Origin: a virus
IMG/VR virus record: IMGVR_UViG_3300008954_000024
Coordinates: 25,066 to 89,065 of that record
Reading direction: 5' to 3' (one strand)
Length of the DNA stretch: 64,000 nt
Shown here one piece after another: positions 1 through 64,000 of the stretch. Every line of letters starts with the position of its first letter. The first letter of the stretch is position 1. The position numbers and the translations under genes are program-made. The notes beneath the pieces were generated by a model that had not been told where the DNA came from, did no database searches, and saw only the letters and a list, made by a program, of their open reading frames with translations.

Positions 1-1
1 C

Positions 2-250
2 GAGATAGGAGAGGCCTCCGGCACCAGCGCCATCGGCGGCGGTCCAGTTACTCCTTTGGGCACAGGTCCGCAAGGAAAGAGTCCTTCTCGGCAGACATAC
101 ATGGCCCAGGCCAAGAAAAATGCAGCATTTTACGGTGGGTCTCTTGTAAACCCACAGGATCCAGCACTTATTTATACAGCGGCAGAAAAGTGGGCAAAGG
201 GAATTGCAGAGAAGTCTGGCAGCAAGCGAAAAAAGAAAAAGAAAAACTAA
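2..250 (+). CDS. C-terminal part of an unidentified protein (5' end outside window)
   Basis: The frame is open from base 2 and ends in TAA at 248-250, so only the last 82 residues are visible. The start of the visible part is rich in Gly, Ser, Ala and Pro, the middle is a mixed helix-forming stretch, and the tail is a run of Lys and Arg. A TTG at 56 could start a 64-residue protein, but the reading frame continues without a stop to the window edge, so a truncated longer gene is more likely. The Gly-rich style resembles the end of the protein at 39154-39747. No function can be assigned. Confidence 0.6.
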   Translation, partial: EIGEASGTSAIGGGPVTPLGTGPQGKSPSRQTYMAQAKKNAAFYGGSLVNPQDPALIYTAAEKWAKGIAEKSGSKRKKKKKN

Positions 251-269
251 GCATAAAACATAAAATTAT

Positions 270-298
270 TTGAACATTGATCTAAAATTAAGCATAAT
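270..298 (+). promoter_or_regulatory. sigma-70-like promoter before the SSB gene
   Basis: TTGAAC (270-275) and CATAAT (293-298) are separated by 17 bases in an AT-rich 101-base gap. It lies 54 bases before the SSB start and would drive the replication genes. The gap holds no gene. Basis: visual match to the bacterial housekeeping consensus. Confidence 0.45.
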
Positions 299-351
299 AT
301 TATTTGCATATTGCAAAAACTACACATTGAACATTAAAAATTGGAGGAACA

Positions 352-1116
352 ATGGCAGTTGATTTTGATGCAATCCGTAAAAAGCTTGACAGACTAAGCG
401 GAACAAATAGAAATAGGTCCCTTATGTGGCGACCACAAGAGGGAGAGGAGCACACAGTACGTCTTCTATCTTTCCCAGATAATGATGGCCAACCATTTAA
501 GGAGTTGTGGTTCTACTATAACATTGGAAATGAGAGGGGTCTTTTGGCACCTTATCAGTTCAATGATCCTGATCCGATTCAGGAGCTAATTACAAAGCTT
601 CGTGAGGAAGGTTCTAAGGAATCCTATGAGCTCGCTAAGAAGCTCTATCCTAAGATGCGTACTTACGCGCCCGTTGTTGTCCGAGGAGAGGAGGACAAGG
701 GTGTTCAGATCTGGGGTTTTGGTAAGACTGTTTATCAGAATCTTCTGGGACTGATGCTTGATGAGGACTACGGAGATATCACAGATCCACAAACAGGCCG
801 TGATATCAAGGTCACATGCACCAAGCAGCCTGGTCGGCAATGGTCGATGACTGAGGTTCGCCCACGAGGCAAGCAATCTCTTCTGTCTGAAGATACAGAT
901 CGGGCAAAAGAGTGGACTTCTAGTATTCCAGATGTAACCGAGACATATCAGTGCAAGTCTTATGATGAGCTCTCAAAGATTATCAATGACTGGCTGAGTG
1001 ATGATGATGAGGCTGAAGAAGATGTGGGCACCACACTTTCTGAGACATCGGCTTCAGCTGAATCTAACTACAAGAGCATCGATGAGGCCTTTGCTGATCT
1101 CATCGACGACGAATAG
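352..1116 (+). CDS. Single-stranded DNA-binding protein, T4 gp32-like
   Basis: This 254-residue protein matches the layout of T4 gp32-type SSBs. It has a short basic N-terminus (AIRKKLDRLSG) suited to cooperative self-binding, a central OB-type core rich in aromatic residues (KELWFYYNIGN near 50-60, QIWGFGKTVYQNLLGL near 120-135), and a very acidic tail (SDDDEAEED and a final IDDE) of the kind that contacts replication partners. The Cys-based zinc module of T4 gp32 is not evident: only two Cys are present. ATG at 352 follows GGAGG. UvsX, FEN nuclease and helicase follow directly, which supports a role in coating replication and recombination intermediates. The fold call is firm; exact orthology is inferred. 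Confidence 0.85.
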   Translation: MAVDFDAIRKKLDRLSGTNRNRSLMWRPQEGEEHTVRLLSFPDNDGQPFKELWFYYNIGNERGLLAPYQFNDPDPIQELITKLREEGSKESYELAKKLYPKMRTYAPVVVRGEEDKGVQIWGFGKTVYQNLLGLMLDEDYGDITDPQTGRDIKVTCTKQPGRQWSMTEVRPRGKQSLLSEDTDRAKEWTSSIPDVTETYQCKSYDELSKIINDWLSDDDEAEEDVGTTLSETSASAESNYKSIDEAFADLIDDE

Positions 1117-1128
1117 TTTCTGTTTTTT

Positions 1129-1151
1129 GCGGGGTGCATCACGCACCCCGC
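1129..1151 (+). other. Strong GC hairpin between SSB and recA-like genes
   Basis: GCGGGGTGC and GCACCCCGC pair perfectly around a five-base ATCAC loop. A T tract precedes the stem and none follows it, so it is not a standard intrinsic terminator on either strand. It may stabilise the end of the abundant SSB mRNA or attenuate read-through. TTGAAC at 1153-1158 followed 18 bases later by TAAGAT could restart transcription. Confidence 0.6.
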
Positions 1152-1198
1152 CTTGAACATACCTGTTCTGTCACTGTAAGATAATGAGTGGAGAAAGA

Positions 1199-2365
1199 AT
1201 GTCAAATCAGGATTTTACTGTAGACTTAATTAATGCTCTAAACAAGGAGCATGGCACGCAGGTAGCATACAATCTCAGCCAGGATATTTCACCGACTCAT
1301 GTTGAGCGGTGGATTTCAACAGGGTCAAAGCTGCTTGACTATATTTGCTCTAATAGAAGGGGTGGAGGTCTTCCTGAAGGGAGAATTGTAGAGGTTTTTG
1401 GACCACCGTCCATTGGAAAGTCTCACATAGCCACACAGATTGCTAGAACAACCCAAAAAATGGGTGGAATTGTTGTTTATATTGACACAGAAAATGCGAC
1501 TTCTGTAGAAAACTTAAAGATGCTAGGCGTTGATGTGTCAAAGAGATTTGTGTATGTTGACACTCATTGCACGGAAGAGGTTCTCTCTATTGCAGAGGCG
1601 ACTATTATGAAGGCAAAGGCGATGGATAAGGATGTGCCAATCACCATTGTCTGGGATTCTGTTGCTGCATCATCACCCAAGGCTGAGCTAATTGGAGACT
1701 ATGATAAGGAGTCCATCGGATTACAAGCTCGTGCGATTTCTAAGGGCATGAGAAAGATCACAGGGGTGATTGCAAATCAAAATGTTCTATTTGTAATCCT
1801 TAATCAGATTCGAACTAAGATCGGAGTGATGTATGGTGATCCTGATACGACACCGGGAGGAAAGGCAATTCCATTTCATGCCTCCACAAGAATCAAGCTA
1901 GGAGCTGGCCAGCAGATTAAGGATGGTGATGATGTGATCGGTATTCATGTTTCTGCTAAGACCATTAAGAATAAGGTCGCCCCTCCTTTTAGAAAGATTA
2001 ATTTTGAGATTCACTTCGGTGTGGGTATTAAGGAGCATGAGCAGATATTCGATCTGCTAAGAAAGCATGGGCCAGAAGTGATCAAGGGAAAGGAGGTCTC
2101 TGTATCAGGAACAGGTTCTTGGAAGCGCCTAACCGTAACAGACACACAAACTGGTGAAATTCTTATTGAGAAGAAGTTTCATAAGCCAAAGTTTGGTGAA
2201 ATAATGAGAAATCCCGAATATACAGCTTACATAGATGATCTCTTAGAATATGCAATGGTGAAAAAGTTTAATCAAGATAATCTAGAAATAGATACAGAGT
2301 CCTATGAAGAGATGAAATCTTTAGCAGATGCTATGAGTGAGTGTAGTCTCGAGGCAACAGATTGA
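1199..2365 (+). CDS. uvsX: RecA/UvsX-type recombinase
   Basis: This is a strand-exchange ATPase of the RecA family that would pair SSB-coated single strands with duplex DNA. Walker A is GPPSIGKS at about residues 68-75, and the Walker B strand is ITIVWDSVAA near 155-165. A later TTPGGKAIPFHAS segment corresponds to the DNA-binding loop L2/core strand region. At 388 residues it is close to T4 UvsX. I chose ATG 1199 because GGAG sits five bases upstream; an in-frame ATG at 1184 would add five residues. The stop codon overlaps the TTG start of the nuclease gene, suggesting translational coupling. Confidence 0.9.
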   Translation: MSNQDFTVDLINALNKEHGTQVAYNLSQDISPTHVERWISTGSKLLDYICSNRRGGGLPEGRIVEVFGPPSIGKSHIATQIARTTQKMGGIVVYIDTENATSVENLKMLGVDVSKRFVYVDTHCTEEVLSIAEATIMKAKAMDKDVPITIVWDSVAASSPKAELIGDYDKESIGLQARAISKGMRKITGVIANQNVLFVILNQIRTKIGVMYGDPDTTPGGKAIPFHASTRIKLGAGQQIKDGDDVIGIHVSAKTIKNKVAPPFRKINFEIHFGVGIKEHEQIFDLLRKHGPEVIKGKEVSVSGTGSWKRLTVTDTQTGEILIEKKFHKPKFGEIMRNPEYTAYIDDLLEYAMVKKFNQDNLEIDTESYEEMKSLADAMSECSLEATD

Positions 2366-3333
2366 CCGATGAAGGCCGGGTAATTCTAATTGTAGATGCC
2401 TTGAATTTGTTTACAAGGCACTATGTTGCACATCCTGCTGTCAACGCTAATGGTGGTCACGTTGGTGGAATTGTTGGATTTCTCTATGCTGTTGTTGATC
2501 TGATTGAGCGATATAAGCCAGAGCAAACAATTATTGTATGGGAAGGTGGCGGATCAACTCGAAAGCGGGCGATTTTTAAAGAGTATAAACAGCACAGGAG
2601 ACCCGCAAAGCTTAACAGGTATTATGAGAAAGACCTGCCTGATACAGTCCAAAATAGAAATCATCAAATTTCAACTCTGGTCTCACTTATTGGAAATATC
2701 CCTATTTGCCAGATCTACGTTCCAGAGTGTGAAGCAGACGATGTTATAGGGTACCTGTGTCGATATAAGTTTCCAAATAAGAGAAAGCTTGTGGTTTCAT
2801 CTGATCATGATTTTTACCAACTTCTAGACTCCAAGACTATTATTTACTCACCCACATGGAAAAAGATGGTAACCTCAAAGGAGGTTACAGAAAAGTTTAA
2901 AATATCACCTACCAATTTTTGTCTAGCAAAATCAATCTGTGGTGACGCATCAGACAATATAGACGGAGTAAAAGGTGCTGGGTTTAAAACTGTGGCCAAG
3001 AGATTTCCAGATCTAGCTGGAAAGCAAAGCATAAATGTCAATCAGATAGTTGAGCAAGCTGAAAAAGCTATTCAGGAAGGTAGTAAGGTGAAGGTTTTTC
3101 AAAGAATTATTAGTTCGAAGGCGAAAATAGAGAGAAACTGGAAGCTAATTTATCTAGACACCTCTAACCTTGCTGCATCGCAAATTAAAAGAATAAACGA
3201 AACTGTTGATACTTTCAGCCCAGCCAAGAATAAAATGCAGATGATGAGAATGTTTTTGCACGAAGGCATTCAGACATTTAATGTTGATAGAGTATTTTTG
3301 GCTCTAAATTACATCAGCACAAAGAAATCTTAA
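2362..3333 (+). CDS. 5'-3' exonuclease / RNase H of the FEN family
   Basis: The protein resembles T4 RNase H and bacterial Pol I 5' nucleases, which remove RNA primers and flaps. Metal-binding acidic clusters appear in family order: VDALN near residue 10, ECEADDVIGY near 128, SSDHDFY near 147 and GDASDNIDGVKG near 195. The last is also the helix-hairpin-helix that grips duplex DNA. The start is a TTG overlapping the UvsX stop (TTGA); no ATG lies before the first conserved strand, so I keep it. The stop shares a base with the helicase ATG. Length (323) matches the T4 enzyme. Confidence 0.88.
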   Translation: MTDEGRVILIVDALNLFTRHYVAHPAVNANGGHVGGIVGFLYAVVDLIERYKPEQTIIVWEGGGSTRKRAIFKEYKQHRRPAKLNRYYEKDLPDTVQNRNHQISTLVSLIGNIPICQIYVPECEADDVIGYLCRYKFPNKRKLVVSSDHDFYQLLDSKTIIYSPTWKKMVTSKEVTEKFKISPTNFCLAKSICGDASDNIDGVKGAGFKTVAKRFPDLAGKQSINVNQIVEQAEKAIQEGSKVKVFQRIISSKAKIERNWKLIYLDTSNLAASQIKRINETVDTFSPAKNKMQMMRMFLHEGIQTFNVDRVFLALNYISTKKS

Positions 3334-4703
3334 TGCCTGTTGCACACTTTAAACAGTACGGAAAAAGCTTCGAAGAAAAGATTTTTCAGTGTTTTTTGAC
3401 TGATCAAAAATGGTCAGCACAAATGACTGAGATGATGACTCCGGAGTACTTTGATGTAAAATATCTCAGGTATCTTACTGAGAGATATTTCAACTATTAT
3501 CTAAAATACAAGGCATTTCCGACACTCTCTCTGCTTATAACAATAGTGAGAGATGATCTAAAGGAGGGTGCAGACATTCTCTTACGAGATCAGATCGTAG
3601 ATTTTCTGCACCGAATTAAGACGAATCCTGATGTTGGAGACTTACAATTTGTAAAAGATAAGACACTTGATTTTTGTCGGAAACAGGCACTTCGAGCAGC
3701 ACTTGAAAAAGCGGTTGAAATGGTTTCTACAGACAAATATGAATGTGTTGTTGATTTAATGAAGGATGCCTTGGCAGTAGGAACTCCCTCGAGCCTTGGT
3801 CATGATTTTTTTATAGACGCTAGTGCTAGATTTGAAACGATTTCAAGAATAACATGCCCGACAGGATTAGCTCATCTTGACAAGAAGACAGTTTTAAATG
3901 GTGGGCTAGGAAGGGGGGAGATAGGCGTGATCATTGCCAACACTGGTGTGGGCAAGTCTCACTTTCTGGTTCACACAGGATGTGAAGCATTAAGGGTAGG
4001 TAAGAATGTGATTCACTACACATTTGAGTTGTCAGAAACAGCAGTTGGATTGAGATATGATTCGAACTTGACAGATGTTCCTAGCCATGAGGTCATTGAT
4101 CGAAAAGATGAAGTTTTAAAGAAATATGAGGGATCAGACTTGGGTCGATTAATTATAAAGTCCTTTCCAACCGGGTCTGCCTCTGTGATGACTTTGAGAA
4201 ACCATATTGAGAAGGTTTTACTCAAGTCTTTTGCTCCAAGTTTGATAATTATTGATTACGCAGACATCATGAGATCGTCCAGAAAGTATGAAAATTTAAG
4301 GCATGAGCTCAAATTGATTTATGAAGAATTGAGAAATTTGGCAATGGATATGAATATACCGATTTGGACAGCATCACAGGCAAATCGAGAATCGGCAAAT
4401 TCTTCAGTGGTGGGTTTAGAGAACATGTCAGAGGCATATGGCAAGGCAATGGTTGCAGATGTTGTATTATCCCTTTCTCGTAAGCCAATAGAAAAGGCCT
4501 CGGGAGCTGGTCGACTATTCATTGCAAAAAATAGAGCGGGCCGAGATGGAATTTTGTTTCCGATAAATCTCGATACGTCAAGGTCTAAATTAGTTATTTT
4601 AGAAGAAGACGCTGAAATGTCCTTGAATGAGATAATGTCATCTGACCGAGACGCGATGAAAGGTTTGCTGCGAAGCAAATGGAAAGAAATAAATGAAGGC
4701 TAA
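3333..4703 (+). CDS. Replicative DNA helicase, DnaB/gp41 family
   Basis: This hexameric 5'-3' helicase candidate has an N-terminal helical domain (about 1-170) and a RecA-fold motor. Walker A is IANTGVGKSH near residues 202-211 and Walker B is SLIIIDYAD near 303-311. A WTASQANRES segment near 345 corresponds to the sensor/arginine region typical of DnaB-family proteins. The 456-residue length fits T4 gp41 and DnaB. It overlaps the FEN gene by one base (TAATG) and is followed 23 bases later by ribonucleotide reductase. No primase was recognised in the window. Confidence 0.88.
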   Translation: MPVAHFKQYGKSFEEKIFQCFLTDQKWSAQMTEMMTPEYFDVKYLRYLTERYFNYYLKYKAFPTLSLLITIVRDDLKEGADILLRDQIVDFLHRIKTNPDVGDLQFVKDKTLDFCRKQALRAALEKAVEMVSTDKYECVVDLMKDALAVGTPSSLGHDFFIDASARFETISRITCPTGLAHLDKKTVLNGGLGRGEIGVIIANTGVGKSHFLVHTGCEALRVGKNVIHYTFELSETAVGLRYDSNLTDVPSHEVIDRKDEVLKKYEGSDLGRLIIKSFPTGSASVMTLRNHIEKVLLKSFAPSLIIIDYADIMRSSRKYENLRHELKLIYEELRNLAMDMNIPIWTASQANRESANSSVVGLENMSEAYGKAMVADVVLSLSRKPIEKASGAGRLFIAKNRAGRDGILFPINLDTSRSKLVILEEDAEMSLNEIMSSDRDAMKGLLRSKWKEINEG

Positions 4704-4726
4704 AGGCCGTTTTAATTGGAGAAATT

Positions 4727-7192
4727 GTGGCAGAGTTTGATGAAGTTATCAGAAGAAGTTTGGAATATTTTGGTGATGATAATCTTGCAGCAAATGTTTT
4801 TGCGACAAAGTATGCTCTCTGTGACAAGGAGGGAGATTATCTCGAAGTCACACCTGATGATATGCACCGACGCTTAGCTTCAGAATTTGCCAGAATTGAG
4901 AAAAAGTATCCCAACCCAATGACAGAAGAAGAAATCTACAGCCTCTTCAAGAATTTCACATATATTGTTCCACAGGGAAGTCCGATGTCAGGCATTGGAA
5001 ATGATCACTTTATTCAATCATTATCCAATTGCTTTGTCATAGAGTCGCCACGTGATTCTTACGGCGGAATACTAAAGACAGATCAGGAGCTGGTTCAGAT
5101 TGCAAAGCGCCGCGGCGGCGTGGGCTTTGATCTTAGCACAATTCGGCCCAAGGGTCTTGGGACTGGTAATGCAGCAAAGACAACTGATGGAATTGAAGTA
5201 TTTATGGACAGATATTCTAATTCATGTCGAGAAGTCGCGCAAGGTGGAAGACGCGGTGCATTAATGCTGACAATATCTGTCCATCATCCACAAATTCGAG
5301 ATTTTATTAAGATTAAGCGAAAACTTGATCGTGTTACAGGCGCCAATATTTCGATAAGACTGTCTGATGAATTTATGAAGGCAGTGGAAAAGGGAAGTGA
5401 TGTTGAGTTACGCTTTCCAGTAGATGAAGATTCTCCACAAATAACTGTAATGGATGATGCAAGAGAGATCTGGCATGAGATAGTTTCGTCAGCACATGCT
5501 TCTGCAGAGCCTGGATTGCTCTTTTGGGATAATGCAATCAATCTCACACCCTCTGATGCCTATGCAGATATTGGATTTGGGTCAACTTCAACCAACCCTT
5601 GCGGTGAAATAATTTTGAGCCCATATGATTCATGTAGATTAATGCTAATAAATCTATCTTCGTTTGTTTTAAATCCATATGGCTCAGATTCAAAATTTGA
5701 TTTTGAGGGTATGTCTGAGGTAACTCAAAAAGCACAAAGGCTCATGGATGATATGATTGATCTTGAAATTGAGCAGGTCGATAAAATTTTGGCTAAGATT
5801 GATGCAGATCCGGAGACCGACGAGGTCAAGGCAATTGAGAAAAATCTCTGGGTAAAGATTAAGGATATGGCACTCAAAGGTCGTCGCACGGGATTAGGAG
5901 TAACTGCTGTAGGAGATACACTCGCTTCTTTGGGAGTTGAGTATGGGTCTGATAAGTCTATTAAGATTGTTGAAAAAATTTATAAGACGCTGTGCATTAA
6001 TGCATATAGATCTTCATGTCATCTTGCAGAAGAGAGGGGTTCATTTCCAGTTCATGACCATTCACGAGAAGAGGATCATGAGTTTTTGCGCAGAGTGTGG
6101 AAGGCAGCACCTGACGTTTATGAAATGTGTAAGCGACACGGACGTAGAAATATCGCATTGACAACCACAGCTCCTGCAGGATCTGTGTCAACCCTTACGC
6201 AGACAACAAGCGGAATTGAACCTGCATATCTTCTTAGCTACACACGTAGAAAGAAAATAACTGGTCAGGATGTCAATGCTAGTGTAGATTTTATCGATGA
6301 TGTCGGAGACAAGTGGCAGGAGTATAATGTGTATCACCACGGGTACAAACAGTGGATGAATATCACAGGAAATGAGGATGATCCATCTAAGTCTCCGTAT
6401 CATAAATCTACTGCCAATGAAATTAACTGGATCAATAAGGTAAGAATGCAAGCAGCTGCCCAGAAGTGGGTATGTCATGCAATTTCAAATACCACAAATA
6501 TTCCTACTGATACTGATGTTGAGACGGTTAAGGAGATCTATATAACGGGGTGGAGATCCGGATGCAAAGGTGTGACTGTTTATCGAGATGGGTGCAGATC
6601 TGGTGTGCTAGTCTCAGGAAGTCGAAAGAAGAAAACTAGATTTAAAACACACGATGCACCCGTCAGGCCCAGTGAGCTACCTTGTAATATTCATCATGCC
6701 ACAATTAAGGGTGAAGCCTGGACAATCCTTGTGGGCTTGCTCGGCGGAAGACCTTATGAGGTAATTGGTGGTCTCCAAAAGTACATTGAAATACCAAAGA
6801 AACACTCTTTTGGAATTATTGTTAAGCACCCAAGAAAGACAAAAAATTCTATATACGATTTAAGAATTGGAAAAAATGGTGATGAGTTTGTGATTAAAGA
6901 TGTTGTTTCTGTCTTTGACAATCCCAATCATGCTGGGTTTACTAGAACAATTTCACTGGCATTACGCCACGGTGCGCCAATTCACTACATTGTTGAACAG
7001 CTACAAAAGGATAAGGACGCTGATTTATTTTCTTTTTCTCGGGTTGTAGCAAGGGTGTTGAAAAGTTACATTAAGAATGGTGAGAGAGCACATGAGGATA
7101 AGGTTTGTGATACCTGTCATGCTGAACGTTCGCTTATTTACCAGGAAGGATGTGTTACATGTAAATCGTGCGGTTCTTCTAAGTGCGGTTAA
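4727..7192 (+). CDS. nrdJ: Adenosylcobalamin-dependent (class II) ribonucleotide reductase
   Basis: This enzyme converts ribonucleotides to deoxyribonucleotides using vitamin B12 rather than a NrdB partner; no NrdB-like gene is seen here. Family landmarks in order are LSNCFVIESPRD near 100-111 (redox Cys), RRGGVGFDLS near 126-135, NPCGEI near 291-296 (active-site loop) and the phosphate-binding TTTAPAGSVSTL near 480-490. The tail CDTC...CVTCKSCGSSKC contains paired Cys that re-reduce the active site or bind metal. The length of 821 fits NrdJ. Start GTG 4727 follows GGAG. It supplies dNTPs for the replication genes just upstream and implies access to host or environmental cobalamin. Confidence 0.9.
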   Translation: MAEFDEVIRRSLEYFGDDNLAANVFATKYALCDKEGDYLEVTPDDMHRRLASEFARIEKKYPNPMTEEEIYSLFKNFTYIVPQGSPMSGIGNDHFIQSLSNCFVIESPRDSYGGILKTDQELVQIAKRRGGVGFDLSTIRPKGLGTGNAAKTTDGIEVFMDRYSNSCREVAQGGRRGALMLTISVHHPQIRDFIKIKRKLDRVTGANISIRLSDEFMKAVEKGSDVELRFPVDEDSPQITVMDDAREIWHEIVSSAHASAEPGLLFWDNAINLTPSDAYADIGFGSTSTNPCGEIILSPYDSCRLMLINLSSFVLNPYGSDSKFDFEGMSEVTQKAQRLMDDMIDLEIEQVDKILAKIDADPETDEVKAIEKNLWVKIKDMALKGRRTGLGVTAVGDTLASLGVEYGSDKSIKIVEKIYKTLCINAYRSSCHLAEERGSFPVHDHSREEDHEFLRRVWKAAPDVYEMCKRHGRRNIALTTTAPAGSVSTLTQTTSGIEPAYLLSYTRRKKITGQDVNASVDFIDDVGDKWQEYNVYHHGYKQWMNITGNEDDPSKSPYHKSTANEINWINKVRMQAAAQKWVCHAISNTTNIPTDTDVETVKEIYITGWRSGCKGVTVYRDGCRSGVLVSGSRKKKTRFKTHDAPVRPSELPCNIHHATIKGEAWTILVGLLGGRPYEVIGGLQKYIEIPKKHSFGIIVKHPRKTKNSIYDLRIGKNGDEFVIKDVVSVFDNPNHAGFTRTISLALRHGAPIHYIVEQLQKDKDADLFSFSRVVARVLKSYIKNGERAHEDKVCDTCHAERSLIYQEGCVTCKSCGSSKCG

Positions 7193-7204
7193 AGTGAGAA
7201 AAGT

Positions 7205-7807
7205 GTGAAGTGGACAACAGAAATATCACCAGAAATAAAAGAAGTTGAGCTAAGAAAAAATCCTGTTATAATTCGAGTCAATAAGTTCGATGAAGATGCT
7301 GCAAAGACATTTAGCCAGGAGATTGCACAGGCTCACAACACTGGTCAAAAAGTCATTCCAGTCGTAATTGATTCATACGGCGGTCAAGTCTATAGCTTGA
7401 TGTCAATGATTAGCGCAGTAAAGCATTCAGAATTACCAATAGCAACTATTGTAGAGGGCAAGGCGATGTCTTGTGGTGCTATCTTGTTTTCCTTCGGTAC
7501 AGATGGAATGAGATTTATGGATCCGAATGCCACTGTGATGATACATGACGTATCATCAATGGAAAGGGGAAAGGTCGAAGAGCTCAAGGCATCTGCTGAG
7601 GAAACAGAGAGATTAAACAACATTGTTTACACAATGATGGCAAGAAACTGTGGCAAGAGAGATGATTATTTTCTGAAAATCGTGCATAAAAAAGGACATG
7701 CTGACTGGTTTTTAGATCCCGACGAGACTAAAAAGCACGGTCTTGCAAATCAGCTGAGAGTACCAAAGTTCAATATTAAGATTTCTGTTGATATAGACTT
7801 TGAATAA
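7205..7807 (+). CDS. ClpP-like serine protease
   Basis: The 200-residue protein has the ClpP/crotonase fold order: VVIDSYGGQVYS near 56-67 (oxyanion strand), KAMSCGAILFS near 86-96 with the nucleophile Ser in the MSCGA turn, IHD near 113-115 with the catalytic His, and FLDPDETKKHGLAN near 169-182 carrying the Asp. A full Ser-His-Asp triad is therefore visible. No ClpX/ClpA-type ATPase was recognised here, so it may use host unfoldases or work alone, for instance in virion maturation. GTG 7205 is the likely start. The thioesterase starts nine bases after the stop. Confidence 0.85.
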   Translation: MKWTTEISPEIKEVELRKNPVIIRVNKFDEDAAKTFSQEIAQAHNTGQKVIPVVIDSYGGQVYSLMSMISAVKHSELPIATIVEGKAMSCGAILFSFGTDGMRFMDPNATVMIHDVSSMERGKVEELKASAEETERLNNIVYTMMARNCGKRDDYFLKIVHKKGHADWFLDPDETKKHGLANQLRVPKFNIKISVDIDFE

Positions 7808-7815
7808 GTACTTAA

Positions 7816-8250
7816 ATGGAGCTTATTTCAACTCACATATGCAAGGGGCAAAATATTGGTGTCCACGGTAATTTATTTGGAGGCGTGATGCTTTCATGGC
7901 TCGATGAAGCAGGTGGAGCATATGCAGGCCAGTGCTGTGACACACCTAGAATGGTGACACTAAAGATGGCAGAATGCATTTTTAAAAAACCAGTTAGACC
8001 CGGTCATCTTATCAAGATATATGGTAAGGTTTTAAGTGTTGGAAACACATCTATTATTATTAGACTTGAAGCTCGCAGGCACAGCCCATACAATGGCACA
8101 CAAAAAGCAGTTTGTGAAACAGAGATAACCTACCTTAGGGTCGACGGCGACGGAGAAGCCATTCCTATAAGTGACAAAGTTAAGAAAAAATATAAAGACA
8201 GGTCATCCCTAGCATCTCTCAAGGATACAGGATCAGATAAAGATGGATAA
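7816..8250 (+). CDS. Hot-dog fold acyl-CoA thioesterase (YciA-like)
   Basis: GNLFGGVMLSWLDEAG near residues 19-34 is the signature of acyl-CoA hydrolases of the YciA/BFIT type: the Asn and Asp are catalytic and the Gly-rich turn binds the CoA moiety. The later FKKPVRPGHLIKIYG and TEITYLRVDGDGE strands complete a single hot-dog domain. The 144-residue length is normal for a single-domain, oligomeric enzyme. It would free fatty acids from CoA and so alter host lipid metabolism, which is unusual cargo for a phage. It overlaps the endolysin by eight bases, so it may simply ride on that transcript. The substrate is not predictable. Confidence 0.8.
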   Translation: MELISTHICKGQNIGVHGNLFGGVMLSWLDEAGGAYAGQCCDTPRMVTLKMAECIFKKPVRPGHLIKIYGKVLSVGNTSIIIRLEARRHSPYNGTQKAVCETEITYLRVDGDGEAIPISDKVKKKYKDRSSLASLKDTGSDKDG

Positions 8251-9187
8251 GGATTTTTACAATAGTTCAAGCGCAGCCAGTCTTGGGTGGAATCCCGCGT
8301 GGTTCGGCTGTGATGAATTTGATGTCAACCTGGTAAAAGCAGTTCAGAAGTGGCAGAAAAAAAATGGTTTAACAGCAGATGGCTTAGTGGGTCCTGCGAC
8401 GTACAGAAGGATTTGGACAGAGAGAGAGGCAAATATTTCATCTTACAAGTCAAGAAGACATGTATCTACTTCTGGTGACAAACACATTGTCCACAACGGA
8501 TCATTTATTCCGATCGAGTGGAATAATGTCATTCTTTGGGATGAGCCCAGTGGGTTTAAATCGAAAAAAGGTTGCTACACTGATTATTCTGGGAAACCCG
8601 ATCGAAAACCGACATTCTTTGTAAACCACTGGGACGTATGTCTCAGCGCAGAGTCTTGTGCGAGAGTTTTAAATAACCGCAAGGTATCAGTTCATTTTCT
8701 TATCGATAATGATGGAACAATCTTTCAGATGCTAGATACCCAGCATAAAGCATGGCATGCTGGCATACCTCGATTTGAAGGAGGAAACACAAAAGGGATT
8801 GGAGTTGAGATATCAAATGCGTACTATCTCAAGTATCAAGATTGGTATGTCAACCATGGCTTCGGGGAGAGGCCGATACAGGAGAATGCCTGGGTTCACG
8901 GAAAGAAATTAGATCCCTTTTTGGATTTTTACCCAGTGCAACTTGAAGCGTTAAAGGCCCTATGGAAGGCTATCCACATTGGCCACGGAATTCCTCTAGA
9001 GTATCCTAAAAATTCAAACGGGCATATTGAAACAGGTGTTCACAAAGACTGCGAGAGGGGAAAGTTTCATGGATTCTGTAATCATTATAATTTCACTAAG
9101 TCAAAAAAAGATTGTGCCGGCTTAGATTTACCGAATCTTCTTAATGCTGTTAAGAATGAGCCGATATACTGTATGGACACTGAATAA
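8243..9187 (+). CDS. Endolysin: peptidoglycan-binding domain plus N-acetylmuramoyl-L-alanine amidase
   Basis: Residues about 15-55 (VNLVKAVQKWQKKNGLTADGLVGPATYRR, here summarised by QKKNGLTADGLVGPATY) form a PG-binding type 1 domain. Residues about 110-300 form a type 2 amidase: TFFVNHWDVC near 129 supplies the first zinc His, AWHAGIPRFEGGNTKGIGVE near 172-190 is the core strand, and a later HKDC...FCNHYNF segment could supply the remaining ligands. It cleaves the glycan-peptide bond at lysis. No signal peptide is seen, so release would need a holin; candidates lie 32 kb away at 40.4-41.7 kb. Confidence 0.88.
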   Translation: MDKDFYNSSSAASLGWNPAWFGCDEFDVNLVKAVQKWQKKNGLTADGLVGPATYRRIWTEREANISSYKSRRHVSTSGDKHIVHNGSFIPIEWNNVILWDEPSGFKSKKGCYTDYSGKPDRKPTFFVNHWDVCLSAESCARVLNNRKVSVHFLIDNDGTIFQMLDTQHKAWHAGIPRFEGGNTKGIGVEISNAYYLKYQDWYVNHGFGERPIQENAWVHGKKLDPFLDFYPVQLEALKALWKAIHIGHGIPLEYPKNSNGHIETGVHKDCERGKFHGFCNHYNFTKSKKDCAGLDLPNLLNAVKNEPIYCMDTE

Positions 9188-9216
9188 TAATAGCCGGCCC
9201 AATTAATAACCTCTGT

Positions 9217-9226
9217 GATATTTAAT
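9217..9226 (+). promoter_or_regulatory. Putative late promoter element (GATATTTAAT)
   Basis: This is a copy of the recurrent AT motif, in a 74-base gap 36 bases upstream of the first fibre gene. No convincing -35 hexamer is visible. See the finding on late promoters. Confidence 0.5.
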
Positions 9227-9261
9227 ATATTGCGCATGTGTCATAGCGCTGTGAGGTTTTT

Positions 9262-11142
9262 GTGGCAACAAAGAGAAACTTCGGTATCACCACCCTGCGG
9301 TTTAACCAAGGAATTATTGTAAGCGGTACTGATTGTGGTAATGGAACTGTAATTGTAACAGGAAGCATGGTAGTTTCAGGAGCTGAATCTAGCCCGGCTT
9401 TAGATTTATACACCAGTCTTTCAGGCAAATATGCGGCTGTTATTGACAATGATCAAAATAGTCAAGGTCACGGACTAAAGGTAACCAGTGATGGAAGTGG
9501 AACTGGAACAAATTTATTTGATGTGGAATCTGGGATAACAACAGTGTTCAGGGTCCGGGGTGATGGAAAAGTTGCAATCGGTGAAACATCAGAAGGTGGA
9601 ATTCCGACACAAGTAGAGGCACTCACAGTTAATGGTGATTTAAGTTTTAGGGATTATCTAAAACGTCGAGGGGATGGTGACACATACATTGGAATGCCGG
9701 CTAATGATCAAATGGAATTAGTTGCTGGCGGCGTTACTTTTGTTTCGATAGTAGAAGATGGTTCCCAAGATAAAATTACTTTTAATGATAATGCCGCCGA
9801 TGTTGATTTTATAGTAGAATCGCCTAATGAAACAAAAGCTTTATATCTCCACGCTGGCAATGAAGTATTTCACATTAATCATGGTGAGTCAAATTTCCAA
9901 ACAAAAATTCACAATACAAATGATCTAGCACTTACAGTAAATTCTGCCGGTGTAGTTTTAAACGACGACGGACATGCTACAAATGATTTTCGTGTAGAAA
10001 GTGACAATAATAATCACATGCTATTTGTAGATGCGGGAAATGATTCGATTTCCATAGCATCCAACACAGTTTCCGGAACCGATACAAACTTCCTTGTCTC
10101 AGGTTCAATATCGTCTCGAGGAACTACTGCTAGAGGAACATCAGTCTTTGGAGGAGATTTATTTAGTAGTGGAACTTTTTACTCTATGTACGGAATGAGA
10201 GTCGACACATCTGCTGAGATTCATGTTCTTAATATAGACCCAACCTTAGACACTGTATCCTTCTTTAAGGAAGGTACACCAGGATCAGACGTGAACTGGT
10301 TCGTGTCTGGTGCAATCGGCGGAACTATTAATCACGCAGCCTTTGGCGGAGATCTAGTTGTATCGGGCAATCTTGGAATTGGAACAGGTTCTCCAGCAGA
10401 AATCCTACACATAGTGGGCGCGGATTCTGTTTTACGTCTTGATGATACGACTAGTAACTATCGGATAGATCTCGAGGTTGGCGGCGGGCTCAAGCTGATG
10501 ATGGGCACTACCACGAATAGTGACGCTTTCATGACGTTGATGGCTCATTCCGGCAAAAACAAGCTTGACACAACGAATCGAGACTTTCATCTATACGGTA
10601 ACAATACAACGACGGGTTTCTATTTTGATGAAAGTGAAGGAACATTCGGGTTTGGAACCGACAGTCCAACAGCGACTGTACAGATTGTTGGCACAGATAC
10701 TGATAACCTCCTCTCTCTTCGCTCTGATAGCTACGTTGATCTTTTAGTTGTCACAGGATCTGGAAGAGTTGGGATCAATGCTCCAAATCCAGGTTCAACA
10801 CTCCAGGTTAGCGGATCTGTTGGTTTTCTGGTCTCAAGCTTTGCTAGCAATCATGCACTTGATGAGACTCACACTGTAGCAATTGCAGATTGTAATGGAG
10901 GCAATGTAACACTAACATTACCACCAGCAGCAGATGCAATTGTAGGAAGAAAATACATCATAAAAAGACTCGACTCAGGGGGAAGCGGCGGTGGCAACTC
11001 ATTGACAATAGCAAGAAATGGTGCAGTCATCGACGGAGCAGCATCTAATATAGGAAGCATTGAAAATCAAACTAGCCATACTTTAATCTGTCTCGGTGCT
11101 GGAAACGGTTGGGCAATTATTGACAAGTATGTCGGCATTTAA
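9262..11142 (+). CDS. Tail fibre / adhesin-like structural protein 1
   Basis: The 626-residue protein is rich in Gly, Ser, Thr, Asn and Asp, with short beta-strand repeats such as VSGSMVVSG-type turns, as in phage fibres. A block at about 130-270 (GDGDTYIG..., IHNTNDLALTV, GHATNDFRVESDN) has a clear homologue in the next gene. The end, from about 525, holds CNGGNVTLTLPPAADAIVGR and a following glycine-rich turn, a tip module seen in many fibre proteins. Start GTG 9262 lies downstream of a putative late promoter. The receptor is unknown. It is followed by two longer fibre genes, which probably assemble in the same organelle. Confidence 0.75.
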   Translation: MATKRNFGITTLRFNQGIIVSGTDCGNGTVIVTGSMVVSGAESSPALDLYTSLSGKYAAVIDNDQNSQGHGLKVTSDGSGTGTNLFDVESGITTVFRVRGDGKVAIGETSEGGIPTQVEALTVNGDLSFRDYLKRRGDGDTYIGMPANDQMELVAGGVTFVSIVEDGSQDKITFNDNAADVDFIVESPNETKALYLHAGNEVFHINHGESNFQTKIHNTNDLALTVNSAGVVLNDDGHATNDFRVESDNNNHMLFVDAGNDSISIASNTVSGTDTNFLVSGSISSRGTTARGTSVFGGDLFSSGTFYSMYGMRVDTSAEIHVLNIDPTLDTVSFFKEGTPGSDVNWFVSGAIGGTINHAAFGGDLVVSGNLGIGTGSPAEILHIVGADSVLRLDDTTSNYRIDLEVGGGLKLMMGTTTNSDAFMTLMAHSGKNKLDTTNRDFHLYGNNTTTGFYFDESEGTFGFGTDSPTATVQIVGTDTDNLLSLRSDSYVDLLVVTGSGRVGINAPNPGSTLQVSGSVGFLVSSFASNHALDETHTVAIADCNGGNVTLTLPPAADAIVGRKYIIKRLDSGGSGGGNSLTIARNGAVIDGAASNIGSIENQTSHTLICLGAGNGWAIIDKYVGI

Positions 11143-11185
11143 TTACAGCATGATTTAAGGTCTGATTCGACTTATCAGCTTACCA

Positions 11186-11196
11186 GAATATTTATT
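11186..11196 (+). promoter_or_regulatory. Putative late promoter element (GAATATTTATT)
   Basis: AT motif 48 bases upstream of the long fibre gene, in the 101-base gap after fibre gene 1. The gap otherwise shows no gene. Confidence 0.45.
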
Positions 11197-11243
11197 GCTG
11201 GTAGTGTGCCGTCTTCGTGATACCAGAGTTTAAGATAAGTTAA

Positions 11244-14200
11244 ATGCCTTCTGAAAAGAAAAAAGATCTCGAAAAGAGTGACTTTATAGTCCTCCAAAAA
11301 AAGCTTACAGAGAAGATTGACAGAATAATCTCTCCAAACAAGCTCCAGATCGGTCTTGACAGTGAAGGATTTAAGAGCGATCTTATCACAAAGGGTGTCT
11401 TAATAGCTTCGGGCGGAATAACAGGATCACTCACAAGTCTAAAGGATGGAACAGACTATATTCAGGGTGGTGACAATATCATCATCACAACAGGCTCTAC
11501 AGGTTTCATTCACATAAGTGCTCAAACAGGCGGCGGGAATGCTGATCGTGAAGCTCAGTACGTTGTCATGGCAGCAACCGCTTCGATGACAAATGAAAGA
11601 GTTCTTGCAGCCGGATCAGGTATAGCAATGACAGATGCCGGTGCTGGCGGCAATGTAACACTAGCTATTAACTATAACGACATTCCTTCACTGGTTTCTG
11701 GAACTGATTTCACAGCTGGTGTGAAATTTAGCAGTAATTTGCATATTTCTGGAAATGTCTCAAGTTTTGTTCTCACAGGAGCAATTAAAGGACCAAAGTT
11801 TCACGTCTCTGCTTCGTCGACACTATTTGATAGCCGTGTTCATTTTTCAGGCACAATTTCTGAATTCATAGCAACTGGGACAGCAAAGTTTAACAGTGGA
11901 CTAAGTGGATCACTTACAGCGCTAACAGACGGTACTCCCTATCTTGTTGCTGGAGACAATGTTACACTGTCAACAGGTTCTAGCGGTGCGATCACAATAA
12001 ACTCTACTGGTGGAGGATCAGGTGGAGCTGACAAGGGTGCAACGTATGTTGTGATATCCGCAACAGGCTCCCTAGCAAATGAAAGAGTTCTTAAGGCAGA
12101 TTCAGGATTAACAATATCAGACGGCGGAGCTGGAAATGAAGTAACACTAGCAATCAACACAAATGTTGTTGCACAGATTGTGTCGGGTACGACTTTCGAG
12201 GATAACGTTCATTTTTCAGGATCGATTTCTGATTTTGCTCTAACAGGAACCATCAAGAACTCAGCATCGAAGGTCATCGAATCCTCAGTCGCCACAGAGA
12301 TTGAAACAAAAGCAGGAGCTCTCACATTAGATGGTGCAGCGGGCATTGATCTACAGTACAGTGGAACCACTTACATAGCGCTAAACACAGGTTCTGTATA
12401 CATCCTTTCAGGCGGCGGCGCAACTAGCACTCCACCAGGTGTTGATGCCGCATTCTTTGTGTCAGGATCTATAGGCGGCAAGGATTCAACGACAAAAGGA
12501 GTTACAGAATTTGGTGGAGACACTGTTATCAGTGGAAATATCCATGCAAGCCAATACATTTATCACGAAGGTGATTCTGACACTTACATCAGATTCACAG
12601 ATGATAACGTATACTTTGCCGCAGGTGGCCGGGACATGATCTTCCTCAAGGAAGACGGTACTCAAGATGCTGTTATTATTAATGACGGCGGTGTAGACGT
12701 CGACTTTAGGGTGGAATCTACATCAGAGACACAGGCACTATTCGTTGATGCGAATGCAAATGTTTTCCATGTAAATCGCGGTGAATCTAATTTTGACACT
12801 AAGATACACAACACAAATGATGTCGCGATCTCAGTAGGTTCAGCTGGTGTGATTTTCAATGAAGACGGTCATGCCACAAACGATTTCAGAGTAGAATCAG
12901 ATAATCAGACACATGCTGTATTCGTAGATGCTGGTTCTGATCAGGTCATGCTTGGAGCTAATTCAGCAGGTGGAGGTGACACATATCTCTTTATTTCCGG
13001 CTCAATAGGTGCCAAGGATTCAACAACAAAGGGAATTGCAGTATTTGGTGGTGATTCAGTTATATCAGGATCAGTCACATCACTAAAAGGCTTAAGCGGT
13101 TCACTTACAACACTAACTGATGGCACCGAGTACATGATTGCCGGCACCAACATAACGATCAATACAGGATCAGATGGTGCACTAACAATTTCAGCTACGA
13201 CCGGCACAGCAGACCCTGGAGGTTCAAATACACAGGTTCAGTTTAATGACGGTGGAGCCTTCGGAGGCGATTCAGGTCTCACATTTAACAAGACCTCTGA
13301 CCTGTTATCTGCTGGTAAGCTACATGTAACTGCTAAAACAAGCCTCTCAGGAACTGTCTCTGGCTTTGCTCTAACGGGAACAATTAAGAACACTGCATCA
13401 AAAGTGATTGAATCTTCTGTTGCAACAGAGATAGAGACAGATGCTGGATCGCTGACCCTTGATGGCAAGACAGGTGTGAACCTCCAAGCAAATGGCACAA
13501 CTGTACTATCAATTGGCCCTGCTGGAACTTATCTTTCTTCCTCTGTTTCTGACTTCTCACTCACTGGAACAATAAAAAACAGTGCAGCGAAGGTAATAGA
13601 ATCTTCAGTTGCAACTGAAATTGAAACAACAGCAGGATCTCTGACACTAGATGGTAAGACAGGAGTCAGCCTGCAGTCTAATGGTACAACAATTCTTGCC
13701 ATAGGGCCTGCTGGAACTTATCTCTCTTCCTCTGTCTCTGACTTCTCGCTAACAGGCACCATCAAGAATTCAGCATCAAAGGTCATAGAGTCATCAGTTG
13801 CCACTGAGATTGAGACACGTGCGGGTACACTCACACTAGATGGTGCAGCAGGAATCGATCTCCAGCATAGCGGTAGCTCATATATTAAGTTAAACTCCGG
13901 ATCAATCACAATAGGAGATCTGAGCGGTTCAAACACACTGGGGGTTGCACCCCCAGACATCTATATTTCTGGTGCTGTGCAAAGTGAATTACATCTTTCA
14001 GGATCAGTCTTTGCTGATAAGCTAAGTGGCTCACTTACAACTCTTGCAGATGGCTCAGAGTACCTAATTGCAGGTTCTAGTATTACATTAACAACTGGAT
14101 CGTCCGGTGCGATAACAATTGCTTCAACAGCAACCGGAGGCAGCGGTGGTGCTGATAAGGCTGCACAATATGTTGTCTTATCCGCTACAGGGTCTCTGTC

Positions 14201-16721
14201 AAACGAGAGGGTTCTTGCAGCAGGATCTGGATTAAAGCTTACTGATGGAGGCGCCGGCAGCAATATAACTGTTGCAATTAATCCAAATGTCGTTGCCCAG
14301 CTGGTATCAGGAACAACATTCACTGGCAATGTTCATCTCTCAGGATCAGTGTCAGATTTTACTCTAACAGGGACCATAAAGAACTCAGCGTCCAAGGTCA
14401 TCCAGTCATCAGCAGCAACTGAAATAGAAACAACAGCAGGTGCTTTAACACTGGACGGCAAGACAGGAGTCAATCTACAGGCTAACGGTACAACAGTACT
14501 TTCTGTAGGACCCGCTGGAACGTATCTCTCATCCTCTGTTTCTGATTTTTCTCTAACTGGAACGATTAAGAACAGTGCAGCCAAGGTTATAGAGTCATCT
14601 GTAGCAACTGAAATTGAGACACGAGCAGGTGTTCTCACATTAGACGGTGCAGCAGGTGTGAATCTCCAGTATAGTGGTAGCTCGTATCTGAAACTAGGAT
14701 CAGGATCAATAATAATCGGTGATTTGAGTAGTTCAAATACACTAGGTGTCGCATCCCCTGACATCTACATCTCAGGAGCAGTACAAAGCAAACTACACCT
14801 TTCTGGTTCAGTCTTCGCTAGCAAGCTAAGCGGATCCTTAACAACACTGACAGACGGCACTGAATACATTATTGCCGGCACCAACATTACGATCAACACA
14901 GGATCATCCGGTGCTCTAACAATCTCTACGACAGCAGCTTCTGTTGCAGGAACAGATACACAGGTACAGTTTAATGATGATGATAGTTTCGGAGGAGACG
15001 CAGGACTCACATTTAATAAGACTTCTAATCTGCTCACAGCTGGAAAGCTGCACACGACTGACAATGCTCATCTCTCAGGATCAGTCTCAGACTTCAATCT
15101 AACTGGAACGATTAAGAACAGTGCAGCCAAGGTTATAGAGTCATCTGTAGCAACTGAAATCGAGACAGATGCTGGTGCACTGACACTAGATGGCAAGACT
15201 GGCGTGAATCTCCAAGCAAATGGGACAACTGTGTTATCTGTTGGTCCTGCTGGAACTTATCTTTCTTCCTCTGTCTCTGACTTTGCTCTAACAGGCACAA
15301 TTAAGAATTCAGCATCAAAGGTCATAGAGTCTTCAGTTGCAACTGAGATAGAGACAAAAGCAGGAGCTCTCACACTAGACGGTAAAACAGGTATAAATCT
15401 TCAGGAAGATGGTACAACTCTTATAGCCATCGATAATGGACAAAACGTAATAATCGGCACAGCAGGCAAGCAGATTCAGCTTTCAGGATCAGTCTCAGAT
15501 TTCAACCTAACTGGAACAATCAAGAATTCAGCATCAAAGGTCATAGAGTCATCAGTTGCCACCGAAATTGAGACAAGAGCTGGTACACTTACACTAGATG
15601 GTGCATCAGGTATTGATTTACAATATAGCGGAAGCTCTTACATAAAGCTAAACTCCGGATCAATCACAATAGGAGACCTTAGCGGATCTAATACACTAGG
15701 TGTCGCACCCCCAAATATCTACATTTCAGGAGCTATTCAAAGTAATCTGCATCTATCTGGTTCAGTCTTCGCTAGTAAACTTAGTGGATCACTGACAGCA
15801 CTAGCTGATGGTACTGAGTACATGATAGCTGGTGCCAACATCACAATCAATACGGGCTCATCCGGTGCACTAACAATTTCAGCTACAACTGGCACAGCAG
15901 ATCCTGGTGGAGGAAACACTCAGGTCCAGTTTAACGATGGCGGATCATTTGGAGGGAGCTCGGCTTTTACCTTTACAGGGACAGAGGTGGAATTAAATGC
16001 CGAAAGTCCAAAATACACACTGAGAAGAGGCGCCAACAGTCAAGATAGTAAAATAAGCTTTGAAGGTGCAGCGGGCGCTGTCGGTGCTACGATTACACAC
16101 GAATCAGGCACCAATGATCTAAGGTTCGACGTATTTAATGGTTCGTCCACTGAAGAAATACTGAGGCTTGGAGATCATTATGGCACCGCAAACCGTCAAG
16201 TAATTTTCCTATCAGGTTCAGGAATAGGGTCCCCCGACATGCAGCCTCGAAATGCGCTAGACCTTGCGTTCTTTGTCTCAGGTTCAATTGGATCGAAGGG
16301 AACAACCGATAAAGGTACTGCAGTATTCGGCGGAGACACTATGGTCAGCGGTGCACTTCATGTATCACAGGGGATAAGTGGATCACTGACAACACTAGCA
16401 GACGGCACAGCTTATCTCAATGCTGGATCTAATGTGACAATTACAACAGGTACCGCAGGACAAGTAACCGTATCAGTTTCCTCTACATCAAATGTAGTCT
16501 TTAATGAGACACCGGGTGGATCAATAAACGGATCAAATACAGACTTTACATTAGCAAATTCACCTGAAGATGGAACAGTTATGCTTTTTGTAAATGGTCA
16601 ATTACAGACATCTGGATCTGGACTAGATTACACATTAAGCAATAAGACAATAACATTTTCTGGAGAATCAGTTCCGCAGACAAGTGATCAACTAATTGCA
16701 ACATATTCTAAGTCAACATAG
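11244..16721 (+). CDS. Giant repeat-containing tail fibre protein
   Basis: At 1825 residues this is the longest protein in the window. A Lys/Glu-rich coiled N-terminus (about 1-50), likely the attachment end, is followed by nine copies of a 63-residue-type module whose core is LTGTIKNSASKVIESSVATE. Interleaved are modules of the form LSGSLTTLTDGTEY...INTGSSGALTI and TQVQFNDGG.FGG. A segment near 440-570 is homologous to fibre gene 1. The last 75 residues (GSINGSNTDF, VMLFVNGQLQ) are a tip-type domain. It probably forms a long trimeric beta-structured fibre. Repeat copies differ at many synonymous sites, so most are old duplications. Confidence 0.78.
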   Translation: MPSEKKKDLEKSDFIVLQKKLTEKIDRIISPNKLQIGLDSEGFKSDLITKGVLIASGGITGSLTSLKDGTDYIQGGDNIIITTGSTGFIHISAQTGGGNADREAQYVVMAATASMTNERVLAAGSGIAMTDAGAGGNVTLAINYNDIPSLVSGTDFTAGVKFSSNLHISGNVSSFVLTGAIKGPKFHVSASSTLFDSRVHFSGTISEFIATGTAKFNSGLSGSLTALTDGTPYLVAGDNVTLSTGSSGAITINSTGGGSGGADKGATYVVISATGSLANERVLKADSGLTISDGGAGNEVTLAINTNVVAQIVSGTTFEDNVHFSGSISDFALTGTIKNSASKVIESSVATEIETKAGALTLDGAAGIDLQYSGTTYIALNTGSVYILSGGGATSTPPGVDAAFFVSGSIGGKDSTTKGVTEFGGDTVISGNIHASQYIYHEGDSDTYIRFTDDNVYFAAGGRDMIFLKEDGTQDAVIINDGGVDVDFRVESTSETQALFVDANANVFHVNRGESNFDTKIHNTNDVAISVGSAGVIFNEDGHATNDFRVESDNQTHAVFVDAGSDQVMLGANSAGGGDTYLFISGSIGAKDSTTKGIAVFGGDSVISGSVTSLKGLSGSLTTLTDGTEYMIAGTNITINTGSDGALTISATTGTADPGGSNTQVQFNDGGAFGGDSGLTFNKTSDLLSAGKLHVTAKTSLSGTVSGFALTGTIKNTASKVIESSVATEIETDAGSLTLDGKTGVNLQANGTTVLSIGPAGTYLSSSVSDFSLTGTIKNSAAKVIESSVATEIETTAGSLTLDGKTGVSLQSNGTTILAIGPAGTYLSSSVSDFSLTGTIKNSASKVIESSVATEIETRAGTLTLDGAAGIDLQHSGSSYIKLNSGSITIGDLSGSNTLGVAPPDIYISGAVQSELHLSGSVFADKLSGSLTTLADGSEYLIAGSSITLTTGSSGAITIASTATGGSGGADKAAQYVVLSATGSLSNERVLAAGSGLKLTDGGAGSNITVAINPNVVAQLVSGTTFTGNVHLSGSVSDFTLTGTIKNSASKVIQSSAATEIETTAGALTLDGKTGVNLQANGTTVLSVGPAGTYLSSSVSDFSLTGTIKNSAAKVIESSVATEIETRAGVLTLDGAAGVNLQYSGSSYLKLGSGSIIIGDLSSSNTLGVASPDIYISGAVQSKLHLSGSVFASKLSGSLTTLTDGTEYIIAGTNITINTGSSGALTISTTAASVAGTDTQVQFNDDDSFGGDAGLTFNKTSNLLTAGKLHTTDNAHLSGSVSDFNLTGTIKNSAAKVIESSVATEIETDAGALTLDGKTGVNLQANGTTVLSVGPAGTYLSSSVSDFALTGTIKNSASKVIESSVATEIETKAGALTLDGKTGINLQEDGTTLIAIDNGQNVIIGTAGKQIQLSGSVSDFNLTGTIKNSASKVIESSVATEIETRAGTLTLDGASGIDLQYSGSSYIKLNSGSITIGDLSGSNTLGVAPPNIYISGAIQSNLHLSGSVFASKLSGSLTALADGTEYMIAGANITINTGSSGALTISATTGTADPGGGNTQVQFNDGGSFGGSSAFTFTGTEVELNAESPKYTLRRGANSQDSKISFEGAAGAVGATITHESGTNDLRFDVFNGSSTEEILRLGDHYGTANRQVIFLSGSGIGSPDMQPRNALDLAFFVSGSIGSKGTTDKGTAVFGGDTMVSGALHVSQGISGSLTTLADGTAYLNAGSNVTITTGTAGQVTVSVSSTSNVVFNETPGGSINGSNTDFTLANSPEDGTVMLFVNGQLQTSGSGLDYTLSNKTITFSGESVPQTSDQLIATYSKST
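12213..15660 (+). repeat. Nine tandem/interspersed ~189-base coding repeats in the fibre gene
   Basis: Each unit encodes about 63 residues: an SGSVSDF start, LTGTIKNSA, KVIESSVATEIET, AGALTLDGKTG, then LQANGTT and GPAGTY. Copies alternate between two endings: LQANGTT...GPAGTY and LQYSGSSYIKLNSGS. A 63-base block at 14552-14614 recurs exactly at 15098-15160, indicating recent exchange between copies. Confidence 0.9.
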
Positions 16722-16746
16722 GTCGGTAATAATTAGGAATAGGATA

Positions 16747-16974
16747 ATGAACACAACTACGCAGTATAAAACGTCAGATTTGGCTTTAGCAGCCTTCTTA
16801 GTGATGAGAGGGTTACCGCTAATTAGTGCGACTCGTGTTTCCGGAAAGTTTGAATTTGTATTCGATGATCCTGGTCAAAAAGGTCACATGCTAAGCATTG
16901 ATTTTGTCAATAGTGACTTTTCTAAGTTCGATAATCACGTTCGCACGCTTAAAAAAATCTTGTATAAATCTTGA
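16747..16974 (+). CDS. Small conserved protein, DUF5659-like
   Basis: This 75-residue protein has the pattern YKTSDLALAAFLVMRGLPLI followed by a beta hairpin (KFEFVFDD) and a helix ending VRTLKKILY. From memory this matches small bacterial and phage proteins grouped as DUF5659, which have no established function. I chose ATG 16747 because AGGA lies just upstream; a longer frame would overlap the fibre gene. It sits between two fibre genes, so a role in fibre assembly is possible but unproven. Confidence 0.6.
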   Translation: MNTTTQYKTSDLALAAFLVMRGLPLISATRVSGKFEFVFDDPGQKGHMLSIDFVNSDFSKFDNHVRTLKKILYKS

Positions 16975-17023
16975 GATAAAAACTTTCACATTTTTCAAAA
17001 TAATCTTATTTTCTAGTTGTTCA

Positions 17024-17034
17024 GATATATTTAA
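17024..17034 (+). promoter_or_regulatory. Putative late promoter element (GATATATTTAA)
   Basis: Copy of the AT motif with one extra AT step, in the 177-base gap before the third fibre gene, 128 bases upstream of its start. Confidence 0.4.
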
Positions 17035-17058
17035 AAGTGTAAGAAGCCAAATCGTAAT

Positions 17059-17092
17059 GTAGGTTTAACACGTAAAGTAGGTTTAGTACGTA
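17059..17092 (+). repeat. Two direct repeats of 16 bases, period 18
   Basis: GTAGGTTTAACACGTA (17059-17074) and GTAGGTTTAGTACGTA (17077-17092) differ at two positions and lie in the leader between the putative late promoter and the fibre gene. They contain no gene. They could be a protein or RNA-binding site, or a tandem slippage product. Confidence 0.6.
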
Positions 17093-17151
17093 TAAGTTTC
17101 CGTAGACGTCCGTTTTTAAATTTAACCTCACATCTATAAAGATAAAACAAG

Positions 17152-19656
17152 ATGTCCGGATCGGTCACAAAACTTAGACAAAAACAAATTACTGGCTCAA
17201 TTGATATGTCAACCACCGCGGTTGATGCTGTCACAATCGGGTCTGGGTTGCTTTCTGCATCAAACCTTCAAGAAGATCTCAATAACGTACGCGCGTTATT
17301 CAAAGATATGAAGGGAACAACTGCGTGGTATGGTAACGCAACCTATCAGCTAACTGGAACTGCTGCACATGGCAGTGCTATTGCCCTAGATGCATCAAAT
17401 GGCTCTGGCGGAATTGATATTGATGCAGGTGCTGCCATTACAATTGACGCCGGCGGTGCGTTGTCACTAGACGCAGGTGCTGCATCAAACTTTTCAACTT
17501 CAGCTGGTGCACTCACACTTGACGGAAAGACCGGTGTAACCATTAAAGAAGATGGCACCGCAGTCATAACAGTTGATACAAGCAGAAATGTAGCAGTTGG
17601 CTCGGCGACGACATTCATATATCTGTCTGGAACAGTCTCTGACTTTGCACTATCTGGAACGATTAAAAATAGTGCTGCTAAGGTCATCCAATCTTCAGTT
17701 GCTACAGAAATTGAGACCACAGCTGGTGCAATAACTATTGACGGCAAGACAGGCATAAACCTCCAGGAAAATGGAACAACTGTAATAGCCATTGACACCG
17801 GGCGAAATGTAGGAATAGGTGCAGCAGGCACGCAGATTCAACTATCTGGAACAGTCTCAGACTACGCACTATCTGGAACGATTAAGAACAGCGCTGCTAA
17901 GGTCATTCAGTCCTCAGTTGCGACAGAGATAGAAACAACTGCTGGTGCACTAACTATTGACGGCAAAACTGGTGTAGCACTTCAGGCAAATGGAACACAG
18001 ATGCTCTCTGTTGGACCTGCAGGTGTCTACCTCTCTGGATCAGTCTCTGACTTCCTTGTCACAGGAACAATAAAGAGTGATGCAACCGTTGCACTACAAG
18101 CATCTGCTGGAACTACAATAAAAACACTCGCAGGATCATTTGATGTAGACGGCGCTGGCGGTGTTCAGCTGCAATACAGCGGAAGTTCATACATTAGACT
18201 AAGATCGGGATCAATTGTGCTAGGAGACCTGAGTGGTTCATCACTCACAAGAGGCCAGGCCCCACCGAACATATACGTCTCAGGCGCAATTGTCAGTCCG
18301 CTTCATCTCTCTGGATCAGTCTTCGTTGATAAACTAAGTGGATCTCTTACGACCCTGGCCAATGGATCTGAGTACATGATCGCTGGGACAAACATCACGA
18401 TCAACACAGGCTCCTCAGGTGCTCTAACAATTTCAGCTACGACTGGTACAGCAGATCCCGGAGGAGAAAACACTTCGGTTCAGTTTAATGACGGTGGTGA
18501 TTTTGGTGGAGATCCAGGTTTCTCGTTTAACAAGACAGCTGGATTGCTCTCAATAACCCGGATTGCCTCGGAATTCGCTACCTACTTATCAGGATCAGTC
18601 TCAGATTTCAATCTAACTGGAACGATTAAGAACAGTGCAGCCAAGGTTATAGAGTCATCAATTGCGACAGAGATAGAAACAGCTGCCGGAGCTCTTACAT
18701 TAGACGGTAAATCTGGTGTAGCCCTTCAGGCCAACGGCGCTCAAATGCTCTCAGTCGGACCCAAGGGTGTCTATCTCTCTGGATCAGTCTCAGACTTTAG
18801 TGTCACAGGGACAATTAAGACAAGTGCTGCTAGAGCAATACAGTCATCAGCTGCAACAGAGATCATGGCAAAGGCCGGTTCATTAGGCCTCGTCGGTACA
18901 ACAGCAGTTAATCTGGTTGTCGACACAGCAACACAGCTCTCAGTCGGACCTGCAGGTGTCTATCTCTCAGGATCAGTCTCAGGATTTGAATTAACTGGAA
19001 CAATTCGGAGCAATGTAGCCAAGGTCATTGAATCATCAGTTGCCACTGAGATAGAAACAGATGCAGGGTTGCTGACCCTAGATGGAAAGACAGGAGTTAA
19101 CCTACAGGTAAATGGTACACAGGTGCTAGGAGTAGGAACATCAGGTCTCTACGTATCAGGTAATGTATCCTCATTCACTGTAACAGGAGCAATTAGATCT
19201 CCAGCAGCAACAGGTGTTCGATTCCCAGAAGGAATTAGTGGATCGATAACACGTCTATCCAACGGCAAGTCATTCATCGAGGCAGGATCAAATATCGTAA
19301 TAACCTCAGGTTCAAACACTGCGATTACTATAGGTGTGACTGGGGTCGACTTGTCACCGTCAGGATCTAAGGCTAGAAACTTTTACAATGTCACAGGAAC
19401 TTATTCAAATGGATCTGAGATCATCATCCATGGTGATGGAGCTACATCACAGACAGGTTTCAACAACACTAAAGCTAGACATGATCCATACGGAGCGCTG
19501 GATGTCTACCTAAACGGTCAGTACATGCAATCTGGAACAAGCGCTGCAAATGGTGACTATTCAGTCGGCATTGGTTGTACAACGACAGGATCAATTAAGT
19601 TCTTCTTCAATCTTGAGGAGGGAGATGTCATAACGACATTCGAAATCAACAGATAG
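17152..19656 (+). CDS. Repeat-containing tail fibre protein 3
   Basis: The 834-residue fibre-type protein is built from the same modules as the 1825-residue neighbour. After an N-terminal segment (SVTKLRQKQITGSIDMSTT, about 3-21) come about six copies of the LTGTIKNSA / ATEIET unit, some strongly diverged (for example TGTIKSDATVALQASAG near 302). There is also one TADPGGENTSVQFNDGGDF unit and a distinct C-terminal tip with GALDVYLNGQYMQSG near 780-795. Different tips on shared shafts suggest that the fibre genes bind different receptors or alternate in use. A strong hairpin follows the stop. Confidence 0.76.
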   Translation: MSGSVTKLRQKQITGSIDMSTTAVDAVTIGSGLLSASNLQEDLNNVRALFKDMKGTTAWYGNATYQLTGTAAHGSAIALDASNGSGGIDIDAGAAITIDAGGALSLDAGAASNFSTSAGALTLDGKTGVTIKEDGTAVITVDTSRNVAVGSATTFIYLSGTVSDFALSGTIKNSAAKVIQSSVATEIETTAGAITIDGKTGINLQENGTTVIAIDTGRNVGIGAAGTQIQLSGTVSDYALSGTIKNSAAKVIQSSVATEIETTAGALTIDGKTGVALQANGTQMLSVGPAGVYLSGSVSDFLVTGTIKSDATVALQASAGTTIKTLAGSFDVDGAGGVQLQYSGSSYIRLRSGSIVLGDLSGSSLTRGQAPPNIYVSGAIVSPLHLSGSVFVDKLSGSLTTLANGSEYMIAGTNITINTGSSGALTISATTGTADPGGENTSVQFNDGGDFGGDPGFSFNKTAGLLSITRIASEFATYLSGSVSDFNLTGTIKNSAAKVIESSIATEIETAAGALTLDGKSGVALQANGAQMLSVGPKGVYLSGSVSDFSVTGTIKTSAARAIQSSAATEIMAKAGSLGLVGTTAVNLVVDTATQLSVGPAGVYLSGSVSGFELTGTIRSNVAKVIESSVATEIETDAGLLTLDGKTGVNLQVNGTQVLGVGTSGLYVSGNVSSFTVTGAIRSPAATGVRFPEGISGSITRLSNGKSFIEAGSNIVITSGSNTAITIGVTGVDLSPSGSKARNFYNVTGTYSNGSEIIIHGDGATSQTGFNNTKARHDPYGALDVYLNGQYMQSGTSAANGDYSVGIGCTTTGSIKFFFNLEEGDVITTFEINR
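17623..19140 (+). repeat. Fibre-module repeats shared with the upstream gene
   Basis: About six copies of the same 63-residue-type module. The 48 bases at 18612-18659 are identical to those starting at 14552 and 15098 in the other gene, so DNA has been exchanged between the two fibre genes. Confidence 0.85.
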
Positions 19657-19681
19657 AGCTAACAAAATTGATGATTATTAT

Positions 19682-19708
19682 CGTCCCCGGGGTTTAACTC
19701 CGGGGACG
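19682..19708 (+). terminator. Hairpin terminator after the fibre operon
   Basis: CGTCCCCGG pairs perfectly with CCGGGGACG around a nine-base loop and is followed by ATTTATTTAT, a T-rich though not pure U tract. It ends the three-gene fibre block. Confidence 0.75.
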
Positions 19709-19718
19709 ATTTATTTAT
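19708..19718 (+). promoter_or_regulatory. Putative late promoter element (GATTTATTTAT)
   Basis: Imperfect copy of the AT motif that abuts the terminator hairpin, 30 bases before the next start codon. Confidence 0.3.
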
Positions 19719-19748
19719 GATTATGATGTGTAATTTGAGGATATATAA

Positions 19749-20237
19749 ATGTCAAGTAGTAGTTTAGAATACCATATCAATGTTCTGAAAGATGTTCGTG
19801 TCGGGCTTGATGAGAACATTCAAAAAGTGTCAAGACAGGTGCAAATTGATCAGATACGTCTCGAGTCAGTAAGCGTTCCTTGTGCTGCAATTTCTGCCTT
19901 TATTAAAAGCACTAGAGAACAGCTAGAAGATGCTGAATCTCTTGAAGAAAGGGCTGAAATTGCACGTTCTGCGCTGCAAAAGCTAGAGAGCTACTCAGTT
20001 GAGTACGTGTCAAATGAAAGACATATTCTCTCTAAGAGAATAGGCATGGTCGAAGGCTTCCAGGTATACGCACAATCAATAGATGAGCATATAGTAGAGA
20101 AGCAGACAGAGATCGAAGCACACAATCGTGTGCAAGAGCGTGTTGAAAATGGTGAAAATTTAAATCGTCGCAAAGCAGGAACGAGACCAGAAAAGTTAAA
20201 AGACATAAGGCATTTTGAAGAGCGCACAAGTGAATAA
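19749..20237 (+). CDS. Unidentified coiled-coil protein
   Basis: The 162-residue protein is not recognised. Almost the whole sequence is predicted helical, with heptad-like hydrophobic spacing (for example LESYSVEYVSNERHILSKR around 76-95) and a charged, Arg/Glu-rich tail. There is no membrane segment and no signal peptide. ATG 19749 follows GAGG at a nine-base distance. A J-domain-like gene follows after 37 bases. A chaperone or structural linker would fit the coiled coil, but nothing specific supports it. Confidence 0.65.
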   Translation: MSSSSLEYHINVLKDVRVGLDENIQKVSRQVQIDQIRLESVSVPCAAISAFIKSTREQLEDAESLEERAEIARSALQKLESYSVEYVSNERHILSKRIGMVEGFQVYAQSIDEHIVEKQTEIEAHNRVQERVENGENLNRRKAGTRPEKLKDIRHFEERTSE

Positions 20238-20274
20238 ATCGGCACAACGCATATTACAGAAATCGAGATAGATT

Positions 20275-20931
20275 GTGTCCCATAGCCACAAGATTCATAA
20301 GCTTGTGTATCAAATAAAGTATCTCAAGGAAGAATTTGCAGAGTGCCAGCAAATATACGAAAAGGCAAAAATAGAGTTCTTTACTGACGCTATTACAAAA
20401 AAGAAAGAAATGGGTGCTGAGGATGACGAGATTTCTGATGCCTCATTAGATACAGATGACACAAATGACTCTGACCCCATGGCTGAGGAAGTGCTGACCA
20501 CCAGCGAGAGTGATCGTGAGGAGATTGAAGATTTAGAAATCTCTGATACATCCTCTGCAAAAAATCAGCCCAGATGGGCCAAACAGCTATTCAGAGATGT
20601 GGCAGTTATAACTCATCCTGATAAAGTTCCAGATAGTCTTAGTGAAAAACTACGAGAAAAATTGGTTTCCCTCTACACGCTTGCAACTGATGCATATCAA
20701 AGCGGGAATTTTTCTGGATTGGTTGAAGCTGCATCGGAGCTAGGTGTTGAGATGCCTAGTGATGGAGAAGATCTAGCCCAGTATCTCAATTCTGAAATTT
20801 TTGACTTAGAAGGTAAGATAGAAGAAATAAAAATGACGCTAATTTGGACATGGGCACTTAGTAGCCCAGAGGAAAAAGTTGAGTTAATGAATGCTTTTGC
20901 AGAGATGAGAGGCTGGTCTGAAGACGTGTAA
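20275..20931 (+). CDS. J-domain-like co-chaperone protein
   Basis: Residues about 100-160 read as a J-domain: a helix WAKQLFRDVAVITHPDKV with the invariant HPD loop, followed by a helix with LREKLVSLYTLATDAYQSG. HPD is the motif that stimulates DnaK ATPase. The N-terminal half is a coiled stretch and a long acidic, Asp/Ser/Thr-rich linker. The last 40 residues form another helix pair. It is unlike the canonical DnaJ at 25957 because it lacks the Gly/Phe and zinc regions, so it may direct DnaK (27055) to a dedicated phage client. GTG 20275 is the likely start. Confidence 0.6.
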   Translation: MSHSHKIHKLVYQIKYLKEEFAECQQIYEKAKIEFFTDAITKKKEMGAEDDEISDASLDTDDTNDSDPMAEEVLTTSESDREEIEDLEISDTSSAKNQPRWAKQLFRDVAVITHPDKVPDSLSEKLREKLVSLYTLATDAYQSGNFSGLVEAASELGVEMPSDGEDLAQYLNSEIFDLEGKIEEIKMTLIWTWALSSPEEKVELMNAFAEMRGWSEDV

Positions 20932-20969
20932 AAATGCAGTGTATGATTTAAAATTACTCAGGAGATATT

Positions 20970-21404
20970 ATGTCCTGGCAGCCCCCACGCTCACCTTACA
21001 ATCTCATTCAAGAGCATCTTTGGCAGGATCCCTGGAAAATATTTGTCGCATGTATCTTTTGCAACCTAACAAAAAGGGTTGATGCAGAACCGTATATGTG
21101 GGAATTTTTTCTAAAATACCCAACTCCACAAGCAGCGTCGAATGCAAATCTTGAAGATGTCAAGACTATGATACAGCCGCTAGGATTGTCACAGAGACGA
21201 TCTAAGGCCCTGGTGAGAATGTCTGATGATTACATCAACAAGAAGTGGAGGGATAACCCAGAAGTTCTCTACGGGATCGGAAAGTATGCTTCCGATGCTT
21301 ATCGTATTTTTTGCTTAGGCGATTGGAAAGATGTGCAACCCAGAGATAATGCCCTAAATGACTATCACACATGGTTAAAAAATCAAACTGCTCAGGTTGC
21401 TTAA
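20970..21404 (+). CDS. MBD4-like HhH-GPD DNA glycosylase
   Basis: This 144-residue single domain closely resembles the catalytic domain of the animal mismatch glycosylase MBD4, which removes T or U opposite G. Shared features are DPWKIFVACIFCNLT at about 20-34, a helix-hairpin-helix LGIGKYASDAYRIF-type segment (YGIGKYASDAYRIF, about 101-114) and QPRDNALNDYHTWL (about 122-135), whose Asp aligns with the MBD4 catalytic Asp. It lacks any methyl-CpG-binding domain. ATG 20970 follows AGGAG. Together with the Fpg/Nei-like enzyme at 22129 it gives the phage a base-excision repair pair. The comparison is from memory of the human sequence. Confidence 0.75.
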   Translation: MSWQPPRSPYNLIQEHLWQDPWKIFVACIFCNLTKRVDAEPYMWEFFLKYPTPQAASNANLEDVKTMIQPLGLSQRRSKALVRMSDDYINKKWRDNPEVLYGIGKYASDAYRIFCLGDWKDVQPRDNALNDYHTWLKNQTAQVA

Positions 21405-21423
21405 ACATGCATTAGATGAGATG

Positions 21424-22083
21424 CTATGATTCGAACTTTCGTAATCGAGCGATACTATCAATAATAGTGACATAGGTTTGATGAGTGACCCAGTCGCCAG
21501 CATTAATATAAGTCTTAATATGTTGATCTTCGTCCACCCATATTAACGCTTCAGGATTATGGGTGTGTCCCATTATAAAGACATCCACATCTTCATTGTG
21601 CCTAAGCACATGAATGACGCTTCGTAATTTGTGACGCTTAATCTGAATTCCTGTCCACCATGTAGTAAAGTCAAACTTAAATGTGAATTCAAGAATGTTC
21701 TGGATGACAGACAGAAGTGTTACAAAGAGCTTATTATGCAGTGCACCTTTGGTGTACTCATCACCGTGCTCTATTCTAAATTTTCTGCCTCCTTCTTCAA
21801 ACTCATATTTTTTGACAAAGTTAATGCCAAAAAGGTTGTCTCCTATTAGACCGACTAAGCTTTCATCGTGATTTCCGACTACATAGATGATCTCTTTCTG
21901 ATAATCGATTGTTTCTAGAATCTTTTTACACCGATTGGTAAAGACCGGGATTTTTATGAAATCAATAATGTCTCCGGCTAGAATAAGCTGATCATAGCTT
22001 TCACTTGTTAAAAAGCTTAATAGCTCACTTGATTTGTAGAATTGACTGCCTATGTGTGTATCGGAAATGATTACTCTTTTCAT
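21424..22083 (-). CDS. Calcineurin-like metallophosphoesterase (LpxH-like family)
   Basis: This is the only minus-strand gene in the window. Metal-binding blocks appear in order: SDTHIG near residues 7-12, LAGDIIDF near 34-41, VVGNHDES near 67-74, HGDEYT near 107 and GHTHNPE near 172-178. The order and spacing resemble UDP-2,3-diacylglucosamine hydrolases and related phosphoesterases, but the substrate is uncertain. It ends 20 bases from the converging glycosylase gene and is divergent from the Fpg gene with a 45-base gap that must hold promoters for both directions. The isolated orientation suggests separate acquisition. Confidence 0.82.
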   Translation of the reverse strand: MKRVIISDTHIGSQFYKSSELLSFLTSESYDQLILAGDIIDFIKIPVFTNRCKKILETIDYQKEIIYVVGNHDESLVGLIGDNLFGINFVKKYEFEEGGRKFRIEHGDEYTKGALHNKLFVTLLSVIQNILEFTFKFDFTTWWTGIQIKRHKLRSVIHVLRHNEDVDVFIMGHTHNPEALIWVDEDQHIKTYINAGDWVTHQTYVTIIDSIARLRKFES

Positions 22084-22128
22084 TTGAACACTTTGAATTT
22101 AAGTGGTAACATTTCTACAGGGGTTTTT

Positions 22129-22935
22129 ATGCCAGAGGGTCCAGAAGTTAGACATATCGTTGACGCTTTATCAGAGAGGCTCACAGAAAAATGTTTACTT
22201 AAGATTGATTTGTTAAGTGGAAGATACACAAGGCACGGCCCTCCAGAGGGATCATTTGATCTTATCAAAAATTTACCAAGAATGATAACTTCTGTTGAAT
22301 GTCATGGAAAATTTATTTACTTTAAGCTAGATGAAGGCTGGAGCATCTGGAGCACATTGGGAATGTCAGGTACATGGCAGTCAGGGGCGACGAAACATAG
22401 TAGGGTTAAATTAACCATTGAAGATGATGAGATCTTCTTTAATGATATGCGTAACTTTGGAACACTAAGGTTTGTAAAAGGTCATGACTACTTGTGTCGC
22501 AAGCTCACAAAGCTAGGCCCAGATATGCTATCACAAGATATAACTGATTTTGAATTTAAAAATGCTCTAAGAAAAAGAAAGAATAAAACTATTGTCCAGG
22601 CAGTAATGGATCAATCTGTGATCGCAGGGGTTGGAAATTATCTAAAAGCAGAATCACTATATATGGCCAGAATTTCTCCCCATAGACTTTGTAGTAGTCT
22701 TAGTGATCGAGAGATTTCTGCTTTAAATAAAAGCATAAAATCAACTATCCGTGAGTCTTATAGGACTGGCGGTGCAACTATTTCCACATATCAAGATTTT
22801 GATGGAAATTCTGGCAAATACACTAGAAGATTTGCTGTTTATAATCAGGATGTTGATCCAATCGGTAATCAAGTAATCAAGGAAAGAACTTCTGACGGAA
22901 GAACTACACACTGGGTTCCCGAGGTTCAAAATTAG
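22129..22935 (+). CDS. Fpg/Nei-family DNA glycosylase with a zincless finger
   Basis: Formamidopyrimidine/endonuclease VIII-type enzymes remove oxidised bases and cut the strand using an N-terminal Pro. MPEGPEVRHI at the start gives the catalytic Pro2 and Glu3. A helix-two-turn-helix follows (QSVIAGVGNYLKAESLY, about 163-179), and the C-terminal hairpin contains DGRTTHWVPEVQ. The four Cys of the usual zinc finger are all absent, as in NEIL1, plant and mimivirus-type members, while the finger Arg is kept. I chose ATG 22129 because residue 2 must be Pro; the frame is open further upstream. Overlap of an upstream extension with the divergent gene argues against a longer protein. Confidence 0.88.
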   Translation: MPEGPEVRHIVDALSERLTEKCLLKIDLLSGRYTRHGPPEGSFDLIKNLPRMITSVECHGKFIYFKLDEGWSIWSTLGMSGTWQSGATKHSRVKLTIEDDEIFFNDMRNFGTLRFVKGHDYLCRKLTKLGPDMLSQDITDFEFKNALRKRKNKTIVQAVMDQSVIAGVGNYLKAESLYMARISPHRLCSSLSDREISALNKSIKSTIRESYRTGGATISTYQDFDGNSGKYTRRFAVYNQDVDPIGNQVIKERTSDGRTTHWVPEVQN

Positions 22936-22944
22936 GAGAAAGAC

Positions 22945-23193
22945 GTGGAAGAATATAAACTTTCAGATGAGGTAATAGGCCAGGTGGCAAAGCTGGTGCA
23001 ACTAGCTATTATCACCGGAACAGACGTGATTGATCATCTTAGAATGATTAGAGTGACAAGCTCTGAACTAGATGACAGCACACTAGTGTTAACACCTGAG
23101 TACAGAGAAGTTTCTGAGAATCAAGTGTCACAATTGCTAGAAGAGGTTTCACAAATTCAGGATGCCGAGGAAGATGAAAGACAGGCTGATTAG
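22945..23193 (+). CDS. Small acidic protein of unknown function
   Basis: The 82-residue protein is not recognised. It has a helical N-terminus (VIGQVAKLVQLAIITGTDVI), a short strand segment (STLVLTPEYREV) and an acidic helical tail. GTG 22945 follows AGGAG at seven bases. It sits ten bases after the glycosylase and overlaps the next gene by about 30 bases, so it belongs to the same transcript. Similar short phage proteins are common but uncharacterised. Confidence 0.65.
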   Translation: MEEYKLSDEVIGQVAKLVQLAIITGTDVIDHLRMIRVTSSELDDSTLVLTPEYREVSENQVSQLLEEVSQIQDAEEDERQAD

Positions 23194-23548
23194 CATGTTT
23201 GAGCTTCGGAAGTCATTCATGCAGGAATTGAGAAAAAGCTTCCCAGAAGCATATCCAGAATTGCCGATTGATCTAAAGAAAAAAGAAAATCAGCAGCTTT
23301 GTCGTGATATGGCACTGCGCGGTGTAGAGGAAATGTTTGAGGCTTTGCAGCATTTGAAAAACTGGAAACCACATCGGGTTACAAATATCGAAGAATTCGA
23401 TGATAGGGAGTTCCTGGAAGAGATAGTTGATGCTTTCAATTATTTTTTCTCACTGATAATCCTTGCCGGCTATGATGCAGATGATCTATACAAGGCTTAT
23501 GTTTTAAAAGATGAAATAATCCACAGTAGATTAAAAGACGGATATTAG
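23162..23548 (+). CDS. All-alpha NTP pyrophosphatase / dimeric dUTPase-like protein
   Basis: The 128-residue helical protein has acidic metal-binding signatures in the order expected for dimeric dUTPases and T4 gp56-type dCTPase/dUTPases: GVEEMFEALQHL near 58-69, then EEIVDAFNYFFSL near 85-97, and a terminal Lys...HSRLKDGY. It would hydrolyse dUTP to dUMP, keeping uracil out of DNA and feeding thymidylate synthesis. The start is uncertain: ATG 23162, 23174 and 23195 are all in frame, and the first overlaps the preceding gene. It is immediately followed by a second protein with a related N-terminal domain. Confidence 0.65.
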   Translation: MPRKMKDRLISMFELRKSFMQELRKSFPEAYPELPIDLKKKENQQLCRDMALRGVEEMFEALQHLKNWKPHRVTNIEEFDDREFLEEIVDAFNYFFSLIILAGYDADDLYKAYVLKDEIIHSRLKDGY

Positions 23549-23549
23549 A

Positions 23550-24491
23550 TTGTCAACCATCGACGACCTTTTTAGTAGACAGAGAGTTTTTAATGATCTG
23601 TTCTACAGCTCTGACAAGCTTTCAGAGAAGCAGAAAGAAGAGATTACAAAGTCTTTTTCTCTAGCATTGCACGCAGAGGTTTCTTCTCTAGTGTCTGGGC
23701 TAAACTATAAAGATCACACTAGTGAAATCGTACCTGTCAATAAAACGAAAATTCTGTATGAGTCTGTTGATGTATTTCGATATATTTTGGCTATCTTGAA
23801 TCTGTGGGACATTTCGAGTGATCAGTTTGTCTCTGCGTTTCATGACAAAGACCTCTTTTTGCACACCCGTTATCAATCATCTAAGAGCCAATGGGAGGGC
23901 CAAGAGGTAATAATTCTTGACTTGGACGATGTCATAATAGAATTCAGATCGGGATTTATAGAGTGGTTGGAGAAAAATCATAATCTTAAGATCGATAGAA
24001 ATTCTTCTGAATACTATACAACATCAGAGGTAAAAGCAGCTGGGTTAAATCCGGAAAAGGTCTTTTTTGACTTCATCAGAGAAAGAGAATTACGCAATCT
24101 GGCACCAAACAAGAAGATGATCTCTGCTATAAATCAGATTAAAGATGCAGGATATTGGGTACATATACTGACTGCCCGTCCTAATGAAAATTTGCTTTGT
24201 TGTTATGATACTTTTCACTGGATAAATGAGTCGGGCTTGCAGTATGATAGAATTAGCTTTAGCTCTGAAAAGTATAGATGGCTCACACAGTCAGATTATT
24301 TTGATTCTGGAAAAGTCGTCTGTGCAATCGATGATTCAGCAAAGCATGCAGCTGAGTATGCAAAGCACGGTATTCATGTCTATTCTCCAAGAACATCATA
24401 TAACACTGAACTAGAGGGTCGCGAAAACATATCAATGTATGATGACTCAAAAGATTTTTTACGACTCTTTTTAAATAAACATTCTCTCTAA
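23550..24491 (+). CDS. Fusion of a dUTPase-like domain with a HAD 5'-nucleotidase domain
   Basis: Residues about 1-110 are helical with ALHAEVSSLVSGLNY and YESVDVFRYILAILNLW, matching the acidic helix pairs of all-alpha dUTPases like the gene just upstream. Residues about 118-313 are a HAD phosphatase of the deoxyribonucleotidase type: VIILDLDDVI (nucleophile and acid/base Asp), HILTARP (motif II) and CAIDDSAKHA (motif III). The pair would turn a dNTP into dNMP and then a nucleoside, or control dUMP. The likely start is TTG 23550, one base after the previous stop. The domain fusion is seen in sequence; substrate is inferred. Confidence 0.7.
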   Translation: MSTIDDLFSRQRVFNDLFYSSDKLSEKQKEEITKSFSLALHAEVSSLVSGLNYKDHTSEIVPVNKTKILYESVDVFRYILAILNLWDISSDQFVSAFHDKDLFLHTRYQSSKSQWEGQEVIILDLDDVIIEFRSGFIEWLEKNHNLKIDRNSSEYYTTSEVKAAGLNPEKVFFDFIRERELRNLAPNKKMISAINQIKDAGYWVHILTARPNENLLCCYDTFHWINESGLQYDRISFSSEKYRWLTQSDYFDSGKVVCAIDDSAKHAAEYAKHGIHVYSPRTSYNTELEGRENISMYDDSKDFLRLFLNKHSL

Positions 24492-24521
24492 CAGCATAAA
24501 ATTACTACAAAGGATTCTCAT

Positions 24522-25502
24522 ATGCCACAAGATAAAAACCTTGAACCTGTAAAATTGCCAATGGCGCTTCGATTTGATGAAGATCCAACAACGCAATTCT
24601 TAAATGATCTCGATGCACTAGATATTGAGCTTGTAGATCACCCAACTCCCCAGCAGATGAGAGATGTCGCGTGGAGATTTGTGAAGGCAACGTGGGCGGA
24701 TCAACCAGACTACACAAACCCTTCAGGAGCTTCACAGCTAGAGCTTAGTGAAAATCTCGAGGATGTGCTTTGCTTTCGTGCATTGCCGACACCAATGGAG
24801 ATCTTCAGCTTTACCTTTAAGTTTGCCGGCATTGATTTGCAGACCGTGACTCATCTAATTCGACATCGAGCTGGATCTTTTGCTGCACAGTGTACAGGTG
24901 ATAGATTCTTGCATCATGAGCCATGCCTTGTTCCTTCTTCAGTTGAAAATAGTCCTGAGCTTTATCGTCGATGGAAGCGTCATGTTGACGATGCCAAGCA
25001 GCTCTATGCCGACATGGTTGATACCAATCAGATTTCCATGATGGATGCTCGTACAATCTTGCCAAAGTGTTTGTCAACATTTTATTACGGAAGGTTTAAT
25101 CTAAAGGATATTATCGGGCTTGTTAAGCAGCGGGCTGATAAGCAAATTCAGCCTGCAGTTGATAATCTCATTGCAGCGAAAATGGCTCTTGAAATTATCA
25201 AGGTCCTCCCTGAAGCTAGTGCTGTTATTGGTACAAAAGCACTGACAGGTCCTGCCTGGCATTATATTAGAAATCTGAGATCTGGAACAGGTACAAATTT
25301 ATACTGGCCTGATTCTGATAGTGATAAGCACATAGAATATCATCCAAATGATACAATCTATCAGGCACATCGATATGACCTAAATGGAACAAATCCGCCC
25401 GTTGAGGAGTCTGAGGGAAACACAAAGTTTCGTCAGATTTGGAATGGACTGATAGATGAAATTACTAATCTTGAAACAGCCTATAAGAATACAAAGGAAT
25501 AA
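24522..25502 (+). CDS. thyX: Flavin-dependent thymidylate synthase, divergent ThyX
   Basis: ThyX methylates dUMP to dTMP using FAD and methylenetetrahydrofolate. The signature region here is RHRAGSFAAQCTGDRF at about 112-127, related to the family motif RHRxxSxNxxSxR but two residues longer before the last Arg and with Cys near the position of the conserved second Ser. VKQRADKQIQPAVDNLI (about 206-222) fits the helical region that precedes the active site. At 326 residues it is longer than most ThyX. ATG 24522 is the clear start. It lies among dUTPase and deoxyribosyltransferase genes. Given the changed motif, a related pyrimidine-modifying reaction cannot be excluded. Confidence 0.75.
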   Translation: MPQDKNLEPVKLPMALRFDEDPTTQFLNDLDALDIELVDHPTPQQMRDVAWRFVKATWADQPDYTNPSGASQLELSENLEDVLCFRALPTPMEIFSFTFKFAGIDLQTVTHLIRHRAGSFAAQCTGDRFLHHEPCLVPSSVENSPELYRRWKRHVDDAKQLYADMVDTNQISMMDARTILPKCLSTFYYGRFNLKDIIGLVKQRADKQIQPAVDNLIAAKMALEIIKVLPEASAVIGTKALTGPAWHYIRNLRSGTGTNLYWPDSDSDKHIEYHPNDTIYQAHRYDLNGTNPPVEESEGNTKFRQIWNGLIDEITNLETAYKNTKE

Positions 25503-25504
25503 TA

Positions 25505-25945
25505 ATGAAAGCATATATCGCAAGTTCTTGGTTCACACCTGCAGCTTTTGAGGAGGTTGAAACCATCAAAGAGCTATTAACAAAAAATGGCTATGAATAT
25601 TTTTCACCGAAAGATTTTTTCATCTGTCCTCCAACTGCTGATCTGCAAACACAGAAGGATACATTTGAGGGAAATGTAGAGCACATTCTTGGAAATGATT
25701 TTGTGATTTGTAATACACGTGACAAGGATATGGGAAGCATCTTCGAAGCTGGTGTAGCATATCATTCAGATACACCTATTGTATATTTTTGTGCAGGCCT
25801 TCCTGGTGGTGCCACATTTAATTTGATGCTCGCACAATCAGGCATAAAGGTCTGTACATCATTTCAGGATCTTGATGATTATCTTTCGAGATGCAATGAT
25901 AGCAATGAGCTTCTCTTTGAACCCTACTATGGATCAATAGAGTAG
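25505..25945 (+). CDS. Nucleoside 2-deoxyribosyltransferase-like protein
   Basis: The 146-residue protein has the Rossmann-like order of this family: KAYIASSWF at the start, a central [20 protein letters not shown] (about 62-81) with the candidate nucleophile Glu in IFEAG, and [12 protein letters not shown] after it. These enzymes exchange bases on deoxynucleosides or hydrolyse modified nucleotides, which fits salvage alongside ThyX and thymidine kinase. ATG 25505 starts two bases after the ThyX stop. The nucleotide or nucleoside preference is not predictable from sequence. Confidence 0.78.
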
Positions 25946-25956
25946 AGGGTACTTTC

Positions 25957-26991
25957 TTGTCTGATTTTTACAGTGTGTTAGGAGTTGACAAGAGTGCATC
26001 ACAGGATGATATCAAGAAAGTGTATAGAGAGCTAGCATTAAAATATCATCCTGATAGAAATTCAGATAATCCAGATGCAGAAGCAAAGTTCAAAGAAGCA
26101 TCTGAGGCATATGAGGTGCTATCTGATCCCGAGAAAAGAAAGCAATATGATCTGGGAGGTACACGAAATTTTACGACGTTTGCAGATAACCCACATGACA
26201 TTTTTGAAAGCTTCTTTAAAGACTTTGGATTTGAATCTTTCTTTAGCGGGCATAGCCAGCCAGATTCGGGTCCACAAGTAGGCGAGGATGTTGAAATACT
26301 GGTGACTATTTCTCTAGAGTCAGCATTTTCAGGCATTGAAAAACAGACAACCTATAACAGTTTGATCATATGTGACAAATGTAGCGGTGCGGGCATTAGA
26401 GATCCATCTGATGTTCAGACTTGTCCCAACTGTAACGGCTCTGGTAAGATGCATCACACTGCTGCTTTTCTAAATATATCAATGACTTGTGGTCACTGCC
26501 AGGGTTCCGGAAGTACTATTAAGAATCCGTGCAAGTCATGTAAGGGCTTGGGAAGAGTTCAAGAGCCTCGAGCGATAAAGTTCACCATTCCTGTAGGAAT
26601 CATGAGCGGAGAAAGATTAAGAATTCAGAATCTAGGAAATCATCATCCAGCATCGAATCAGCCAGGTGATCTATACATTAGAGTTGATGTTGTTCCTCAT
26701 CCTAAGTTTGAGAGAGAGATGAACGATCTACACTGTCGTAAGCACATCTCGTATCCGCTTGCTGTTCTAGGTGGAACTGTCACTGTTGAGACACTATCAG
26801 GTGAAGTTTCTCTTAAGGTGACACCCGGTACACAGCACGGCACAGTAGTTAAATTGTCTGGAAAGGGAATGAAGAGAGAGGGTGTTATAGGTGATCAAAT
26901 GGTGCATCTCTGTCTTGAAGTGCCCACTGAAATAACCAAACAGGAGAGAGACCTGATTTTGAATTTGAAAAAAATTCAAAAAGAGCAATAA
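25957..26991 (+). CDS. dnaJ: DnaJ (Hsp40) co-chaperone
   Basis: This is a canonical type I DnaJ. The J-domain occupies 1-65 with HPD at about 29-31 (LKYHPDRNS). A shortened Gly/Phe-type linker with GFESFFSGH follows. The zinc region has four CxxCxGxG-like units between about 128 and 190 ([32 protein letters not shown]), then the peptide-binding beta domains. It delivers unfolded proteins to DnaK, whose gene lies 63 bases downstream. The start is a TTG at 25957; no ATG precedes the J-domain. Length 344 is slightly short of the usual ~375. Confidence 0.92.
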
Positions 26992-27002
26992 AAAGGGTTT
27001 TC

Positions 27003-27031
27003 TTTCTAAATTTGGTGTCTACATTTATACT
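27003..27031 (+). promoter_or_regulatory. Candidate promoter before dnaK
   Basis: TTTCTA (27003-27008) and TATACT (27026-27031) are 17 bases apart. The spacer contains GTGTCTACATT (27015-27025), which recurs exactly upstream of the sigma factor gene (56683-56693). AAGGAG before ATG 27055 is the ribosome site. Confidence 0.4.
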
Positions 27032-27051
27032 GTCGTCATAAGGAGACGTGA

Positions 27052-28920
<1,869 letters not shown>

Positions 28921-28986
28921 ATTTCTCATAACAGGTATAGAATGTTTATGAAAGGAGTAATGTTTATGCTCCTACCTGGAAGGTAA

Positions 28987-31900
28987 ATGGGAAAATTTAA
29001 GAAGAGCTTAGATGGTGTTTGTGGTCCTCCAAAAAGATTTGTCGGGCTGCATGCTCATGATGGGTCAAGTGTTTATGACGGTCTAGGGTATCCGAATGAG
29101 CACATAGACTTTGTTCTTGAAAATGGAATGAATGCTTTTGCTCTGACAAATCATGGTCACATGAATTCAGCAGCTCATGCTCACAATTATGCAAAGAAGC
29201 TAAAATCAAAAGGGCAGCAATATAAGCATGTCTATGGTTGCGAATGCTACTTTGTTGATGATCTCGATGAGTGGAGAAATGACTATGAAGCTCACAGAGA
29301 GTCAGTGAGACTAGAGCGGGAAGCTAAAAAGCAACGTGCTGTGATTGAAAAAGATGATGACAATGAAGGGCTTGTCATCGAAAATGAGAATGAATCTAAA
29401 TCAGAAAGAGGAACATATCCTGAATGGAAGCGGCGCTATCACCTTGTCGTGTTGGCAAAAAACTATGTCGGATTACAAAATCTTTTTCGGCTGGTGAAGC
29501 GATCATATAAGGAAGGATTTTATCGTTTTCCGAGAATTGATTACAAAATGCTAAAAGAGCACTCTGAGGGACTGATTGTGTCAACTGCGTGTGTGGGAGG
29601 TAGGCCATCAGGATTAATTTTTCAGCAATTCCCGGATGCAAAATTTGATGATCTTACACCTTCTCTCGTTGATGATCCCGCTGTGCTCTCTGCTGTTATG
29701 TCAAAGCTTGAGAACATGACGGATCGATTTGTCGATGCTGTAGGGCGTGAGAATTTCTTTCTTGAATTGCAATTTAATAAGCTCGAGGCACAAAACTTAG
29801 CGAATCGATGTCTAATAGAGCTTTCTAAAAAAACTGGCGTTCCACTTGTGGCAACAGCTGATTCACATTACTGCAACCCAGACTTATGGGAAGCTCGTGA
29901 AATGTATAAACTACTGGGAAGAATGGGATCTCGAGGGGATGAAATGCCCACTTTACCTGAGAAGGAGGATCTCAAGTGTGAGCTGTATCCAAAAAATGCA
30001 CAGCAGATGTGGGATGAATTTCGCCACAGCTATGATCACTACGACTTTTATGAGGGCAGTGAGGAGCTTGTTAAGTCTGCAATTGAAAGATCGCACGATA
30101 TTGCATGGGATCAGTGTAAAGAAGTGTGGTTTGATGGCGAGGCAAAGCTTCCAAACTTTAGCACGCCTAAAAGCTCTGCATTCACACAGCTTGTTAGGCA
30201 GGTAAAAGATGGAATGGTGAAAGATAATTTTCACCAAGATCCCGAATATGTTGATCGAATTAAGGAAGAGCTTTCTGTTATTAAGGAGCTCGGATTTGAA
30301 AATTACTTTCTAACCCTGACAAAAGTATTTGAAAAGTCTAAGTCCCGTACGCTTCTCGGTCCAGCGAGAGGATCCGGCGGCGGAAGCCTTGTCAATTATG
30401 TTCTTGGAATCACACACATAGACCCAATACAATATAACTTGCTTTTTGAGAGATTTCTAGGGCTTCACAAAGTGGCGTGGCCTGATATTGACTCTGATGT
30501 TGGAGATCGGGATGTCTTAATTGATGTTGCAAGGGAGCTCTTTGGAGAGGATTCTGTAATTCCGGTGTCAAACTTTAACACACTAAAGCTTAAGTCACTG
30601 ATTAAAGATGTGTCAAAATTTTTTGGAATACCCTTTGAAGAAGTGAATGTGCTAACAGGGCCCCTTGAAAGAGAGGTTATGCCGCGTGCAATGGGTGATC
30701 ATGAGGAAAAGTCAACTTATGTGTTGACACATGAAGATTGTATGAAGTATAGCGAATCATATCGTCAGTTCATGCAGAAATATCCAAAAATTGCAGAGCA
30801 CATCCAAACTCTATTTATGGAACCAAGATCAATAGGGCGCCATGCAGGAGGGGTTCTCGTTTGTCCTGATCTTGAGAGTCACATGCCCGTCATCAAGGTC
30901 AGAGGAGAGTTGCAAACACCCTGGTCTGAAGGAATGAACTTCAGACATCTAGAAGAAAATGGGTTCTTAAAGTTTGACTTTCTTGGCCTGGCAACTTTAA
31001 AGATGGTCGAGGATAGCATTAGACTGATTTTGAGAAATCAAGGTATTGAAGAACCTACATTCGATCAGATCAATGAATTCTTTGATGCGAATCTAAATAG
31101 TCGCTATCATAAGATGGATGATCAGAGTGTCTGGGAGTACATTTATCACGGCGGTAGGTTTGTCCAGATCTTTCAGTTTACAAATTCTGGAGCCAGGAAG
31201 TTCTGTGTGCAAGCTAAACCAAGATCTATTGAGGATCTCGCAACCATCACAGCAATTTACAGGCCTGGTCCGCTTGCAGCAAACGTCCACAAAAAGTATG
31301 TCGCAGCTGGAAAGTCCCTCGATTCAATCACATATGATCACCCAGTTCTTGAGGAAATACTGAAGGAGAGTCGAGGCTTTGTTGTTTTTCAGGAACAGTT
31401 TATGCTTATTGCGCAGAAGCTCTGTGGGTTTGACAAGGGTGCATCTGATAAGATGAGAAAGACTCTTGTGAAGAAGTCACTTGACATGAATGAGAAAAAG
31501 GCAAGGGAGCGCATTGAGCTTCGAGAAACATTTGTGAGGGGTGCAACTGATCTGTCTGGAATGGATGAGAATAAAGCAATTAAGCTATACGAGACAATCG
31601 AAGCATTCTCTGCCTATGGGTTTAATAAATCACATGCTGTAGCGTACGCTGTTGACTCGTATTACTCAGCATGGCTACATACACATTATGAGAAGGAGTG
31701 GCTTGCGACCTGTCTTCAAACATGGAATGGTTCACCAAAATTTGGAAAAATTATGGCCGAGATAAAATCACTAGGCTACAAGATTTTACCGCCCGATATT
31801 AATACATCCTCAGATGTCTGGGTGTACAGTGAGAAGAGAAAGGGCTTTGTTCCACCCCTTACAGCGATCAAGGGTGTGGGCAAGTCAGCAGTTCAGGAAA

Positions 31901-32589
31901 TTATGTCCCGACGACCATTCACATGCATAGATCAGATGCTTTTTAATGAAGAAGGACAGTGGCGTCCCTCAAAGATGAATAAGACTTGCTTCGATTCTCT
32001 GTGCAAGGTTGAGGCATTTGGAGCTTTGAAAGAGATGTCAAGTGGTGATATTAAAAATCACAGACAGCTTCATGAAGTCATAGTTGGTAATTACGATCTT
32101 CTCAAGAAGGGAAGATTTGGAATGTCAAAGACAGCTGCAAAGAAAATGATGAAGGAGACAGGTCGAGTTCCAGAATTTATTCCTGAGAAGATAAGAGAGA
32201 CCTTTGATGAGCCTGATTGGTCTCGATCAACCAAGATAGCCTTTAGTGTGGATCTCATGGCAGGAGCAGATGAAGAGATAGTGTTTCCTCCCGCGTTGAT
32301 GAAAAAAATTGAAAAGTCACAAGTAAAGCCTATTACTAAAATGGAAGGAAACAAGAAGGATGTCTCTTGGTTCTGCATTCAGTCAATTGAAGAAAGGACA
32401 ACAAAGAATGGAAAGATATTTTATCGCTTAAAGGTCTGCGATAGCAGCTCTGAGAGTGTGTGGCTCCGTGTGTGGGGTAGGTTCAATCAACTCCCTGACC
32501 TGTATACAATCTGGCTTGCCGAGGTGGCATCCAGTGAGGCCTGGGGCTGTTCAACTTCTGCTTACAAAATGAAGCAAATTAATGTATAA
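28987..32589 (+). CDS. dnaE: DNA polymerase III alpha-type (DnaE, C-family) polymerase
   Basis: This 1200-residue C-family replicative polymerase has an N-terminal PHP domain (VGLHAHDGSSVYDGLG near 18-33, and TADSHYCN near 294). The catalytic palm carries PDIDSDVGDRD near 498-508 with two acidic residues and LKFDFLGLATL near 660-670 with the third. The tandem helix-hairpin-helix lies near 960 (AIKGVGKSAVQEI) and a C-terminal OB fold near 1115-1185. PARGSGGGSLVNYVLGITHI near 458-477 is the nucleotide-binding loop. It is the only DNA polymerase recognised here, so it probably replicates the genome with gp32-like SSB and the DnaB-type helicase. ATG follows GGAAGG. Confidence 0.95.
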   Translation: MGKFKKSLDGVCGPPKRFVGLHAHDGSSVYDGLGYPNEHIDFVLENGMNAFALTNHGHMNSAAHAHNYAKKLKSKGQQYKHVYGCECYFVDDLDEWRNDYEAHRESVRLEREAKKQRAVIEKDDDNEGLVIENENESKSERGTYPEWKRRYHLVVLAKNYVGLQNLFRLVKRSYKEGFYRFPRIDYKMLKEHSEGLIVSTACVGGRPSGLIFQQFPDAKFDDLTPSLVDDPAVLSAVMSKLENMTDRFVDAVGRENFFLELQFNKLEAQNLANRCLIELSKKTGVPLVATADSHYCNPDLWEAREMYKLLGRMGSRGDEMPTLPEKEDLKCELYPKNAQQMWDEFRHSYDHYDFYEGSEELVKSAIERSHDIAWDQCKEVWFDGEAKLPNFSTPKSSAFTQLVRQVKDGMVKDNFHQDPEYVDRIKEELSVIKELGFENYFLTLTKVFEKSKSRTLLGPARGSGGGSLVNYVLGITHIDPIQYNLLFERFLGLHKVAWPDIDSDVGDRDVLIDVARELFGEDSVIPVSNFNTLKLKSLIKDVSKFFGIPFEEVNVLTGPLEREVMPRAMGDHEEKSTYVLTHEDCMKYSESYRQFMQKYPKIAEHIQTLFMEPRSIGRHAGGVLVCPDLESHMPVIKVRGELQTPWSEGMNFRHLEENGFLKFDFLGLATLKMVEDSIRLILRNQGIEEPTFDQINEFFDANLNSRYHKMDDQSVWEYIYHGGRFVQIFQFTNSGARKFCVQAKPRSIEDLATITAIYRPGPLAANVHKKYVAAGKSLDSITYDHPVLEEILKESRGFVVFQEQFMLIAQKLCGFDKGASDKMRKTLVKKSLDMNEKKARERIELRETFVRGATDLSGMDENKAIKLYETIEAFSAYGFNKSHAVAYAVDSYYSAWLHTHYEKEWLATCLQTWNGSPKFGKIMAEIKSLGYKILPPDINTSSDVWVYSEKRKGFVPPLTAIKGVGKSAVQEIMSRRPFTCIDQMLFNEEGQWRPSKMNKTCFDSLCKVEAFGALKEMSSGDIKNHRQLHEVIVGNYDLLKKGRFGMSKTAAKKMMKETGRVPEFIPEKIRETFDEPDWSRSTKIAFSVDLMAGADEEIVFPPALMKKIEKSQVKPITKMEGNKKDVSWFCIQSIEERTTKNGKIFYRLKVCDSSSESVWLRVWGRFNQLPDLYTIWLAEVASSEAWGCSTSAYKMKQINV

Positions 32590-32597
32590 TAACAGAC

Positions 32598-33503
32598 ATG
32601 CTAATATACCCAACTCAAACACTATTTGTTGAAGGACCGGATTGCTCCGGAAAGACAACATTGATTGGACAAATACATGATGTGTCAGATTATCGATGGC
32701 ATCTAATGGATAGATCACAGCTTTCTCGTGATGTGTTTGGTGGACTGTATAAGCGATCTCTTGCTTTCGTTGATGCTGATTTGCATAATGAGGTGCACAA
32801 TCTCAATAATAGATACGTGTTACTTGATCTGCCCTGGAGTGTTATTGAGAGAAGATTTCTTAGTCGTGGTGATCCACTTCATGATCATGCCTCTATTAAG
32901 AAGGTCCACGATATTTTTACAGCTAGATTCAATAGCATGAAGAGCCTACCCAATATTATTCACGTTAATAGAGAAGTAGGTGTAGAAGACCTCGCTGAAA
33001 GCATAGTTGCACTGCTTGATGTAAAAGAAAGAGCAATGCTTAAAGAGGTCGCTAGTGAGGTAATCCAGTCTGTTAGTGAATCACCGACAAATGAGATATT
33101 TCCTCTGTGTTTTACACTATACGATACAGGTAAGTTCGAAGAAGCAGATTCAGGTATTCTTGATTATGAACCAGAGACAGAATACTATAAAGAGATCTAT
33201 CAATCGGTGTTAGAGAAAATAGATAATGAACTTGCGGGCAATAATGTGTACAATCGAAAAGAAGATTTATCATCTAGACGATTCGTATTTACAGGAGATT
33301 CCTGCATATCCTTTATTCAGGTGAGCCAAAGAAATGCAACAATGGATTTTCACGTCGTGATTCGATCATGTAATGTGAAGACGCTTTTTGAGCATGATTT
33401 GAGGTTTTTGTATTTCTTAGCATCTGAATGCTGGAAGAAGATAGGAAAAGGTTGTAGTCAGGCCAGACTACGATTTAATTTAAATTCTGCACATATTATT
33501 TAG
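32598..33503 (+). CDS. Fusion: P-loop thymidylate-kinase-like domain plus thymidylate-synthase-like C-terminus
   Basis: Residues about 1-140 form a P-loop kinase: FVEGPDCSGKTTLI near 10-23 is Walker A, and ERRFLSRGDP near 88-97 resembles the lid or substrate region of dTMP kinases. After a linker, residues about 230-300 resemble the C-terminal half of thymidylate synthase or nucleotide hydroxymethylase: DSCISFIQVS with a candidate Cys nucleophile, VVIRSCNV matching the phosphate-binding RSxD-type motif, HDLRFLYFLAS, and NLNSAHI. The N-terminal TS half is missing. The TS-like call is tentative. It follows the polymerase by eight bases, in line with dNTP metabolism. Confidence 0.6.
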   Translation: MLIYPTQTLFVEGPDCSGKTTLIGQIHDVSDYRWHLMDRSQLSRDVFGGLYKRSLAFVDADLHNEVHNLNNRYVLLDLPWSVIERRFLSRGDPLHDHASIKKVHDIFTARFNSMKSLPNIIHVNREVGVEDLAESIVALLDVKERAMLKEVASEVIQSVSESPTNEIFPLCFTLYDTGKFEEADSGILDYEPETEYYKEIYQSVLEKIDNELAGNNVYNRKEDLSSRRFVFTGDSCISFIQVSQRNATMDFHVVIRSCNVKTLFEHDLRFLYFLASECWKKIGKGCSQARLRFNLNSAHII

Positions 33504-33518
33504 AACGGAGTAAATTAC

Positions 33519-34514
33519 ATGAAAAGAGCACTTGTAACAGGGGGATGTGGATTCATCGGATCAAATCTGACACATCGACTTGTAAAAGAGGGTTGGCAGG
33601 TCGATATTGTTGACGACATGTCAAATGGGCATCTAGAGCTTCTTGAAGGCTTAAACATGAGAGTTATTCTCGCTGACTTGCTTTCAAACTTTTACGAATC
33701 ATGTGTACCAAGAGAGACATCAGATGTGCATGTAATTCAGGGAGATTTTGCGCATCCTGCTGTGATATCAAACATAAGATCAGAAATGTATGACGTAGTT
33801 TTCCACCAGGCAGCAATTCCCAGGGTTCTTTTTTCTGTTGAAAATCCAGGAATCACAACAGATGTAAACATCGCTGGGACAGTTAGATTATTCGAGGCCT
33901 GCCGGGATTGTGTTAGTAGAATAGTTTGGGCTTCTTCCTCTTCTGTGTATGGGGGAGCAGATATTCTCCCCACAGCAGAGACAACTGTAAGAAACCCTAA
34001 GTCTCCATATGCCTGGCAGAAGAGCGCAATTGAAGATATTGCACGTCTCTTTGGTGAGCTTTATGATCTTGATATCGTGTGCTTGCGATACTTTAATGTT
34101 TTTGGCCCCGGACAGTATGGTGACTCACCTTACTCGACAGCAGTCTCTGCATGGTGTCATGCAACGAAAAACAATAAACCTCTCAGAAGTGATGGAGATG
34201 GAAGTCAATCAAGAGATCTGTGTTATATTGATAATGCTGTTGACGCCAATGTTCTTGCAGCAACATCAGATATGAAATTTTACGGAAAGACTTATAATGT
34301 TTCTTGCGGCGACCAGACAACCAATAGAGAAATTTTAGATTTTTTTATGAATAGGTTCAGCCACACTGTTGTCAGAGGTGCACCATGGCGACTTGGTGAT
34401 GTAATGCATACTTGTGCTGACATTTCAAGTATTTCAAATGATCTAGGCTATGAGCCAAAGGTTAGATTTTGGGAGGGTCTAGAGAGAACACTTGCCTGGT
34501 GGGGAATAGAGTGA
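33519..34514 (+). CDS. NAD-dependent nucleotide-sugar epimerase/dehydratase
   Basis: An extended SDR protein of 331 residues. VTGGCGFIGSN at about 6-16 is the NAD-binding loop, WASSSSVYGGAD near 141-152 carries the catalytic Ser/Thr, YAWQKSAIED near 166-175 is the YxxxK pair and LRYFNVFGPGQYG near 190-202 is the substrate loop of UDP-glucose 4-epimerase-type enzymes. It would alter a UDP-sugar, for capsule or LPS remodelling or virion glycosylation. Overlap with the cupin gene (GTGA) suggests both act in one sugar pathway. Substrate is unknown. Confidence 0.88.
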   Translation: MKRALVTGGCGFIGSNLTHRLVKEGWQVDIVDDMSNGHLELLEGLNMRVILADLLSNFYESCVPRETSDVHVIQGDFAHPAVISNIRSEMYDVVFHQAAIPRVLFSVENPGITTDVNIAGTVRLFEACRDCVSRIVWASSSSVYGGADILPTAETTVRNPKSPYAWQKSAIEDIARLFGELYDLDIVCLRYFNVFGPGQYGDSPYSTAVSAWCHATKNNKPLRSDGDGSQSRDLCYIDNAVDANVLAATSDMKFYGKTYNVSCGDQTTNREILDFFMNRFSHTVVRGAPWRLGDVMHTCADISSISNDLGYEPKVRFWEGLERTLAWWGIE

Positions 34515-34927
34515 TAGACAAGAAGCACATAAAATCAGCTTGGATCATAAGAGCCACACCTACAAAGATTTATCAAAAGCCCTGGGGTGAAGAGCAAAAC
34601 TGGTCAGGATTCCAGGGCATCCACGGCAAGACTCTGTTCATTAGAGAGGGTGAAAGAACAAGTCTTAAATACTACCCTAGAAAGACTGAGATGCTATTTG
34701 TTAGATCTGGTACAGTAGAAGTAACATATGGAAACGAATGCTCTCTCTTGGATCCAGTTGCAAATCCAATGAAAAATGAGACAATGGCAGAAGGTGACAC
34801 ACTGATGGTACAATCTTGCTGCCCATATAGAATTTCTGCCTTAGCAGATAGTGAAATTATAGAGATTGGAGATAATATGGCAGATAAGCCTGTTAGGCTT
34901 GAAGATGATTACGGAAGGGTGGAATGA
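34511..34927 (+). CDS. Cupin-fold sugar-phosphate-type protein
   Basis: The 138-residue cupin resembles the small domain of mannose-6-phosphate isomerase/guanylyltransferase: KPWGEEQNWSG near 16-26, then GERTSLKYYPRKTEMLFVRS around 40-59 as the first cupin motif and MAEGDTLMVQSCCPYRI near 95-110 as the second. One or more usual His ligands are replaced, so metal binding is uncertain. GTG 34511 overlaps the epimerase stop and has GGGGA upstream; a longer frame would overlap the epimerase by 45 bases. Likely role: sugar isomerisation or binding with the neighbouring epimerase. Confidence 0.7.
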   Translation: MIDKKHIKSAWIIRATPTKIYQKPWGEEQNWSGFQGIHGKTLFIREGERTSLKYYPRKTEMLFVRSGTVEVTYGNECSLLDPVANPMKNETMAEGDTLMVQSCCPYRISALADSEIIEIGDNMADKPVRLEDDYGRVE

Positions 34928-35484
34928 TTTCTCCTGAGTTTATTATTTTTACAGGCCCAATGTTCGGCTCTAAGACAACAAAGCTCCTTGCAGCGGTTGA
35001 TAGGTATGTCTATCAGAATAAAGTGATCATGGCATTTAAGCCAAAGTTAGATGATAGATATTCTAGCGGAGAGATCTCCACCCACAATGGAGGTAGCCTA
35101 AAGGCAGTTACTGTAGATACCGGTTTAGATGTTGAAAAGCACACACTAGGTGCTGAAGAAAAAGTCGATATAGTCGCAGTAGACGAGGCCTTTATGATAG
35201 ACGGAATTGCTAATTCTCTCATAAAACTATTTCAAATGGGCAAGACCGTTGTTGTTTCATCCTTACAGCTATCAGCGAGCTGTAGCGTTTTTGAAGAGGT
35301 GAGGGATATGATGCCCTTTGCTACAAAGATTGAGATCTGTCCAGCTGTTTGCACAATAACGGGTCGAGACGCATATTACACTCATAGAAAGTATGATACT
35401 ATGAGTGAGATAGCGGTGGGAGGAGCAGAGCTTTATGAGCCTCGTTGCTGGGAATATCACATTTATATGAATAAACTTAACTAA
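34924..35484 (+). CDS. tk: Thymidine kinase (T4 Tk / TK1 type)
   Basis: It phosphorylates thymidine for salvage. FTGPMFGSKTTKLL near residues 7-20 is the P-loop, KPKLDDRYSSGEISTHNGG near 36-54 is the TK1-type lasso start, and VDIVAVDEAFMIDG near 80-93 is Walker B. CPAVC near 140 and a late single Cys suggest a reduced zinc site. Length 186 is typical. ATG overlaps the cupin stop by four bases. It works in the same pathway as ThyX, the deoxyribosyltransferase-like protein and the kinase/TS-like fusion. Confidence 0.88.
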   Translation: MISPEFIIFTGPMFGSKTTKLLAAVDRYVYQNKVIMAFKPKLDDRYSSGEISTHNGGSLKAVTVDTGLDVEKHTLGAEEKVDIVAVDEAFMIDGIANSLIKLFQMGKTVVVSSLQLSASCSVFEEVRDMMPFATKIEICPAVCTITGRDAYYTHRKYDTMSEIAVGGAELYEPRCWEYHIYMNKLN

Positions 35485-35485
35485 A

Positions 35486-36388
35486 ATGATTGAACCAACA
35501 AGTATTGATACAGTAATCTATCACGCAGATTGCTCTGACGGCTTTGGAGCTGCATATGCAGCCTGGAAGCTTTTAGGAAATAGAGCTGAGTATTATGCAT
35601 GCAAGCACGGAAATCCTCCCCCAGATGTGCAGGGGAAAAATGTTGCAATTCTTGATTTCTCCTATAATAACGCAACAACAAAGCAGATGATTGAAGATGC
35701 AGATGGGTTGATTATTATTGATCATCATAAATCTGCAATAGTTGAACTGCACGATATTTCAAATACAATATTTGATATGACAAAATCTGGTGCGATACTA
35801 TCATGGGAATTCTTTCATCCAGGAAAAGAGCCTCCAAAGTTTATTGAATACATCCAAGATAGAGATCTTTGGAAGTGGGAGCTTGCCTATTCGAAGGAAT
35901 TTGCGGCAGCATTTGATATGGTTCCTTTTGACTTTGAAGAGTTTGAGAAGTTTGAGGATGACTCTGTATTCGATGATGCTGTGAAGAGAGGATCATATAT
36001 TCTCGCCTACTCTAAGACAGTTGTTAAAAAGGTTTGTGAAAAGGCATCAACAAGAAGGTATAAAGAGCTAGATGTGCTAGTGGTAAATTCTTGCCATTGG
36101 ATGTCTGAGATCGGAGCTCGACTTTCTCCTGACTGTGATTTTGCCATGATCTGGTATTATGATCACGATGACAAGGTGATTAAGGTGAGCCTGAGATCTT
36201 TTCATGATACTGTTGATGTATCTGAGATTGCCAAGGAATTTGGCGGCGGCGGACATCGCAAGGCATCAGGTTTTCAAATGCCGGGTGATATGAGAGTTGA
36301 TGAGATCTTTGACGAGGATCCTGATCTTGAATTTTTCGAAGATGAAGTATTTGATGACGCGGAAGACAAGCAAGAGGAAGAAGAATAA
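35486..36388 (+). CDS. DHH-family phosphoesterase
   Basis: The 300-residue DHH protein is related to nanoRNase/oligoribonuclease-type enzymes. HADCSDGFGAAYAAW near 11-25 is motif I, VAILDFSYN near 51-59 is motif II, IIIDHHKSA near 74-82 is the DHH motif and FGGGGHRKASGFQ near 251-263 is the DHHA1 substrate loop. The last 35 residues are acidic. It may recycle short oligonucleotides or cyclic dinucleotides; the latter would matter if the host signals infection with such molecules, but that is speculation. It starts one base after thymidine kinase. Confidence 0.87.
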   Translation: MIEPTSIDTVIYHADCSDGFGAAYAAWKLLGNRAEYYACKHGNPPPDVQGKNVAILDFSYNNATTKQMIEDADGLIIIDHHKSAIVELHDISNTIFDMTKSGAILSWEFFHPGKEPPKFIEYIQDRDLWKWELAYSKEFAAAFDMVPFDFEEFEKFEDDSVFDDAVKRGSYILAYSKTVVKKVCEKASTRRYKELDVLVVNSCHWMSEIGARLSPDCDFAMIWYYDHDDKVIKVSLRSFHDTVDVSEIAKEFGGGGHRKASGFQMPGDMRVDEIFDEDPDLEFFEDEVFDDAEDKQEEEE

Positions 36389-36408
36389 TTTCAATTATTG
36401 GTCATAGA

Positions 36409-36822
36409 TTGAGCTGGGATGAGATTTGGGTAGACGTCGCCTATGGAATTGCTCGAAGGTCATATGATCCTCGTCACCAGGTTGGAGCAGTTGTTGTGAC
36501 TGATGACAATACACAGGTTCTAGCAGTCGGATATAATGGCAACTATTCTGGAGGGCCCAATGAAGTTGAATCTGATACACCTGGTGAGTCTGGAATGCTT
36601 CACGCAGAGATAAATGCTCTTCTTAAGATGGATTACAACAACCCTAAGAGAAAGAAGCTCTATCTCACATTGTCTCCCTGTCGTATGTGCGCAAAGGCAA
36701 TTATTAATACAGGAATTGATGAAGTGCTATACGCAGAAGAGTACAGGGACACATCAGGATTAGAAATTCTTCGTGAATCTGACATTGTTGTAAAAAAGCT
36801 AACACTTCCGGGCGATATTTAA
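36409..36822 (+). CDS. dCMP/cytidine deaminase-family protein
   Basis: The zinc deaminase motif is complete: LHAEINALL near 63-71 with His ligand and catalytic Glu, and SPCRMCAKAI near 88-97 with two Cys ligands. VGAVVVTDD near 26 and GYNGNYSGGPNE near 44 are typical of deoxycytidylate deaminases. It would convert dCMP to dUMP for ThyX. The start appears to be TTG 36409 (MSWDEIW); no ATG fits. It ends the nucleotide gene block; the next gene is a virion-type protein preceded by a late-type promoter element overlapping this gene's 3' end. Confidence 0.87.
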   Translation: MSWDEIWVDVAYGIARRSYDPRHQVGAVVVTDDNTQVLAVGYNGNYSGGPNEVESDTPGESGMLHAEINALLKMDYNNPKRKKLYLTLSPCRMCAKAIINTGIDEVLYAEEYRDTSGLEILRESDIVVKKLTLPGDI

Positions 36823-36823
36823 T
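36814..36823 (+). promoter_or_regulatory. Putative late promoter element (GATATTTAAT)
   Basis: Exact match to the motif before the first fibre gene. It overlaps the deaminase stop codon and lies 44 bases upstream of the virion-type gene at 36867. Confidence 0.5.
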
Positions 36824-36866
36824 ACAATAGAGTATTGCTTATTCGAGTGATCTGGAGTTTTGAACA

Positions 36867-38111
36867 GTGCCTAGATTTAAGGAGATAGCCGCCTCTGATA
36901 TCAGAGTGGGAGAGGATCTTTTACACCAGCTAATTGACATTCCTCAAAGGTATGTGTCAGGCTCGACGTCAAGAAAAAAGAGAAATACATTCACAACAGG
37001 CGGTATAGGACCAGGAATCACATCTTCTCTGTTTCACACAGTTTATGATAGTGATTATCGATTACAGTCTGCGAATCCTGTATTTGACATAACTGTTGGT
37101 TTATTTAGCGGCAGTGATACAGTGAGGGATTCGGCATTCGCACAAGATAGTGTTGGAAAGCTTGTTTTCCCGTCCCAGTCTGTGATGATGCATCAGAAAA
37201 TGGACGTCTACCAACAATTTTCACAACTATTATTGGGCAGTGCTGACGAGCCATTTTTTCTCTCTTCGAGCGGTAGACCAGATGAACCAATTGGCTCAAC
37301 AGGCTCGAGAGTCGATGAGGCTCTCTTCATAAGTTTCAGGCGTAGTTTTGCAAGGGATAGAATAAAAGCTCAAACCTTTGCGATGCGATTCTTTACAACA
37401 GCATCACTGACTGATCATCCTCATAGTGAAAGTTATAATTTGTTTAAAACATCTGAGACAGGCTCTGCGATTTTTACTGATGTGGGTGCCAATGCTACAG
37501 CAAGGACCGAATTTTCTGGTAGGGTTGGAAACATCATTGATGCAGCTGCGTCCAATTCAACTGTCGGCAGCTTGTTTTACCGTCAGGGTGTTGCTGTTTT
37601 GGATCTTTCTAGAATTACATCTGGTAGTCAGCATGTCTCAGGTGTCATTGATGCGATGAACTCAACAAGCCCTGGAGAACGTGCACCAATAGGCACAATG
37701 GTAATTGGATCATCAGGTTCTGGAAACCCAAAGGCAAAATTCATACCTGATTTAATGGTATCTGCATCGATTGATGATATTCTTGATCACATTTGCAGCT
37801 GTAGGTTTAGCTCTGGATCTGAGACAGCAATCACGTTCCAAAACACCACAGAGATAAATTCGACACTGATTTTCTGTAGAGCGACTGCTGATGAGTTTAA
37901 TTATTCCACCAATCCCACCTACATAGATGATGATAACGCCATACAGGTTCTCGAGGCAGGATCTGAAAGCATACAGCAGTCTTTTTCATATGTGACTTCT
38001 GTCGGACTTTACGATGCACATGATAATTTGCTTGCAATTGCGAAGCTAAGTCGGCCAGTAGAGAAAAGCAATGATAAGGATCTGACATTTAGAATCAGGC
38101 TTGATTTTTAG
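36867..38111 (+). CDS. Putative virion structural protein
   Basis: The 414-residue protein is rich in Ser, Thr, Gly and Asp and mostly beta-like, with no enzyme motif. The end VEKSNDKDLTFRIRLDF resembles the ends of structural proteins I recall from T4-like marine phages, and the start names a short helix (SDIRVGEDLLHQLIDIP). GTG 36867 follows GGAG at ten bases. A late-type promoter element precedes it and it opens the virion/tagged-protein region. A tail-sheath-adjacent, neck or baseplate position is possible; I cannot decide. Confidence 0.6.
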   Translation: MPRFKEIAASDIRVGEDLLHQLIDIPQRYVSGSTSRKKRNTFTTGGIGPGITSSLFHTVYDSDYRLQSANPVFDITVGLFSGSDTVRDSAFAQDSVGKLVFPSQSVMMHQKMDVYQQFSQLLLGSADEPFFLSSSGRPDEPIGSTGSRVDEALFISFRRSFARDRIKAQTFAMRFFTTASLTDHPHSESYNLFKTSETGSAIFTDVGANATARTEFSGRVGNIIDAAASNSTVGSLFYRQGVAVLDLSRITSGSQHVSGVIDAMNSTSPGERAPIGTMVIGSSGSGNPKAKFIPDLMVSASIDDILDHICSCRFSSGSETAITFQNTTEINSTLIFCRATADEFNYSTNPTYIDDDNAIQVLEAGSESIQQSFSYVTSVGLYDAHDNLLAIAKLSRPVEKSNDKDLTFRIRLDF

Positions 38112-38137
38112 ATGGCGGCAAAAATGCTGTGGCTTCC

Positions 38138-38147
38138 GATAATTAAT
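38138..38147 (+). promoter_or_regulatory. Putative late promoter element (GATAATTAAT)
   Basis: One mismatch from GATATTTAAT; in the 90-base gap before the small gene at 38202. Confidence 0.3.
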
Positions 38148-38201
38148 GTAGTATGAATGTTAATGGAGTGCCTGTTGGAAATTTATACCGAGGATCATAT
38201 A

Positions 38202-38456
38202 ATGCAGATTGTGAATCGCATAAAGAGTGAAAGCTCTAGTGTGCTTGAAGGCATAGATCTCTTTGTAGGCCCAGCTAAGGATAGACGACTCATTGTAAAG
38301 CCAGGCCTTAAGATAAGACACAAGAAGTCAGGTGTAACTTACACAGTTCAGGCAATAGATCTATCTGATCCACCAAATCCAGTATTGATTTGTAATCGTC
38401 CAGGGTTTGTAATTGAAATCACAAAACAACACTTTAAGGACTATGAGAGGCAATAA
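38202..38456 (+). CDS. Small SH3-like beta protein, unknown function
   Basis: The 84-residue protein has a short N-terminal helix (MQIVNRIKSESSSVLEG) and then strands typical of a small barrel (GLKIRHKKSGVTYTVQAI, PVLICNRPGFVIEI). ATG 38202 has GAGG at eight bases; an in-frame ATG at 38157 would add 15 residues but has no clear ribosome site. It overlaps the SOD-like gene by one base. Not recognised further. Confidence 0.6.
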   Translation: MQIVNRIKSESSSVLEGIDLFVGPAKDRRLIVKPGLKIRHKKSGVTYTVQAIDLSDPPNPVLICNRPGFVIEITKQHFKDYERQ

Positions 38457-39151
38457 TGTCAGACTTTACTAATAAGAATCTGAGAGATAACATACGTGAA
38501 TCGTTAGGGCTCAATGAAAATGAAGAGCTGAATGAAGCGTATGTTGCACAGCTGAAGCAATATAATTTACCGACGGAGCTGTTAAGTGTGGCTAATAAGA
38601 GGAACCACATTGAGCTGTATGAAGGGTATGTTGAAAATTTCAATCGTGTGAGTGCTGAGCTAGATACAGCAGATAGGTCTGCAGCAAATTCTAATCATTC
38701 AGAGTATAGGTCCTTGAAGATTGACGAAGCATACAACATGAATGGAGCATACCTTCATGAGCTTTATTTTTCAAACATAAGTGATCTTCATAGCCAGATA
38801 TCAATGGATTCACTTTCTTATATGCGACTTTCTCGTGACTTTGGGGGTTTTGACAAGTGGCAGGAGGATTTTATCGCATGTTGCATGGCATCTAGATGTG
38901 GATGGGCTGTGACCATTTATAGCACATATCTTCAGAGGTATGTAAATTGTGTTGTTGACCTACACAGCCTGCAGATTCCAATTGGCTCTTACCCAGTCAT
39001 TGTTATGGATGTGTGGCAACATGCTTATTATCGAGATTATTTGAGAGATGCAAGAACATATGTGCATGCAATGATGAAGCAACTTAATTGGAATGTCATC
39101 GAAGAGAGAATTCGTAAGGCTGATAAGATTCAAAAGGCGTTGAGGGCTTGA
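38456..39151 (+). CDS. Fe/Mn superoxide dismutase-like protein with N-terminal helical extension
   Basis: Residues about 40-220 resemble iron/manganese SODs. MDVWQHAYYRDYL near 184-196 matches the family signature DxWxHxYY with Asp and His ligands. YLHELYF near 98-104 supplies another His, and NHIELYEGYVENFN near 49-62 fits the first-helix His. Residues 1-40 are an extra charged segment (NKNLRDNIRESLGLNENEE) absent from SODs and similar to the starts of neighbouring proteins. Activity would remove superoxide, but a structural use of the fold is equally possible. It is coupled to small virion-type genes rather than metabolic ones. Confidence 0.7.
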   Translation: MSDFTNKNLRDNIRESLGLNENEELNEAYVAQLKQYNLPTELLSVANKRNHIELYEGYVENFNRVSAELDTADRSAANSNHSEYRSLKIDEAYNMNGAYLHELYFSNISDLHSQISMDSLSYMRLSRDFGGFDKWQEDFIACCMASRCGWAVTIYSTYLQRYVNCVVDLHSLQIPIGSYPVIVMDVWQHAYYRDYLRDARTYVHAMMKQLNWNVIEERIRKADKIQKALRA

Positions 39152-39153
39152 AG

Positions 39154-39747
39154 ATGGAAATGAATAAAAAAATGATTAGAAAACTCATTCTTGAGGCAAT
39201 GGAAGAGATGTTGTCAGCCGAGGACGAGACTGATAAGACTAGGCTAGGTCTAGATTCTGTCGATGACCAGATAGACTCATTTTTGATAAAATTTGAAAAG
39301 GATTCAATTTCACCTGAGGGTGCGCTTTCAGAGACACGTGTTAGATCCCTGGTTGATCTTTTGTTTGAGCAAGAGGAAGGCGAGGAGGAACCGGATGAAG
39401 AGGAAGAGCCAGAGGTTCCAGAGCCTGAGGATAGCACAAAGATCGATGCCACAGAGCCTGCTGAAGAGATTCAAGCGCTTCCTCTAAACATCGATGCCTT
39501 TACAAAGAGAGTTGCAAGACTTGTAATGAACAATGCTGTTTTGCTTGATGTGAGATCAGTTATTTTGAATAGAGCGAAAAATTATTTGCTTGAAAATTAC
39601 GACCAGGCACATGTTAACCAGATGAGAGAGATACTTGATACACAGTTTGATTTTAATCTGGAAGGCGCGGAAGACACACCTGACGCGCCGTACGCTGTAG
39701 GTGCATATGCCGGCGGCACAGGGGGCCTCGGCGGCGGTGGTGGCTGA
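39154..39747 (+). CDS. Helix-tagged acidic protein, unknown
   Basis: Start MNKKMIRKLILEAMEEML (after two residues) is an amphipathic Leu/Arg/Glu helix of the recurrent tag type. A second tag-like stretch, ETRVRSLVDLLFEQEE, occurs near 60-75. A long Glu/Pro linker follows, then a folded helical part (about 105-165) and a Gly-rich tail ending in GGTGGLGGGGG. ATG 39154 has GAGGG at seven bases. The arrangement suggests two or three separable pieces. No enzyme motif is visible. Confidence 0.65.
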   Translation: MEMNKKMIRKLILEAMEEMLSAEDETDKTRLGLDSVDDQIDSFLIKFEKDSISPEGALSETRVRSLVDLLFEQEEGEEEPDEEEEPEVPEPEDSTKIDATEPAEEIQALPLNIDAFTKRVARLVMNNAVLLDVRSVILNRAKNYLLENYDQAHVNQMREILDTQFDFNLEGAEDTPDAPYAVGAYAGGTGGLGGGGG

Positions 39748-40034
39748 TGTCTGATAAGTACATTGATTTTGAGACAAAAAAGACAATACATTTTAATATT
39801 ACACGTGCCACTCACGCAGAGTTAAGAATCACATGCTTTAAGAAGAGGCTTTCCATGCAAGAGGTATTTGAGGAAGTGTCGCAGAAAATAGCAGCAGGGT
39901 CACCTGATATGATTCACATTCTTGATGATCTTTCACAGAGAAAGCGCAGTAAGACTATTAAGAAGCTATCACAGACAGATGCAGAGTCGCTATTTGATGT
40001 AATTGCGCAGGAGAGCCCGCTCTCAGATGATTAG
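39747..40034 (+). CDS. Ribbon-helix-helix-like small protein
   Basis: The 95-residue protein has one strand and two helices near 13-45 (IHFNITRATHAEL, then LSMQEVFEEVSQKIA), the pattern of CopG/MetJ-type ribbon-helix-helix DNA-binding domains. The C-terminal half is charged and helical. The ATG uses the A of the previous TGA. It could be a transcriptional regulator of the surrounding genes or an antitoxin-like fold, though no toxin is adjacent. Fold call moderate, target unknown. Confidence 0.55.
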   Translation: MSDKYIDFETKKTIHFNITRATHAELRITCFKKRLSMQEVFEEVSQKIAAGSPDMIHILDDLSQRKRSKTIKKLSQTDAESLFDVIAQESPLSDD

Positions 40035-40042
40035 GATTGAAA

Positions 40043-40336
40043 ATGTTTACTAATGTAAAAGAGTTGTTCGCTAGGTTATTCGATAGAGTTTTTACAACTT
40101 CTTCAAAGGTTCAAGAGCTAACCAAGACTGTTAATGAGCTCGAGATAAGAATGTTTAAGCTTGAAGAGATTGTTGTAAATCAAGCATATGTTTTAACGAC
40201 TTACACCAAGGTGCAAGAAGATATAGTTGATCATGTGCTGGGCACTGTGACGAAAGGACACCCTAGGGATAAGATGTCAGCTTCTACCCGAGGAATGATG
40301 ATTCTTTCTGACGACGACGATGATCTTATAAATTAG
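40043..40336 (+). CDS. Small coiled-coil protein, unknown
   Basis: The protein is 97 residues long. KVQELTKTVNELEIRMFKLEEI at about 20-41 (quoted in part: LTKTVNELEIRMFKLEEI) has clear heptad spacing for a coiled coil. The tail is acidic (SDDDDD type). ATG 40043 follows AGGA at six bases. It lies just before a strong promoter-like sequence and the membrane-protein cassette. No function assigned. Confidence 0.6.
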   Translation: MFTNVKELFARLFDRVFTTSSKVQELTKTVNELEIRMFKLEEIVVNQAYVLTTYTKVQEDIVDHVLGTVTKGHPRDKMSASTRGMMILSDDDDDLIN

Positions 40337-40341
40337 TTCAG

Positions 40342-40369
40342 TTTAACTTTTTTAGTAGCTTGTTATAAT
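40342..40369 (+). promoter_or_regulatory. sigma-70-like promoter before the lysis-like cassette
   Basis: TTTAAC (40342-40347) and TATAAT (40364-40369) are 16 bases apart, 26 bases before ATG 40395, with GGAGG as ribosome site. Confidence 0.5.
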
Positions 40370-40394
40370 TTGTCATGCTTTTGGAGGTGATATT

Positions 40395-40673
40395 ATGAAA
40401 AAGCTAAAAGAACTTTTGAGCAAGTGGAAGGTTCACATTTCTGTGGTGGGCGGTGCGCTTGTGATAGCAACTGCATATGGTCAGTGTACAGTTGAGCCCG
40501 ATCTTGACGCGTTAGAGGAGTCTGTAGAGGAAGCTACAGAAACAACTACTAGCGCTGATGAGACTACCACAGCTGCAACAACAGCAGCTGATGAGACAAC
40601 TACAACATCGACCGGTAACGAGACTACTAGTGATGATGCAAGTGAAGCAACCGCAGAGTCCAGCGAGGACTAG
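40395..40673 (+). CDS. Short membrane-anchored Thr/Glu-rich protein
   Basis: The N-terminal 30 residues contain Lys residues and a hydrophobic segment (VVGGALVIATAYG) followed by Cys. The residue before Cys is Gln, so it is not a standard lipobox. The remaining 60 residues are low complexity, almost only Thr, Ser, Glu, Asp and Ala, and probably extended in the periplasm. First gene of a four-gene membrane cassette with an endolysin-independent position. A cell-envelope spacer or lysis accessory role is inferred. Confidence 0.6.
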   Translation: MKKLKELLSKWKVHISVVGGALVIATAYGQCTVEPDLDALEESVEEATETTTSADETTTAATTAADETTTTSTGNETTSDDASEATAESSED

Positions 40674-40674
40674 A

Positions 40675-40860
40675 ATGAAAGGTTTCACTGATCGAGTTCT
40701 CGAAAAGGTGGTTTCTAGAAAGCTTCTAGTGTTCGCTACAGCGACGGGCTTAATGGTTTGGGATGGTCTTGATTCTGAAACTTGGGGCATGATTGCAATT
40801 TGCTATATTGGTGGCCAGGCCGTTGTAGATGCGATGACAGCCTATAGACACGGTCGTTAG
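40675..40860 (+). CDS. Holin-like small membrane protein
   Basis: The 61-residue protein has two likely membrane segments (KLLVFATATGLMVWDGL and WGMIAICYIGGQAVVDAM) separated by a short turn, and a positively charged C-terminus. This is the class II holin layout, and proteins of this type with a YIGGQ motif are often annotated as phage holins. ATG 40675 follows GAGGA. It would make the membrane holes that release the endolysin encoded at 8243. Neighbouring spanin-like genes support this. Confidence 0.65.
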   Translation: MKGFTDRVLEKVVSRKLLVFATATGLMVWDGLDSETWGMIAICYIGGQAVVDAMTAYRHGR

Positions 40861-40862
40861 TG

Positions 40863-41270
40863 ATGCTCTATCTAAAAGCACACTATCTCGTAAAGAGACT
40901 GGTGCTCTGGATAAAGACGCACTGGGAAACATTTCTGGCCGTCGCAACAATTATAGTGGTCAGTATTATGACACGTAGAAGGACAAGAAGCATATCCTCT
41001 CTTTTGGTTGGTGCACAAAAAGCACATAGTGATGAGGTTGAAATCTTGAAGTCATCACATAAGAGTGAGGTCGAAAGTATCCTATCAGCACAAAGCAGGC
41101 TACAAAGCGCACTGTCTTCAATTGAGTCAAAGTATAAGAGCGAAAATAAAAAGCTTGATGCAAAGAAAAAGAAGCAGGTGGAAGCACTCATCAAGGATAA
41201 TATCGATGATCCTGATGCAATCACAGAGAAGATTGCATCTCTAACTGGGTTTAAGATTGAGGTAGAATGA
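40863..41270 (+). CDS. Inner-membrane coiled-coil protein (i-spanin-like)
   Basis: A single N-terminal membrane segment (WETFLAVATIIVVSIM, about 21-36) is followed by a long Lys/Glu/Ser-rich coiled coil with KSEVESILSAQSRLQSALSS near 68-87. This is the layout of phage i-spanins, which span the periplasm at lysis. No lipoprotein partner of the o-spanin type is adjacent; the next gene has a signal peptide and a C-terminal membrane segment instead. GTG 40860 is an alternative start. It may also be a general envelope protein. Confidence 0.5.
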   Translation: MLYLKAHYLVKRLVLWIKTHWETFLAVATIIVVSIMTRRRTRSISSLLVGAQKAHSDEVEILKSSHKSEVESILSAQSRLQSALSSIESKYKSENKKLDAKKKKQVEALIKDNIDDPDAITEKIASLTGFKIEVE

Positions 41271-41710
41271 TGCTGTTTGGAGCTTTAATGATTGCTACAA
41301 TGGGAGTTGTATTTGCAGATGAGCCTCAAGAGGAAAAAATAGTAACTTTGCAAGTAGGAGATACAGCTCCTTTTTCTGGAACACTATTTAGCACAGCTGC
41401 TGCAGCCAAGATAGCCATAGATCTTGAGAACGCACAGCAAGCATGCCAGATAAAAATAGAGCAGGCAACAGCCATAAAAGAGGCTGAAATGCAATATCTG
41501 GTTGATGTTGAGAAGATCAGATTGGACTTTTGTGAGAAGCGCAGCGAAGAAATTTTAATTGTAAAGAATGATCATATTGATCTTCTTAATACACAAATTA
41601 AAAGGAGAGGAAGCCCGTCAGCATCAGCCTGGTATGTAGGTGGGATTGTAACAGGTATTCTGGCGACGTCTTTTGGTGTTTGGGCAGTTTCACAAGCCTC
41701 AGCAAATTAA
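41267..41710 (+). CDS. Secreted coiled-coil protein with C-terminal membrane anchor
   Basis: Residues 1-17 (LFGALMIATMGVVFA) look like a cleavable signal peptide ending FADEP. The middle is a helical, charged region (about 50-110) and residues about 122-140 (YVGGIVTGILATSFGVWAV) form a membrane segment. The protein would therefore be periplasmic and anchored by its C-terminus. It overlaps the i-spanin-like gene by four bases. Together they resemble an unusual lysis pair, but this is inference from topology alone. Confidence 0.55.
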   Translation: MMLFGALMIATMGVVFADEPQEEKIVTLQVGDTAPFSGTLFSTAAAAKIAIDLENAQQACQIKIEQATAIKEAEMQYLVDVEKIRLDFCEKRSEEILIVKNDHIDLLNTQIKRRGSPSASAWYVGGIVTGILATSFGVWAVSQASAN

Positions 41711-41720
41711 AACTACCGCA

Positions 41721-41730
41721 GATATTTATC
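41721..41730 (+). promoter_or_regulatory. Putative late promoter element (GATATTTATC)
   Basis: Lies 16 bases before ATG 41746 in the 35-base gap after the membrane cassette. The position is close to the ribosome site GAGGAG, so a very short leader would result. Confidence 0.4.
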
Positions 41731-41745
41731 TGTGAGGAGTCTCGT

Positions 41746-43515
41746 ATGCGCGTCATAGTAAAGAAAGGTGCCCTGGAAGAAGCACTTCTAAGGATCTTAA
41801 ATGAGGATCGAAGTTATCGATCAGAGAGAATTGATATGATTCCAGGTGCAGATGATGATGAGCCTATTGAGCCAACACCACAAATGGCTGTGCAGCTATC
41901 AGTGGATATGCCCCCTGTAGACGATCCTGTATACATACCGTCAAATGTTGAAGAACTGGGTCGTGCAGCTTCTGTTATATCTGCTGAGGTGCCTGCAGAT
42001 CAGATTGAATTTTTCTATAGAAAGCTTCACAGGCTTTTAGACAATGCATTAGATAGGCATGATGCTAAGACTTATGAGGAGACTCTTGACGAGACATTGT
42101 TTCGAGAAAAAGTTCGGCTGCTCTTAGAAGATAATGATGATGAATCTCTTGATGATATAAAGCTATCCATAGAAGATCCCGTTTCTGAAGCAGCAGATAA
42201 GATAGTTGACTACATTGTTGCGAATCCTGCATTTTTTCAAGACATTGTCGGTGTTGATCCTGAAAGTGGGAAACCGATGACAAGAGCTGCAGAACCCAGA
42301 CTTGTACAGCTTCGAGTTTTGAGCCAGCTGCAAAAAAACTCAGTTATTCAGAACATTCTACGAAAAAGCAAGCTCTCAGAAGATGAGATAAAGGACGTTA
42401 GGGTTGCTGTTGCAAATGAGATGCTTAGATTTGCAAAACGAGAGGTGACACCAGAAGAAGTCTCTGGATACATTGCTGCGGGAAAAGCAGAAGCAGCAGC
42501 ACGTGTACCAGCCAAGGAGATGGCTAAAGTTAGAAAGGAGACTGGATTTGAGGGTCTTGAGCTTGTTGCTGCCCTTAGAGATCGCGCCGACGAACTAGAG
42601 GCAATGGGAATGGAGGACAATGCAAAAGGGCTTAGAAAGCTTGCTGATGAAACTGAGCAAGAAGTCTCTGAGCCTGAGGAATCTGTTGATCCAGTTGCAG
42701 CAATAGAGACAATCAATCCGCATGAGGCAGCAAAGATTCGCAAGCAACTACGTGATGAAGTTCTAGAGCAGGAAGGAGTTGATCTCAAGATGTCACAAAA
42801 AGCCCTGCAAGCACTTAAAGAAAAAATTGCAGATGAGACAGGCTTAAAGGTCAATAATATTCAAAATATTCTTTATGATGATCTTAAGGTATTCGGGTTC
42901 AACCCAGAAGATGCTACAATGCTAGGATTTCCAAGCGAGAAAAAAATTCCAAGCACATATGATCCAATGAAGCTAAACGCACAAAAGCAGATAACAGGTG
43001 TAACATATGATCTATTCAGATCAACAATGCGAGACTATGTTGAGAGTATAGGCTACGATGAGGATGATGAAGCCAGTGTTTTAGATGCACTGCTAGATGG
43101 TGATAGTGCAACTTTTCCAGGAGATGGAATTGAAGGATACCTAAGAGTCCAGAACACAGCAGTTGTTCCTCGAGACATGGACCCTAATTCACAGCAATAT
43201 TTAAACGTTAGAAATTCATTTGAAGCTGTTGTTGCATTTATTCAGGGCGTTGCAAAGTCCATTCTTGATCCTGCAAAGACAAAAGGAGCAAAGGAGGGCG
43301 GAATGAGAGCATTTATGCAACAGATGAATGCTGATGGTGCTTTCAGGCGGCAGGTGTCAGATGAAGTGCTAACAACACAAAACTTTGAACAGTATATGAA
43401 TGATCTAGTTGACAAGATTCAAGATGTCATTTTAGATGAGGATATAGCTTACGGAATTCTTGAAAAGGCGTTGAAGACTGCACCCAAAAGAACTGGAAAG
43501 TTTTTAAGGAAATAA
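41746..43515 (+). CDS. Helix-tagged multi-segment protein, unknown
   Basis: The 589-residue protein starts with KKGALEEALLRILNED, a tag-type helix. A second tag-like stretch, LFREKVRLLLEDNDDE, lies near 118-133, after a folded helical segment. The rest is mostly helical and acidic: a large Ala/Glu-rich region around 200-370 and a C-terminal domain from about 400 with ITGVTYDLFRSTMRDY. No enzyme motif is seen. ATG 41746 has GAGGAG at six bases; the frame is open upstream but would run through the previous gene. Repeated tags suggest a processed virion polyprotein. Confidence 0.65.
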   Translation: MRVIVKKGALEEALLRILNEDRSYRSERIDMIPGADDDEPIEPTPQMAVQLSVDMPPVDDPVYIPSNVEELGRAASVISAEVPADQIEFFYRKLHRLLDNALDRHDAKTYEETLDETLFREKVRLLLEDNDDESLDDIKLSIEDPVSEAADKIVDYIVANPAFFQDIVGVDPESGKPMTRAAEPRLVQLRVLSQLQKNSVIQNILRKSKLSEDEIKDVRVAVANEMLRFAKREVTPEEVSGYIAAGKAEAAARVPAKEMAKVRKETGFEGLELVAALRDRADELEAMGMEDNAKGLRKLADETEQEVSEPEESVDPVAAIETINPHEAAKIRKQLRDEVLEQEGVDLKMSQKALQALKEKIADETGLKVNNIQNILYDDLKVFGFNPEDATMLGFPSEKKIPSTYDPMKLNAQKQITGVTYDLFRSTMRDYVESIGYDEDDEASVLDALLDGDSATFPGDGIEGYLRVQNTAVVPRDMDPNSQQYLNVRNSFEAVVAFIQGVAKSILDPAKTKGAKEGGMRAFMQQMNADGAFRRQVSDEVLTTQNFEQYMNDLVDKIQDVILDEDIAYGILEKALKTAPKRTGKFLRK

Positions 43516-43516
43516 T

Positions 43517-43921
43517 ATGAAATCGCTGATAGATCTTGTGGACAAAAGATTACTAGAGGGTAGTTCTTTGCCAAGTAGTGTGGGTCAGACGCTGGGGTCA
43601 CTGAAGACCACACTACCTGATCCACTGCCTATCGAGGTTTCAAAGCCAGAATGGGTCATCTTACAAGAGCCTGAAAGAATTGCCAAAAGTTTTGAATTTG
43701 ATAGATTTGATGACATGAGATACTTTATTGATGAATTATTACTAGAGCAAGAAAGAATGAATCATCACGCTTTGATTCAAATAGAGCATAGAGTGGTTAG
43801 CATAGAGTCATATACACATTCAATAAATGCAGTTACAGAGCAAGATCTAATATTGGCCAAATTTTGTGATGAGATATTTGAGGATACAAAATATTTCATC
43901 GAGAGAAGCGAAGATGTCTAG
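43517..43921 (+). CDS. Pterin-4a-carbinolamine dehydratase-like protein with helix tag
   Basis: Residues about 45-134 have the dehydratase pattern: PERIAKSFEFDRFDDMRYF, then a helix with MNHHAL (the paired His, about 80-85), VVSIESYTH and VTEQDLILAKFCDEI. In the classic enzyme a third catalytic His lies in the VxI strand; here that position is Ser, so activity is doubtful. The first 15 residues (MKSLIDLVDKRLLEG) form a helix like those of its neighbours. It starts one base after the previous stop, and seven bases overlap with the next gene. Confidence 0.6.
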   Translation: MKSLIDLVDKRLLEGSSLPSSVGQTLGSLKTTLPDPLPIEVSKPEWVILQEPERIAKSFEFDRFDDMRYFIDELLLEQERMNHHALIQIEHRVVSIESYTHSINAVTEQDLILAKFCDEIFEDTKYFIERSEDV

Positions 43922-44282
43922 CACCACAATTTTTATGAGTGACTCTCTCAAGGGAAGAGTCCCCGCCTCCCAGCTAGGCGATAATATAGCACCTTCAGAA
44001 ATTCTCTGTCGTTTTCAGATAATGGGTAGGATTCTTGATTTTCTACCTCAAAAGATCATATCTTCTCCCGGTATTATCTCTATATCATTTTTATGTGACG
44101 CTAATCAGGCACTTGTTATGCTTGGAAATAGAAGCAGTGTGACACTAGATGTGCTTCATAATGCTTCTGATGAACCAGTTTTGTCATTTAAAAACGTCAA
44201 TGTTCTTGAGACAAGATTTGAGGCACAAGGTCTCGATTCATATCATGTAGAATTAACCGTAACAACAAAAAACTCCGCATAA
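43914..44282 (+). CDS. Unidentified beta-rich protein
   Basis: The 122-residue protein is not recognised. It alternates strands and turns (ISISFLCDANQALVMLG, VLSFKNVNVLETRFEAQG, YHVELTVTTKN) and has no membrane segment. ATG 43914 overlaps the previous gene by eight bases. The position among tagged proteins makes a virion component the default guess. Confidence 0.6.
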   Translation: MSSTTIFMSDSLKGRVPASQLGDNIAPSEILCRFQIMGRILDFLPQKIISSPGIISISFLCDANQALVMLGNRSSVTLDVLHNASDEPVLSFKNVNVLETRFEAQGLDSYHVELTVTTKNSA

Positions 44283-44302
44283 TTAATTCATGTGAGGCAA
44301 TA

Positions 44303-44473
44303 ATGAGTCAAGAGTTTGAATTTGAAAAATTTATAAATGATATCTGTGAAAAGGAATCATCTGCTGCTAAGAATGAAAATCACACACAGGAGGAGGAGAC
44401 TCCTCAAAGAAGATATAATAAGCTATATCGTGAACGTTGGCAGAATAGAATCTGGTACGGAGAAAAGAAATGA
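44303..44473 (+). CDS. Small 56-residue basic-tailed protein
   Basis: A short gene with ATG 44303 seven bases after GAGG and a stop that overlaps the next ATG (ATGA). The first half is acidic and helical (QEFEFEKFINDICEKE); the second ends YRERWQNRIWYGEKK, a basic and aromatic tail I recall from other short phage proteins. The ribosome site, overlap and codon composition support a real gene. No function known. Confidence 0.6.
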   Translation: MSQEFEFEKFINDICEKESSAAKNENHTQEEETPQRRYNKLYRERWQNRIWYGEKK

Positions 44474-45186
44474 GTGACATAAGACTTGATAGTGCTAGAG
44501 ATGTTGAGCTATTTCTCAAAATTTTAGCAGAAGAGAGTATCAAGGAGGCACAACGCTCAATTTCGTCAACTGATCCAATGCAAGGACAGATTGAGAAGCA
44601 GATGAAGCAAGATAAGTCAATATACGATCTTAGCGAACAGGATGGCCTTCCTTCTGAAGAAGAAGAGGCCACGAAGCCCACTGACGACACTGAGTCTGTT
44701 TCGACTGATGATGCTGAGCCAGTGGAAGATGACTCTGGAGAGGGCCTTGAGGTGTCACTCGATAGTGTTGCAGATAGTATTAAGACACTAAGGAGTGGGC
44801 GATCTGTCGATGACAGAGAAATCAAAGCACAAATGCGTGCCTACTTTGACAGGCTAGAAGCACCAGAGAGACAAGCACTGCAGGCATTTATGAGTGCGTT
44901 TTCAAAAATTTTAACAAACAATGTAACTGGGGCTGATGCACAAGATCCAAGTGATCCACCTTTGAATATTGCTATGTCAGGAGGCGGTGCTAAGCCTCCT
45001 GAACCTAAGGTTTCAGCAGAGCCAGAAAAAGAACCGGCTGCTGCTGAAACAGCTGAGGATGAAGAGGAAGAGGAAGAAGAGAAAGCGGGTGCAGAGGATA
45101 CAACACCCCCTGTTCCAATTACACCCGGCGGTCCGCAACGTGTTGCTGAGATTAGAAGGCGAGTTCAAAAGTTAATGAGCAGATAG
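44470..45186 (+). CDS. Helix-tagged acidic protein, scaffold-like
   Basis: The 238-residue protein starts with DVELFLKILAEESIKEAQ (about 10-27), a tag-type helix. A very acidic linker follows, then a helical domain near 90-150 (VADSIKTLRSGRS, EIKAQMRAYFDRL, ALQAFMSAFSKIL), another Glu/Ala/Pro-rich linker, and a basic C-terminus (VAEIRRRVQKLMSR). The alternation of acidic, unstructured and short helical parts resembles phage scaffold or core proteins. Function is not established. Confidence 0.62.
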   Translation: MSDIRLDSARDVELFLKILAEESIKEAQRSISSTDPMQGQIEKQMKQDKSIYDLSEQDGLPSEEEEATKPTDDTESVSTDDAEPVEDDSGEGLEVSLDSVADSIKTLRSGRSVDDREIKAQMRAYFDRLEAPERQALQAFMSAFSKILTNNVTGADAQDPSDPPLNIAMSGGGAKPPEPKVSAEPEKEPAAAETAEDEEEEEEEKAGAEDTTPPVPITPGGPQRVAEIRRRVQKLMSR

Positions 45187-45246
45187 TCGTGTAATTTTTT
45201 CTTTTTTGTGGTAAGATTTAGCCATAAAAGAAATGCGGAGCTCGAC

Positions 45247-45459
45247 ATGCAAAAAAGAACAATAACATTGCCAACAGGTGGAGATCTTGAGATAGAAATG
45301 ACACCTGAATTTTTAACTTATGTCAGGCGTCAGTTTAGTCTCACAGAGGAAGATGTGATAACTGATGACCATATTAGAATGTTTGTGCATGGAAGTGTGA
45401 AGGGTGCGCTAGATGGTGTTGATTCTGATCCTGATTGGGTTGTCAGGAACGACCTGTAG
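45247..45459 (+). CDS. Small protein, unknown
   Basis: The 70-residue protein starts at ATG 45247 with GGAG at six bases; an upstream GTG in frame has no ribosome site. It reads KRTITLPTGGDLEIEMTPEF followed by an acidic helix and GSVKGALDGVDSDPDW. Not recognised. The 60-base leader is T-rich but has no hairpin. Confidence 0.6.
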   Translation: MQKRTITLPTGGDLEIEMTPEFLTYVRRQFSLTEEDVITDDHIRMFVHGSVKGALDGVDSDPDWVVRNDL

Positions 45460-45498
45460 GAACAGTTGTCTCATCATACTTATCAATAGGGGTATGTT

Positions 45499-46758
45499 AT
45501 GAGATCAGAAGAGCTTTTAAGACAGCTTATTCGTGAATCTATGCTAAGGCTTTACGATGGAACGGAAGCAGAATATGGCTCGACAAGTCACGTCGAAGAC
45601 CTTGATAGAATAATCAACGAGCTTCAGCACTTAAAAAGGACGCTTAGGAGTGGTCCAAAAAGACTTCAAAATAGAAAAGAGATACACAGAATTCAAAGTG
45701 CAATCGAGGCAATTCGATATCTCAGAAATGGTGCTAAAAGATTGGGAATTAGAAGCGGCTTGATCGCTGAGGGAGGATTAAAGATTCCCGGCGGTTCCGA
45801 TAAAAAGTTAAATCCCACCCTAGTGGGCCAGGCAATAAAGGTGTATGAGAATCTCTTGGGACAGTGGAATTCATATCTTGAGTCAACAGGTCATGATCCT
45901 GTGAAGCCAATTAAGCCTGTAGGGTCTGTAAGCTATTATTCACAGGATGCTGCAGATAGACCTAGTGCAGAATATGGAGATATTGATTATCTGGTAGAGC
46001 TTCCCGTAACTCACCGAGAGGGAGATGATGAGAAAGTCAGGCGACAATCTGAAAATGCAGCCAAGCGAGAATATGAGCAATTGTTTGTTGATTTTTTAAA
46101 TTCTGCTAGACCTGCTGAAGTTGATATTGAGCTAACACTAAAACCGGGCTCTAGCCCATATATGGTCATTGTAACACTGCCTGGTGGAGAGCTAGTCCAA
46201 GTAGACACAGTCACGACGTATCCGAGATACGCAGAGTGGATGAAGGGTAGGTATACACCAGAGCGTGGTGTCAAGGGATACCTGATAGGAAACATATATA
46301 AGTCTCTTGGTGACCATCTGGTGATGTCTGTCGGTACCCAGGGGGTGGCAATTAAGTCTAGGGAGGGAAAGAGAGTACCTGCTAAGTTTCAAAAAGATGT
46401 GAAGATTGAAAATGTGAGTACAGATATCGGCAATTTTCTGGTAGATATTGCTGCCTACCTTATGGGAGATACTCTAGATCCTCATCCGCTTTTGGTTGGA
46501 AATCCTGGTGTTGACAAAGACAATGTAGACATGAGATCTCTTGTGAAGGGAATAAAGGGATTAGCTCTGACTCTTGAGACTGGAGGGGACTATGACGCGC
46601 TGGATATGATGAATGCCATTAAAGCACACTATGAGGAAAATCTTAGAAGAAATGTAGAGCAGAAAAAAGCCAGAGGCTTAAATGAGAAAGACTACCAGAA
46701 GCTGCTAAAGATGAATGATGCTGCTGTTAGAATGATGTCGGAGGAGTTTGGCCTCTAA
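45499..46758 (+). CDS. Pol-beta-type nucleotidyltransferase with N-terminal helix tag
   Basis: The 419-residue protein begins SEELLRQLIRESMLRLYDG, one of the clearest tag helices. A nucleotidyltransferase core follows: GSVSYYSQ near 143-150, GDIDYLVELP near 159-168 with the paired Asp, and LVQVDTVTT near 230-238 with the third acidic residue. This is the order of the polymerase-beta superfamily that includes CCA-adding, poly(A) and repair enzymes. The C-terminal 150 residues are helical. It is directly followed by a phosphoesterase and a second, larger nucleotidyltransferase gene, overlapping by one base. Substrate unknown. Confidence 0.72.
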   Translation: MRSEELLRQLIRESMLRLYDGTEAEYGSTSHVEDLDRIINELQHLKRTLRSGPKRLQNRKEIHRIQSAIEAIRYLRNGAKRLGIRSGLIAEGGLKIPGGSDKKLNPTLVGQAIKVYENLLGQWNSYLESTGHDPVKPIKPVGSVSYYSQDAADRPSAEYGDIDYLVELPVTHREGDDEKVRRQSENAAKREYEQLFVDFLNSARPAEVDIELTLKPGSSPYMVIVTLPGGELVQVDTVTTYPRYAEWMKGRYTPERGVKGYLIGNIYKSLGDHLVMSVGTQGVAIKSREGKRVPAKFQKDVKIENVSTDIGNFLVDIAAYLMGDTLDPHPLLVGNPGVDKDNVDMRSLVKGIKGLALTLETGGDYDALDMMNAIKAHYEENLRRNVEQKKARGLNEKDYQKLLKMNDAAVRMMSEEFGL

Positions 46759-47405
46759 TGGACTTTTTCACATCAGACTTACATTTCGGACATAGAAATA
46801 TTATCAAGCATTGTGATAGACCATTTTCGAATGTTGATGAGATGAATAGTGCATTGATTGACAATTGGAATGGTGTGGTTGGCAACGATGATAGAGTGAT
46901 AGTTGTGGGTGACATGTTTTTGTGTGGTAAGCAAAAAATGCCAGAGATAATGTCACAGCTAAAAGGCTACAAGGTTCTTGTAAAGGGAAATCATGATCTG
47001 AGTCTCAAGAAGATGAAGGAGGTTGGATTTGATGAGTGCCATAGAAAGATGAATTACACACTGCCAAATGGACAAAAAGCACTAGTGCAGCACCATCCTG
47101 TGCCCGAGAGGCTATTTTCTGATCATGATCTTTTAATTCATGGACATATTCATATATCACCCAGGACTAGGGGAAAGAGGATCAATGTTAGCTGTGACAT
47201 CTGGGGCTTCTCGCCAATTCATGTTGATAGGCTGTGTGATCTTGTCTCGACAAAGAAGAGTGAAACGTCAAATGAGTGGTGTGATATCCGCCTGGATGGT
47301 GAAACACTTCGGGCACATTTATCAATTAATATGCAAGATTTTCCCGGCGCTGTCGAGGAAATATATAGAGTGATGCAAGGGCACTGGCCGAGGAGAAGAG
47401 AATGA
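46758..47405 (+). CDS. Calcineurin-like metallophosphoesterase
   Basis: The 215-residue enzyme has all metal-binding blocks: FTSDLHFGHRN near 4-14, VVGDMF near 49-54, VKGNHDLS near 75-82, LVQHHPVP near 111-118 and IHGHIH near 128-133. The GHxH and NHD blocks are intact, so activity as a phosphodiesterase or phosphatase is likely. The last 60 residues are not recognised. It overlaps the preceding nucleotidyltransferase (TAATG) and the following 1429-residue enzyme by four bases, so three nucleic-acid-type enzymes are translated together. Confidence 0.85.
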   Translation: MDFFTSDLHFGHRNIIKHCDRPFSNVDEMNSALIDNWNGVVGNDDRVIVVGDMFLCGKQKMPEIMSQLKGYKVLVKGNHDLSLKKMKEVGFDECHRKMNYTLPNGQKALVQHHPVPERLFSDHDLLIHGHIHISPRTRGKRINVSCDIWGFSPIHVDRLCDLVSTKKSETSNEWCDIRLDGETLRAHLSINMQDFPGAVEEIYRVMQGHWPRRRE

Positions 47406-50400
47406 AGCTTGGACTTTACGGCGGAGGATTCAAGCCCTTCACAACTGGACATTTTGCAAGGTTGGCTGACGCGATACGCGATAATGACAAGGTGTATCTA
47501 TTTTACGGCATGCAGCAAGTGGAGCCCATTAGATACGGGAAGAGGGGTAAGCCGCTGGCACCTCGACAGAAGTTTAGAAGAATAGGCAAGACAAAGAGAG
47601 AGTATGACGAGAAAGTTGCTGAGTCTATCTTTCAAATATACAAGACTGCACTCGATAGAATCCCAGGCGTCGAGGTAGTTCTGGTGCAAAGTCAGGCCAG
47701 GGATGAACAGGGAGATCTCGCTGCAGTTCGAGCACCCGTAACAGCGATATTCAAGAATCTTGAGGAGTTTGTTGAGAATCCCGACATGTATGAAAAGGTA
47801 ACTATCTATGGAGATAAATCTTCGATGATGCCTTACATGAAAAGCCCAAAATTTAAAGACTTTGTGACAGCGGGAAAGATCCAATTTGGCGGCGCCATTC
47901 CCGAAAGCCCAGAAGACTACCTGGATCCAGATAGGTTAGATAGCCTAATGGCCCGCGCCGAAGAAGAAGCGCGTGATGCACTAAGGGGATATTATGCTGG
48001 GTTAGAAGGAGAAGCTCGAAAGGACCTGTCTGACGAGGATATTGCACAGTTGCAGTCTGTTAGAGGTACTCGAGTTAGAGATCTCGCATCTTCTCCAGAG
48101 ACAGCAGAAGAAGCCAAGCGATATCTTCCTCCTTTTCTTAACAATGATGAAAAGGACAAGATCATTGAAATTCTTCTGGGCAGTATAAATGAGCCAGCCA
48201 TTTCAGAAATTGTTATAAAAAGAGCTGCAACAAAGTTTTCTGCTATAAAAATTCTATCAGAGCAAGATGATAAAGACACCGCTAAGCCTGGTGAGGAAGC
48301 ACACATATACAATCTGTATGAAGAACTAGGAATGCCTCTCAGCGATATTATTGAGATTGGCCGTCTAGGGCTTGAAGGAAAACTAGAGAATGTTCAGGAA
48401 AAAATGGATGGTCAGTTTCTAGCTTTCACAGTTGTTGATGGACAGCTAAGATTTTTTACTAAGATGGACCTTCAGAGCCAGAGGGCAAAGGATCGACGGC
48501 TAGAGCTAATTCGAGCAGGTGGAGCTGGCGGCGGAATGACGCTAAATCAGATTATGTCTGCATATACGGGAGATAGATCAAACATTGCAGAAGGTTTTGC
48601 AATTGCCTATGAGGCACTAGAGCCCGTAGCATTACCATATCAGGATTCACTCTTTAGAAATGGAGAGGTTGTGATGGTATCACAGATAATGGTTTCAAAG
48701 AATCCTAATACAATTTTATATGATGAGGACTCTCTAAGGACAGTTCTTGCCGTTTCTCTGACAGAAGAGCCTGCTAACCAGGATGCACTGTCATCCTTCA
48801 TGTCAGAGATGCGGGAGTCTTCAACAGACGCTTTTACTATGGACAAGGTGCCGACGGCCTCTCTTATGAAAGGTCTTAAAGAGGATGATGGTGCACTTGA
48901 GCAACTAGAGAAAGACTTAGAGTCAGTTGTTGGAGAGGTTGGGCTTTCAATTGGCAATAATACAGTTGGTGATTATGTTAAAGCGAGGCTAGAGGAGTTT
49001 ATTCGTGAGAAATATAAATTTATTCCTGATGATCTGATTCCTGATGTCGCTGACAGATTTATGACAGGAAAGGGAAAAGTTGCACTACGACTTAAGAAGA
49101 TGGTATCCCCCGAAGACTATCAGCGCTTTCGATCGCTCGACAAAGTAAAGACTAGAGTAGTTCAAGAAGCAATTGTTCCGCTTGAGAATATCATTCAGCG
49201 ACTGGGTATTATGATTATTGATAAGCTTGATCTTGCCCTCCAGGCTAGTAATCAGGAAGATCTGCTAGGATTTGTTAAAGGTGTTAGGGGTGCATTTGAA
49301 TCTGGGTTTAACTTTGGATTGGGATCTGAAGATGAGAAGACACTAGAGGGGATTCGTGTAGCCCTGGCGAGGCTTGAAGCTAATGAAGATTTATTTACTC
49401 GCGCCACAGAGGGCATTGTCTTTACACACAATAATAAGACCTATAAGTTAACCGGTCTTTTTACACCCATTAATAGATTGCGTGGATTCTTTTCATACGG
49501 CAAGGCAAAAATGTCAGACCGAGAAGGTGATAAAGATCTAAGTGAAACAGTGAATAAGATTTTAATGAAGATTCTCTCCGAGGGTGGAAAGGCCTTTAAA
49601 AAGAAGGATGATCAGGGAAATAAGATTGTTGCAACATCAGATGATAGAATATCCAGACAGCAGGCTGATAGGATAATCCAAGATCTTGAGAAGAATCTAC
49701 TGGAACCGTCAGGCATGAAGTTCTTACCTGTGGGTAGTACAGCAACTGACAAGCAAATGATCGGTGATATTGATCTTGTTGTAAGTGAGCCTGATAAGGA
49801 AACACTATACCAAAAGATGTTGAGTTCGCCATACCTCAGTGATGAATTGGTCGAAGGTGTACCGCGTGTGTTAAAGGTGGGACAGCTTATCGCCATAATG
49901 GTCAAGGATGCAGAAACAGGTCAATTATTTCAGGTTGACCTGTTTCCAAGTGTTAGCATGGATGATACATCCTGGGAACTTTCTGGTGGGGGAGAAGGAA
50001 AGGTTAAGGGTGAATATCATAAGCTAATGTTTTCTCTTCTAGCTAAAATAAAAGGTGAGAGAGAGTCAACATCAGACAGGGTTATTAAGTACACAATAGC
50101 TTTTCCAGGCGGACTACGTGAAAAAGTTAACGGTGTCGAAGATGTATCAGGAAGGATACCTGATCCTGATGATTACCTTCCTAAGCTAGGCGTGCAGGTA
50201 GAGGATAAGAATTCTGTCAGAACCTTTGAGGATCTCTTGTCTCATATGCTGATGGCGAACACACCTGAATTTAGAGAAGCTCTAGAAAGATTTGAGGAAT
50301 ATATTGGACACAGATTAAATGCCAGCTCGGAGAAGGTAAGGGATGAGGCCCGCAAGGCCATCGATGTGATCAATGCTACAATTTCTAAAGCCCCATCAGA

Positions 50401-51691
50401 AAGTGAATTAGCTGAGCTGCGCTTTAGACAAAAGGTTAGAGAGCTGCTATACGAGAGTTCTGAGACATATGAGAGCGCGAAATCCTTCACTGAAAAGTCA
50501 AGAGTTATCTTTGACATTCTTAAATCACCTGATTTTTTCGGAAATGACATACAGAAAATAATCAATGTGTCAGGTGCAAACAAACTAGTTAGGCTTGGCT
50601 TGGCTCCAGGTGTCGATGATCGTCATGATATCAATAAGATATTAAACCTTATGTACGATAGATTATCACCTGATCGCACGAGGGGCATCATTGAGCTTGC
50701 ACCTGATGAGCATCCTAACCCCAGTAGCAAGTATCCAGCATATGTCATGCCTGATCTCGATGACCTCATGGTGATTTTTGGAATTGCTGGAGTCACCGGA
50801 GGCCAACGGAAGGCAGGATATGTGTATGAGATTGATGTAGGTGAGAATCTCAAGGCAGCTGGTCTCCAAGTACAAAGCGGAGAGGATAACTCTGTATCTG
50901 ATGTCTATGTTCCCATGGCCAGCGGAATGCTCGGCATCGAGGTAAAGCTTCCAAACGCTCAAGCAGGAGAGCCCACACTAAAGTATGACTTTGACAAAGG
51001 TGAGTTTTTTGCTTCAAACCCTAAGCCGCAAAACCAAGATATTGCAGATCTTATAAACATGGATCCAACAGCAGCTGAGGTGAACAGGAGGTTGATACTT
51101 GTAAGGGATGTGATAAATGACTATCGGTCTAAGAATGACCTGCCTGAGATAGAGAGCATCCTCGCTAAGATAAGCAAAGAGGAGTATAGGGATGTGGTAT
51201 TACCCGCTCTTCGAAGCATGGGAGAGAATATTTCAGGCGCGTTGCTTGCTGTTTACACTGTTTCAGCAGATGTGCTCCGGAAGTATTACATGCTTAAAAA
51301 GGCAGGTCTAGTTCAGGTGAAGGGAAAAGGCTTGTTTCACCTGCATCCAGACTTTAAGATCACACTAACAGATGAGAATGGTAACAGCAGATCATCAGAG
51401 TTTTTTGACTTCTCACCTGCACAGGGTGCAGTTTATTTTAGAAATTTTAGAGGTGGAAATTATGGTATCAGATCTCAGCTTAAAAATTCGCCGTTACGTA
51501 GACTAAAACAGTCTGGTATTGATCTTGATGCAGAGAGGGACCGCGAGGAGTTTGCTAAGCTTGTGTCAACTTTAAATCTTCCAGACCCAAGATCAATTGC
51601 TGCTGAGAGCTCTCCAGGATCTACAAATGAGGTTGCAAGTGTGACTCGGGCACTACAGGGCTTAATTTCAAGGTACAATGGAAGCATCTGA
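47402..51691 (+). CDS. 1429-residue multi-enzyme: HxGH nucleotidyltransferase, ligase-like, pol-beta NTase and PD-(D/E)xK-like domains
   Basis: Four catalytic signatures are visible. GGGFKPFTTGHF near 7-18 with RGTRVRDL near 221-228 is a cytidylyl/adenylyltransferase fold. QEKMDGQFLAF near 332-342 has the KxDG nucleotidylation motif of DNA/RNA ligases, followed by EGFAIAYEAL and GEVVMVSQIM. PVGSTATDKQMIGDIDLVV near 778-796 with QVDLFPS near 846 is a pol-beta nucleotidyltransferase. SDVYVPMASGMLGIEVKLPN near 1167-1186 is a nuclease-like D...ExK. An internal tag-like helix, LRFRQKVRELLYESSE, lies near 1003-1018. The whole may be a nucleic-acid end-repair or ligation machine, or a virion polyprotein cleaved into parts. 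Confidence 0.65.
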   Translation: MKLGLYGGGFKPFTTGHFARLADAIRDNDKVYLFYGMQQVEPIRYGKRGKPLAPRQKFRRIGKTKREYDEKVAESIFQIYKTALDRIPGVEVVLVQSQARDEQGDLAAVRAPVTAIFKNLEEFVENPDMYEKVTIYGDKSSMMPYMKSPKFKDFVTAGKIQFGGAIPESPEDYLDPDRLDSLMARAEEEARDALRGYYAGLEGEARKDLSDEDIAQLQSVRGTRVRDLASSPETAEEAKRYLPPFLNNDEKDKIIEILLGSINEPAISEIVIKRAATKFSAIKILSEQDDKDTAKPGEEAHIYNLYEELGMPLSDIIEIGRLGLEGKLENVQEKMDGQFLAFTVVDGQLRFFTKMDLQSQRAKDRRLELIRAGGAGGGMTLNQIMSAYTGDRSNIAEGFAIAYEALEPVALPYQDSLFRNGEVVMVSQIMVSKNPNTILYDEDSLRTVLAVSLTEEPANQDALSSFMSEMRESSTDAFTMDKVPTASLMKGLKEDDGALEQLEKDLESVVGEVGLSIGNNTVGDYVKARLEEFIREKYKFIPDDLIPDVADRFMTGKGKVALRLKKMVSPEDYQRFRSLDKVKTRVVQEAIVPLENIIQRLGIMIIDKLDLALQASNQEDLLGFVKGVRGAFESGFNFGLGSEDEKTLEGIRVALARLEANEDLFTRATEGIVFTHNNKTYKLTGLFTPINRLRGFFSYGKAKMSDREGDKDLSETVNKILMKILSEGGKAFKKKDDQGNKIVATSDDRISRQQADRIIQDLEKNLLEPSGMKFLPVGSTATDKQMIGDIDLVVSEPDKETLYQKMLSSPYLSDELVEGVPRVLKVGQLIAIMVKDAETGQLFQVDLFPSVSMDDTSWELSGGGEGKVKGEYHKLMFSLLAKIKGERESTSDRVIKYTIAFPGGLREKVNGVEDVSGRIPDPDDYLPKLGVQVEDKNSVRTFEDLLSHMLMANTPEFREALERFEEYIGHRLNASSEKVRDEARKAIDVINATISKAPSESELAELRFRQKVRELLYESSETYESAKSFTEKSRVIFDILKSPDFFGNDIQKIINVSGANKLVRLGLAPGVDDRHDINKILNLMYDRLSPDRTRGIIELAPDEHPNPSSKYPAYVMPDLDDLMVIFGIAGVTGGQRKAGYVYEIDVGENLKAAGLQVQSGEDNSVSDVYVPMASGMLGIEVKLPNAQAGEPTLKYDFDKGEFFASNPKPQNQDIADLINMDPTAAEVNRRLILVRDVINDYRSKNDLPEIESILAKISKEEYRDVVLPALRSMGENISGALLAVYTVSADVLRKYYMLKKAGLVQVKGKGLFHLHPDFKITLTDENGNSRSSEFFDFSPAQGAVYFRNFRGGNYGIRSQLKNSPLRRLKQSGIDLDAERDREEFAKLVSTLNLPDPRSIAAESSPGSTNEVASVTRALQGLISRYNGSI

Positions 51692-51959
51692 CCAAGGAAT
51701 GAATAGGATCTTAGAGCAGCTACGCTTTGTTGCATCCTATGTTGGAGATTGCGATGACTGGGTGACTGTCAAGAAGGAGATTCTTCGAGGAATACCCTCA
51801 CCGCTGCGTAAAAGATTTTCTCGTCGTGATTCGAGGACAAAGGAGCAGTGGTTGAATGATTTTGAGAAGGAGCTAATTAATTATTATAGGGAGCAGACAG
51901 GTGTTGACCTAAAGCTTCGTACACTTGCAGAGAGAAGGGAGATGTTTGGTGTCCTCTGA
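51678..51959 (+). CDS. Unidentified basic helical protein
   Basis: The 93-residue protein overlaps the end of the multi-enzyme gene by 14 bases. It is rich in Arg, Glu and Lys, with helices LEQLRFVASYVG and WLNDFEKELINYYREQ. A second in-frame ATG at 51699 lacks ribosome-site spacing. Not recognised. Its overlap with both neighbours points to one operon with the enzyme cluster. Confidence 0.6.
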   Translation: MEASDQGMNRILEQLRFVASYVGDCDDWVTVKKEILRGIPSPLRKRFSRRDSRTKEQWLNDFEKELINYYREQTGVDLKLRTLAERREMFGVL

Positions 51960-52719
51960 TCGTGAACAGTTAAAACATATTGTGAGAGACCTTCTTAGCG
52001 AGAAGATAGGTAAGGTGGGTTTCCAGCTAGGCCAGAGAGCCCAGGAAAATCAATTTATGACATTTTATGAGCTATACGGGCAAGAGCCTGCACAGTGGCT
52101 CTTTTTCAGAGTTCCAAAGTCTCTAACGACATTCGGAGGAGCGATTACAGCAATGTTCCTGGCTGATGTGAAGCCAGGAAAAATAGCTCAATACCTTGGA
52201 GTTGGTAGCGGTGATCTCGCGGCTGATTTTTCAAAAATTTTAGCAGATATTAATAAAAAGGGCACCAAGGGTTTTCTAGAGATTTTTCCATCTGTAGCTG
52301 AGCATTTTTCAGAAGTGGCAGGCAAGGAGGCAGAGAATCTAAGTATGGGAGATGTTTCTGCCTTAAAGAAAAGTCTATCAAGTGACCTCGATCGCGTTGC
52401 TAGTAAGTTGAATGATATTTCAAGGTCTTCCGACTTGCAGGAAATGGTCACCAAGTATGGCAGCTTTATCGGTGTTGATGTTGATATAAGTAAAATCTCT
52501 GACTTTTTGGCAAAGCATAGTGCAGAGGTGACAGGCGATCTAGCTGCTCTTGAAAATGCGCTGAGAAGTCAAGAGATTCCTGAATGGATCGATGGCATGT
52601 TTGGAGAATGGCAACAGGGATTTAGTGCTTTGACCGACGAGCTGGGCAAAGACTTTCCAGAACAAAAAGCCCAGCTGCTGGAGCTATTCGATAATGTTAG
52701 AGAAAAGCTTTCTCTCTAG
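51949..52719 (+). CDS. Helix-tagged protein, unknown
   Basis: The 256-residue protein starts SSDREQLKHIVRDLLSEKIG, a tag-type amphipathic helix. The rest is a compact alpha-helical protein with a hydrophobic Gly-rich stretch (TTFGGAITAMFLADVKPG near 61-78) and several Leu-rich helices without any known motif. GTG 51949 follows GGGAG at seven bases. The 11-base overlap with the previous gene indicates co-translation. Not recognised. Confidence 0.6.
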   Translation: MSSDREQLKHIVRDLLSEKIGKVGFQLGQRAQENQFMTFYELYGQEPAQWLFFRVPKSLTTFGGAITAMFLADVKPGKIAQYLGVGSGDLAADFSKILADINKKGTKGFLEIFPSVAEHFSEVAGKEAENLSMGDVSALKKSLSSDLDRVASKLNDISRSSDLQEMVTKYGSFIGVDVDISKISDFLAKHSAEVTGDLAALENALRSQEIPEWIDGMFGEWQQGFSALTDELGKDFPEQKAQLLELFDNVREKLSL

Positions 52720-52723
52720 CTGC

Positions 52724-52743
52724 TATAAACGTTTCCGTTTATA
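52724..52743 (+). other. Perfect AT-rich inverted repeat
   Basis: TATAAACG and CGTTTATA flank a TTTC loop, just after a stop codon. The right arm continues into TATAAATG (52740-52747), identical to a T4-type late promoter core save the last base. It could be an operator, a weak terminator or a promoter within a hairpin. Confidence 0.5.
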
Positions 52744-52776
52744 AATGGAATAATTCCGAGGTAGACAGGAGTGGTA

Positions 52777-53124
52777 ATGAGTGAAAGCAATTGGATCCCT
52801 GAGATTCTTTATGAGGAAAATGCAGACGGATCGACATCAAGTATTCCGTTTGTTATTGTTCCTGAGGGAGAGGAGATGCCCTGTCTCCTCTACATGTTCG
52901 AGTCTCGTGAGACAGGTGACTATGAACCTGGGCTTGAGGGTGAGGATGTCCCTGTGTCACAGTGGGATTTGCATCAATATGCGGACATGGTTGTGCTGAA
53001 GCAAAATCTTGATGGCTACACATTTGATCTGGTTAGAGTAGCGTTGGGATTGGAACCTCTCTCGACAGCGGTTCAAAAAGGCCAGGCGATTTCTTCTAGA
53101 ATTCGTCAGAATCTAGATGACTAG
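52777..53124 (+). CDS. Unidentified acidic protein
   Basis: The 115-residue protein is not recognised. It has beta-like segments (SSIPFVIVPEGEEMP, CLLYMFESRETGD) and a helical C-terminus (LVRVALGLEPLSTAVQKG). ATG 52777 has AGGAG at five bases; the frame-internal GTG at 52771 is less well placed. It is the first gene after the inverted repeat at 52724. Confidence 0.6.
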   Translation: MSESNWIPEILYEENADGSTSSIPFVIVPEGEEMPCLLYMFESRETGDYEPGLEGEDVPVSQWDLHQYADMVVLKQNLDGYTFDLVRVALGLEPLSTAVQKGQAISSRIRQNLDD

Positions 53125-53177
53125 CTAGGGATGTTTTTCTCAAAGCTAAATACTTAATTTATGCTGGAGGATAAGCA

Positions 53178-53582
53178 ATGAATTTTGATATAAACAGACT
53201 TGCCAAGCTAGCTGGTCTGCCTGGTGATGAGCAGGCAGGTATGCTGCAAGAAGCAGGAAATCGTAGTAAGCGAGAAGATCCCGGTCTAGAGTCATATCTA
53301 GATGCTGAGGGTGGCGAAGATACTCTCAACGAAGATTCACAAGCAGATGATGAAACTCTTGAAATAGATGATGGTGAGCTTCGTGAGGCGGTTGCACGAG
53401 CTGAGAAAGAAAGACTTGACGAAGCAAGGCTTCGGGAAGCAGTCAGAGGAGAAATCCAGAGCATCCTAGAAGAACTGGGTGTTTACAGATCTGATAGCTC
53501 CTGGCTTTATGGGGATGATCAGCCTGAGAACAGCAGAGAAGGCCTTGTTAACATGATGTTTCCAGGAATTGGCTTTAAGTAG
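53178..53582 (+). CDS. Acidic helical protein with internal tag-like helix
   Basis: The 134-residue protein begins FDINRLAKLAGLPG, a start I recall from T4-like marine phage proteins of unknown role. The centre is acidic (TLNEDSQADDETLEIDDGEL), and RLREAVRGEIQSILEELG near 92-109 resembles the tag helix found at the start of other proteins here. A strong terminator follows. ATG 53178 has GGAGG upstream. A scaffold or core protein is a reasonable guess only. Confidence 0.6.
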   Translation: MNFDINRLAKLAGLPGDEQAGMLQEAGNRSKREDPGLESYLDAEGGEDTLNEDSQADDETLEIDDGELREAVARAEKERLDEARLREAVRGEIQSILEELGVYRSDSSWLYGDDQPENSREGLVNMMFPGIGFK

Positions 53583-53604
53583 AGATTAGATTCTTCCAGT
53601 ACAA

Positions 53605-53629
53605 ACAGCCCGCAATGCGGGCTGTTTTT
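53605..53629 (+). terminator. Rho-independent terminator
   Basis: ACAGCCCGC pairs perfectly with GCGGGCTGT around a three-base AAT loop and is followed by a T run. It closes the long block that begins upstream and isolates the following groEL unit. Confidence 0.88.
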
Positions 53630-53652
53630 GTATATTGCGCAAGTTTTTGCTG

Positions 53653-53658
53653 TATAAT
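53653..53658 (+). promoter_or_regulatory. TATAAT -10 element before the groEL operon
   Basis: Exact -10 consensus 18 bases before ATG 53676 and 24 bases after the terminator. A -35 is poor (TTGTAT at 53628-53633, 19-base spacer). The placement after a terminator supports a real promoter. Confidence 0.4.
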
Positions 53659-53675
53659 CTGCTCAGGAGTCATGG

Positions 53676-54086
53676 ATGGGTTATCAGGTTAGTCAGATTG
53701 TGTATCTTGTGTCGAAGAAAGATACACGAATTTTTCCCGCAAGGGTTGTTGAGCAAATTTCAAGACGAACACTCGAGGGCGAGGAGGAGTCGTACGTAAT
53801 TGAGCTGCCTGACAAAAAATCAAGTCGAGTACCACTCGAAAGTATAGATGCAGAACTTTTTGTGTCGCTTGATCTTCTTAGAGATCATCTTTTACATGAG
53901 GCGACAGTTGCCATTACAAGAGTAGTTGAAAATGCCGCCAATGTTCAGAAAAAGGCATTTGGAAGTGAGGCACCGCTTCAGGAAGGTTTACAGAATAGCT
54001 CTGATAGTGTTGAAATTGACATGGGAGACGGCGTGAAAGCAAGAGTCAATATTGAAGCTTTAAGCGACGCTAGTTTCACCGAATAG
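53676..54086 (+). CDS. Conserved phage protein upstream of groEL, unknown
   Basis: The 136-residue protein begins with a beta barrel-like part (QIVYLVSKKDTRIFPARVVE, SYVIELPDKKSSRV) and continues with a helix (LLRDHLLHEATVAI). I recall similar proteins in T4-like marine phages. It is not a GroES: the mobile-loop and barrel motifs are missing. AGGAG precedes the ATG. It ends six bases before GroEL, so they share a transcript. Confidence 0.6.
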   Translation: MGYQVSQIVYLVSKKDTRIFPARVVEQISRRTLEGEEESYVIELPDKKSSRVPLESIDAELFVSLDLLRDHLLHEATVAITRVVENAANVQKKAFGSEAPLQEGLQNSSDSVEIDMGDGVKARVNIEALSDASFTE

Positions 54087-55706
<1,620 letters not shown>

Positions 55707-55723
55707 CCTTTCAGTTTTCCCAT

Positions 55724-55733
55724 GATATTTATG
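55724..55733 (+). promoter_or_regulatory. Putative late promoter element (GATATTTATG)
   Basis: In the 43-base gap after groEL, 17 bases upstream of ATG 55750. Confidence 0.4.
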
Positions 55734-55749
55734 GCTGGGATATCATACT

Positions 55750-56130
55750 ATGCTAGAAGAGTCAAAACTTAGATTAGTTGTGGGCCACATTCTTAAAGAA
55801 CAGGAAGAGCTGCGTCTTAAAAGAGATCTCGTTAATGTCACATGTCTTTTGACTATGACAACAAACGCTCATGTACCTGACACACTTACACGTGTTCGAG
55901 TGCTGCCAACAGTTTCTGTTGTAGGCCAGAAGGAACCCGTACAAAGAACGCCAAAGGGAAAGACGATGCTTGAGATTTATGTAAAGTACTTGCCCAGATC
56001 TGGTAGTGACTACAAGAATCTTTTGTCCTTAAGCAAGCTAATCAAGAGACTACCTGGTGTAAAAATGGTCAGAGTTTTGACTATGGATGGCAGAAGGGTC
56101 ACATTTAAAGGCAAGCCGATCGTAGTGTGA
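55750..56130 (+). CDS. Helix-tagged small protein, unknown
   Basis: The 126-residue protein starts with EESKLRLVVGHILKEQEELR, a tag-type helix, then two beta-rich stretches (TVSVVGQKEPVQRT, LEIYVKYLPRSG) and VRVLTMDGRRVTFKGKPIVV at the end. It has no known motif. The tag fits the family of proteins found between 38.5 and 60 kb. It overlaps the next gene by one base if the latter starts at ATG 56130. Confidence 0.6.
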   Translation: MLEESKLRLVVGHILKEQEELRLKRDLVNVTCLLTMTTNAHVPDTLTRVRVLPTVSVVGQKEPVQRTPKGKTMLEIYVKYLPRSGSDYKNLLSLSKLIKRLPGVKMVRVLTMDGRRVTFKGKPIVV

Positions 56131-56363
56131 TGAAAAAGCCTAAAGCTAGGACAGCAACGATAGTTGCAGCATATTTGTCAGACTTGCAGTTGGGATTGCG
56201 CTGGGCGAGATCAAACAAGGCAATAAAATCTGTAGGAAAAATTAGAGAGATCGGTTCCAAATCTGGAAAGCGCTACGCAGTTAAGGTTCGTGTAAGAACT
56301 AGTAAGCAAGATCTTCGAAATCTCATTAAAGATAGGTTCGGAAGCTTTATAAACGTTGTCTAA
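56130..56363 (+). CDS. Small basic protein, unknown
   Basis: The 77-residue Lys/Arg-rich protein has the pattern TATIVAAYLSDLQLGLRWAR, a strand (RYAVKVRVRTS) and a terminal helix (DLRNLIKDRFGSFINVV). A DNA- or RNA-binding role would fit its charge but no motif proves it. ATG 56130 sits three bases after an alternative GTG. Not recognised. Confidence 0.55.
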   Translation: MKKPKARTATIVAAYLSDLQLGLRWARSNKAIKSVGKIREIGSKSGKRYAVKVRVRTSKQDLRNLIKDRFGSFINVV

Positions 56364-56422
56364 TACGTGTAAACTTTGCTAGAATGTAGTAATATTGAAA
56401 TGCATCTAGCAAGGAGTAACAA

Positions 56423-56647
56423 ATGAGAATGTACAGCTTTGATGAACTTAGCAAAATGGATGAAGGCGATCTGTCTCGGATTTATGCAAGTCTCACAAAC
56501 AGACTTCGTAGTAGGCGAAAGGGAGATTCACGCGAAGGCATCGAAGTCGAGCTTTGCTACATCTACAGAGAGCTTGAGGTAAGGCGATCTCGTAAAATTG
56601 CACATTTGAACTACACAGCTGCAAAGCACAATAGACAGTCTGCATAA
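56423..56647 (+). CDS. Small basic helical protein, unknown
   Basis: The 74-residue protein is highly charged (LTNRLRSRRKGDSREGIEVE, YIYRELEVRRSRKIAHLNY) and mostly helical, with no known domain. ATG 56423 follows AAGGAG. The 121 bases after it hold the presumed control region for the sigma factor gene. Confidence 0.6.
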   Translation: MRMYSFDELSKMDEGDLSRIYASLTNRLRSRRKGDSREGIEVELCYIYRELEVRRSRKIAHLNYTAAKHNRQSA

Positions 56648-56682
56648 CTTTTTATCTCATGGGCCTTTTCAAACACCCTTGT

Positions 56683-56700
56683 GTGTCTACATTATCATAG
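56683..56700 (+). promoter_or_regulatory. Control region before the sigma gene with the dnaK-promoter sequence
   Basis: GTGTCTACATT (56683-56693) followed by ATCAT repeats the 11 bases seen in the dnaK promoter at 27015-27025. The rest of the gap is AT-rich with no gene. Confidence 0.35.
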
Positions 56701-56768
56701 CCCATGACGTGCAAATAAAAAAGAACCAGTATAAAATAAGCTTACCCCACTAAAGAACAGGAATCATA

Positions 56769-57539
56769 ATGTCACAATCGCTCGATTCATACTTTAAAGA
56801 TGTTTCTAAGACTAATCTTCTCACACGTGAGGAGGAAGTAATGCTCTCACAAAGAATTGAAAAGGGAGATCAAGAAGCAAGAAGCATAATGATTGAATCT
56901 AACCTACGACTTGCGATTAGTATTGCTAAAAAATACTATAGAAGTGGGTGCAATATCGAGGATCTTATTCAAGAGTCAAATATCGGCCTAATGAAAGCTG
57001 TAGAAAAGTTTGATTGGCGCAGAGGATTCAAGTTCAGTACATATGCTAGCTGGTGGATTAAACAGTCTGTGTGTCGTCATATCGGAACAAGTAGGAATAC
57101 TGTTAAGGTTCCGGCACATACCGCATCACTGGCTTATAAGATTCAAGCAGTTACGAAGGAATATGAGGAAGATCTGGGTCAAAAGCCAAGCATTGCTGAA
57201 CTGTCAGATATCTTGGGTGTATCTGAGAATATGATTAACGCAAGCCTCGCATCAATTAAGTTTCAAAATATGATTTCTATTGATGGAACAATTGGAAACA
57301 AGGATGGTAACAGATCTATTTCCGAAGTCGTTCCTGACTTTAATCAGATTGACATAGACGGAATAATTGACAAGGAAAAGATCTTGCTCGTGGTTCGTGA
57401 TTGCCTGCAAAGGCTCAGTCCCAGGGAGGAGCAAATTCTTCGTCTACGCTTTGGAATCGCAGAGAATTTTAATGATACCAGTGACTTTAATTTGACAGGA
57501 TCAGAAGCTAAATTAGTATCACAAAAGGAGGGCAAGTAA
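56769..57539 (+). CDS. Sigma-70-family factor lacking region 4.2
   Basis: Regions 1.2 (SYFKDVSKTNLLTREEEV, about 7-24), 2.1-2.4 (NLRLAISIAKKYY, NIEDLIQESNIGLMKAVE, FKFSTYASWWIKQSVCR) and 3 are intact, so core binding and -10 recognition should work. Region 4.1 is present (LSPREEQILRLRFGI near 217-231), but the protein ends 25 residues later and the helix-turn-helix that reads the -35 is missing. Length 256 is close to RpoH minus this domain. T4 gp55 is also a sigma without -35 recognition. The next gene, which begins at the base after the stop, encodes a helix-turn-helix that could complete it. ATG 56769 has an AGGA site. Confidence 0.88.
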   Translation: MSQSLDSYFKDVSKTNLLTREEEVMLSQRIEKGDQEARSIMIESNLRLAISIAKKYYRSGCNIEDLIQESNIGLMKAVEKFDWRRGFKFSTYASWWIKQSVCRHIGTSRNTVKVPAHTASLAYKIQAVTKEYEEDLGQKPSIAELSDILGVSENMINASLASIKFQNMISIDGTIGNKDGNRSISEVVPDFNQIDIDGIIDKEKILLVVRDCLQRLSPREEQILRLRFGIAENFNDTSDFNLTGSEAKLVSQKEGK

Positions 57540-57824
57540 ATGTCAATGCCAAAGGGATTTAAGACAACACATGGATATGCAACAGTTAGAGCTTCTGAAA
57601 GTGGCTTGGGCTATCGTGAAATTGCAGAACATATGACAGACAGTGGAGATAAAATGAATCACTCCACTGCTCGAAATATTTTTCTTTCAGCGATGTCTAA
57701 GTTTGCTACAAATGCTTGCTCACTATATGATGCTCAGCCAACTAGAGAAAATATTAAACGTATTTCTGCAGACCCAAGATTCCAGTCAGCTATTCTGGAT
57801 ATGATTAAGGAGATGGATATTTAA
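57540..57824 (+). CDS. Small helix-turn-helix protein, candidate sigma region 4.2 partner
   Basis: The 94-residue protein contains GLGYREIAEHMTDSGDK and MNHSTARNIFLSAMSKFA near 22-56, the two-helix pattern of sigma region 4.2 (compare the usual LEEIG...VTRERVRQIEAKAL). The remaining half is unremarkable. ATG 57540 immediately follows the sigma stop, so the two are translationally coupled. It may supply -35 recognition as a separate subunit, act like T4 gp33, or regulate other genes. HTH call by eye; partnership is inferred. Confidence 0.65.
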   Translation: MSMPKGFKTTHGYATVRASESGLGYREIAEHMTDSGDKMNHSTARNIFLSAMSKFATNACSLYDAQPTRENIKRISADPRFQSAILDMIKEMDI

Positions 57825-57825
57825 G
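57816..57825 (+). promoter_or_regulatory. Putative late promoter element (GATATTTAAG)
   Basis: One base from the fibre-gene motif; it overlaps the HTH gene stop codon and lies 63 bases upstream of the gene at 57888. Confidence 0.35.
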
Positions 57826-57887
57826 AGTCGCAGTTATGATTGCATAGTGTGGCATAATTATTTCTGATGTGACATGAGGAGTTTGTT

Positions 57888-58334
57888 ATGGGAATGAGCT
57901 GGGATTTTTTTACTAAGCGAAGGCGAGTTGATCCTGAGACATTTATCAGGCAACACAAGATAAGAACATATGAGGATTTTGTGAGTGCTCTTGTTAGAAG
58001 GGGTGTTTCACCACCTACACAGGAAGTAATTGCTTCCCTGCTTTCAGAGTATGCACTTGGAGACGATGATCTCTGGGACGCATTTCGACCAGAAGCTCCT
58101 CCAACATGGGATGACCTTCGTCCTGTAGCTCAAGAGGAACCCAAGGTAGAGCCAGAGGTAGAAGAGATTAAAGTAGAGTCAAAGGTAGAAGAGCCGCAGA
58201 AAAAGCTAGTGTCACCATCTCCACCGAAGAAGGTGAAGAAAGTTGCTGAAAAGAAGAAAACAAAAAGCACAACAACCAAACCGACGGCAAAGAAATCGAG
58301 AACATCCAGAAAAAAGACATCCACAGCAAGCTAA
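57888..58334 (+). CDS. Unknown protein with long Lys-rich tail, possible frameshift donor
   Basis: Residues 1-75 appear folded (SWDFFTKRRRVDPETFI, YEDFVSALVRRGVSPPTQE). Residues 76-148 are a Glu/Lys/Pro then Lys/Ser/Thr-rich disordered tail like that of DNA-binding proteins. The slippery sequence A AAA AAG (58310-58316) is in frame six codons before the stop, and a -1 slip would read into the methyltransferase frame. GAGGAG precedes the ATG. Confidence 0.6.
   Translation: MGMSWDFFTKRRRVDPETFIRQHKIRTYEDFVSALVRRGVSPPTQEVIASLLSEYALGDDDLWDAFRPEAPPTWDDLRPVAQEEPKVEPEVEEIKVESKVEEPQKKLVSPSPPKKVKKVAEKKKTKSTTTKPTAKKSRTSRKKTSTAS
58310..58316 (+). other. Candidate -1 ribosomal frameshift site A_AAA_AAG
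   Basis: The codons AAA and AAG of the upstream gene are 58311-58313 and 58314-58316, preceded by A. A slip to -1 enters the reading frame of the methyltransferase, which is open through this point up to GTG 58352. A weak AAGCT...AGCTT hairpin starts 12 bases downstream. A Shine-Dalgarno-like stimulator is not obvious. Confidence 0.35.
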
Positions 58335-58351
58335 CAGAGCTTTGGAATGAG

Positions 58352-59023
58352 GTGTCACCTGGCTGGAGACATATTAAGCAGATCGGTGACGCAGTTAGAA
58401 AGAAGAAGTATTACACACAGACAGCATTCCAAAAATGCCTAAATGAGTGTGAGCTAGCACGTGTGCATAGTGTTCTTGACTGGGGCCCTGGATCTGGCTG
58501 GACATCAGAAATGCTCTCTCCGGAGACAGACATTCACCTTGTTGATGTGTCTAGTGAGGTGATTGACGTTGCGAAAAAGTCAATTCCGCATGCAACAACA
58601 GATGTAATTGTTGATAAGCCCACATTTAATCGAGCTATTAGAGGCTTGATTAAGAAGCGCTTTGATATGATTATTTCATTCTCTGTCATTTACCACTTTC
58701 CATCATTTGAATACTTTGAAGCAATTGCAAATTGCTGGAGAGTGATATCGCCAGAGTACATTGTTATCAAAACAATGATAACCGACGTGAACACGTGGGA
58801 GAGATCGTGTTATAAAGAATATGCAGATTCAGAGAATTTTCTCAGAGGCTTGATTTTGTCGGAGATAGATCTTGTTAGCCAGTTTCCAGAGCACAAGGTG
58901 ATATTTCGAGCTCGTGATGTTGATGTGATCCCAGGGTTGCTGGGAAAAAAGCCTAAGAAGATAACAGCACCAGGTATGCCTGAATACACATCTATGCTTT
59001 ATGTGCTGCACAAGGTTCAATAA
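58352..59023 (+). CDS. SAM-dependent methyltransferase-like protein
   Basis: SVLDWGPGSGWTSEML near residues 40-55 is the SAM-binding motif I, with DIHLVDVSSE near 60-69 as the following acidic strand, and DMIISFSVIYHFPS near 106-119 as motif IV. No target-recognition domain is evident, so the substrate may be a small molecule, sugar or protein. GTG 58352 has only a weak ribosome site; the frame is open upstream to 58250 without ATG, GTG or TTG, which raises the possibility of synthesis by frameshift from the preceding gene. Length is 223 residues from that GTG. Confidence 0.7.
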   Translation: MSPGWRHIKQIGDAVRKKKYYTQTAFQKCLNECELARVHSVLDWGPGSGWTSEMLSPETDIHLVDVSSEVIDVAKKSIPHATTDVIVDKPTFNRAIRGLIKKRFDMIISFSVIYHFPSFEYFEAIANCWRVISPEYIVIKTMITDVNTWERSCYKEYADSENFLRGLILSEIDLVSQFPEHKVIFRARDVDVIPGLLGKKPKKITAPGMPEYTSMLYVLHKVQ

Positions 59024-59025
59024 GA

Positions 59026-59253
59026 ATGAGCTTGAGTCAAGAACACTATAGTTATTTACCAGGAACTCTCGTCAAAAACGAGAGGGATGATGAACTAGGA
59101 GTAATCATTTGTCAGGATGAGCCTCATAAGCTCTATTGGCGAGTTTTAACAGCAGGCGGGATGAAAACATGGTCGCAACACAATCTGCAGAGAGTCGAAA
59201 ATGAAAGAGCCCAAGCTGCTAACAGAAAACGCATGGCTCGAAGAGACGACTGA
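59026..59253 (+). CDS. Small SH3-like barrel protein, unknown
   Basis: The 75-residue protein starts right after the methyltransferase. YLPGTLVKNERDDELGVII and LYWRVLTAGGMKTWSQHNL suggest a five-stranded SH3-like barrel similar in type to that at 61169. It overlaps the next gene by 53 bases. Function unknown. Confidence 0.6.
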   Translation: MSLSQEHYSYLPGTLVKNERDDELGVIICQDEPHKLYWRVLTAGGMKTWSQHNLQRVENERAQAANRKRMARRDD

Positions 59254-59452
59254 CTCAATTGTTATAATGGTAGACAGAATATCTATCGCGTTTTTAATTG
59301 AGGAATTCCTCGACTTTTGTGATGAGATGGATGAGATTCGCTCCAAACTCATGGCTGACCCTAGATTTGTCATGGCACGGATTAAGTCCGGAGATAAAAA
59401 CGTCGATTACCTTACAAGAAAGATAACAGTAGATGATGAGGATTACAACTAG
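59201..59452 (+). CDS. Small acidic helical protein, unknown
   Basis: The 83-residue protein overlaps the previous gene by 53 bases in another frame. It is acidic with helices SIAFLIEEFLDFCDEMDEIR and a short charged tail. The long overlap makes the start at ATG 59201 less certain, but the frame continues coherently past the previous stop. Not recognised. Confidence 0.5.
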   Translation: MKEPKLLTENAWLEETTDSIVIMVDRISIAFLIEEFLDFCDEMDEIRSKLMADPRFVMARIKSGDKNVDYLTRKITVDDEDYN

Positions 59453-59480
59453 CAGAACTGGTGAAAATACACATCAAAGA

Positions 59481-59491
59481 GAATATTTAAT
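59481..59491 (+). promoter_or_regulatory. Putative late promoter element (GAATATTTAAT)
   Basis: In the 63-base gap before the tagged protein at 59516, ending 25 bases upstream of its start. Confidence 0.45.
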
Positions 59492-59515
59492 AATGTTTTG
59501 CAGGGGCACACCACA

Positions 59516-59965
59516 ATGAAAATTAGCAAAGATCAACTACGAAGAATCATCAGAGAGGAGCTAGAGAGGCACCTTTTACCTGAGGCATCTGCTGAGGAGA
59601 TCAGAAAGATGTATCCTCCAGGTGGGCCAGATCACGTTGCAGCAAAGATGGTTCGTCTGGCAGCGAAATTTCCTGCCGGTGCAGACTCTCAATATGCGGC
59701 AGCAGTAGATTCCGACTCCGAAGCATACAATCCGAAACACGTACTTGATGCAGCTAAGCAGAAAGGTGTAACGCCTGATTCAGCATTTGAAGATCATCTT
59801 CTTAGCTCCAAGCTCGCAGCCGCTGTCAAGGGGATGCTTAAAGGCCACATCGCAGCAGGCGATATGTCTAAAACAGACCTTATTAACTATGTTGTCAAAA
59901 ATCGGGGACAATTTCCCAGCGACGAAGTTCAGAAAGTAACGATGGCATGGGCAAAATCTAACTAG
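59516..59965 (+). CDS. Helix-tagged protein, unknown
   Basis: The protein starts MKISKDQLRRIIREELERH, the clearest tag helix in the window. The other 130 residues are Ala/Lys/Asp-rich helices with no known motif (KMVRLAAKFPAG, KLAAAVKGMLKGHIAAG). ATG 59516 with AGGGG upstream is preferred over a TTG at 59498. Similar starts are abundant in marine phage proteins as I recall them. It has a late-type promoter of its own. Confidence 0.62.
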   Translation: MKISKDQLRRIIREELERHLLPEASAEEIRKMYPPGGPDHVAAKMVRLAAKFPAGADSQYAAAVDSDSEAYNPKHVLDAAKQKGVTPDSAFEDHLLSSKLAAAVKGMLKGHIAAGDMSKTDLINYVVKNRGQFPSDEVQKVTMAWAKSN

Positions 59966-60046
59966 CATCATCGCAGTGCACCGTGATGTCTTAGTTTCGT
60001 GCAACATACCAGGGCTTGTGGTATTATCTTGTAGGAGGTAATACTA

Positions 60047-60607
60047 GTGATTTTTAGACTTTCCCTTATTTCTCTTCTTCTTGCATGTGCAGAACCGACA
60101 CATGTGTCTCTTGTTTCGCAATCACGAACCAATGCAGGTCCATATGTCGGGTCTCGTCAGATCTTTGCATCATCTGTTACGGGTGAGACAATTGTATATT
60201 CTGATGCAACCACACATGATGATTTTAAAAGGCTTAATGCTCTAACGAGAAAGGCTGTGCCATTTGTTTCTAAGCGGGTATCTAGTCTTCAAGCAATTCC
60301 ATGCACAGATGGTCTGATTAATATTCACATTATTCCTGATAAAAAACTAAATGATAGAAACATTATGACGTTTACAAAGGATGAACCTGCTGGAAAAGAA
60401 TTCTACGGAGTAACGACGTACGTTTTTCCTAATATTGCGTGGTCATTCATTTGTTCTGATTGTGACAAGCCGTCAGATGACATTCTTGTTCATGAGCTTA
60501 CTCACTTCTACATGGCACAGTGTGGCATTGCACCGGAAAATCAAGATGAAAGTGACTGTCATGACATTGTTGAGGAGTATAGGAAGTTCAAGACAGACAC
60601 AGGATAA
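60047..60607 (+). CDS. Lipoprotein with HExxH metalloprotease motif
   Basis: The first 15 residues (FRLSLISLLLACAEP) form a lipoprotein signal with LLAC as lipobox, so the mature protein would be attached to a membrane. LVHELTHFYMAQC near 146-158 is the zinc-protease motif HExxH; a following Glu or His ligand could lie near DCHDIVEEYR (about 172-181). Length is 186. GTG 60047 is the start. Phage-encoded secreted proteases with lipid anchors are rare; it could modify the host envelope, cleave a surface protein, or act in superinfection exclusion. Confidence 0.7.
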   Translation: MIFRLSLISLLLACAEPTHVSLVSQSRTNAGPYVGSRQIFASSVTGETIVYSDATTHDDFKRLNALTRKAVPFVSKRVSSLQAIPCTDGLINIHIIPDKKLNDRNIMTFTKDEPAGKEFYGVTTYVFPNIAWSFICSDCDKPSDDILVHELTHFYMAQCGIAPENQDESDCHDIVEEYRKFKTDTG

Positions 60608-60643
60608 ATCATAGAATAATGATATTCACAATTTCGTCCAACA

Positions 60644-60660
60644 GAATATATTTAATATTG
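60644..60660 (+). promoter_or_regulatory. Putative late promoter element (GAATATATTTAATATTG)
   Basis: In the 72-base gap before the structural-type gene at 60680, 19 bases upstream of its GTG. Confidence 0.45.
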
Positions 60661-60679
60661 CATGAGTGAGGTATTTTAA

Positions 60680-61129
60680 GTGGGCATTGATAACAGAGTA
60701 AAACAAGGCGCAAATTTTGTTCCAGCCTATGAGGTCTCGGGTGTTCCGTATGTGACTAGCTCGAATTCGAGCGAGTTGCACTCCATCCCCATCCGAGTCA
60801 AGTTTCCATATGTGACACGATTCTTTGTCGTTCATAACACATCTGATAACTGGATAAGAGTGGGATTTACAGAGAATGGTGTCACAGGAACAAGTGGAAA
60901 CCATGCGACGAATAATTATCTGCTAGTCTCTGGCAACCAGACAACTGATCGACTAGAAATACGGTGTAAGGAGATCTGGTTTTGTAATGATGCAGATCCT
61001 AGCCCGTCAAGCTTTAGCGTGGTTGCAGGATTGACAGGCATAGAGACAACACAGTTCCCAGTGCTAACAGGTACACTCACAGGCTCAGATAATAACGTGA
61101 CGCTTCCCAAGTTTGAGGGTGTGGGATAA
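60680..61129 (+). CDS. Putative virion structural protein
   Basis: The 149-residue beta-rich protein contains FVPAYEVSGVPYVTSS, FPYVTRFFVVHNTSDNWIRV, EIRCKEIWF and FSVVAGLTGIETTQFPVL. From memory these blocks match a conserved structural protein of marine phages. It has a putative late promoter. No enzymatic motif is seen. GTG is the start; a more exact location in the particle is not predictable. Confidence 0.62.
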   Translation: MGIDNRVKQGANFVPAYEVSGVPYVTSSNSSELHSIPIRVKFPYVTRFFVVHNTSDNWIRVGFTENGVTGTSGNHATNNYLLVSGNQTTDRLEIRCKEIWFCNDADPSPSSFSVVAGLTGIETTQFPVLTGTLTGSDNNVTLPKFEGVG

Positions 61130-61168
61130 TCTTTGTAAAAGTCTCGTTGCAGTTGTAATATCATTTCA

Positions 61169-61390
61169 ATGCAACCGGGAAACCTTGTGAAATTAAATGA
61201 TACAGCAATGTTGTCCATCGGGTTAGAACCTGAAGAGAAATATGGGCTTATTGTTGATATTAGTGAAAGGACCTTTGCAGGTTACAACAACGCTAGAGGA
61301 ACAGGTGAGCTTGTTAATTTGATGGTAGTAATGTCATCAAACTTTGTTGGTGAGTTTTTTGAGGATGATCTCATTTTAATAGGAGAGTGA
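61169..61390 (+). CDS. Small SH3-like barrel protein, unknown
   Basis: The 73-residue protein has the pattern MQPGNLVKLND, KYGLIVDISE and FFEDDLILIGE, like the small barrel protein at 59026. No clear ribosome site precedes ATG 61169. It overlaps the start region of the following gene. Function unknown. Confidence 0.58.
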   Translation: MQPGNLVKLNDTAMLSIGLEPEEKYGLIVDISERTFAGYNNARGTGELVNLMVVMSSNFVGEFFEDDLILIGE

Positions 61391-61392
61391 TC

Positions 61393-61860
61393 ATGAGTGA
61401 AAGAAAGACAGTGGCTGTTAGTGGTGGATTTGATCCTATTCATGTTGGACATGTGAGAATGATCTTAGAAGCTGCAGAGCATGGAGATGTAATTATTATT
61501 TTGAATAGTGATGAATGGCTGACAAGAAAGAAAGATTATGTCTTTATGCCATGGCAAGAGAGAGCGGAAATTCTGCATTCAATTCGTGGTGTCATCGAAG
61601 TTGTCAAGGCATCAGATTATGATAATACAGTTTGTAAATCACTCACTGATCTAAAGAAGGTTATTAGTCTGGACTACTTTGCAAATGGCGGAGACAGAGG
61701 AGACAAAAATACACCTGAGATGGATGTCTGCGAGAATCTTGGAATAGAGATGTTATTCGGTATCGGCGGCGGAAAAATTCAGAGTAGCAGCTGGCTTGTA
61801 AAGGGCATTCAAGACAAGGAGGATGAAGATGAGAAATCCAATCACACAGCAGGGGTATAA
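61393..61860 (+). CDS. HxGH-type adenylyl/cytidylyltransferase
   Basis: The protein has VAVSGGFDPIHVGHVRMI near 6-23 with the HxGH motif of the nucleotidylyltransferase superfamily, MPWQERAEIL near 53-62 and a loop GGGKIQSSSWLVKG near 125-138, corresponding to the ISSSxxR-type motif. Enzymes of this kind make CDP- or ADP-linked sugars or coenzymes; the nearest general likeness is to heptose-1-phosphate adenylyltransferase or glycerol-3-phosphate cytidylyltransferase. ATG 61393 has AGGAG at seven bases. It overlaps the greA start by 32 bases. Confidence 0.82.
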   Translation: MSERKTVAVSGGFDPIHVGHVRMILEAAEHGDVIIILNSDEWLTRKKDYVFMPWQERAEILHSIRGVIEVVKASDYDNTVCKSLTDLKKVISLDYFANGGDRGDKNTPEMDVCENLGIEMLFGIGGGKIQSSSWLVKGIQDKEDEDEKSNHTAGV

Positions 61861-62302
61861 TGATCTTTTAGCTGAACTAAATCATCGCACATCGAAAGTT
61901 CGTATTGAAATAGCTAATGAGATCGAAACAGCAAGAGGTCACGGTGATATTAGTGAAAATGCGGAATTTGACTATGCCAAGGATCGTCAGCAATCTAACG
62001 AATTACGCATTTCTTATCTTAAAAACTTTCTTTCTACCGCTGAAATTATGACAAATTATCATCTAGCAAGGGACGGTCGGGTTGTCTTTGGTGTGCGTGC
62101 AAAGCTGCTTAACTGTGACACAGACACACAGCATATATACAGAGTGGTGGGCGAAACTGAATCAGACATTCCGAATGGAAAGCTAAGCTATAAATCTCCT
62201 CTTGCCCGAGCAATTCTTGGCACCAGCGCAGGTGAAACAGTTGAATTTGAGACACCAAAAGGCGTCAGCTACTACGAAGTTCTAGACGTGCTGTACGATT
62301 AA
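61829..62302 (+). CDS. greA: Transcription elongation factor GreA-like
   Basis: The 157-residue protein shows the GreA layout: an N-terminal coiled coil with GDISENAEFDYAKDRQ near 36-51, whose acidic tip stimulates RNA cleavage by RNA polymerase, then a C-terminal domain with LARAILGTSAGETVEFETP near 125-143. It would rescue backtracked host RNA polymerase on phage DNA and probably works with the phage sigma factor. ATG 61829 with AAGGAGG at six bases is preferred over 61823. Confidence 0.88.
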   Translation: MRNPITQQGYNDLLAELNHRTSKVRIEIANEIETARGHGDISENAEFDYAKDRQQSNELRISYLKNFLSTAEIMTNYHLARDGRVVFGVRAKLLNCDTDTQHIYRVVGETESDIPNGKLSYKSPLARAILGTSAGETVEFETPKGVSYYEVLDVLYD

Positions 62303-62433
62303 TACAGCGCAGATGCTCTCAGACAGCACCAGATATTACCCGATATCTTAAATGATATGATAATCAGGTATGTTTTTACTGGGCCTCTCAAGCTGAGTAT
62401 GAATTACGCATATATAACAAACAGGAAAGAGTT

Positions 62434-62619
62434 ATGCAACAGGAAGATCTACAAAAATTACTTAAGGTTAGAGAATCTGTATTAGAAAAATATAAATCAC
62501 TTGATGGAAGTGAAAATCCATCTGTTTCTATGATGAGACAGAGAGATGTCGCGGTGTTTTGTGAGAAGCTGATGAGCCTAGTAGATGATTTATTGAAGCC
62601 ATATGTGAACTTTTCATAG
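62434..62619 (+). CDS. Small helical protein, unknown
   Basis: The 61-residue protein is fully helical in appearance (QEDLQKLLKVRESVLEKYK, FCEKLMSLVDDLLKPYV). ATG 62434 has AGGAAAGAG before it. The preceding 131-base gap shows no gene. Not recognised. Confidence 0.58.
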   Translation: MQQEDLQKLLKVRESVLEKYKSLDGSENPSVSMMRQRDVAVFCEKLMSLVDDLLKPYVNFS

Positions 62620-62650
62620 CATACTCGGCTGTAAGGTATTTGCCTCATAT

Positions 62651-62660
62651 GTATTTAATA
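62651..62660 (+). promoter_or_regulatory. Putative late promoter element (GTATTTAATA)
   Basis: Weaker AT-motif copy, eight bases before the ATG of the VWA lipoprotein; the position would make a leaderless transcript, so it may be chance. Confidence 0.2.
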
Positions 62661-62667
62661 GGCAGAT

Positions 62668-63606
62668 ATGAGTCTGAGTATCATAGACAGAGTTACGAGA
62701 TTTGAAAAATATGCTTTTGCCTTTGTAGTCAAGAGCTGGGTAGCTTTTATAGTATTGCTAGCCTCGACAGGTTGTTCGCAAGATTTTACAGTAATAGACC
62801 ACTCAGAGACTAGAGTAGTAATTGATTCATTTGTGCAAGTAGACCAAGTTGAGAAGATAGACGTTCTTGTTGCTCTTGATACATCCTGCTCTATGAGCGA
62901 CAATTTTTCAAATGTTTCAAGCGGGATGGAACTATTAAGGTCTGATATTGAGAGCTTGACCCTAGATTATAAATTTGGGTATATTACAGCTGATTCCACT
63001 CGTCTCGGATTTGTAGGGCCGTATGATTCTAGTTCAAGCCCAATAGACATGATGATGGCTCCAAGCCTTTTGCCGCAGACAATCTATGAAGAAGGTTTTG
63101 CATCGACATACACATTTCTATCTTCCTCGTCTGGAATTGAATTTTTTCGACCCGATTCTGATTTTTTATTATTCTTAATCTCAGATGAGGATGAGCAGAG
63201 CAGTATATCTGCACAGGCGTTCTATGATTGGTTGCAGGCATTATTTGTTGATGTTCGGCATGACACTGTATCAATTACTACGTTAAACGACAGTGAAAGT
63301 GACTGTGGCATCTTGTGGGATTATGGCTGGAAGTATGAAGAGCTCGCAGGCCTGTATAACAAAAGCGCATTAGATATTTGTGACGAGGACTGGTCCTTAT
63401 GGCTTTCAGAGTCATCCTTTATCACAAGCCGAGAAAGTAGCATAGTTTTAACTGAGACTGATCCTATTGTCAAGTCGATAGTTGTCTATGTTGAAAGAGC
63501 TCCAACATGGGACTGGGAGTATATTGAAGAGACAAATACGGTTCAGTTAGGATTTGTTCCTGACTATGGTGAGCTTGTTGAAGTCGGATACAAAGTCGAG
63601 GTGTAA
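62668..63606 (+). CDS. Secreted VWA-domain protein, probable lipoprotein
   Basis: Residues about 18-36 (YAFAFVVKSWVAFIVLLASTG) are hydrophobic and end in TGC, a plausible lipobox. VLVALDTSCSMSDN near 66-79 is the DxSxS metal-ion-dependent adhesion motif of von Willebrand factor A domains, and FLLFLISDEDEQ near 165-176 is a later core strand. The last 70 residues contain several Trp and a beta-rich end. VWA proteins bind other proteins or matrices; here the phage would display one on the host envelope or virion. Length is 312 residues. Confidence 0.7.
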   Translation: MSLSIIDRVTRFEKYAFAFVVKSWVAFIVLLASTGCSQDFTVIDHSETRVVIDSFVQVDQVEKIDVLVALDTSCSMSDNFSNVSSGMELLRSDIESLTLDYKFGYITADSTRLGFVGPYDSSSSPIDMMMAPSLLPQTIYEEGFASTYTFLSSSSGIEFFRPDSDFLLFLISDEDEQSSISAQAFYDWLQALFVDVRHDTVSITTLNDSESDCGILWDYGWKYEELAGLYNKSALDICDEDWSLWLSESSFITSRESSIVLTETDPIVKSIVVYVERAPTWDWEYIEETNTVQLGFVPDYGELVEVGYKVEV

Positions 63607-63607
63607 G

Positions 63608-63775
63608 TTGGGATTTTTGCACCATCTCGTATTTTCATATTTTCTTCTGGGCATAAACATCGTCGTGATGATCTTTTCAATTTCTCTTGGTGAGAATGAT
63701 GCAGCGCTTTTCAGTGGCGTCGCCAGCTGCTCGAGCTTAGTAATGATTGATCTATTAAGCAATCTCCGAAAGTAG
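63608..63775 (+). CDS. Small membrane protein, unknown
   Basis: The 55-residue frame starts at TTG 63608, two bases after the previous stop. Two hydrophobic stretches (LVFSYFLLGINIVVMIFSI and AALFSGVASCSSLVMIDLL) suggest two membrane segments. No ribosome site stands out. It could be a small envelope or holin-type protein, but expression is uncertain. Confidence 0.4.
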   Translation: MGFLHHLVFSYFLLGINIVVMIFSISLGENDAALFSGVASCSSLVMIDLLSNLRK

Positions 63776-63822
63776 CGCTATAACGTGTAAATTTCCCATT
63801 ATTGGGTTACAATGAAGCTTGA

Positions 63823-63857
63823 GCCGGGTTGGTGGAATTGGTATACACAACAGACTT
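63823..63857 (+). pseudogene. 5' half of a degenerate tRNA-Leu
   Basis: GCCGGGT (acceptor), TG, the D arm GTGGAATTGGTATACAC and the start of an anticodon arm match the 5' half of leucine tRNAs. The 3' half (T arm, AACCCGGC acceptor strand) is absent; an AT-rich stretch follows. It looks like a decayed copy next to the intact tRNA-Leu. Confidence 0.6.
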
Positions 63858-63912
63858 TATTTATAAAGTGTTATACAAAACCTAATATTGAAGTATAATA
63901 TAAATGATTTAT

Positions 63913-64000
63913 GCGGGTATGGTGAAATTTGGTAAACACAAGGGGCTTAAAACCCCTCGACCATTAGGTCTTGCCGGTTCAAGTCCGGCTACCCGTACCA
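63913..64000 (+). tRNA. tRNA-Leu (anticodon UAA), CCA encoded
   Basis: All arms fold: acceptor GCGGGTA/TACCCGT (one G-U pair), D stem GTG/CAC, anticodon stem AGGGG/CCCCT with loop CTTAAAA (anticodon TAA), a long variable arm with GACC/GGTC, T stem GCCGG/CCGGC, discriminator A and genomic CCA ending at the last base of the window. More tRNAs may lie beyond the edge. Confidence 0.96.

Follow-up and report, generated by a model that had tools for sequence, protein, structure and literature searches.

Unrelated proteins begin with a similar short helix

Why would a series of unrelated phage proteins begin with the same short amphipathic helix? The question is raised by a 64,000-nt stretch of viral DNA (positions 25,066 to 89,065 of IMG/VR record IMGVR_UViG_3300008954_000024), which we call the window and whose numbering is used for all coordinates. 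A sequence-only reading of the window had reported nine proteins that share such a helix and had suggested a common signal for packaging into the prohead. The comparisons described below favor a specific form of this suggestion: the shared helix is probably a capsid-targeting leader of the type represented by the T4 capsid targeting sequence (CTS), and would be cut off by the prohead protease.

The tag is ~14 residues long, has the core L-I-R/K-E, and is usually basic at P6 and P2 (counted back from the candidate scissile bond, which is marked here with a slash). Its predicted structure is a helix followed by an unstructured linker; one prediction is good, and that for a superoxide dismutase (SOD) is of low confidence. 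We represented one form of the tag, class A, by a 13-column profile. Its training set was 30 protein families from contigs other than those of the window phage and its nearest relative, G020. The profile columns carry no built-in N-terminal position. The nine leaders, and the SOD gene that carries the first of them, are as follows:

38456..39151, + strand: Fe/Mn SOD, 231 aa, predicted cargo (Pfam Sod_Fe_C, 2.7e-18; PDB 1coj, 2.8e-34)
38456..38500, + strand: class A leader MSDFTNKNLRDNIRE/S, SOD residues 1-15 (15.4 bits)
39154..39195, + strand: class A leader MEMNKKMIRKLILE/A, acidic 197-aa protein (12.0 bits)
41746..41805, + strand: divergent leader ...LLRILNE/D, 589-aa protein (no profile match)
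43517..43558, + strand: weak leader ...KRLLE/G, pterin-4a-carbinolamine dehydratase (Pfam, 5.5e-16; no profile match)
44470..44532, + strand: divergent leader ...FLKILAE/E, acidic 238-aa protein (no profile match)
45499..45537, + strand: class A leader MRSEELLRQLIRE/S, 419-aa protein (21.2 bits)
51949..52002, + strand: class A leader ...QLKHIVRD LLSE (10.0 bits)
55750..55800, + strand: marginal leader ...VVGHILKE/Q, 126-aa protein (8.0 bits, overlapping register)
59516..59557, + strand: class A leader MKISKDQLRRIIRE/E, 149-aa protein (23.9 bits, top match in the window)

The claim of nine related leaders therefore holds by profile for those at 59516, 45499, 38456, 39154, and 51949, and marginally for 55750. 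The leaders at 41746, 44470, and 43517 give no profile match, and the only feature that recurs in them is the L-x-E site. The SOD leader, described earlier as a weak form, is among the best scoring, and the leaders at 41746 and 44470, described as good forms, both fail the class A profile. Likewise, the statement that several of the bodies are enzymes narrows to two of the nine with an enzyme family above the Pfam cut-off, namely the SOD (38456) and the pterin-4a-carbinolamine dehydratase (43517).

Homologs preserve these leaders to varying degrees. For the 39154 leader, the homologs of G020 and G014 retain LILE and those of G003 and G008 lack it; altered leaders also occur in the 45499 homolog of G014 and the SOD homolog of G007. 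The pattern FL[KR][IL][LI][AS]EE is found in five of six sequences of the 44470 family, its own included. At 51949, an Asp occupies the expected P1 position and L-S-E follows four residues further on; a relative (L161, on the G020 contig) reads IVRN LLSE. Diverged relatives carry an N-terminal L/I/M-x-E in 4/4 cases for 41746 (e.g., MVE, LQE, and LAE), 3/4 for 43517, 4/4 for 44470, and 2/2 for 55750. Over all diverged relatives of tagged proteins, this site is present in 34/39, and the reversed pattern is also high (23/39), in line with what Glu- and Leu-rich helices should give.

The tag is concentrated at N termini

When the class A profile was run over the N termini of related phages, 204 of 2,619 matched (training families included), compared with 13 reversed sequences. 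These 204 N termini correspond to 79 body clusters (BLAST, 1e-3), several of which are native sequence rather than tags. For the window phage at a threshold of at least 10 bits, 7 of 120 N termini matched, versus 3 reversed, a mean of 0.7 in 20 shuffled sets, and 1.2 matches expected from internal segments; two of the seven lie outside the window, on a near-identical contig.

The least dependent test of the tag is provided by 33 proteins picked solely by a start of M[KR][ILV][TS], a pattern that was chosen after the tags had been seen. Within this Met-anchored set, residue 8 is Leu in 27 proteins, residue 9 is Arg in 24, residue 12 is Ile in 22, and residue 14 is Glu in 20. A sceptic could hold that the likeness is no greater than that among random amphipathic helices, given that the profile misses three of the nine window proteins and that the window phage yields three reversed matches against seven real ones. 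The reversed control preserves composition and helical amphipathicity, and therefore addresses this objection, which the sequence-only reading had itself named as a refuting condition. The excess of 204 over 13 among 2,619 proteins, together with the Met-anchored columns, makes a chance likeness very unlikely. These comparisons indicate that the tag is real and widespread in this uncultured T4-like clade, and that its N-terminal placement on unrelated bodies is non-random.

Three other searches were less informative. A loose regular expression derived from T4 positions gave 12 matches in the window phage versus 10 reversed (shuffled mean, 5.2) and was dropped as evidence. Unbiased motif discovery (ZOOPS) on 115 N termini of one phage recovered some tags among noise, a signal that is too weak. 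A C-terminal version of the tag is likewise weak (20 of 2,165, versus 8 reversed).

The tag resembles the presumed capsid maturation junction

The window's own record has no gp23 match above the cut-off. Contig G001, which is near-identical to the window phage, encodes a capsid protein (gp23 family, 4.6e-68), a gp21-type protease whose homologs are annotated as prohead proteases, and a presumed scaffold, the last named from gene position and not from homology. The capsid protein has a presumed maturation junction, QLLRE/S, that resembles the tag core QLIRE/S. The cleavage site itself is presumed from the sequence, and aligns with FLTE/A of T4 gp23 (in an alignment of 12 of 60 capsid proteins with those of immuto, Mel-JY01, and T4). 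The T4 vertex protein gp24 begins MAKINELLRES.

A profile of the Met-anchored tags, built without any capsid protein, places the junction first among ~640 positions in 49 of the 60 capsid proteins and in the top three in all 60. With a profile made from the four tags quoted in the sequence-only reading, the junction is also the top-ranking position of the phage's own capsid protein (646 residues); across the 60 proteins, this profile ranks it first in 37 and in the top three in 52. Another result of this kind (57/60) was set aside as partly circular, since its training regular expression derived from the capsid junction. When that junction was used as a regular expression, 99 matches among 1,628 proteins fell in the 8-residue bin from offset 8, compared with 2 for the reversed expression, homologs not being collapsed. 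A permuted control, E-phi-phi-[RK], gave 67 matches in that same bin, also with homologs not collapsed, and this counts against the regular-expression result. Co-variation at P2 between tag and capsid junction is not clear in immuto and Mel-JY01.

Comparison with T4 and a proposed mechanism

The principle of N-terminal head targeting is already known from T4. In the T4 CTS, residues 4 and 7 target and residues 8 and 10 process, and an Asp at residue 10 gives targeting without processing, according to PMC9026906. The conserved positions of the tag stand in register with CTS residues 4 and 7: in the Met-anchored set (n=33), P7 is hydrophobic in 31, P4 in 27, and P3 in 28, and P1 is Glu in 20. 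Because P1 is another residue in the remaining 13, those proteins would need another site or remain uncut.

In common with the T4 leaders (the CTS on internal proteins and the N-terminal propeptides on gp24 and Alt), the tag is N-terminal, short, and carried by unrelated bodies. It also shares with the CTS hydrophobic residues at P7 and P4, a terminal gp21-type L/I-x-E site (in most members), and a gp21/gp23 machinery, here encoded on G001. The tag differs in its length of ~14 residues, its usually basic P6 and P2, its core resembling the capsid junction, and its presence on many more proteins, enzymes among them. We liken it to the T4 CTS by form and register, not by homology. At 11 bits, the class A profile matched none of the 13 genes scored from the T4 head region, a set that does not include the internal proteins, and a tag this short offers little for such a comparison.

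The sequence evidence thus supports the T4-type prohead targeting suggested earlier, through the protease and gp23 on the near-identical contig, the tagged neighbors of the head genes described below, the junction likeness, and the CTS register. The accompanying comparison with phiKZ-type proheads fits less well. Head proteins of phiKZ, 201phi2-1, and SPN3US are similarly processed behind a Glu by a protease related to gp21. According to PMC5694885, however, giant-phage propeptides far exceed those of T4 in length, with A-x-E as the cleavage motif in SPN3US and S/A/G-x-E in phiKZ, whereas the leader here has ~14 residues and L/I/V at P3.

We infer a path of docking, tag cutting, virion residence, and ejection. 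The hydrophobic face of the helix (P7 and P4 from the scissile bond) would dock the protein on the growing core or shell during prohead assembly. Cleavage behind the Glu of the core L-I-R/K-E would follow, by the gp21-type prohead protease that presumably also acts at QLLRE/S of the capsid protein, and would release the body within the head, to be ejected together with the DNA.

Amphipathic helices are generic binding elements, and P1 varies in some members, so the helix might instead act away from the head, binding host RNA polymerase, the membrane, or the replication machinery, its likeness to the capsid junction being incidental. We consider this quite improbable given that the junction ranks high when no capsid protein enters the profile, that the T4 register is shared, and that two members adjoin the protease gene.

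Delivered cargo or core component?

Those two members, of 157 and 85 aa, are encoded between the protease and presumed scaffold genes of G001. In the 157-aa protein, five of nine invariant columns fall in the tag (36 of 65 known homologs); searches against cultured phages gave no match for this protein or for the 419-aa protein at 45499. Two 25-residue tags also had no match in cultured phages, with queries so short that this result says little.

The location of these two genes among head genes would also fit a tag that marks components of the prohead core or scaffold, destined for destruction by the protease rather than for delivery. T4 core proteins are indeed cleaved to fragments (PMC9026906), and one further protein carries internal copies of the tag:

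1..250, + strand: 3' end of a 580-aa protein (L003:4573-6315) with two complete internal class A copies, both upstream of the window (18.5 bits at residue 399 and 15.8 bits at residue 477)

One of its two homologs has internal copies and the other does not. Nevertheless, we regard a core or scaffold role for the tagged proteins as unlikely, since more than 63 kb of the record separates the tagged genes of the window from the capsid-gene end, and the tagged bodies include the SOD, an enzyme fold preceded by an additional leader. The targeting-leader reading predicts the SOD to be cargo. In an AlphaFold2 model of low confidence (mean pLDDT 58, and 42-50 in the leader blocks), residues 5-17 form a helix and 18-44 are unstructured; the alignment of the fold to 1coj begins at residue 36. 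Conservation points to another site in this interval:

38528..38536, + strand: second candidate cleavage site L-N-E27/A, directly before the SOD fold

E27 is invariant in six of six sequences, in the context [LV]-x-E-[AS].

A second leader class and other phages

One leader in the window resembles the C terminus of the presumed scaffold:

53178..53252, + strand: class B leader MNFDINRLAKLAGL...MLQE/A

LAG[LIF] followed by L-x-E-[AS] is kept in 5/5 sequences of this leader, its own included, and a terminal RWxxLAG[ILV] is present in 83 of 85 presumed scaffolds. Neither T4 gp22 nor the annotated scaffold of Pelagibacter phage HTVC008M ends in LAG; therefore, class B is not a feature of T4-like phages at large. 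HTVC008M also gave no class A match in the 59 proteins of the 50 kb (of 147) that were scanned.

Together, the two classes may make up a modular code for head import. Its two addresses would be class A, copying the capsid junction, and class B, copying the scaffold C terminus, both ending in a protease site. Up to dozens of unrelated proteins, including enzymes such as SOD, could be loaded into the head by this means for host delivery. We advance this broader proposal tentatively, as a plausible extension. If the targeting-leader reading is right, sequence alone would show which hypothetical proteins in this large clade of uncultured T4-like phages are carried in the virion and enter the cell first. 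Tagged proteins would gain a common function class, as injected effectors or early protectors, and new loading tags would be available for engineered phage heads. In the open-access literature, we did not find the tag repertoire, junction match, scaffold mimic, or enzyme cargo in print, nor any paper with the tag sequences, and no title or abstract was recognized as describing such tags in this clade. Nor did this literature yield virion proteomics or cleavage data for any phage of the clade.

Flavobacterium phage immuto (NC_055915), for whose N-terminal leaders we found no description in the literature, is a cultured phage that bears the tags and is suited to testing this reading. Among its 227 proteins, five match class A (0 reversed), and two leaders belong to class B. 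It also has further, more varied leaders that end in phi-phi-x-E, and its capsid junction reads QIVSE/A.

Distribution of the N-terminal tag

The helical tag at the start of otherwise unrelated proteins (class A; consensus M-K-I-T-x-x-x-L-R-x-L-I-R/K-E) is real, and its placement is not a product of chance. Nine tagged proteins had been proposed in the sequence-only reading. These were scored with a profile built from 30 training families on other contigs, without the Met-side columns: five of the nine reached at least 10 bits and one reached 8.0 bits, whereas the remaining three failed. Two more tagged proteins lie beyond the window (L078:431-904 and L078:105-362), both between the protease and presumed scaffold genes.

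When the genome and related phages were scanned, N-terminal matches outnumbered those of reversed and shuffled controls. Across ten phages, with the 30 training families counted in, 100 of 1,283 N-termini scored at least 10 bits compared to 22 reversed and approximately 8 shuffled; for two phages outside training, the values were 14 of 244, 4, and 1.4. Single contigs gave 25 of 158 (G008; 4 reversed) and 13 of 55 (G019; 3 reversed) at this threshold. G019 also carries six adjacent small genes (L186:404-2328), each starting with a class A tag and having bodies without BLAST likeness. At 11 bits or more, 204 of 2,619 non-redundant proteins, a set that takes in the window phage and the training phages, matched at the N-terminus versus 13 reversed. 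These matches fall into 79 body clusters (BLAST, 1e-3), although several are native sequence rather than tags as judged by eye (for example, the protease, presumed scaffold, and peptide deformylase).

Additional class A-like copies occur elsewhere in proteins. A 580-aa protein (L003:4573-6315, ending at window position 250) has two complete internal copies plus a similar helix at its start, and may be fragmented by cleavage within the prohead. A 77-aa protein (window 56130-56363) has a copy, SKQDLRNLIKDRF (15.3 bits), close to its C-terminus.

Likeness to the presumed capsid maturation site

The virus record to which the window belongs comprises 89,065 bases, of which the first 25 kb contain tail genes (sheath by search, others by eye), and no gp23 above the family cut-off was found in it. 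A 114,967-base IMG/VR contig continues beyond this record and is identical to it where compared (149-aa protein, tail sheath, and 419-aa protein). This contig carries a gp23 capsid protein and a gp21-type protease whose homologs are annotated as prohead protease. Judged by eye on gene position and sequence, it also encodes a portal and a large terminase, with a presumed 489-aa scaffold between the protease and capsid genes. At least 598 IMG/VR stretches, among the 600 matches listed, encode a protease relative; the best 80 loci were retained. Among the matches listed, the nearest cultured relatives are Microcystis phage Mel-JY01 and Flavobacterium phage immuto.

After removal of 5'-open or duplicate entries, 85 matches yielded 60 distinct capsid proteins. 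In these, QA-x-Q-[LVMA]-[LI]-[RK]-E precedes the presumed maturation site, which aligns with FLTE↓A of T4 gp23 (arrow, cut; alignment of 12 of the 60 with immuto, Mel-JY01, and T4). To lessen circularity, 33 proteins were picked solely for the start M[KR][ILV][TS], and their residues 5-17 supplied a profile that was then scored at every position of each capsid protein. Among approximately 640 positions, the junction ranked first in 49 of 60 proteins and in the top three in all 60, and a profile of four tags quoted in the sequence-only reading ranked it first in 37 and in the top three in 52, although these proteins are homologous and the ranks are thus not 60 independent tests. The latter profile also ranked the junction first in the window phage's own capsid protein.

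Correspondence to T4 leaders

The tag most likely works as a T4-type capsid-targeting leader, with docking, cutting, and delivery as its predicted steps. According to one report (PMC9026906), the first ten residues of T4 IPIII are enough for packaging, residues 4 and 7 are important for targeting and residues 8 and 10 for cleavage, and targeting without cleavage is possible when residue 10 is Asp. Since IPIII starts MKTYQEFIAEA, these residues correspond to P7, P4, P3, and P1, counted back from the presumed scissile bond. The 33 Met-anchored proteins are hydrophobic at P7 (31/33), P4 (27/33), and P3 (28/33), and 20 have Glu at P1. In the leader of the protein at 51949, P1 is occupied by Asp (by Asn in the relative of this protein), and L-S-E follows four residues downstream. 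The T4 vertex protein starts MAKINELLRES, and we infer from this motif that cutting would follow Glu-10; a T4-length propeptide is reported in PMC5694885.

The presumed site L/I/M-x-E is found at residues 6-29 in 34 of 39 relatives of ten tagged families (the class B protein, described below, included) compared to 94 of 348 for 71 other families (Mann-Whitney p 2.7e-6) and in 28 of 28 for four head-gene families, but the excess is partly composition because the reversed pattern gives 23/39, 125/348, and 22/28, respectively. Neither the window phage nor its closest relative contributes to these counts, the tagged families draw on 2 to 7 contigs each, and the 51949 and 59516 families are left out, having yielded a single relative apiece. 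In the 157-aa protein adjoining the protease, the tag holds five of nine invariant columns (36 sequences out of 65 homologs). In an AlphaFold2 prediction, this tag forms a helix spanning residues 6-26 (pLDDT block means 82, 92, and 67) with an unstructured stretch after it up to residue 63, and the same layout is predicted at low confidence for the superoxide dismutase. Such a modeled arrangement would suit a removable leader.

A second leader type

The protein at 53178 starts with a different leader (class B), MNFDINRLAKLAGL, followed by MLQE↓A. LAG[LIF] and then L-x-E-[AS], with a variable middle residue, are kept in all five sequences of this family (its own included). RWxxLAG[ILV] forms the end of the presumed scaffold in 83 of 85 of the clade (several loci per contig are possible), and such an end is absent from T4 gp22 and the HTVC008M scaffold. 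Two immuto leaders have the sequences RMQKLAGIITE↓S and RMQFLAGIITE↓S, and RWQKLAGIIK closes the protein encoded at the scaffold position of that phage. The simplest reading of these sequences is that the 53178 leader mimics the scaffold end so as to dock at the same place.

Proteins that carry the tag

Of the 79 cluster representatives, 12 were set aside on visual inspection as doubtful or as native sequence, and the other 67 were searched against Pfam. One member each matched superoxide dismutase, NifU domain, phage lysozyme, LysM, PrkA kinase, AAA domain, and peptide deformylase, of which the last is probably a false tag; the remaining representatives among the 67 matched no Pfam family at E 0.001.

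The superoxide dismutase (window 38456-39151) has an N-terminal extension in six contigs. Its E27 is invariant in six of six sequences, in the context [LV]-x-E-[AS] directly before the fold. Metal-ligand blocks are retained in an alignment with 1coj (by eye), and the homolog on contig G007 is without the D-x-W-x-H block.

Several further genes were observed. A 1,429-aa protein (window 47402-51691) has a nucleotidyltransferase-like start (by eye), and a 639-aa protein of Mel-JY01, annotated as cytidylyltransferase-like, has the leader-like start MGKLINILLSE. The phage carries the chaperones DnaJ, DnaK, and GroEL (window 25957-28920 and 54093-55706; by eye), and two tail-sheath-like genes lie side by side at L002:4348-10605 (the second by eye).
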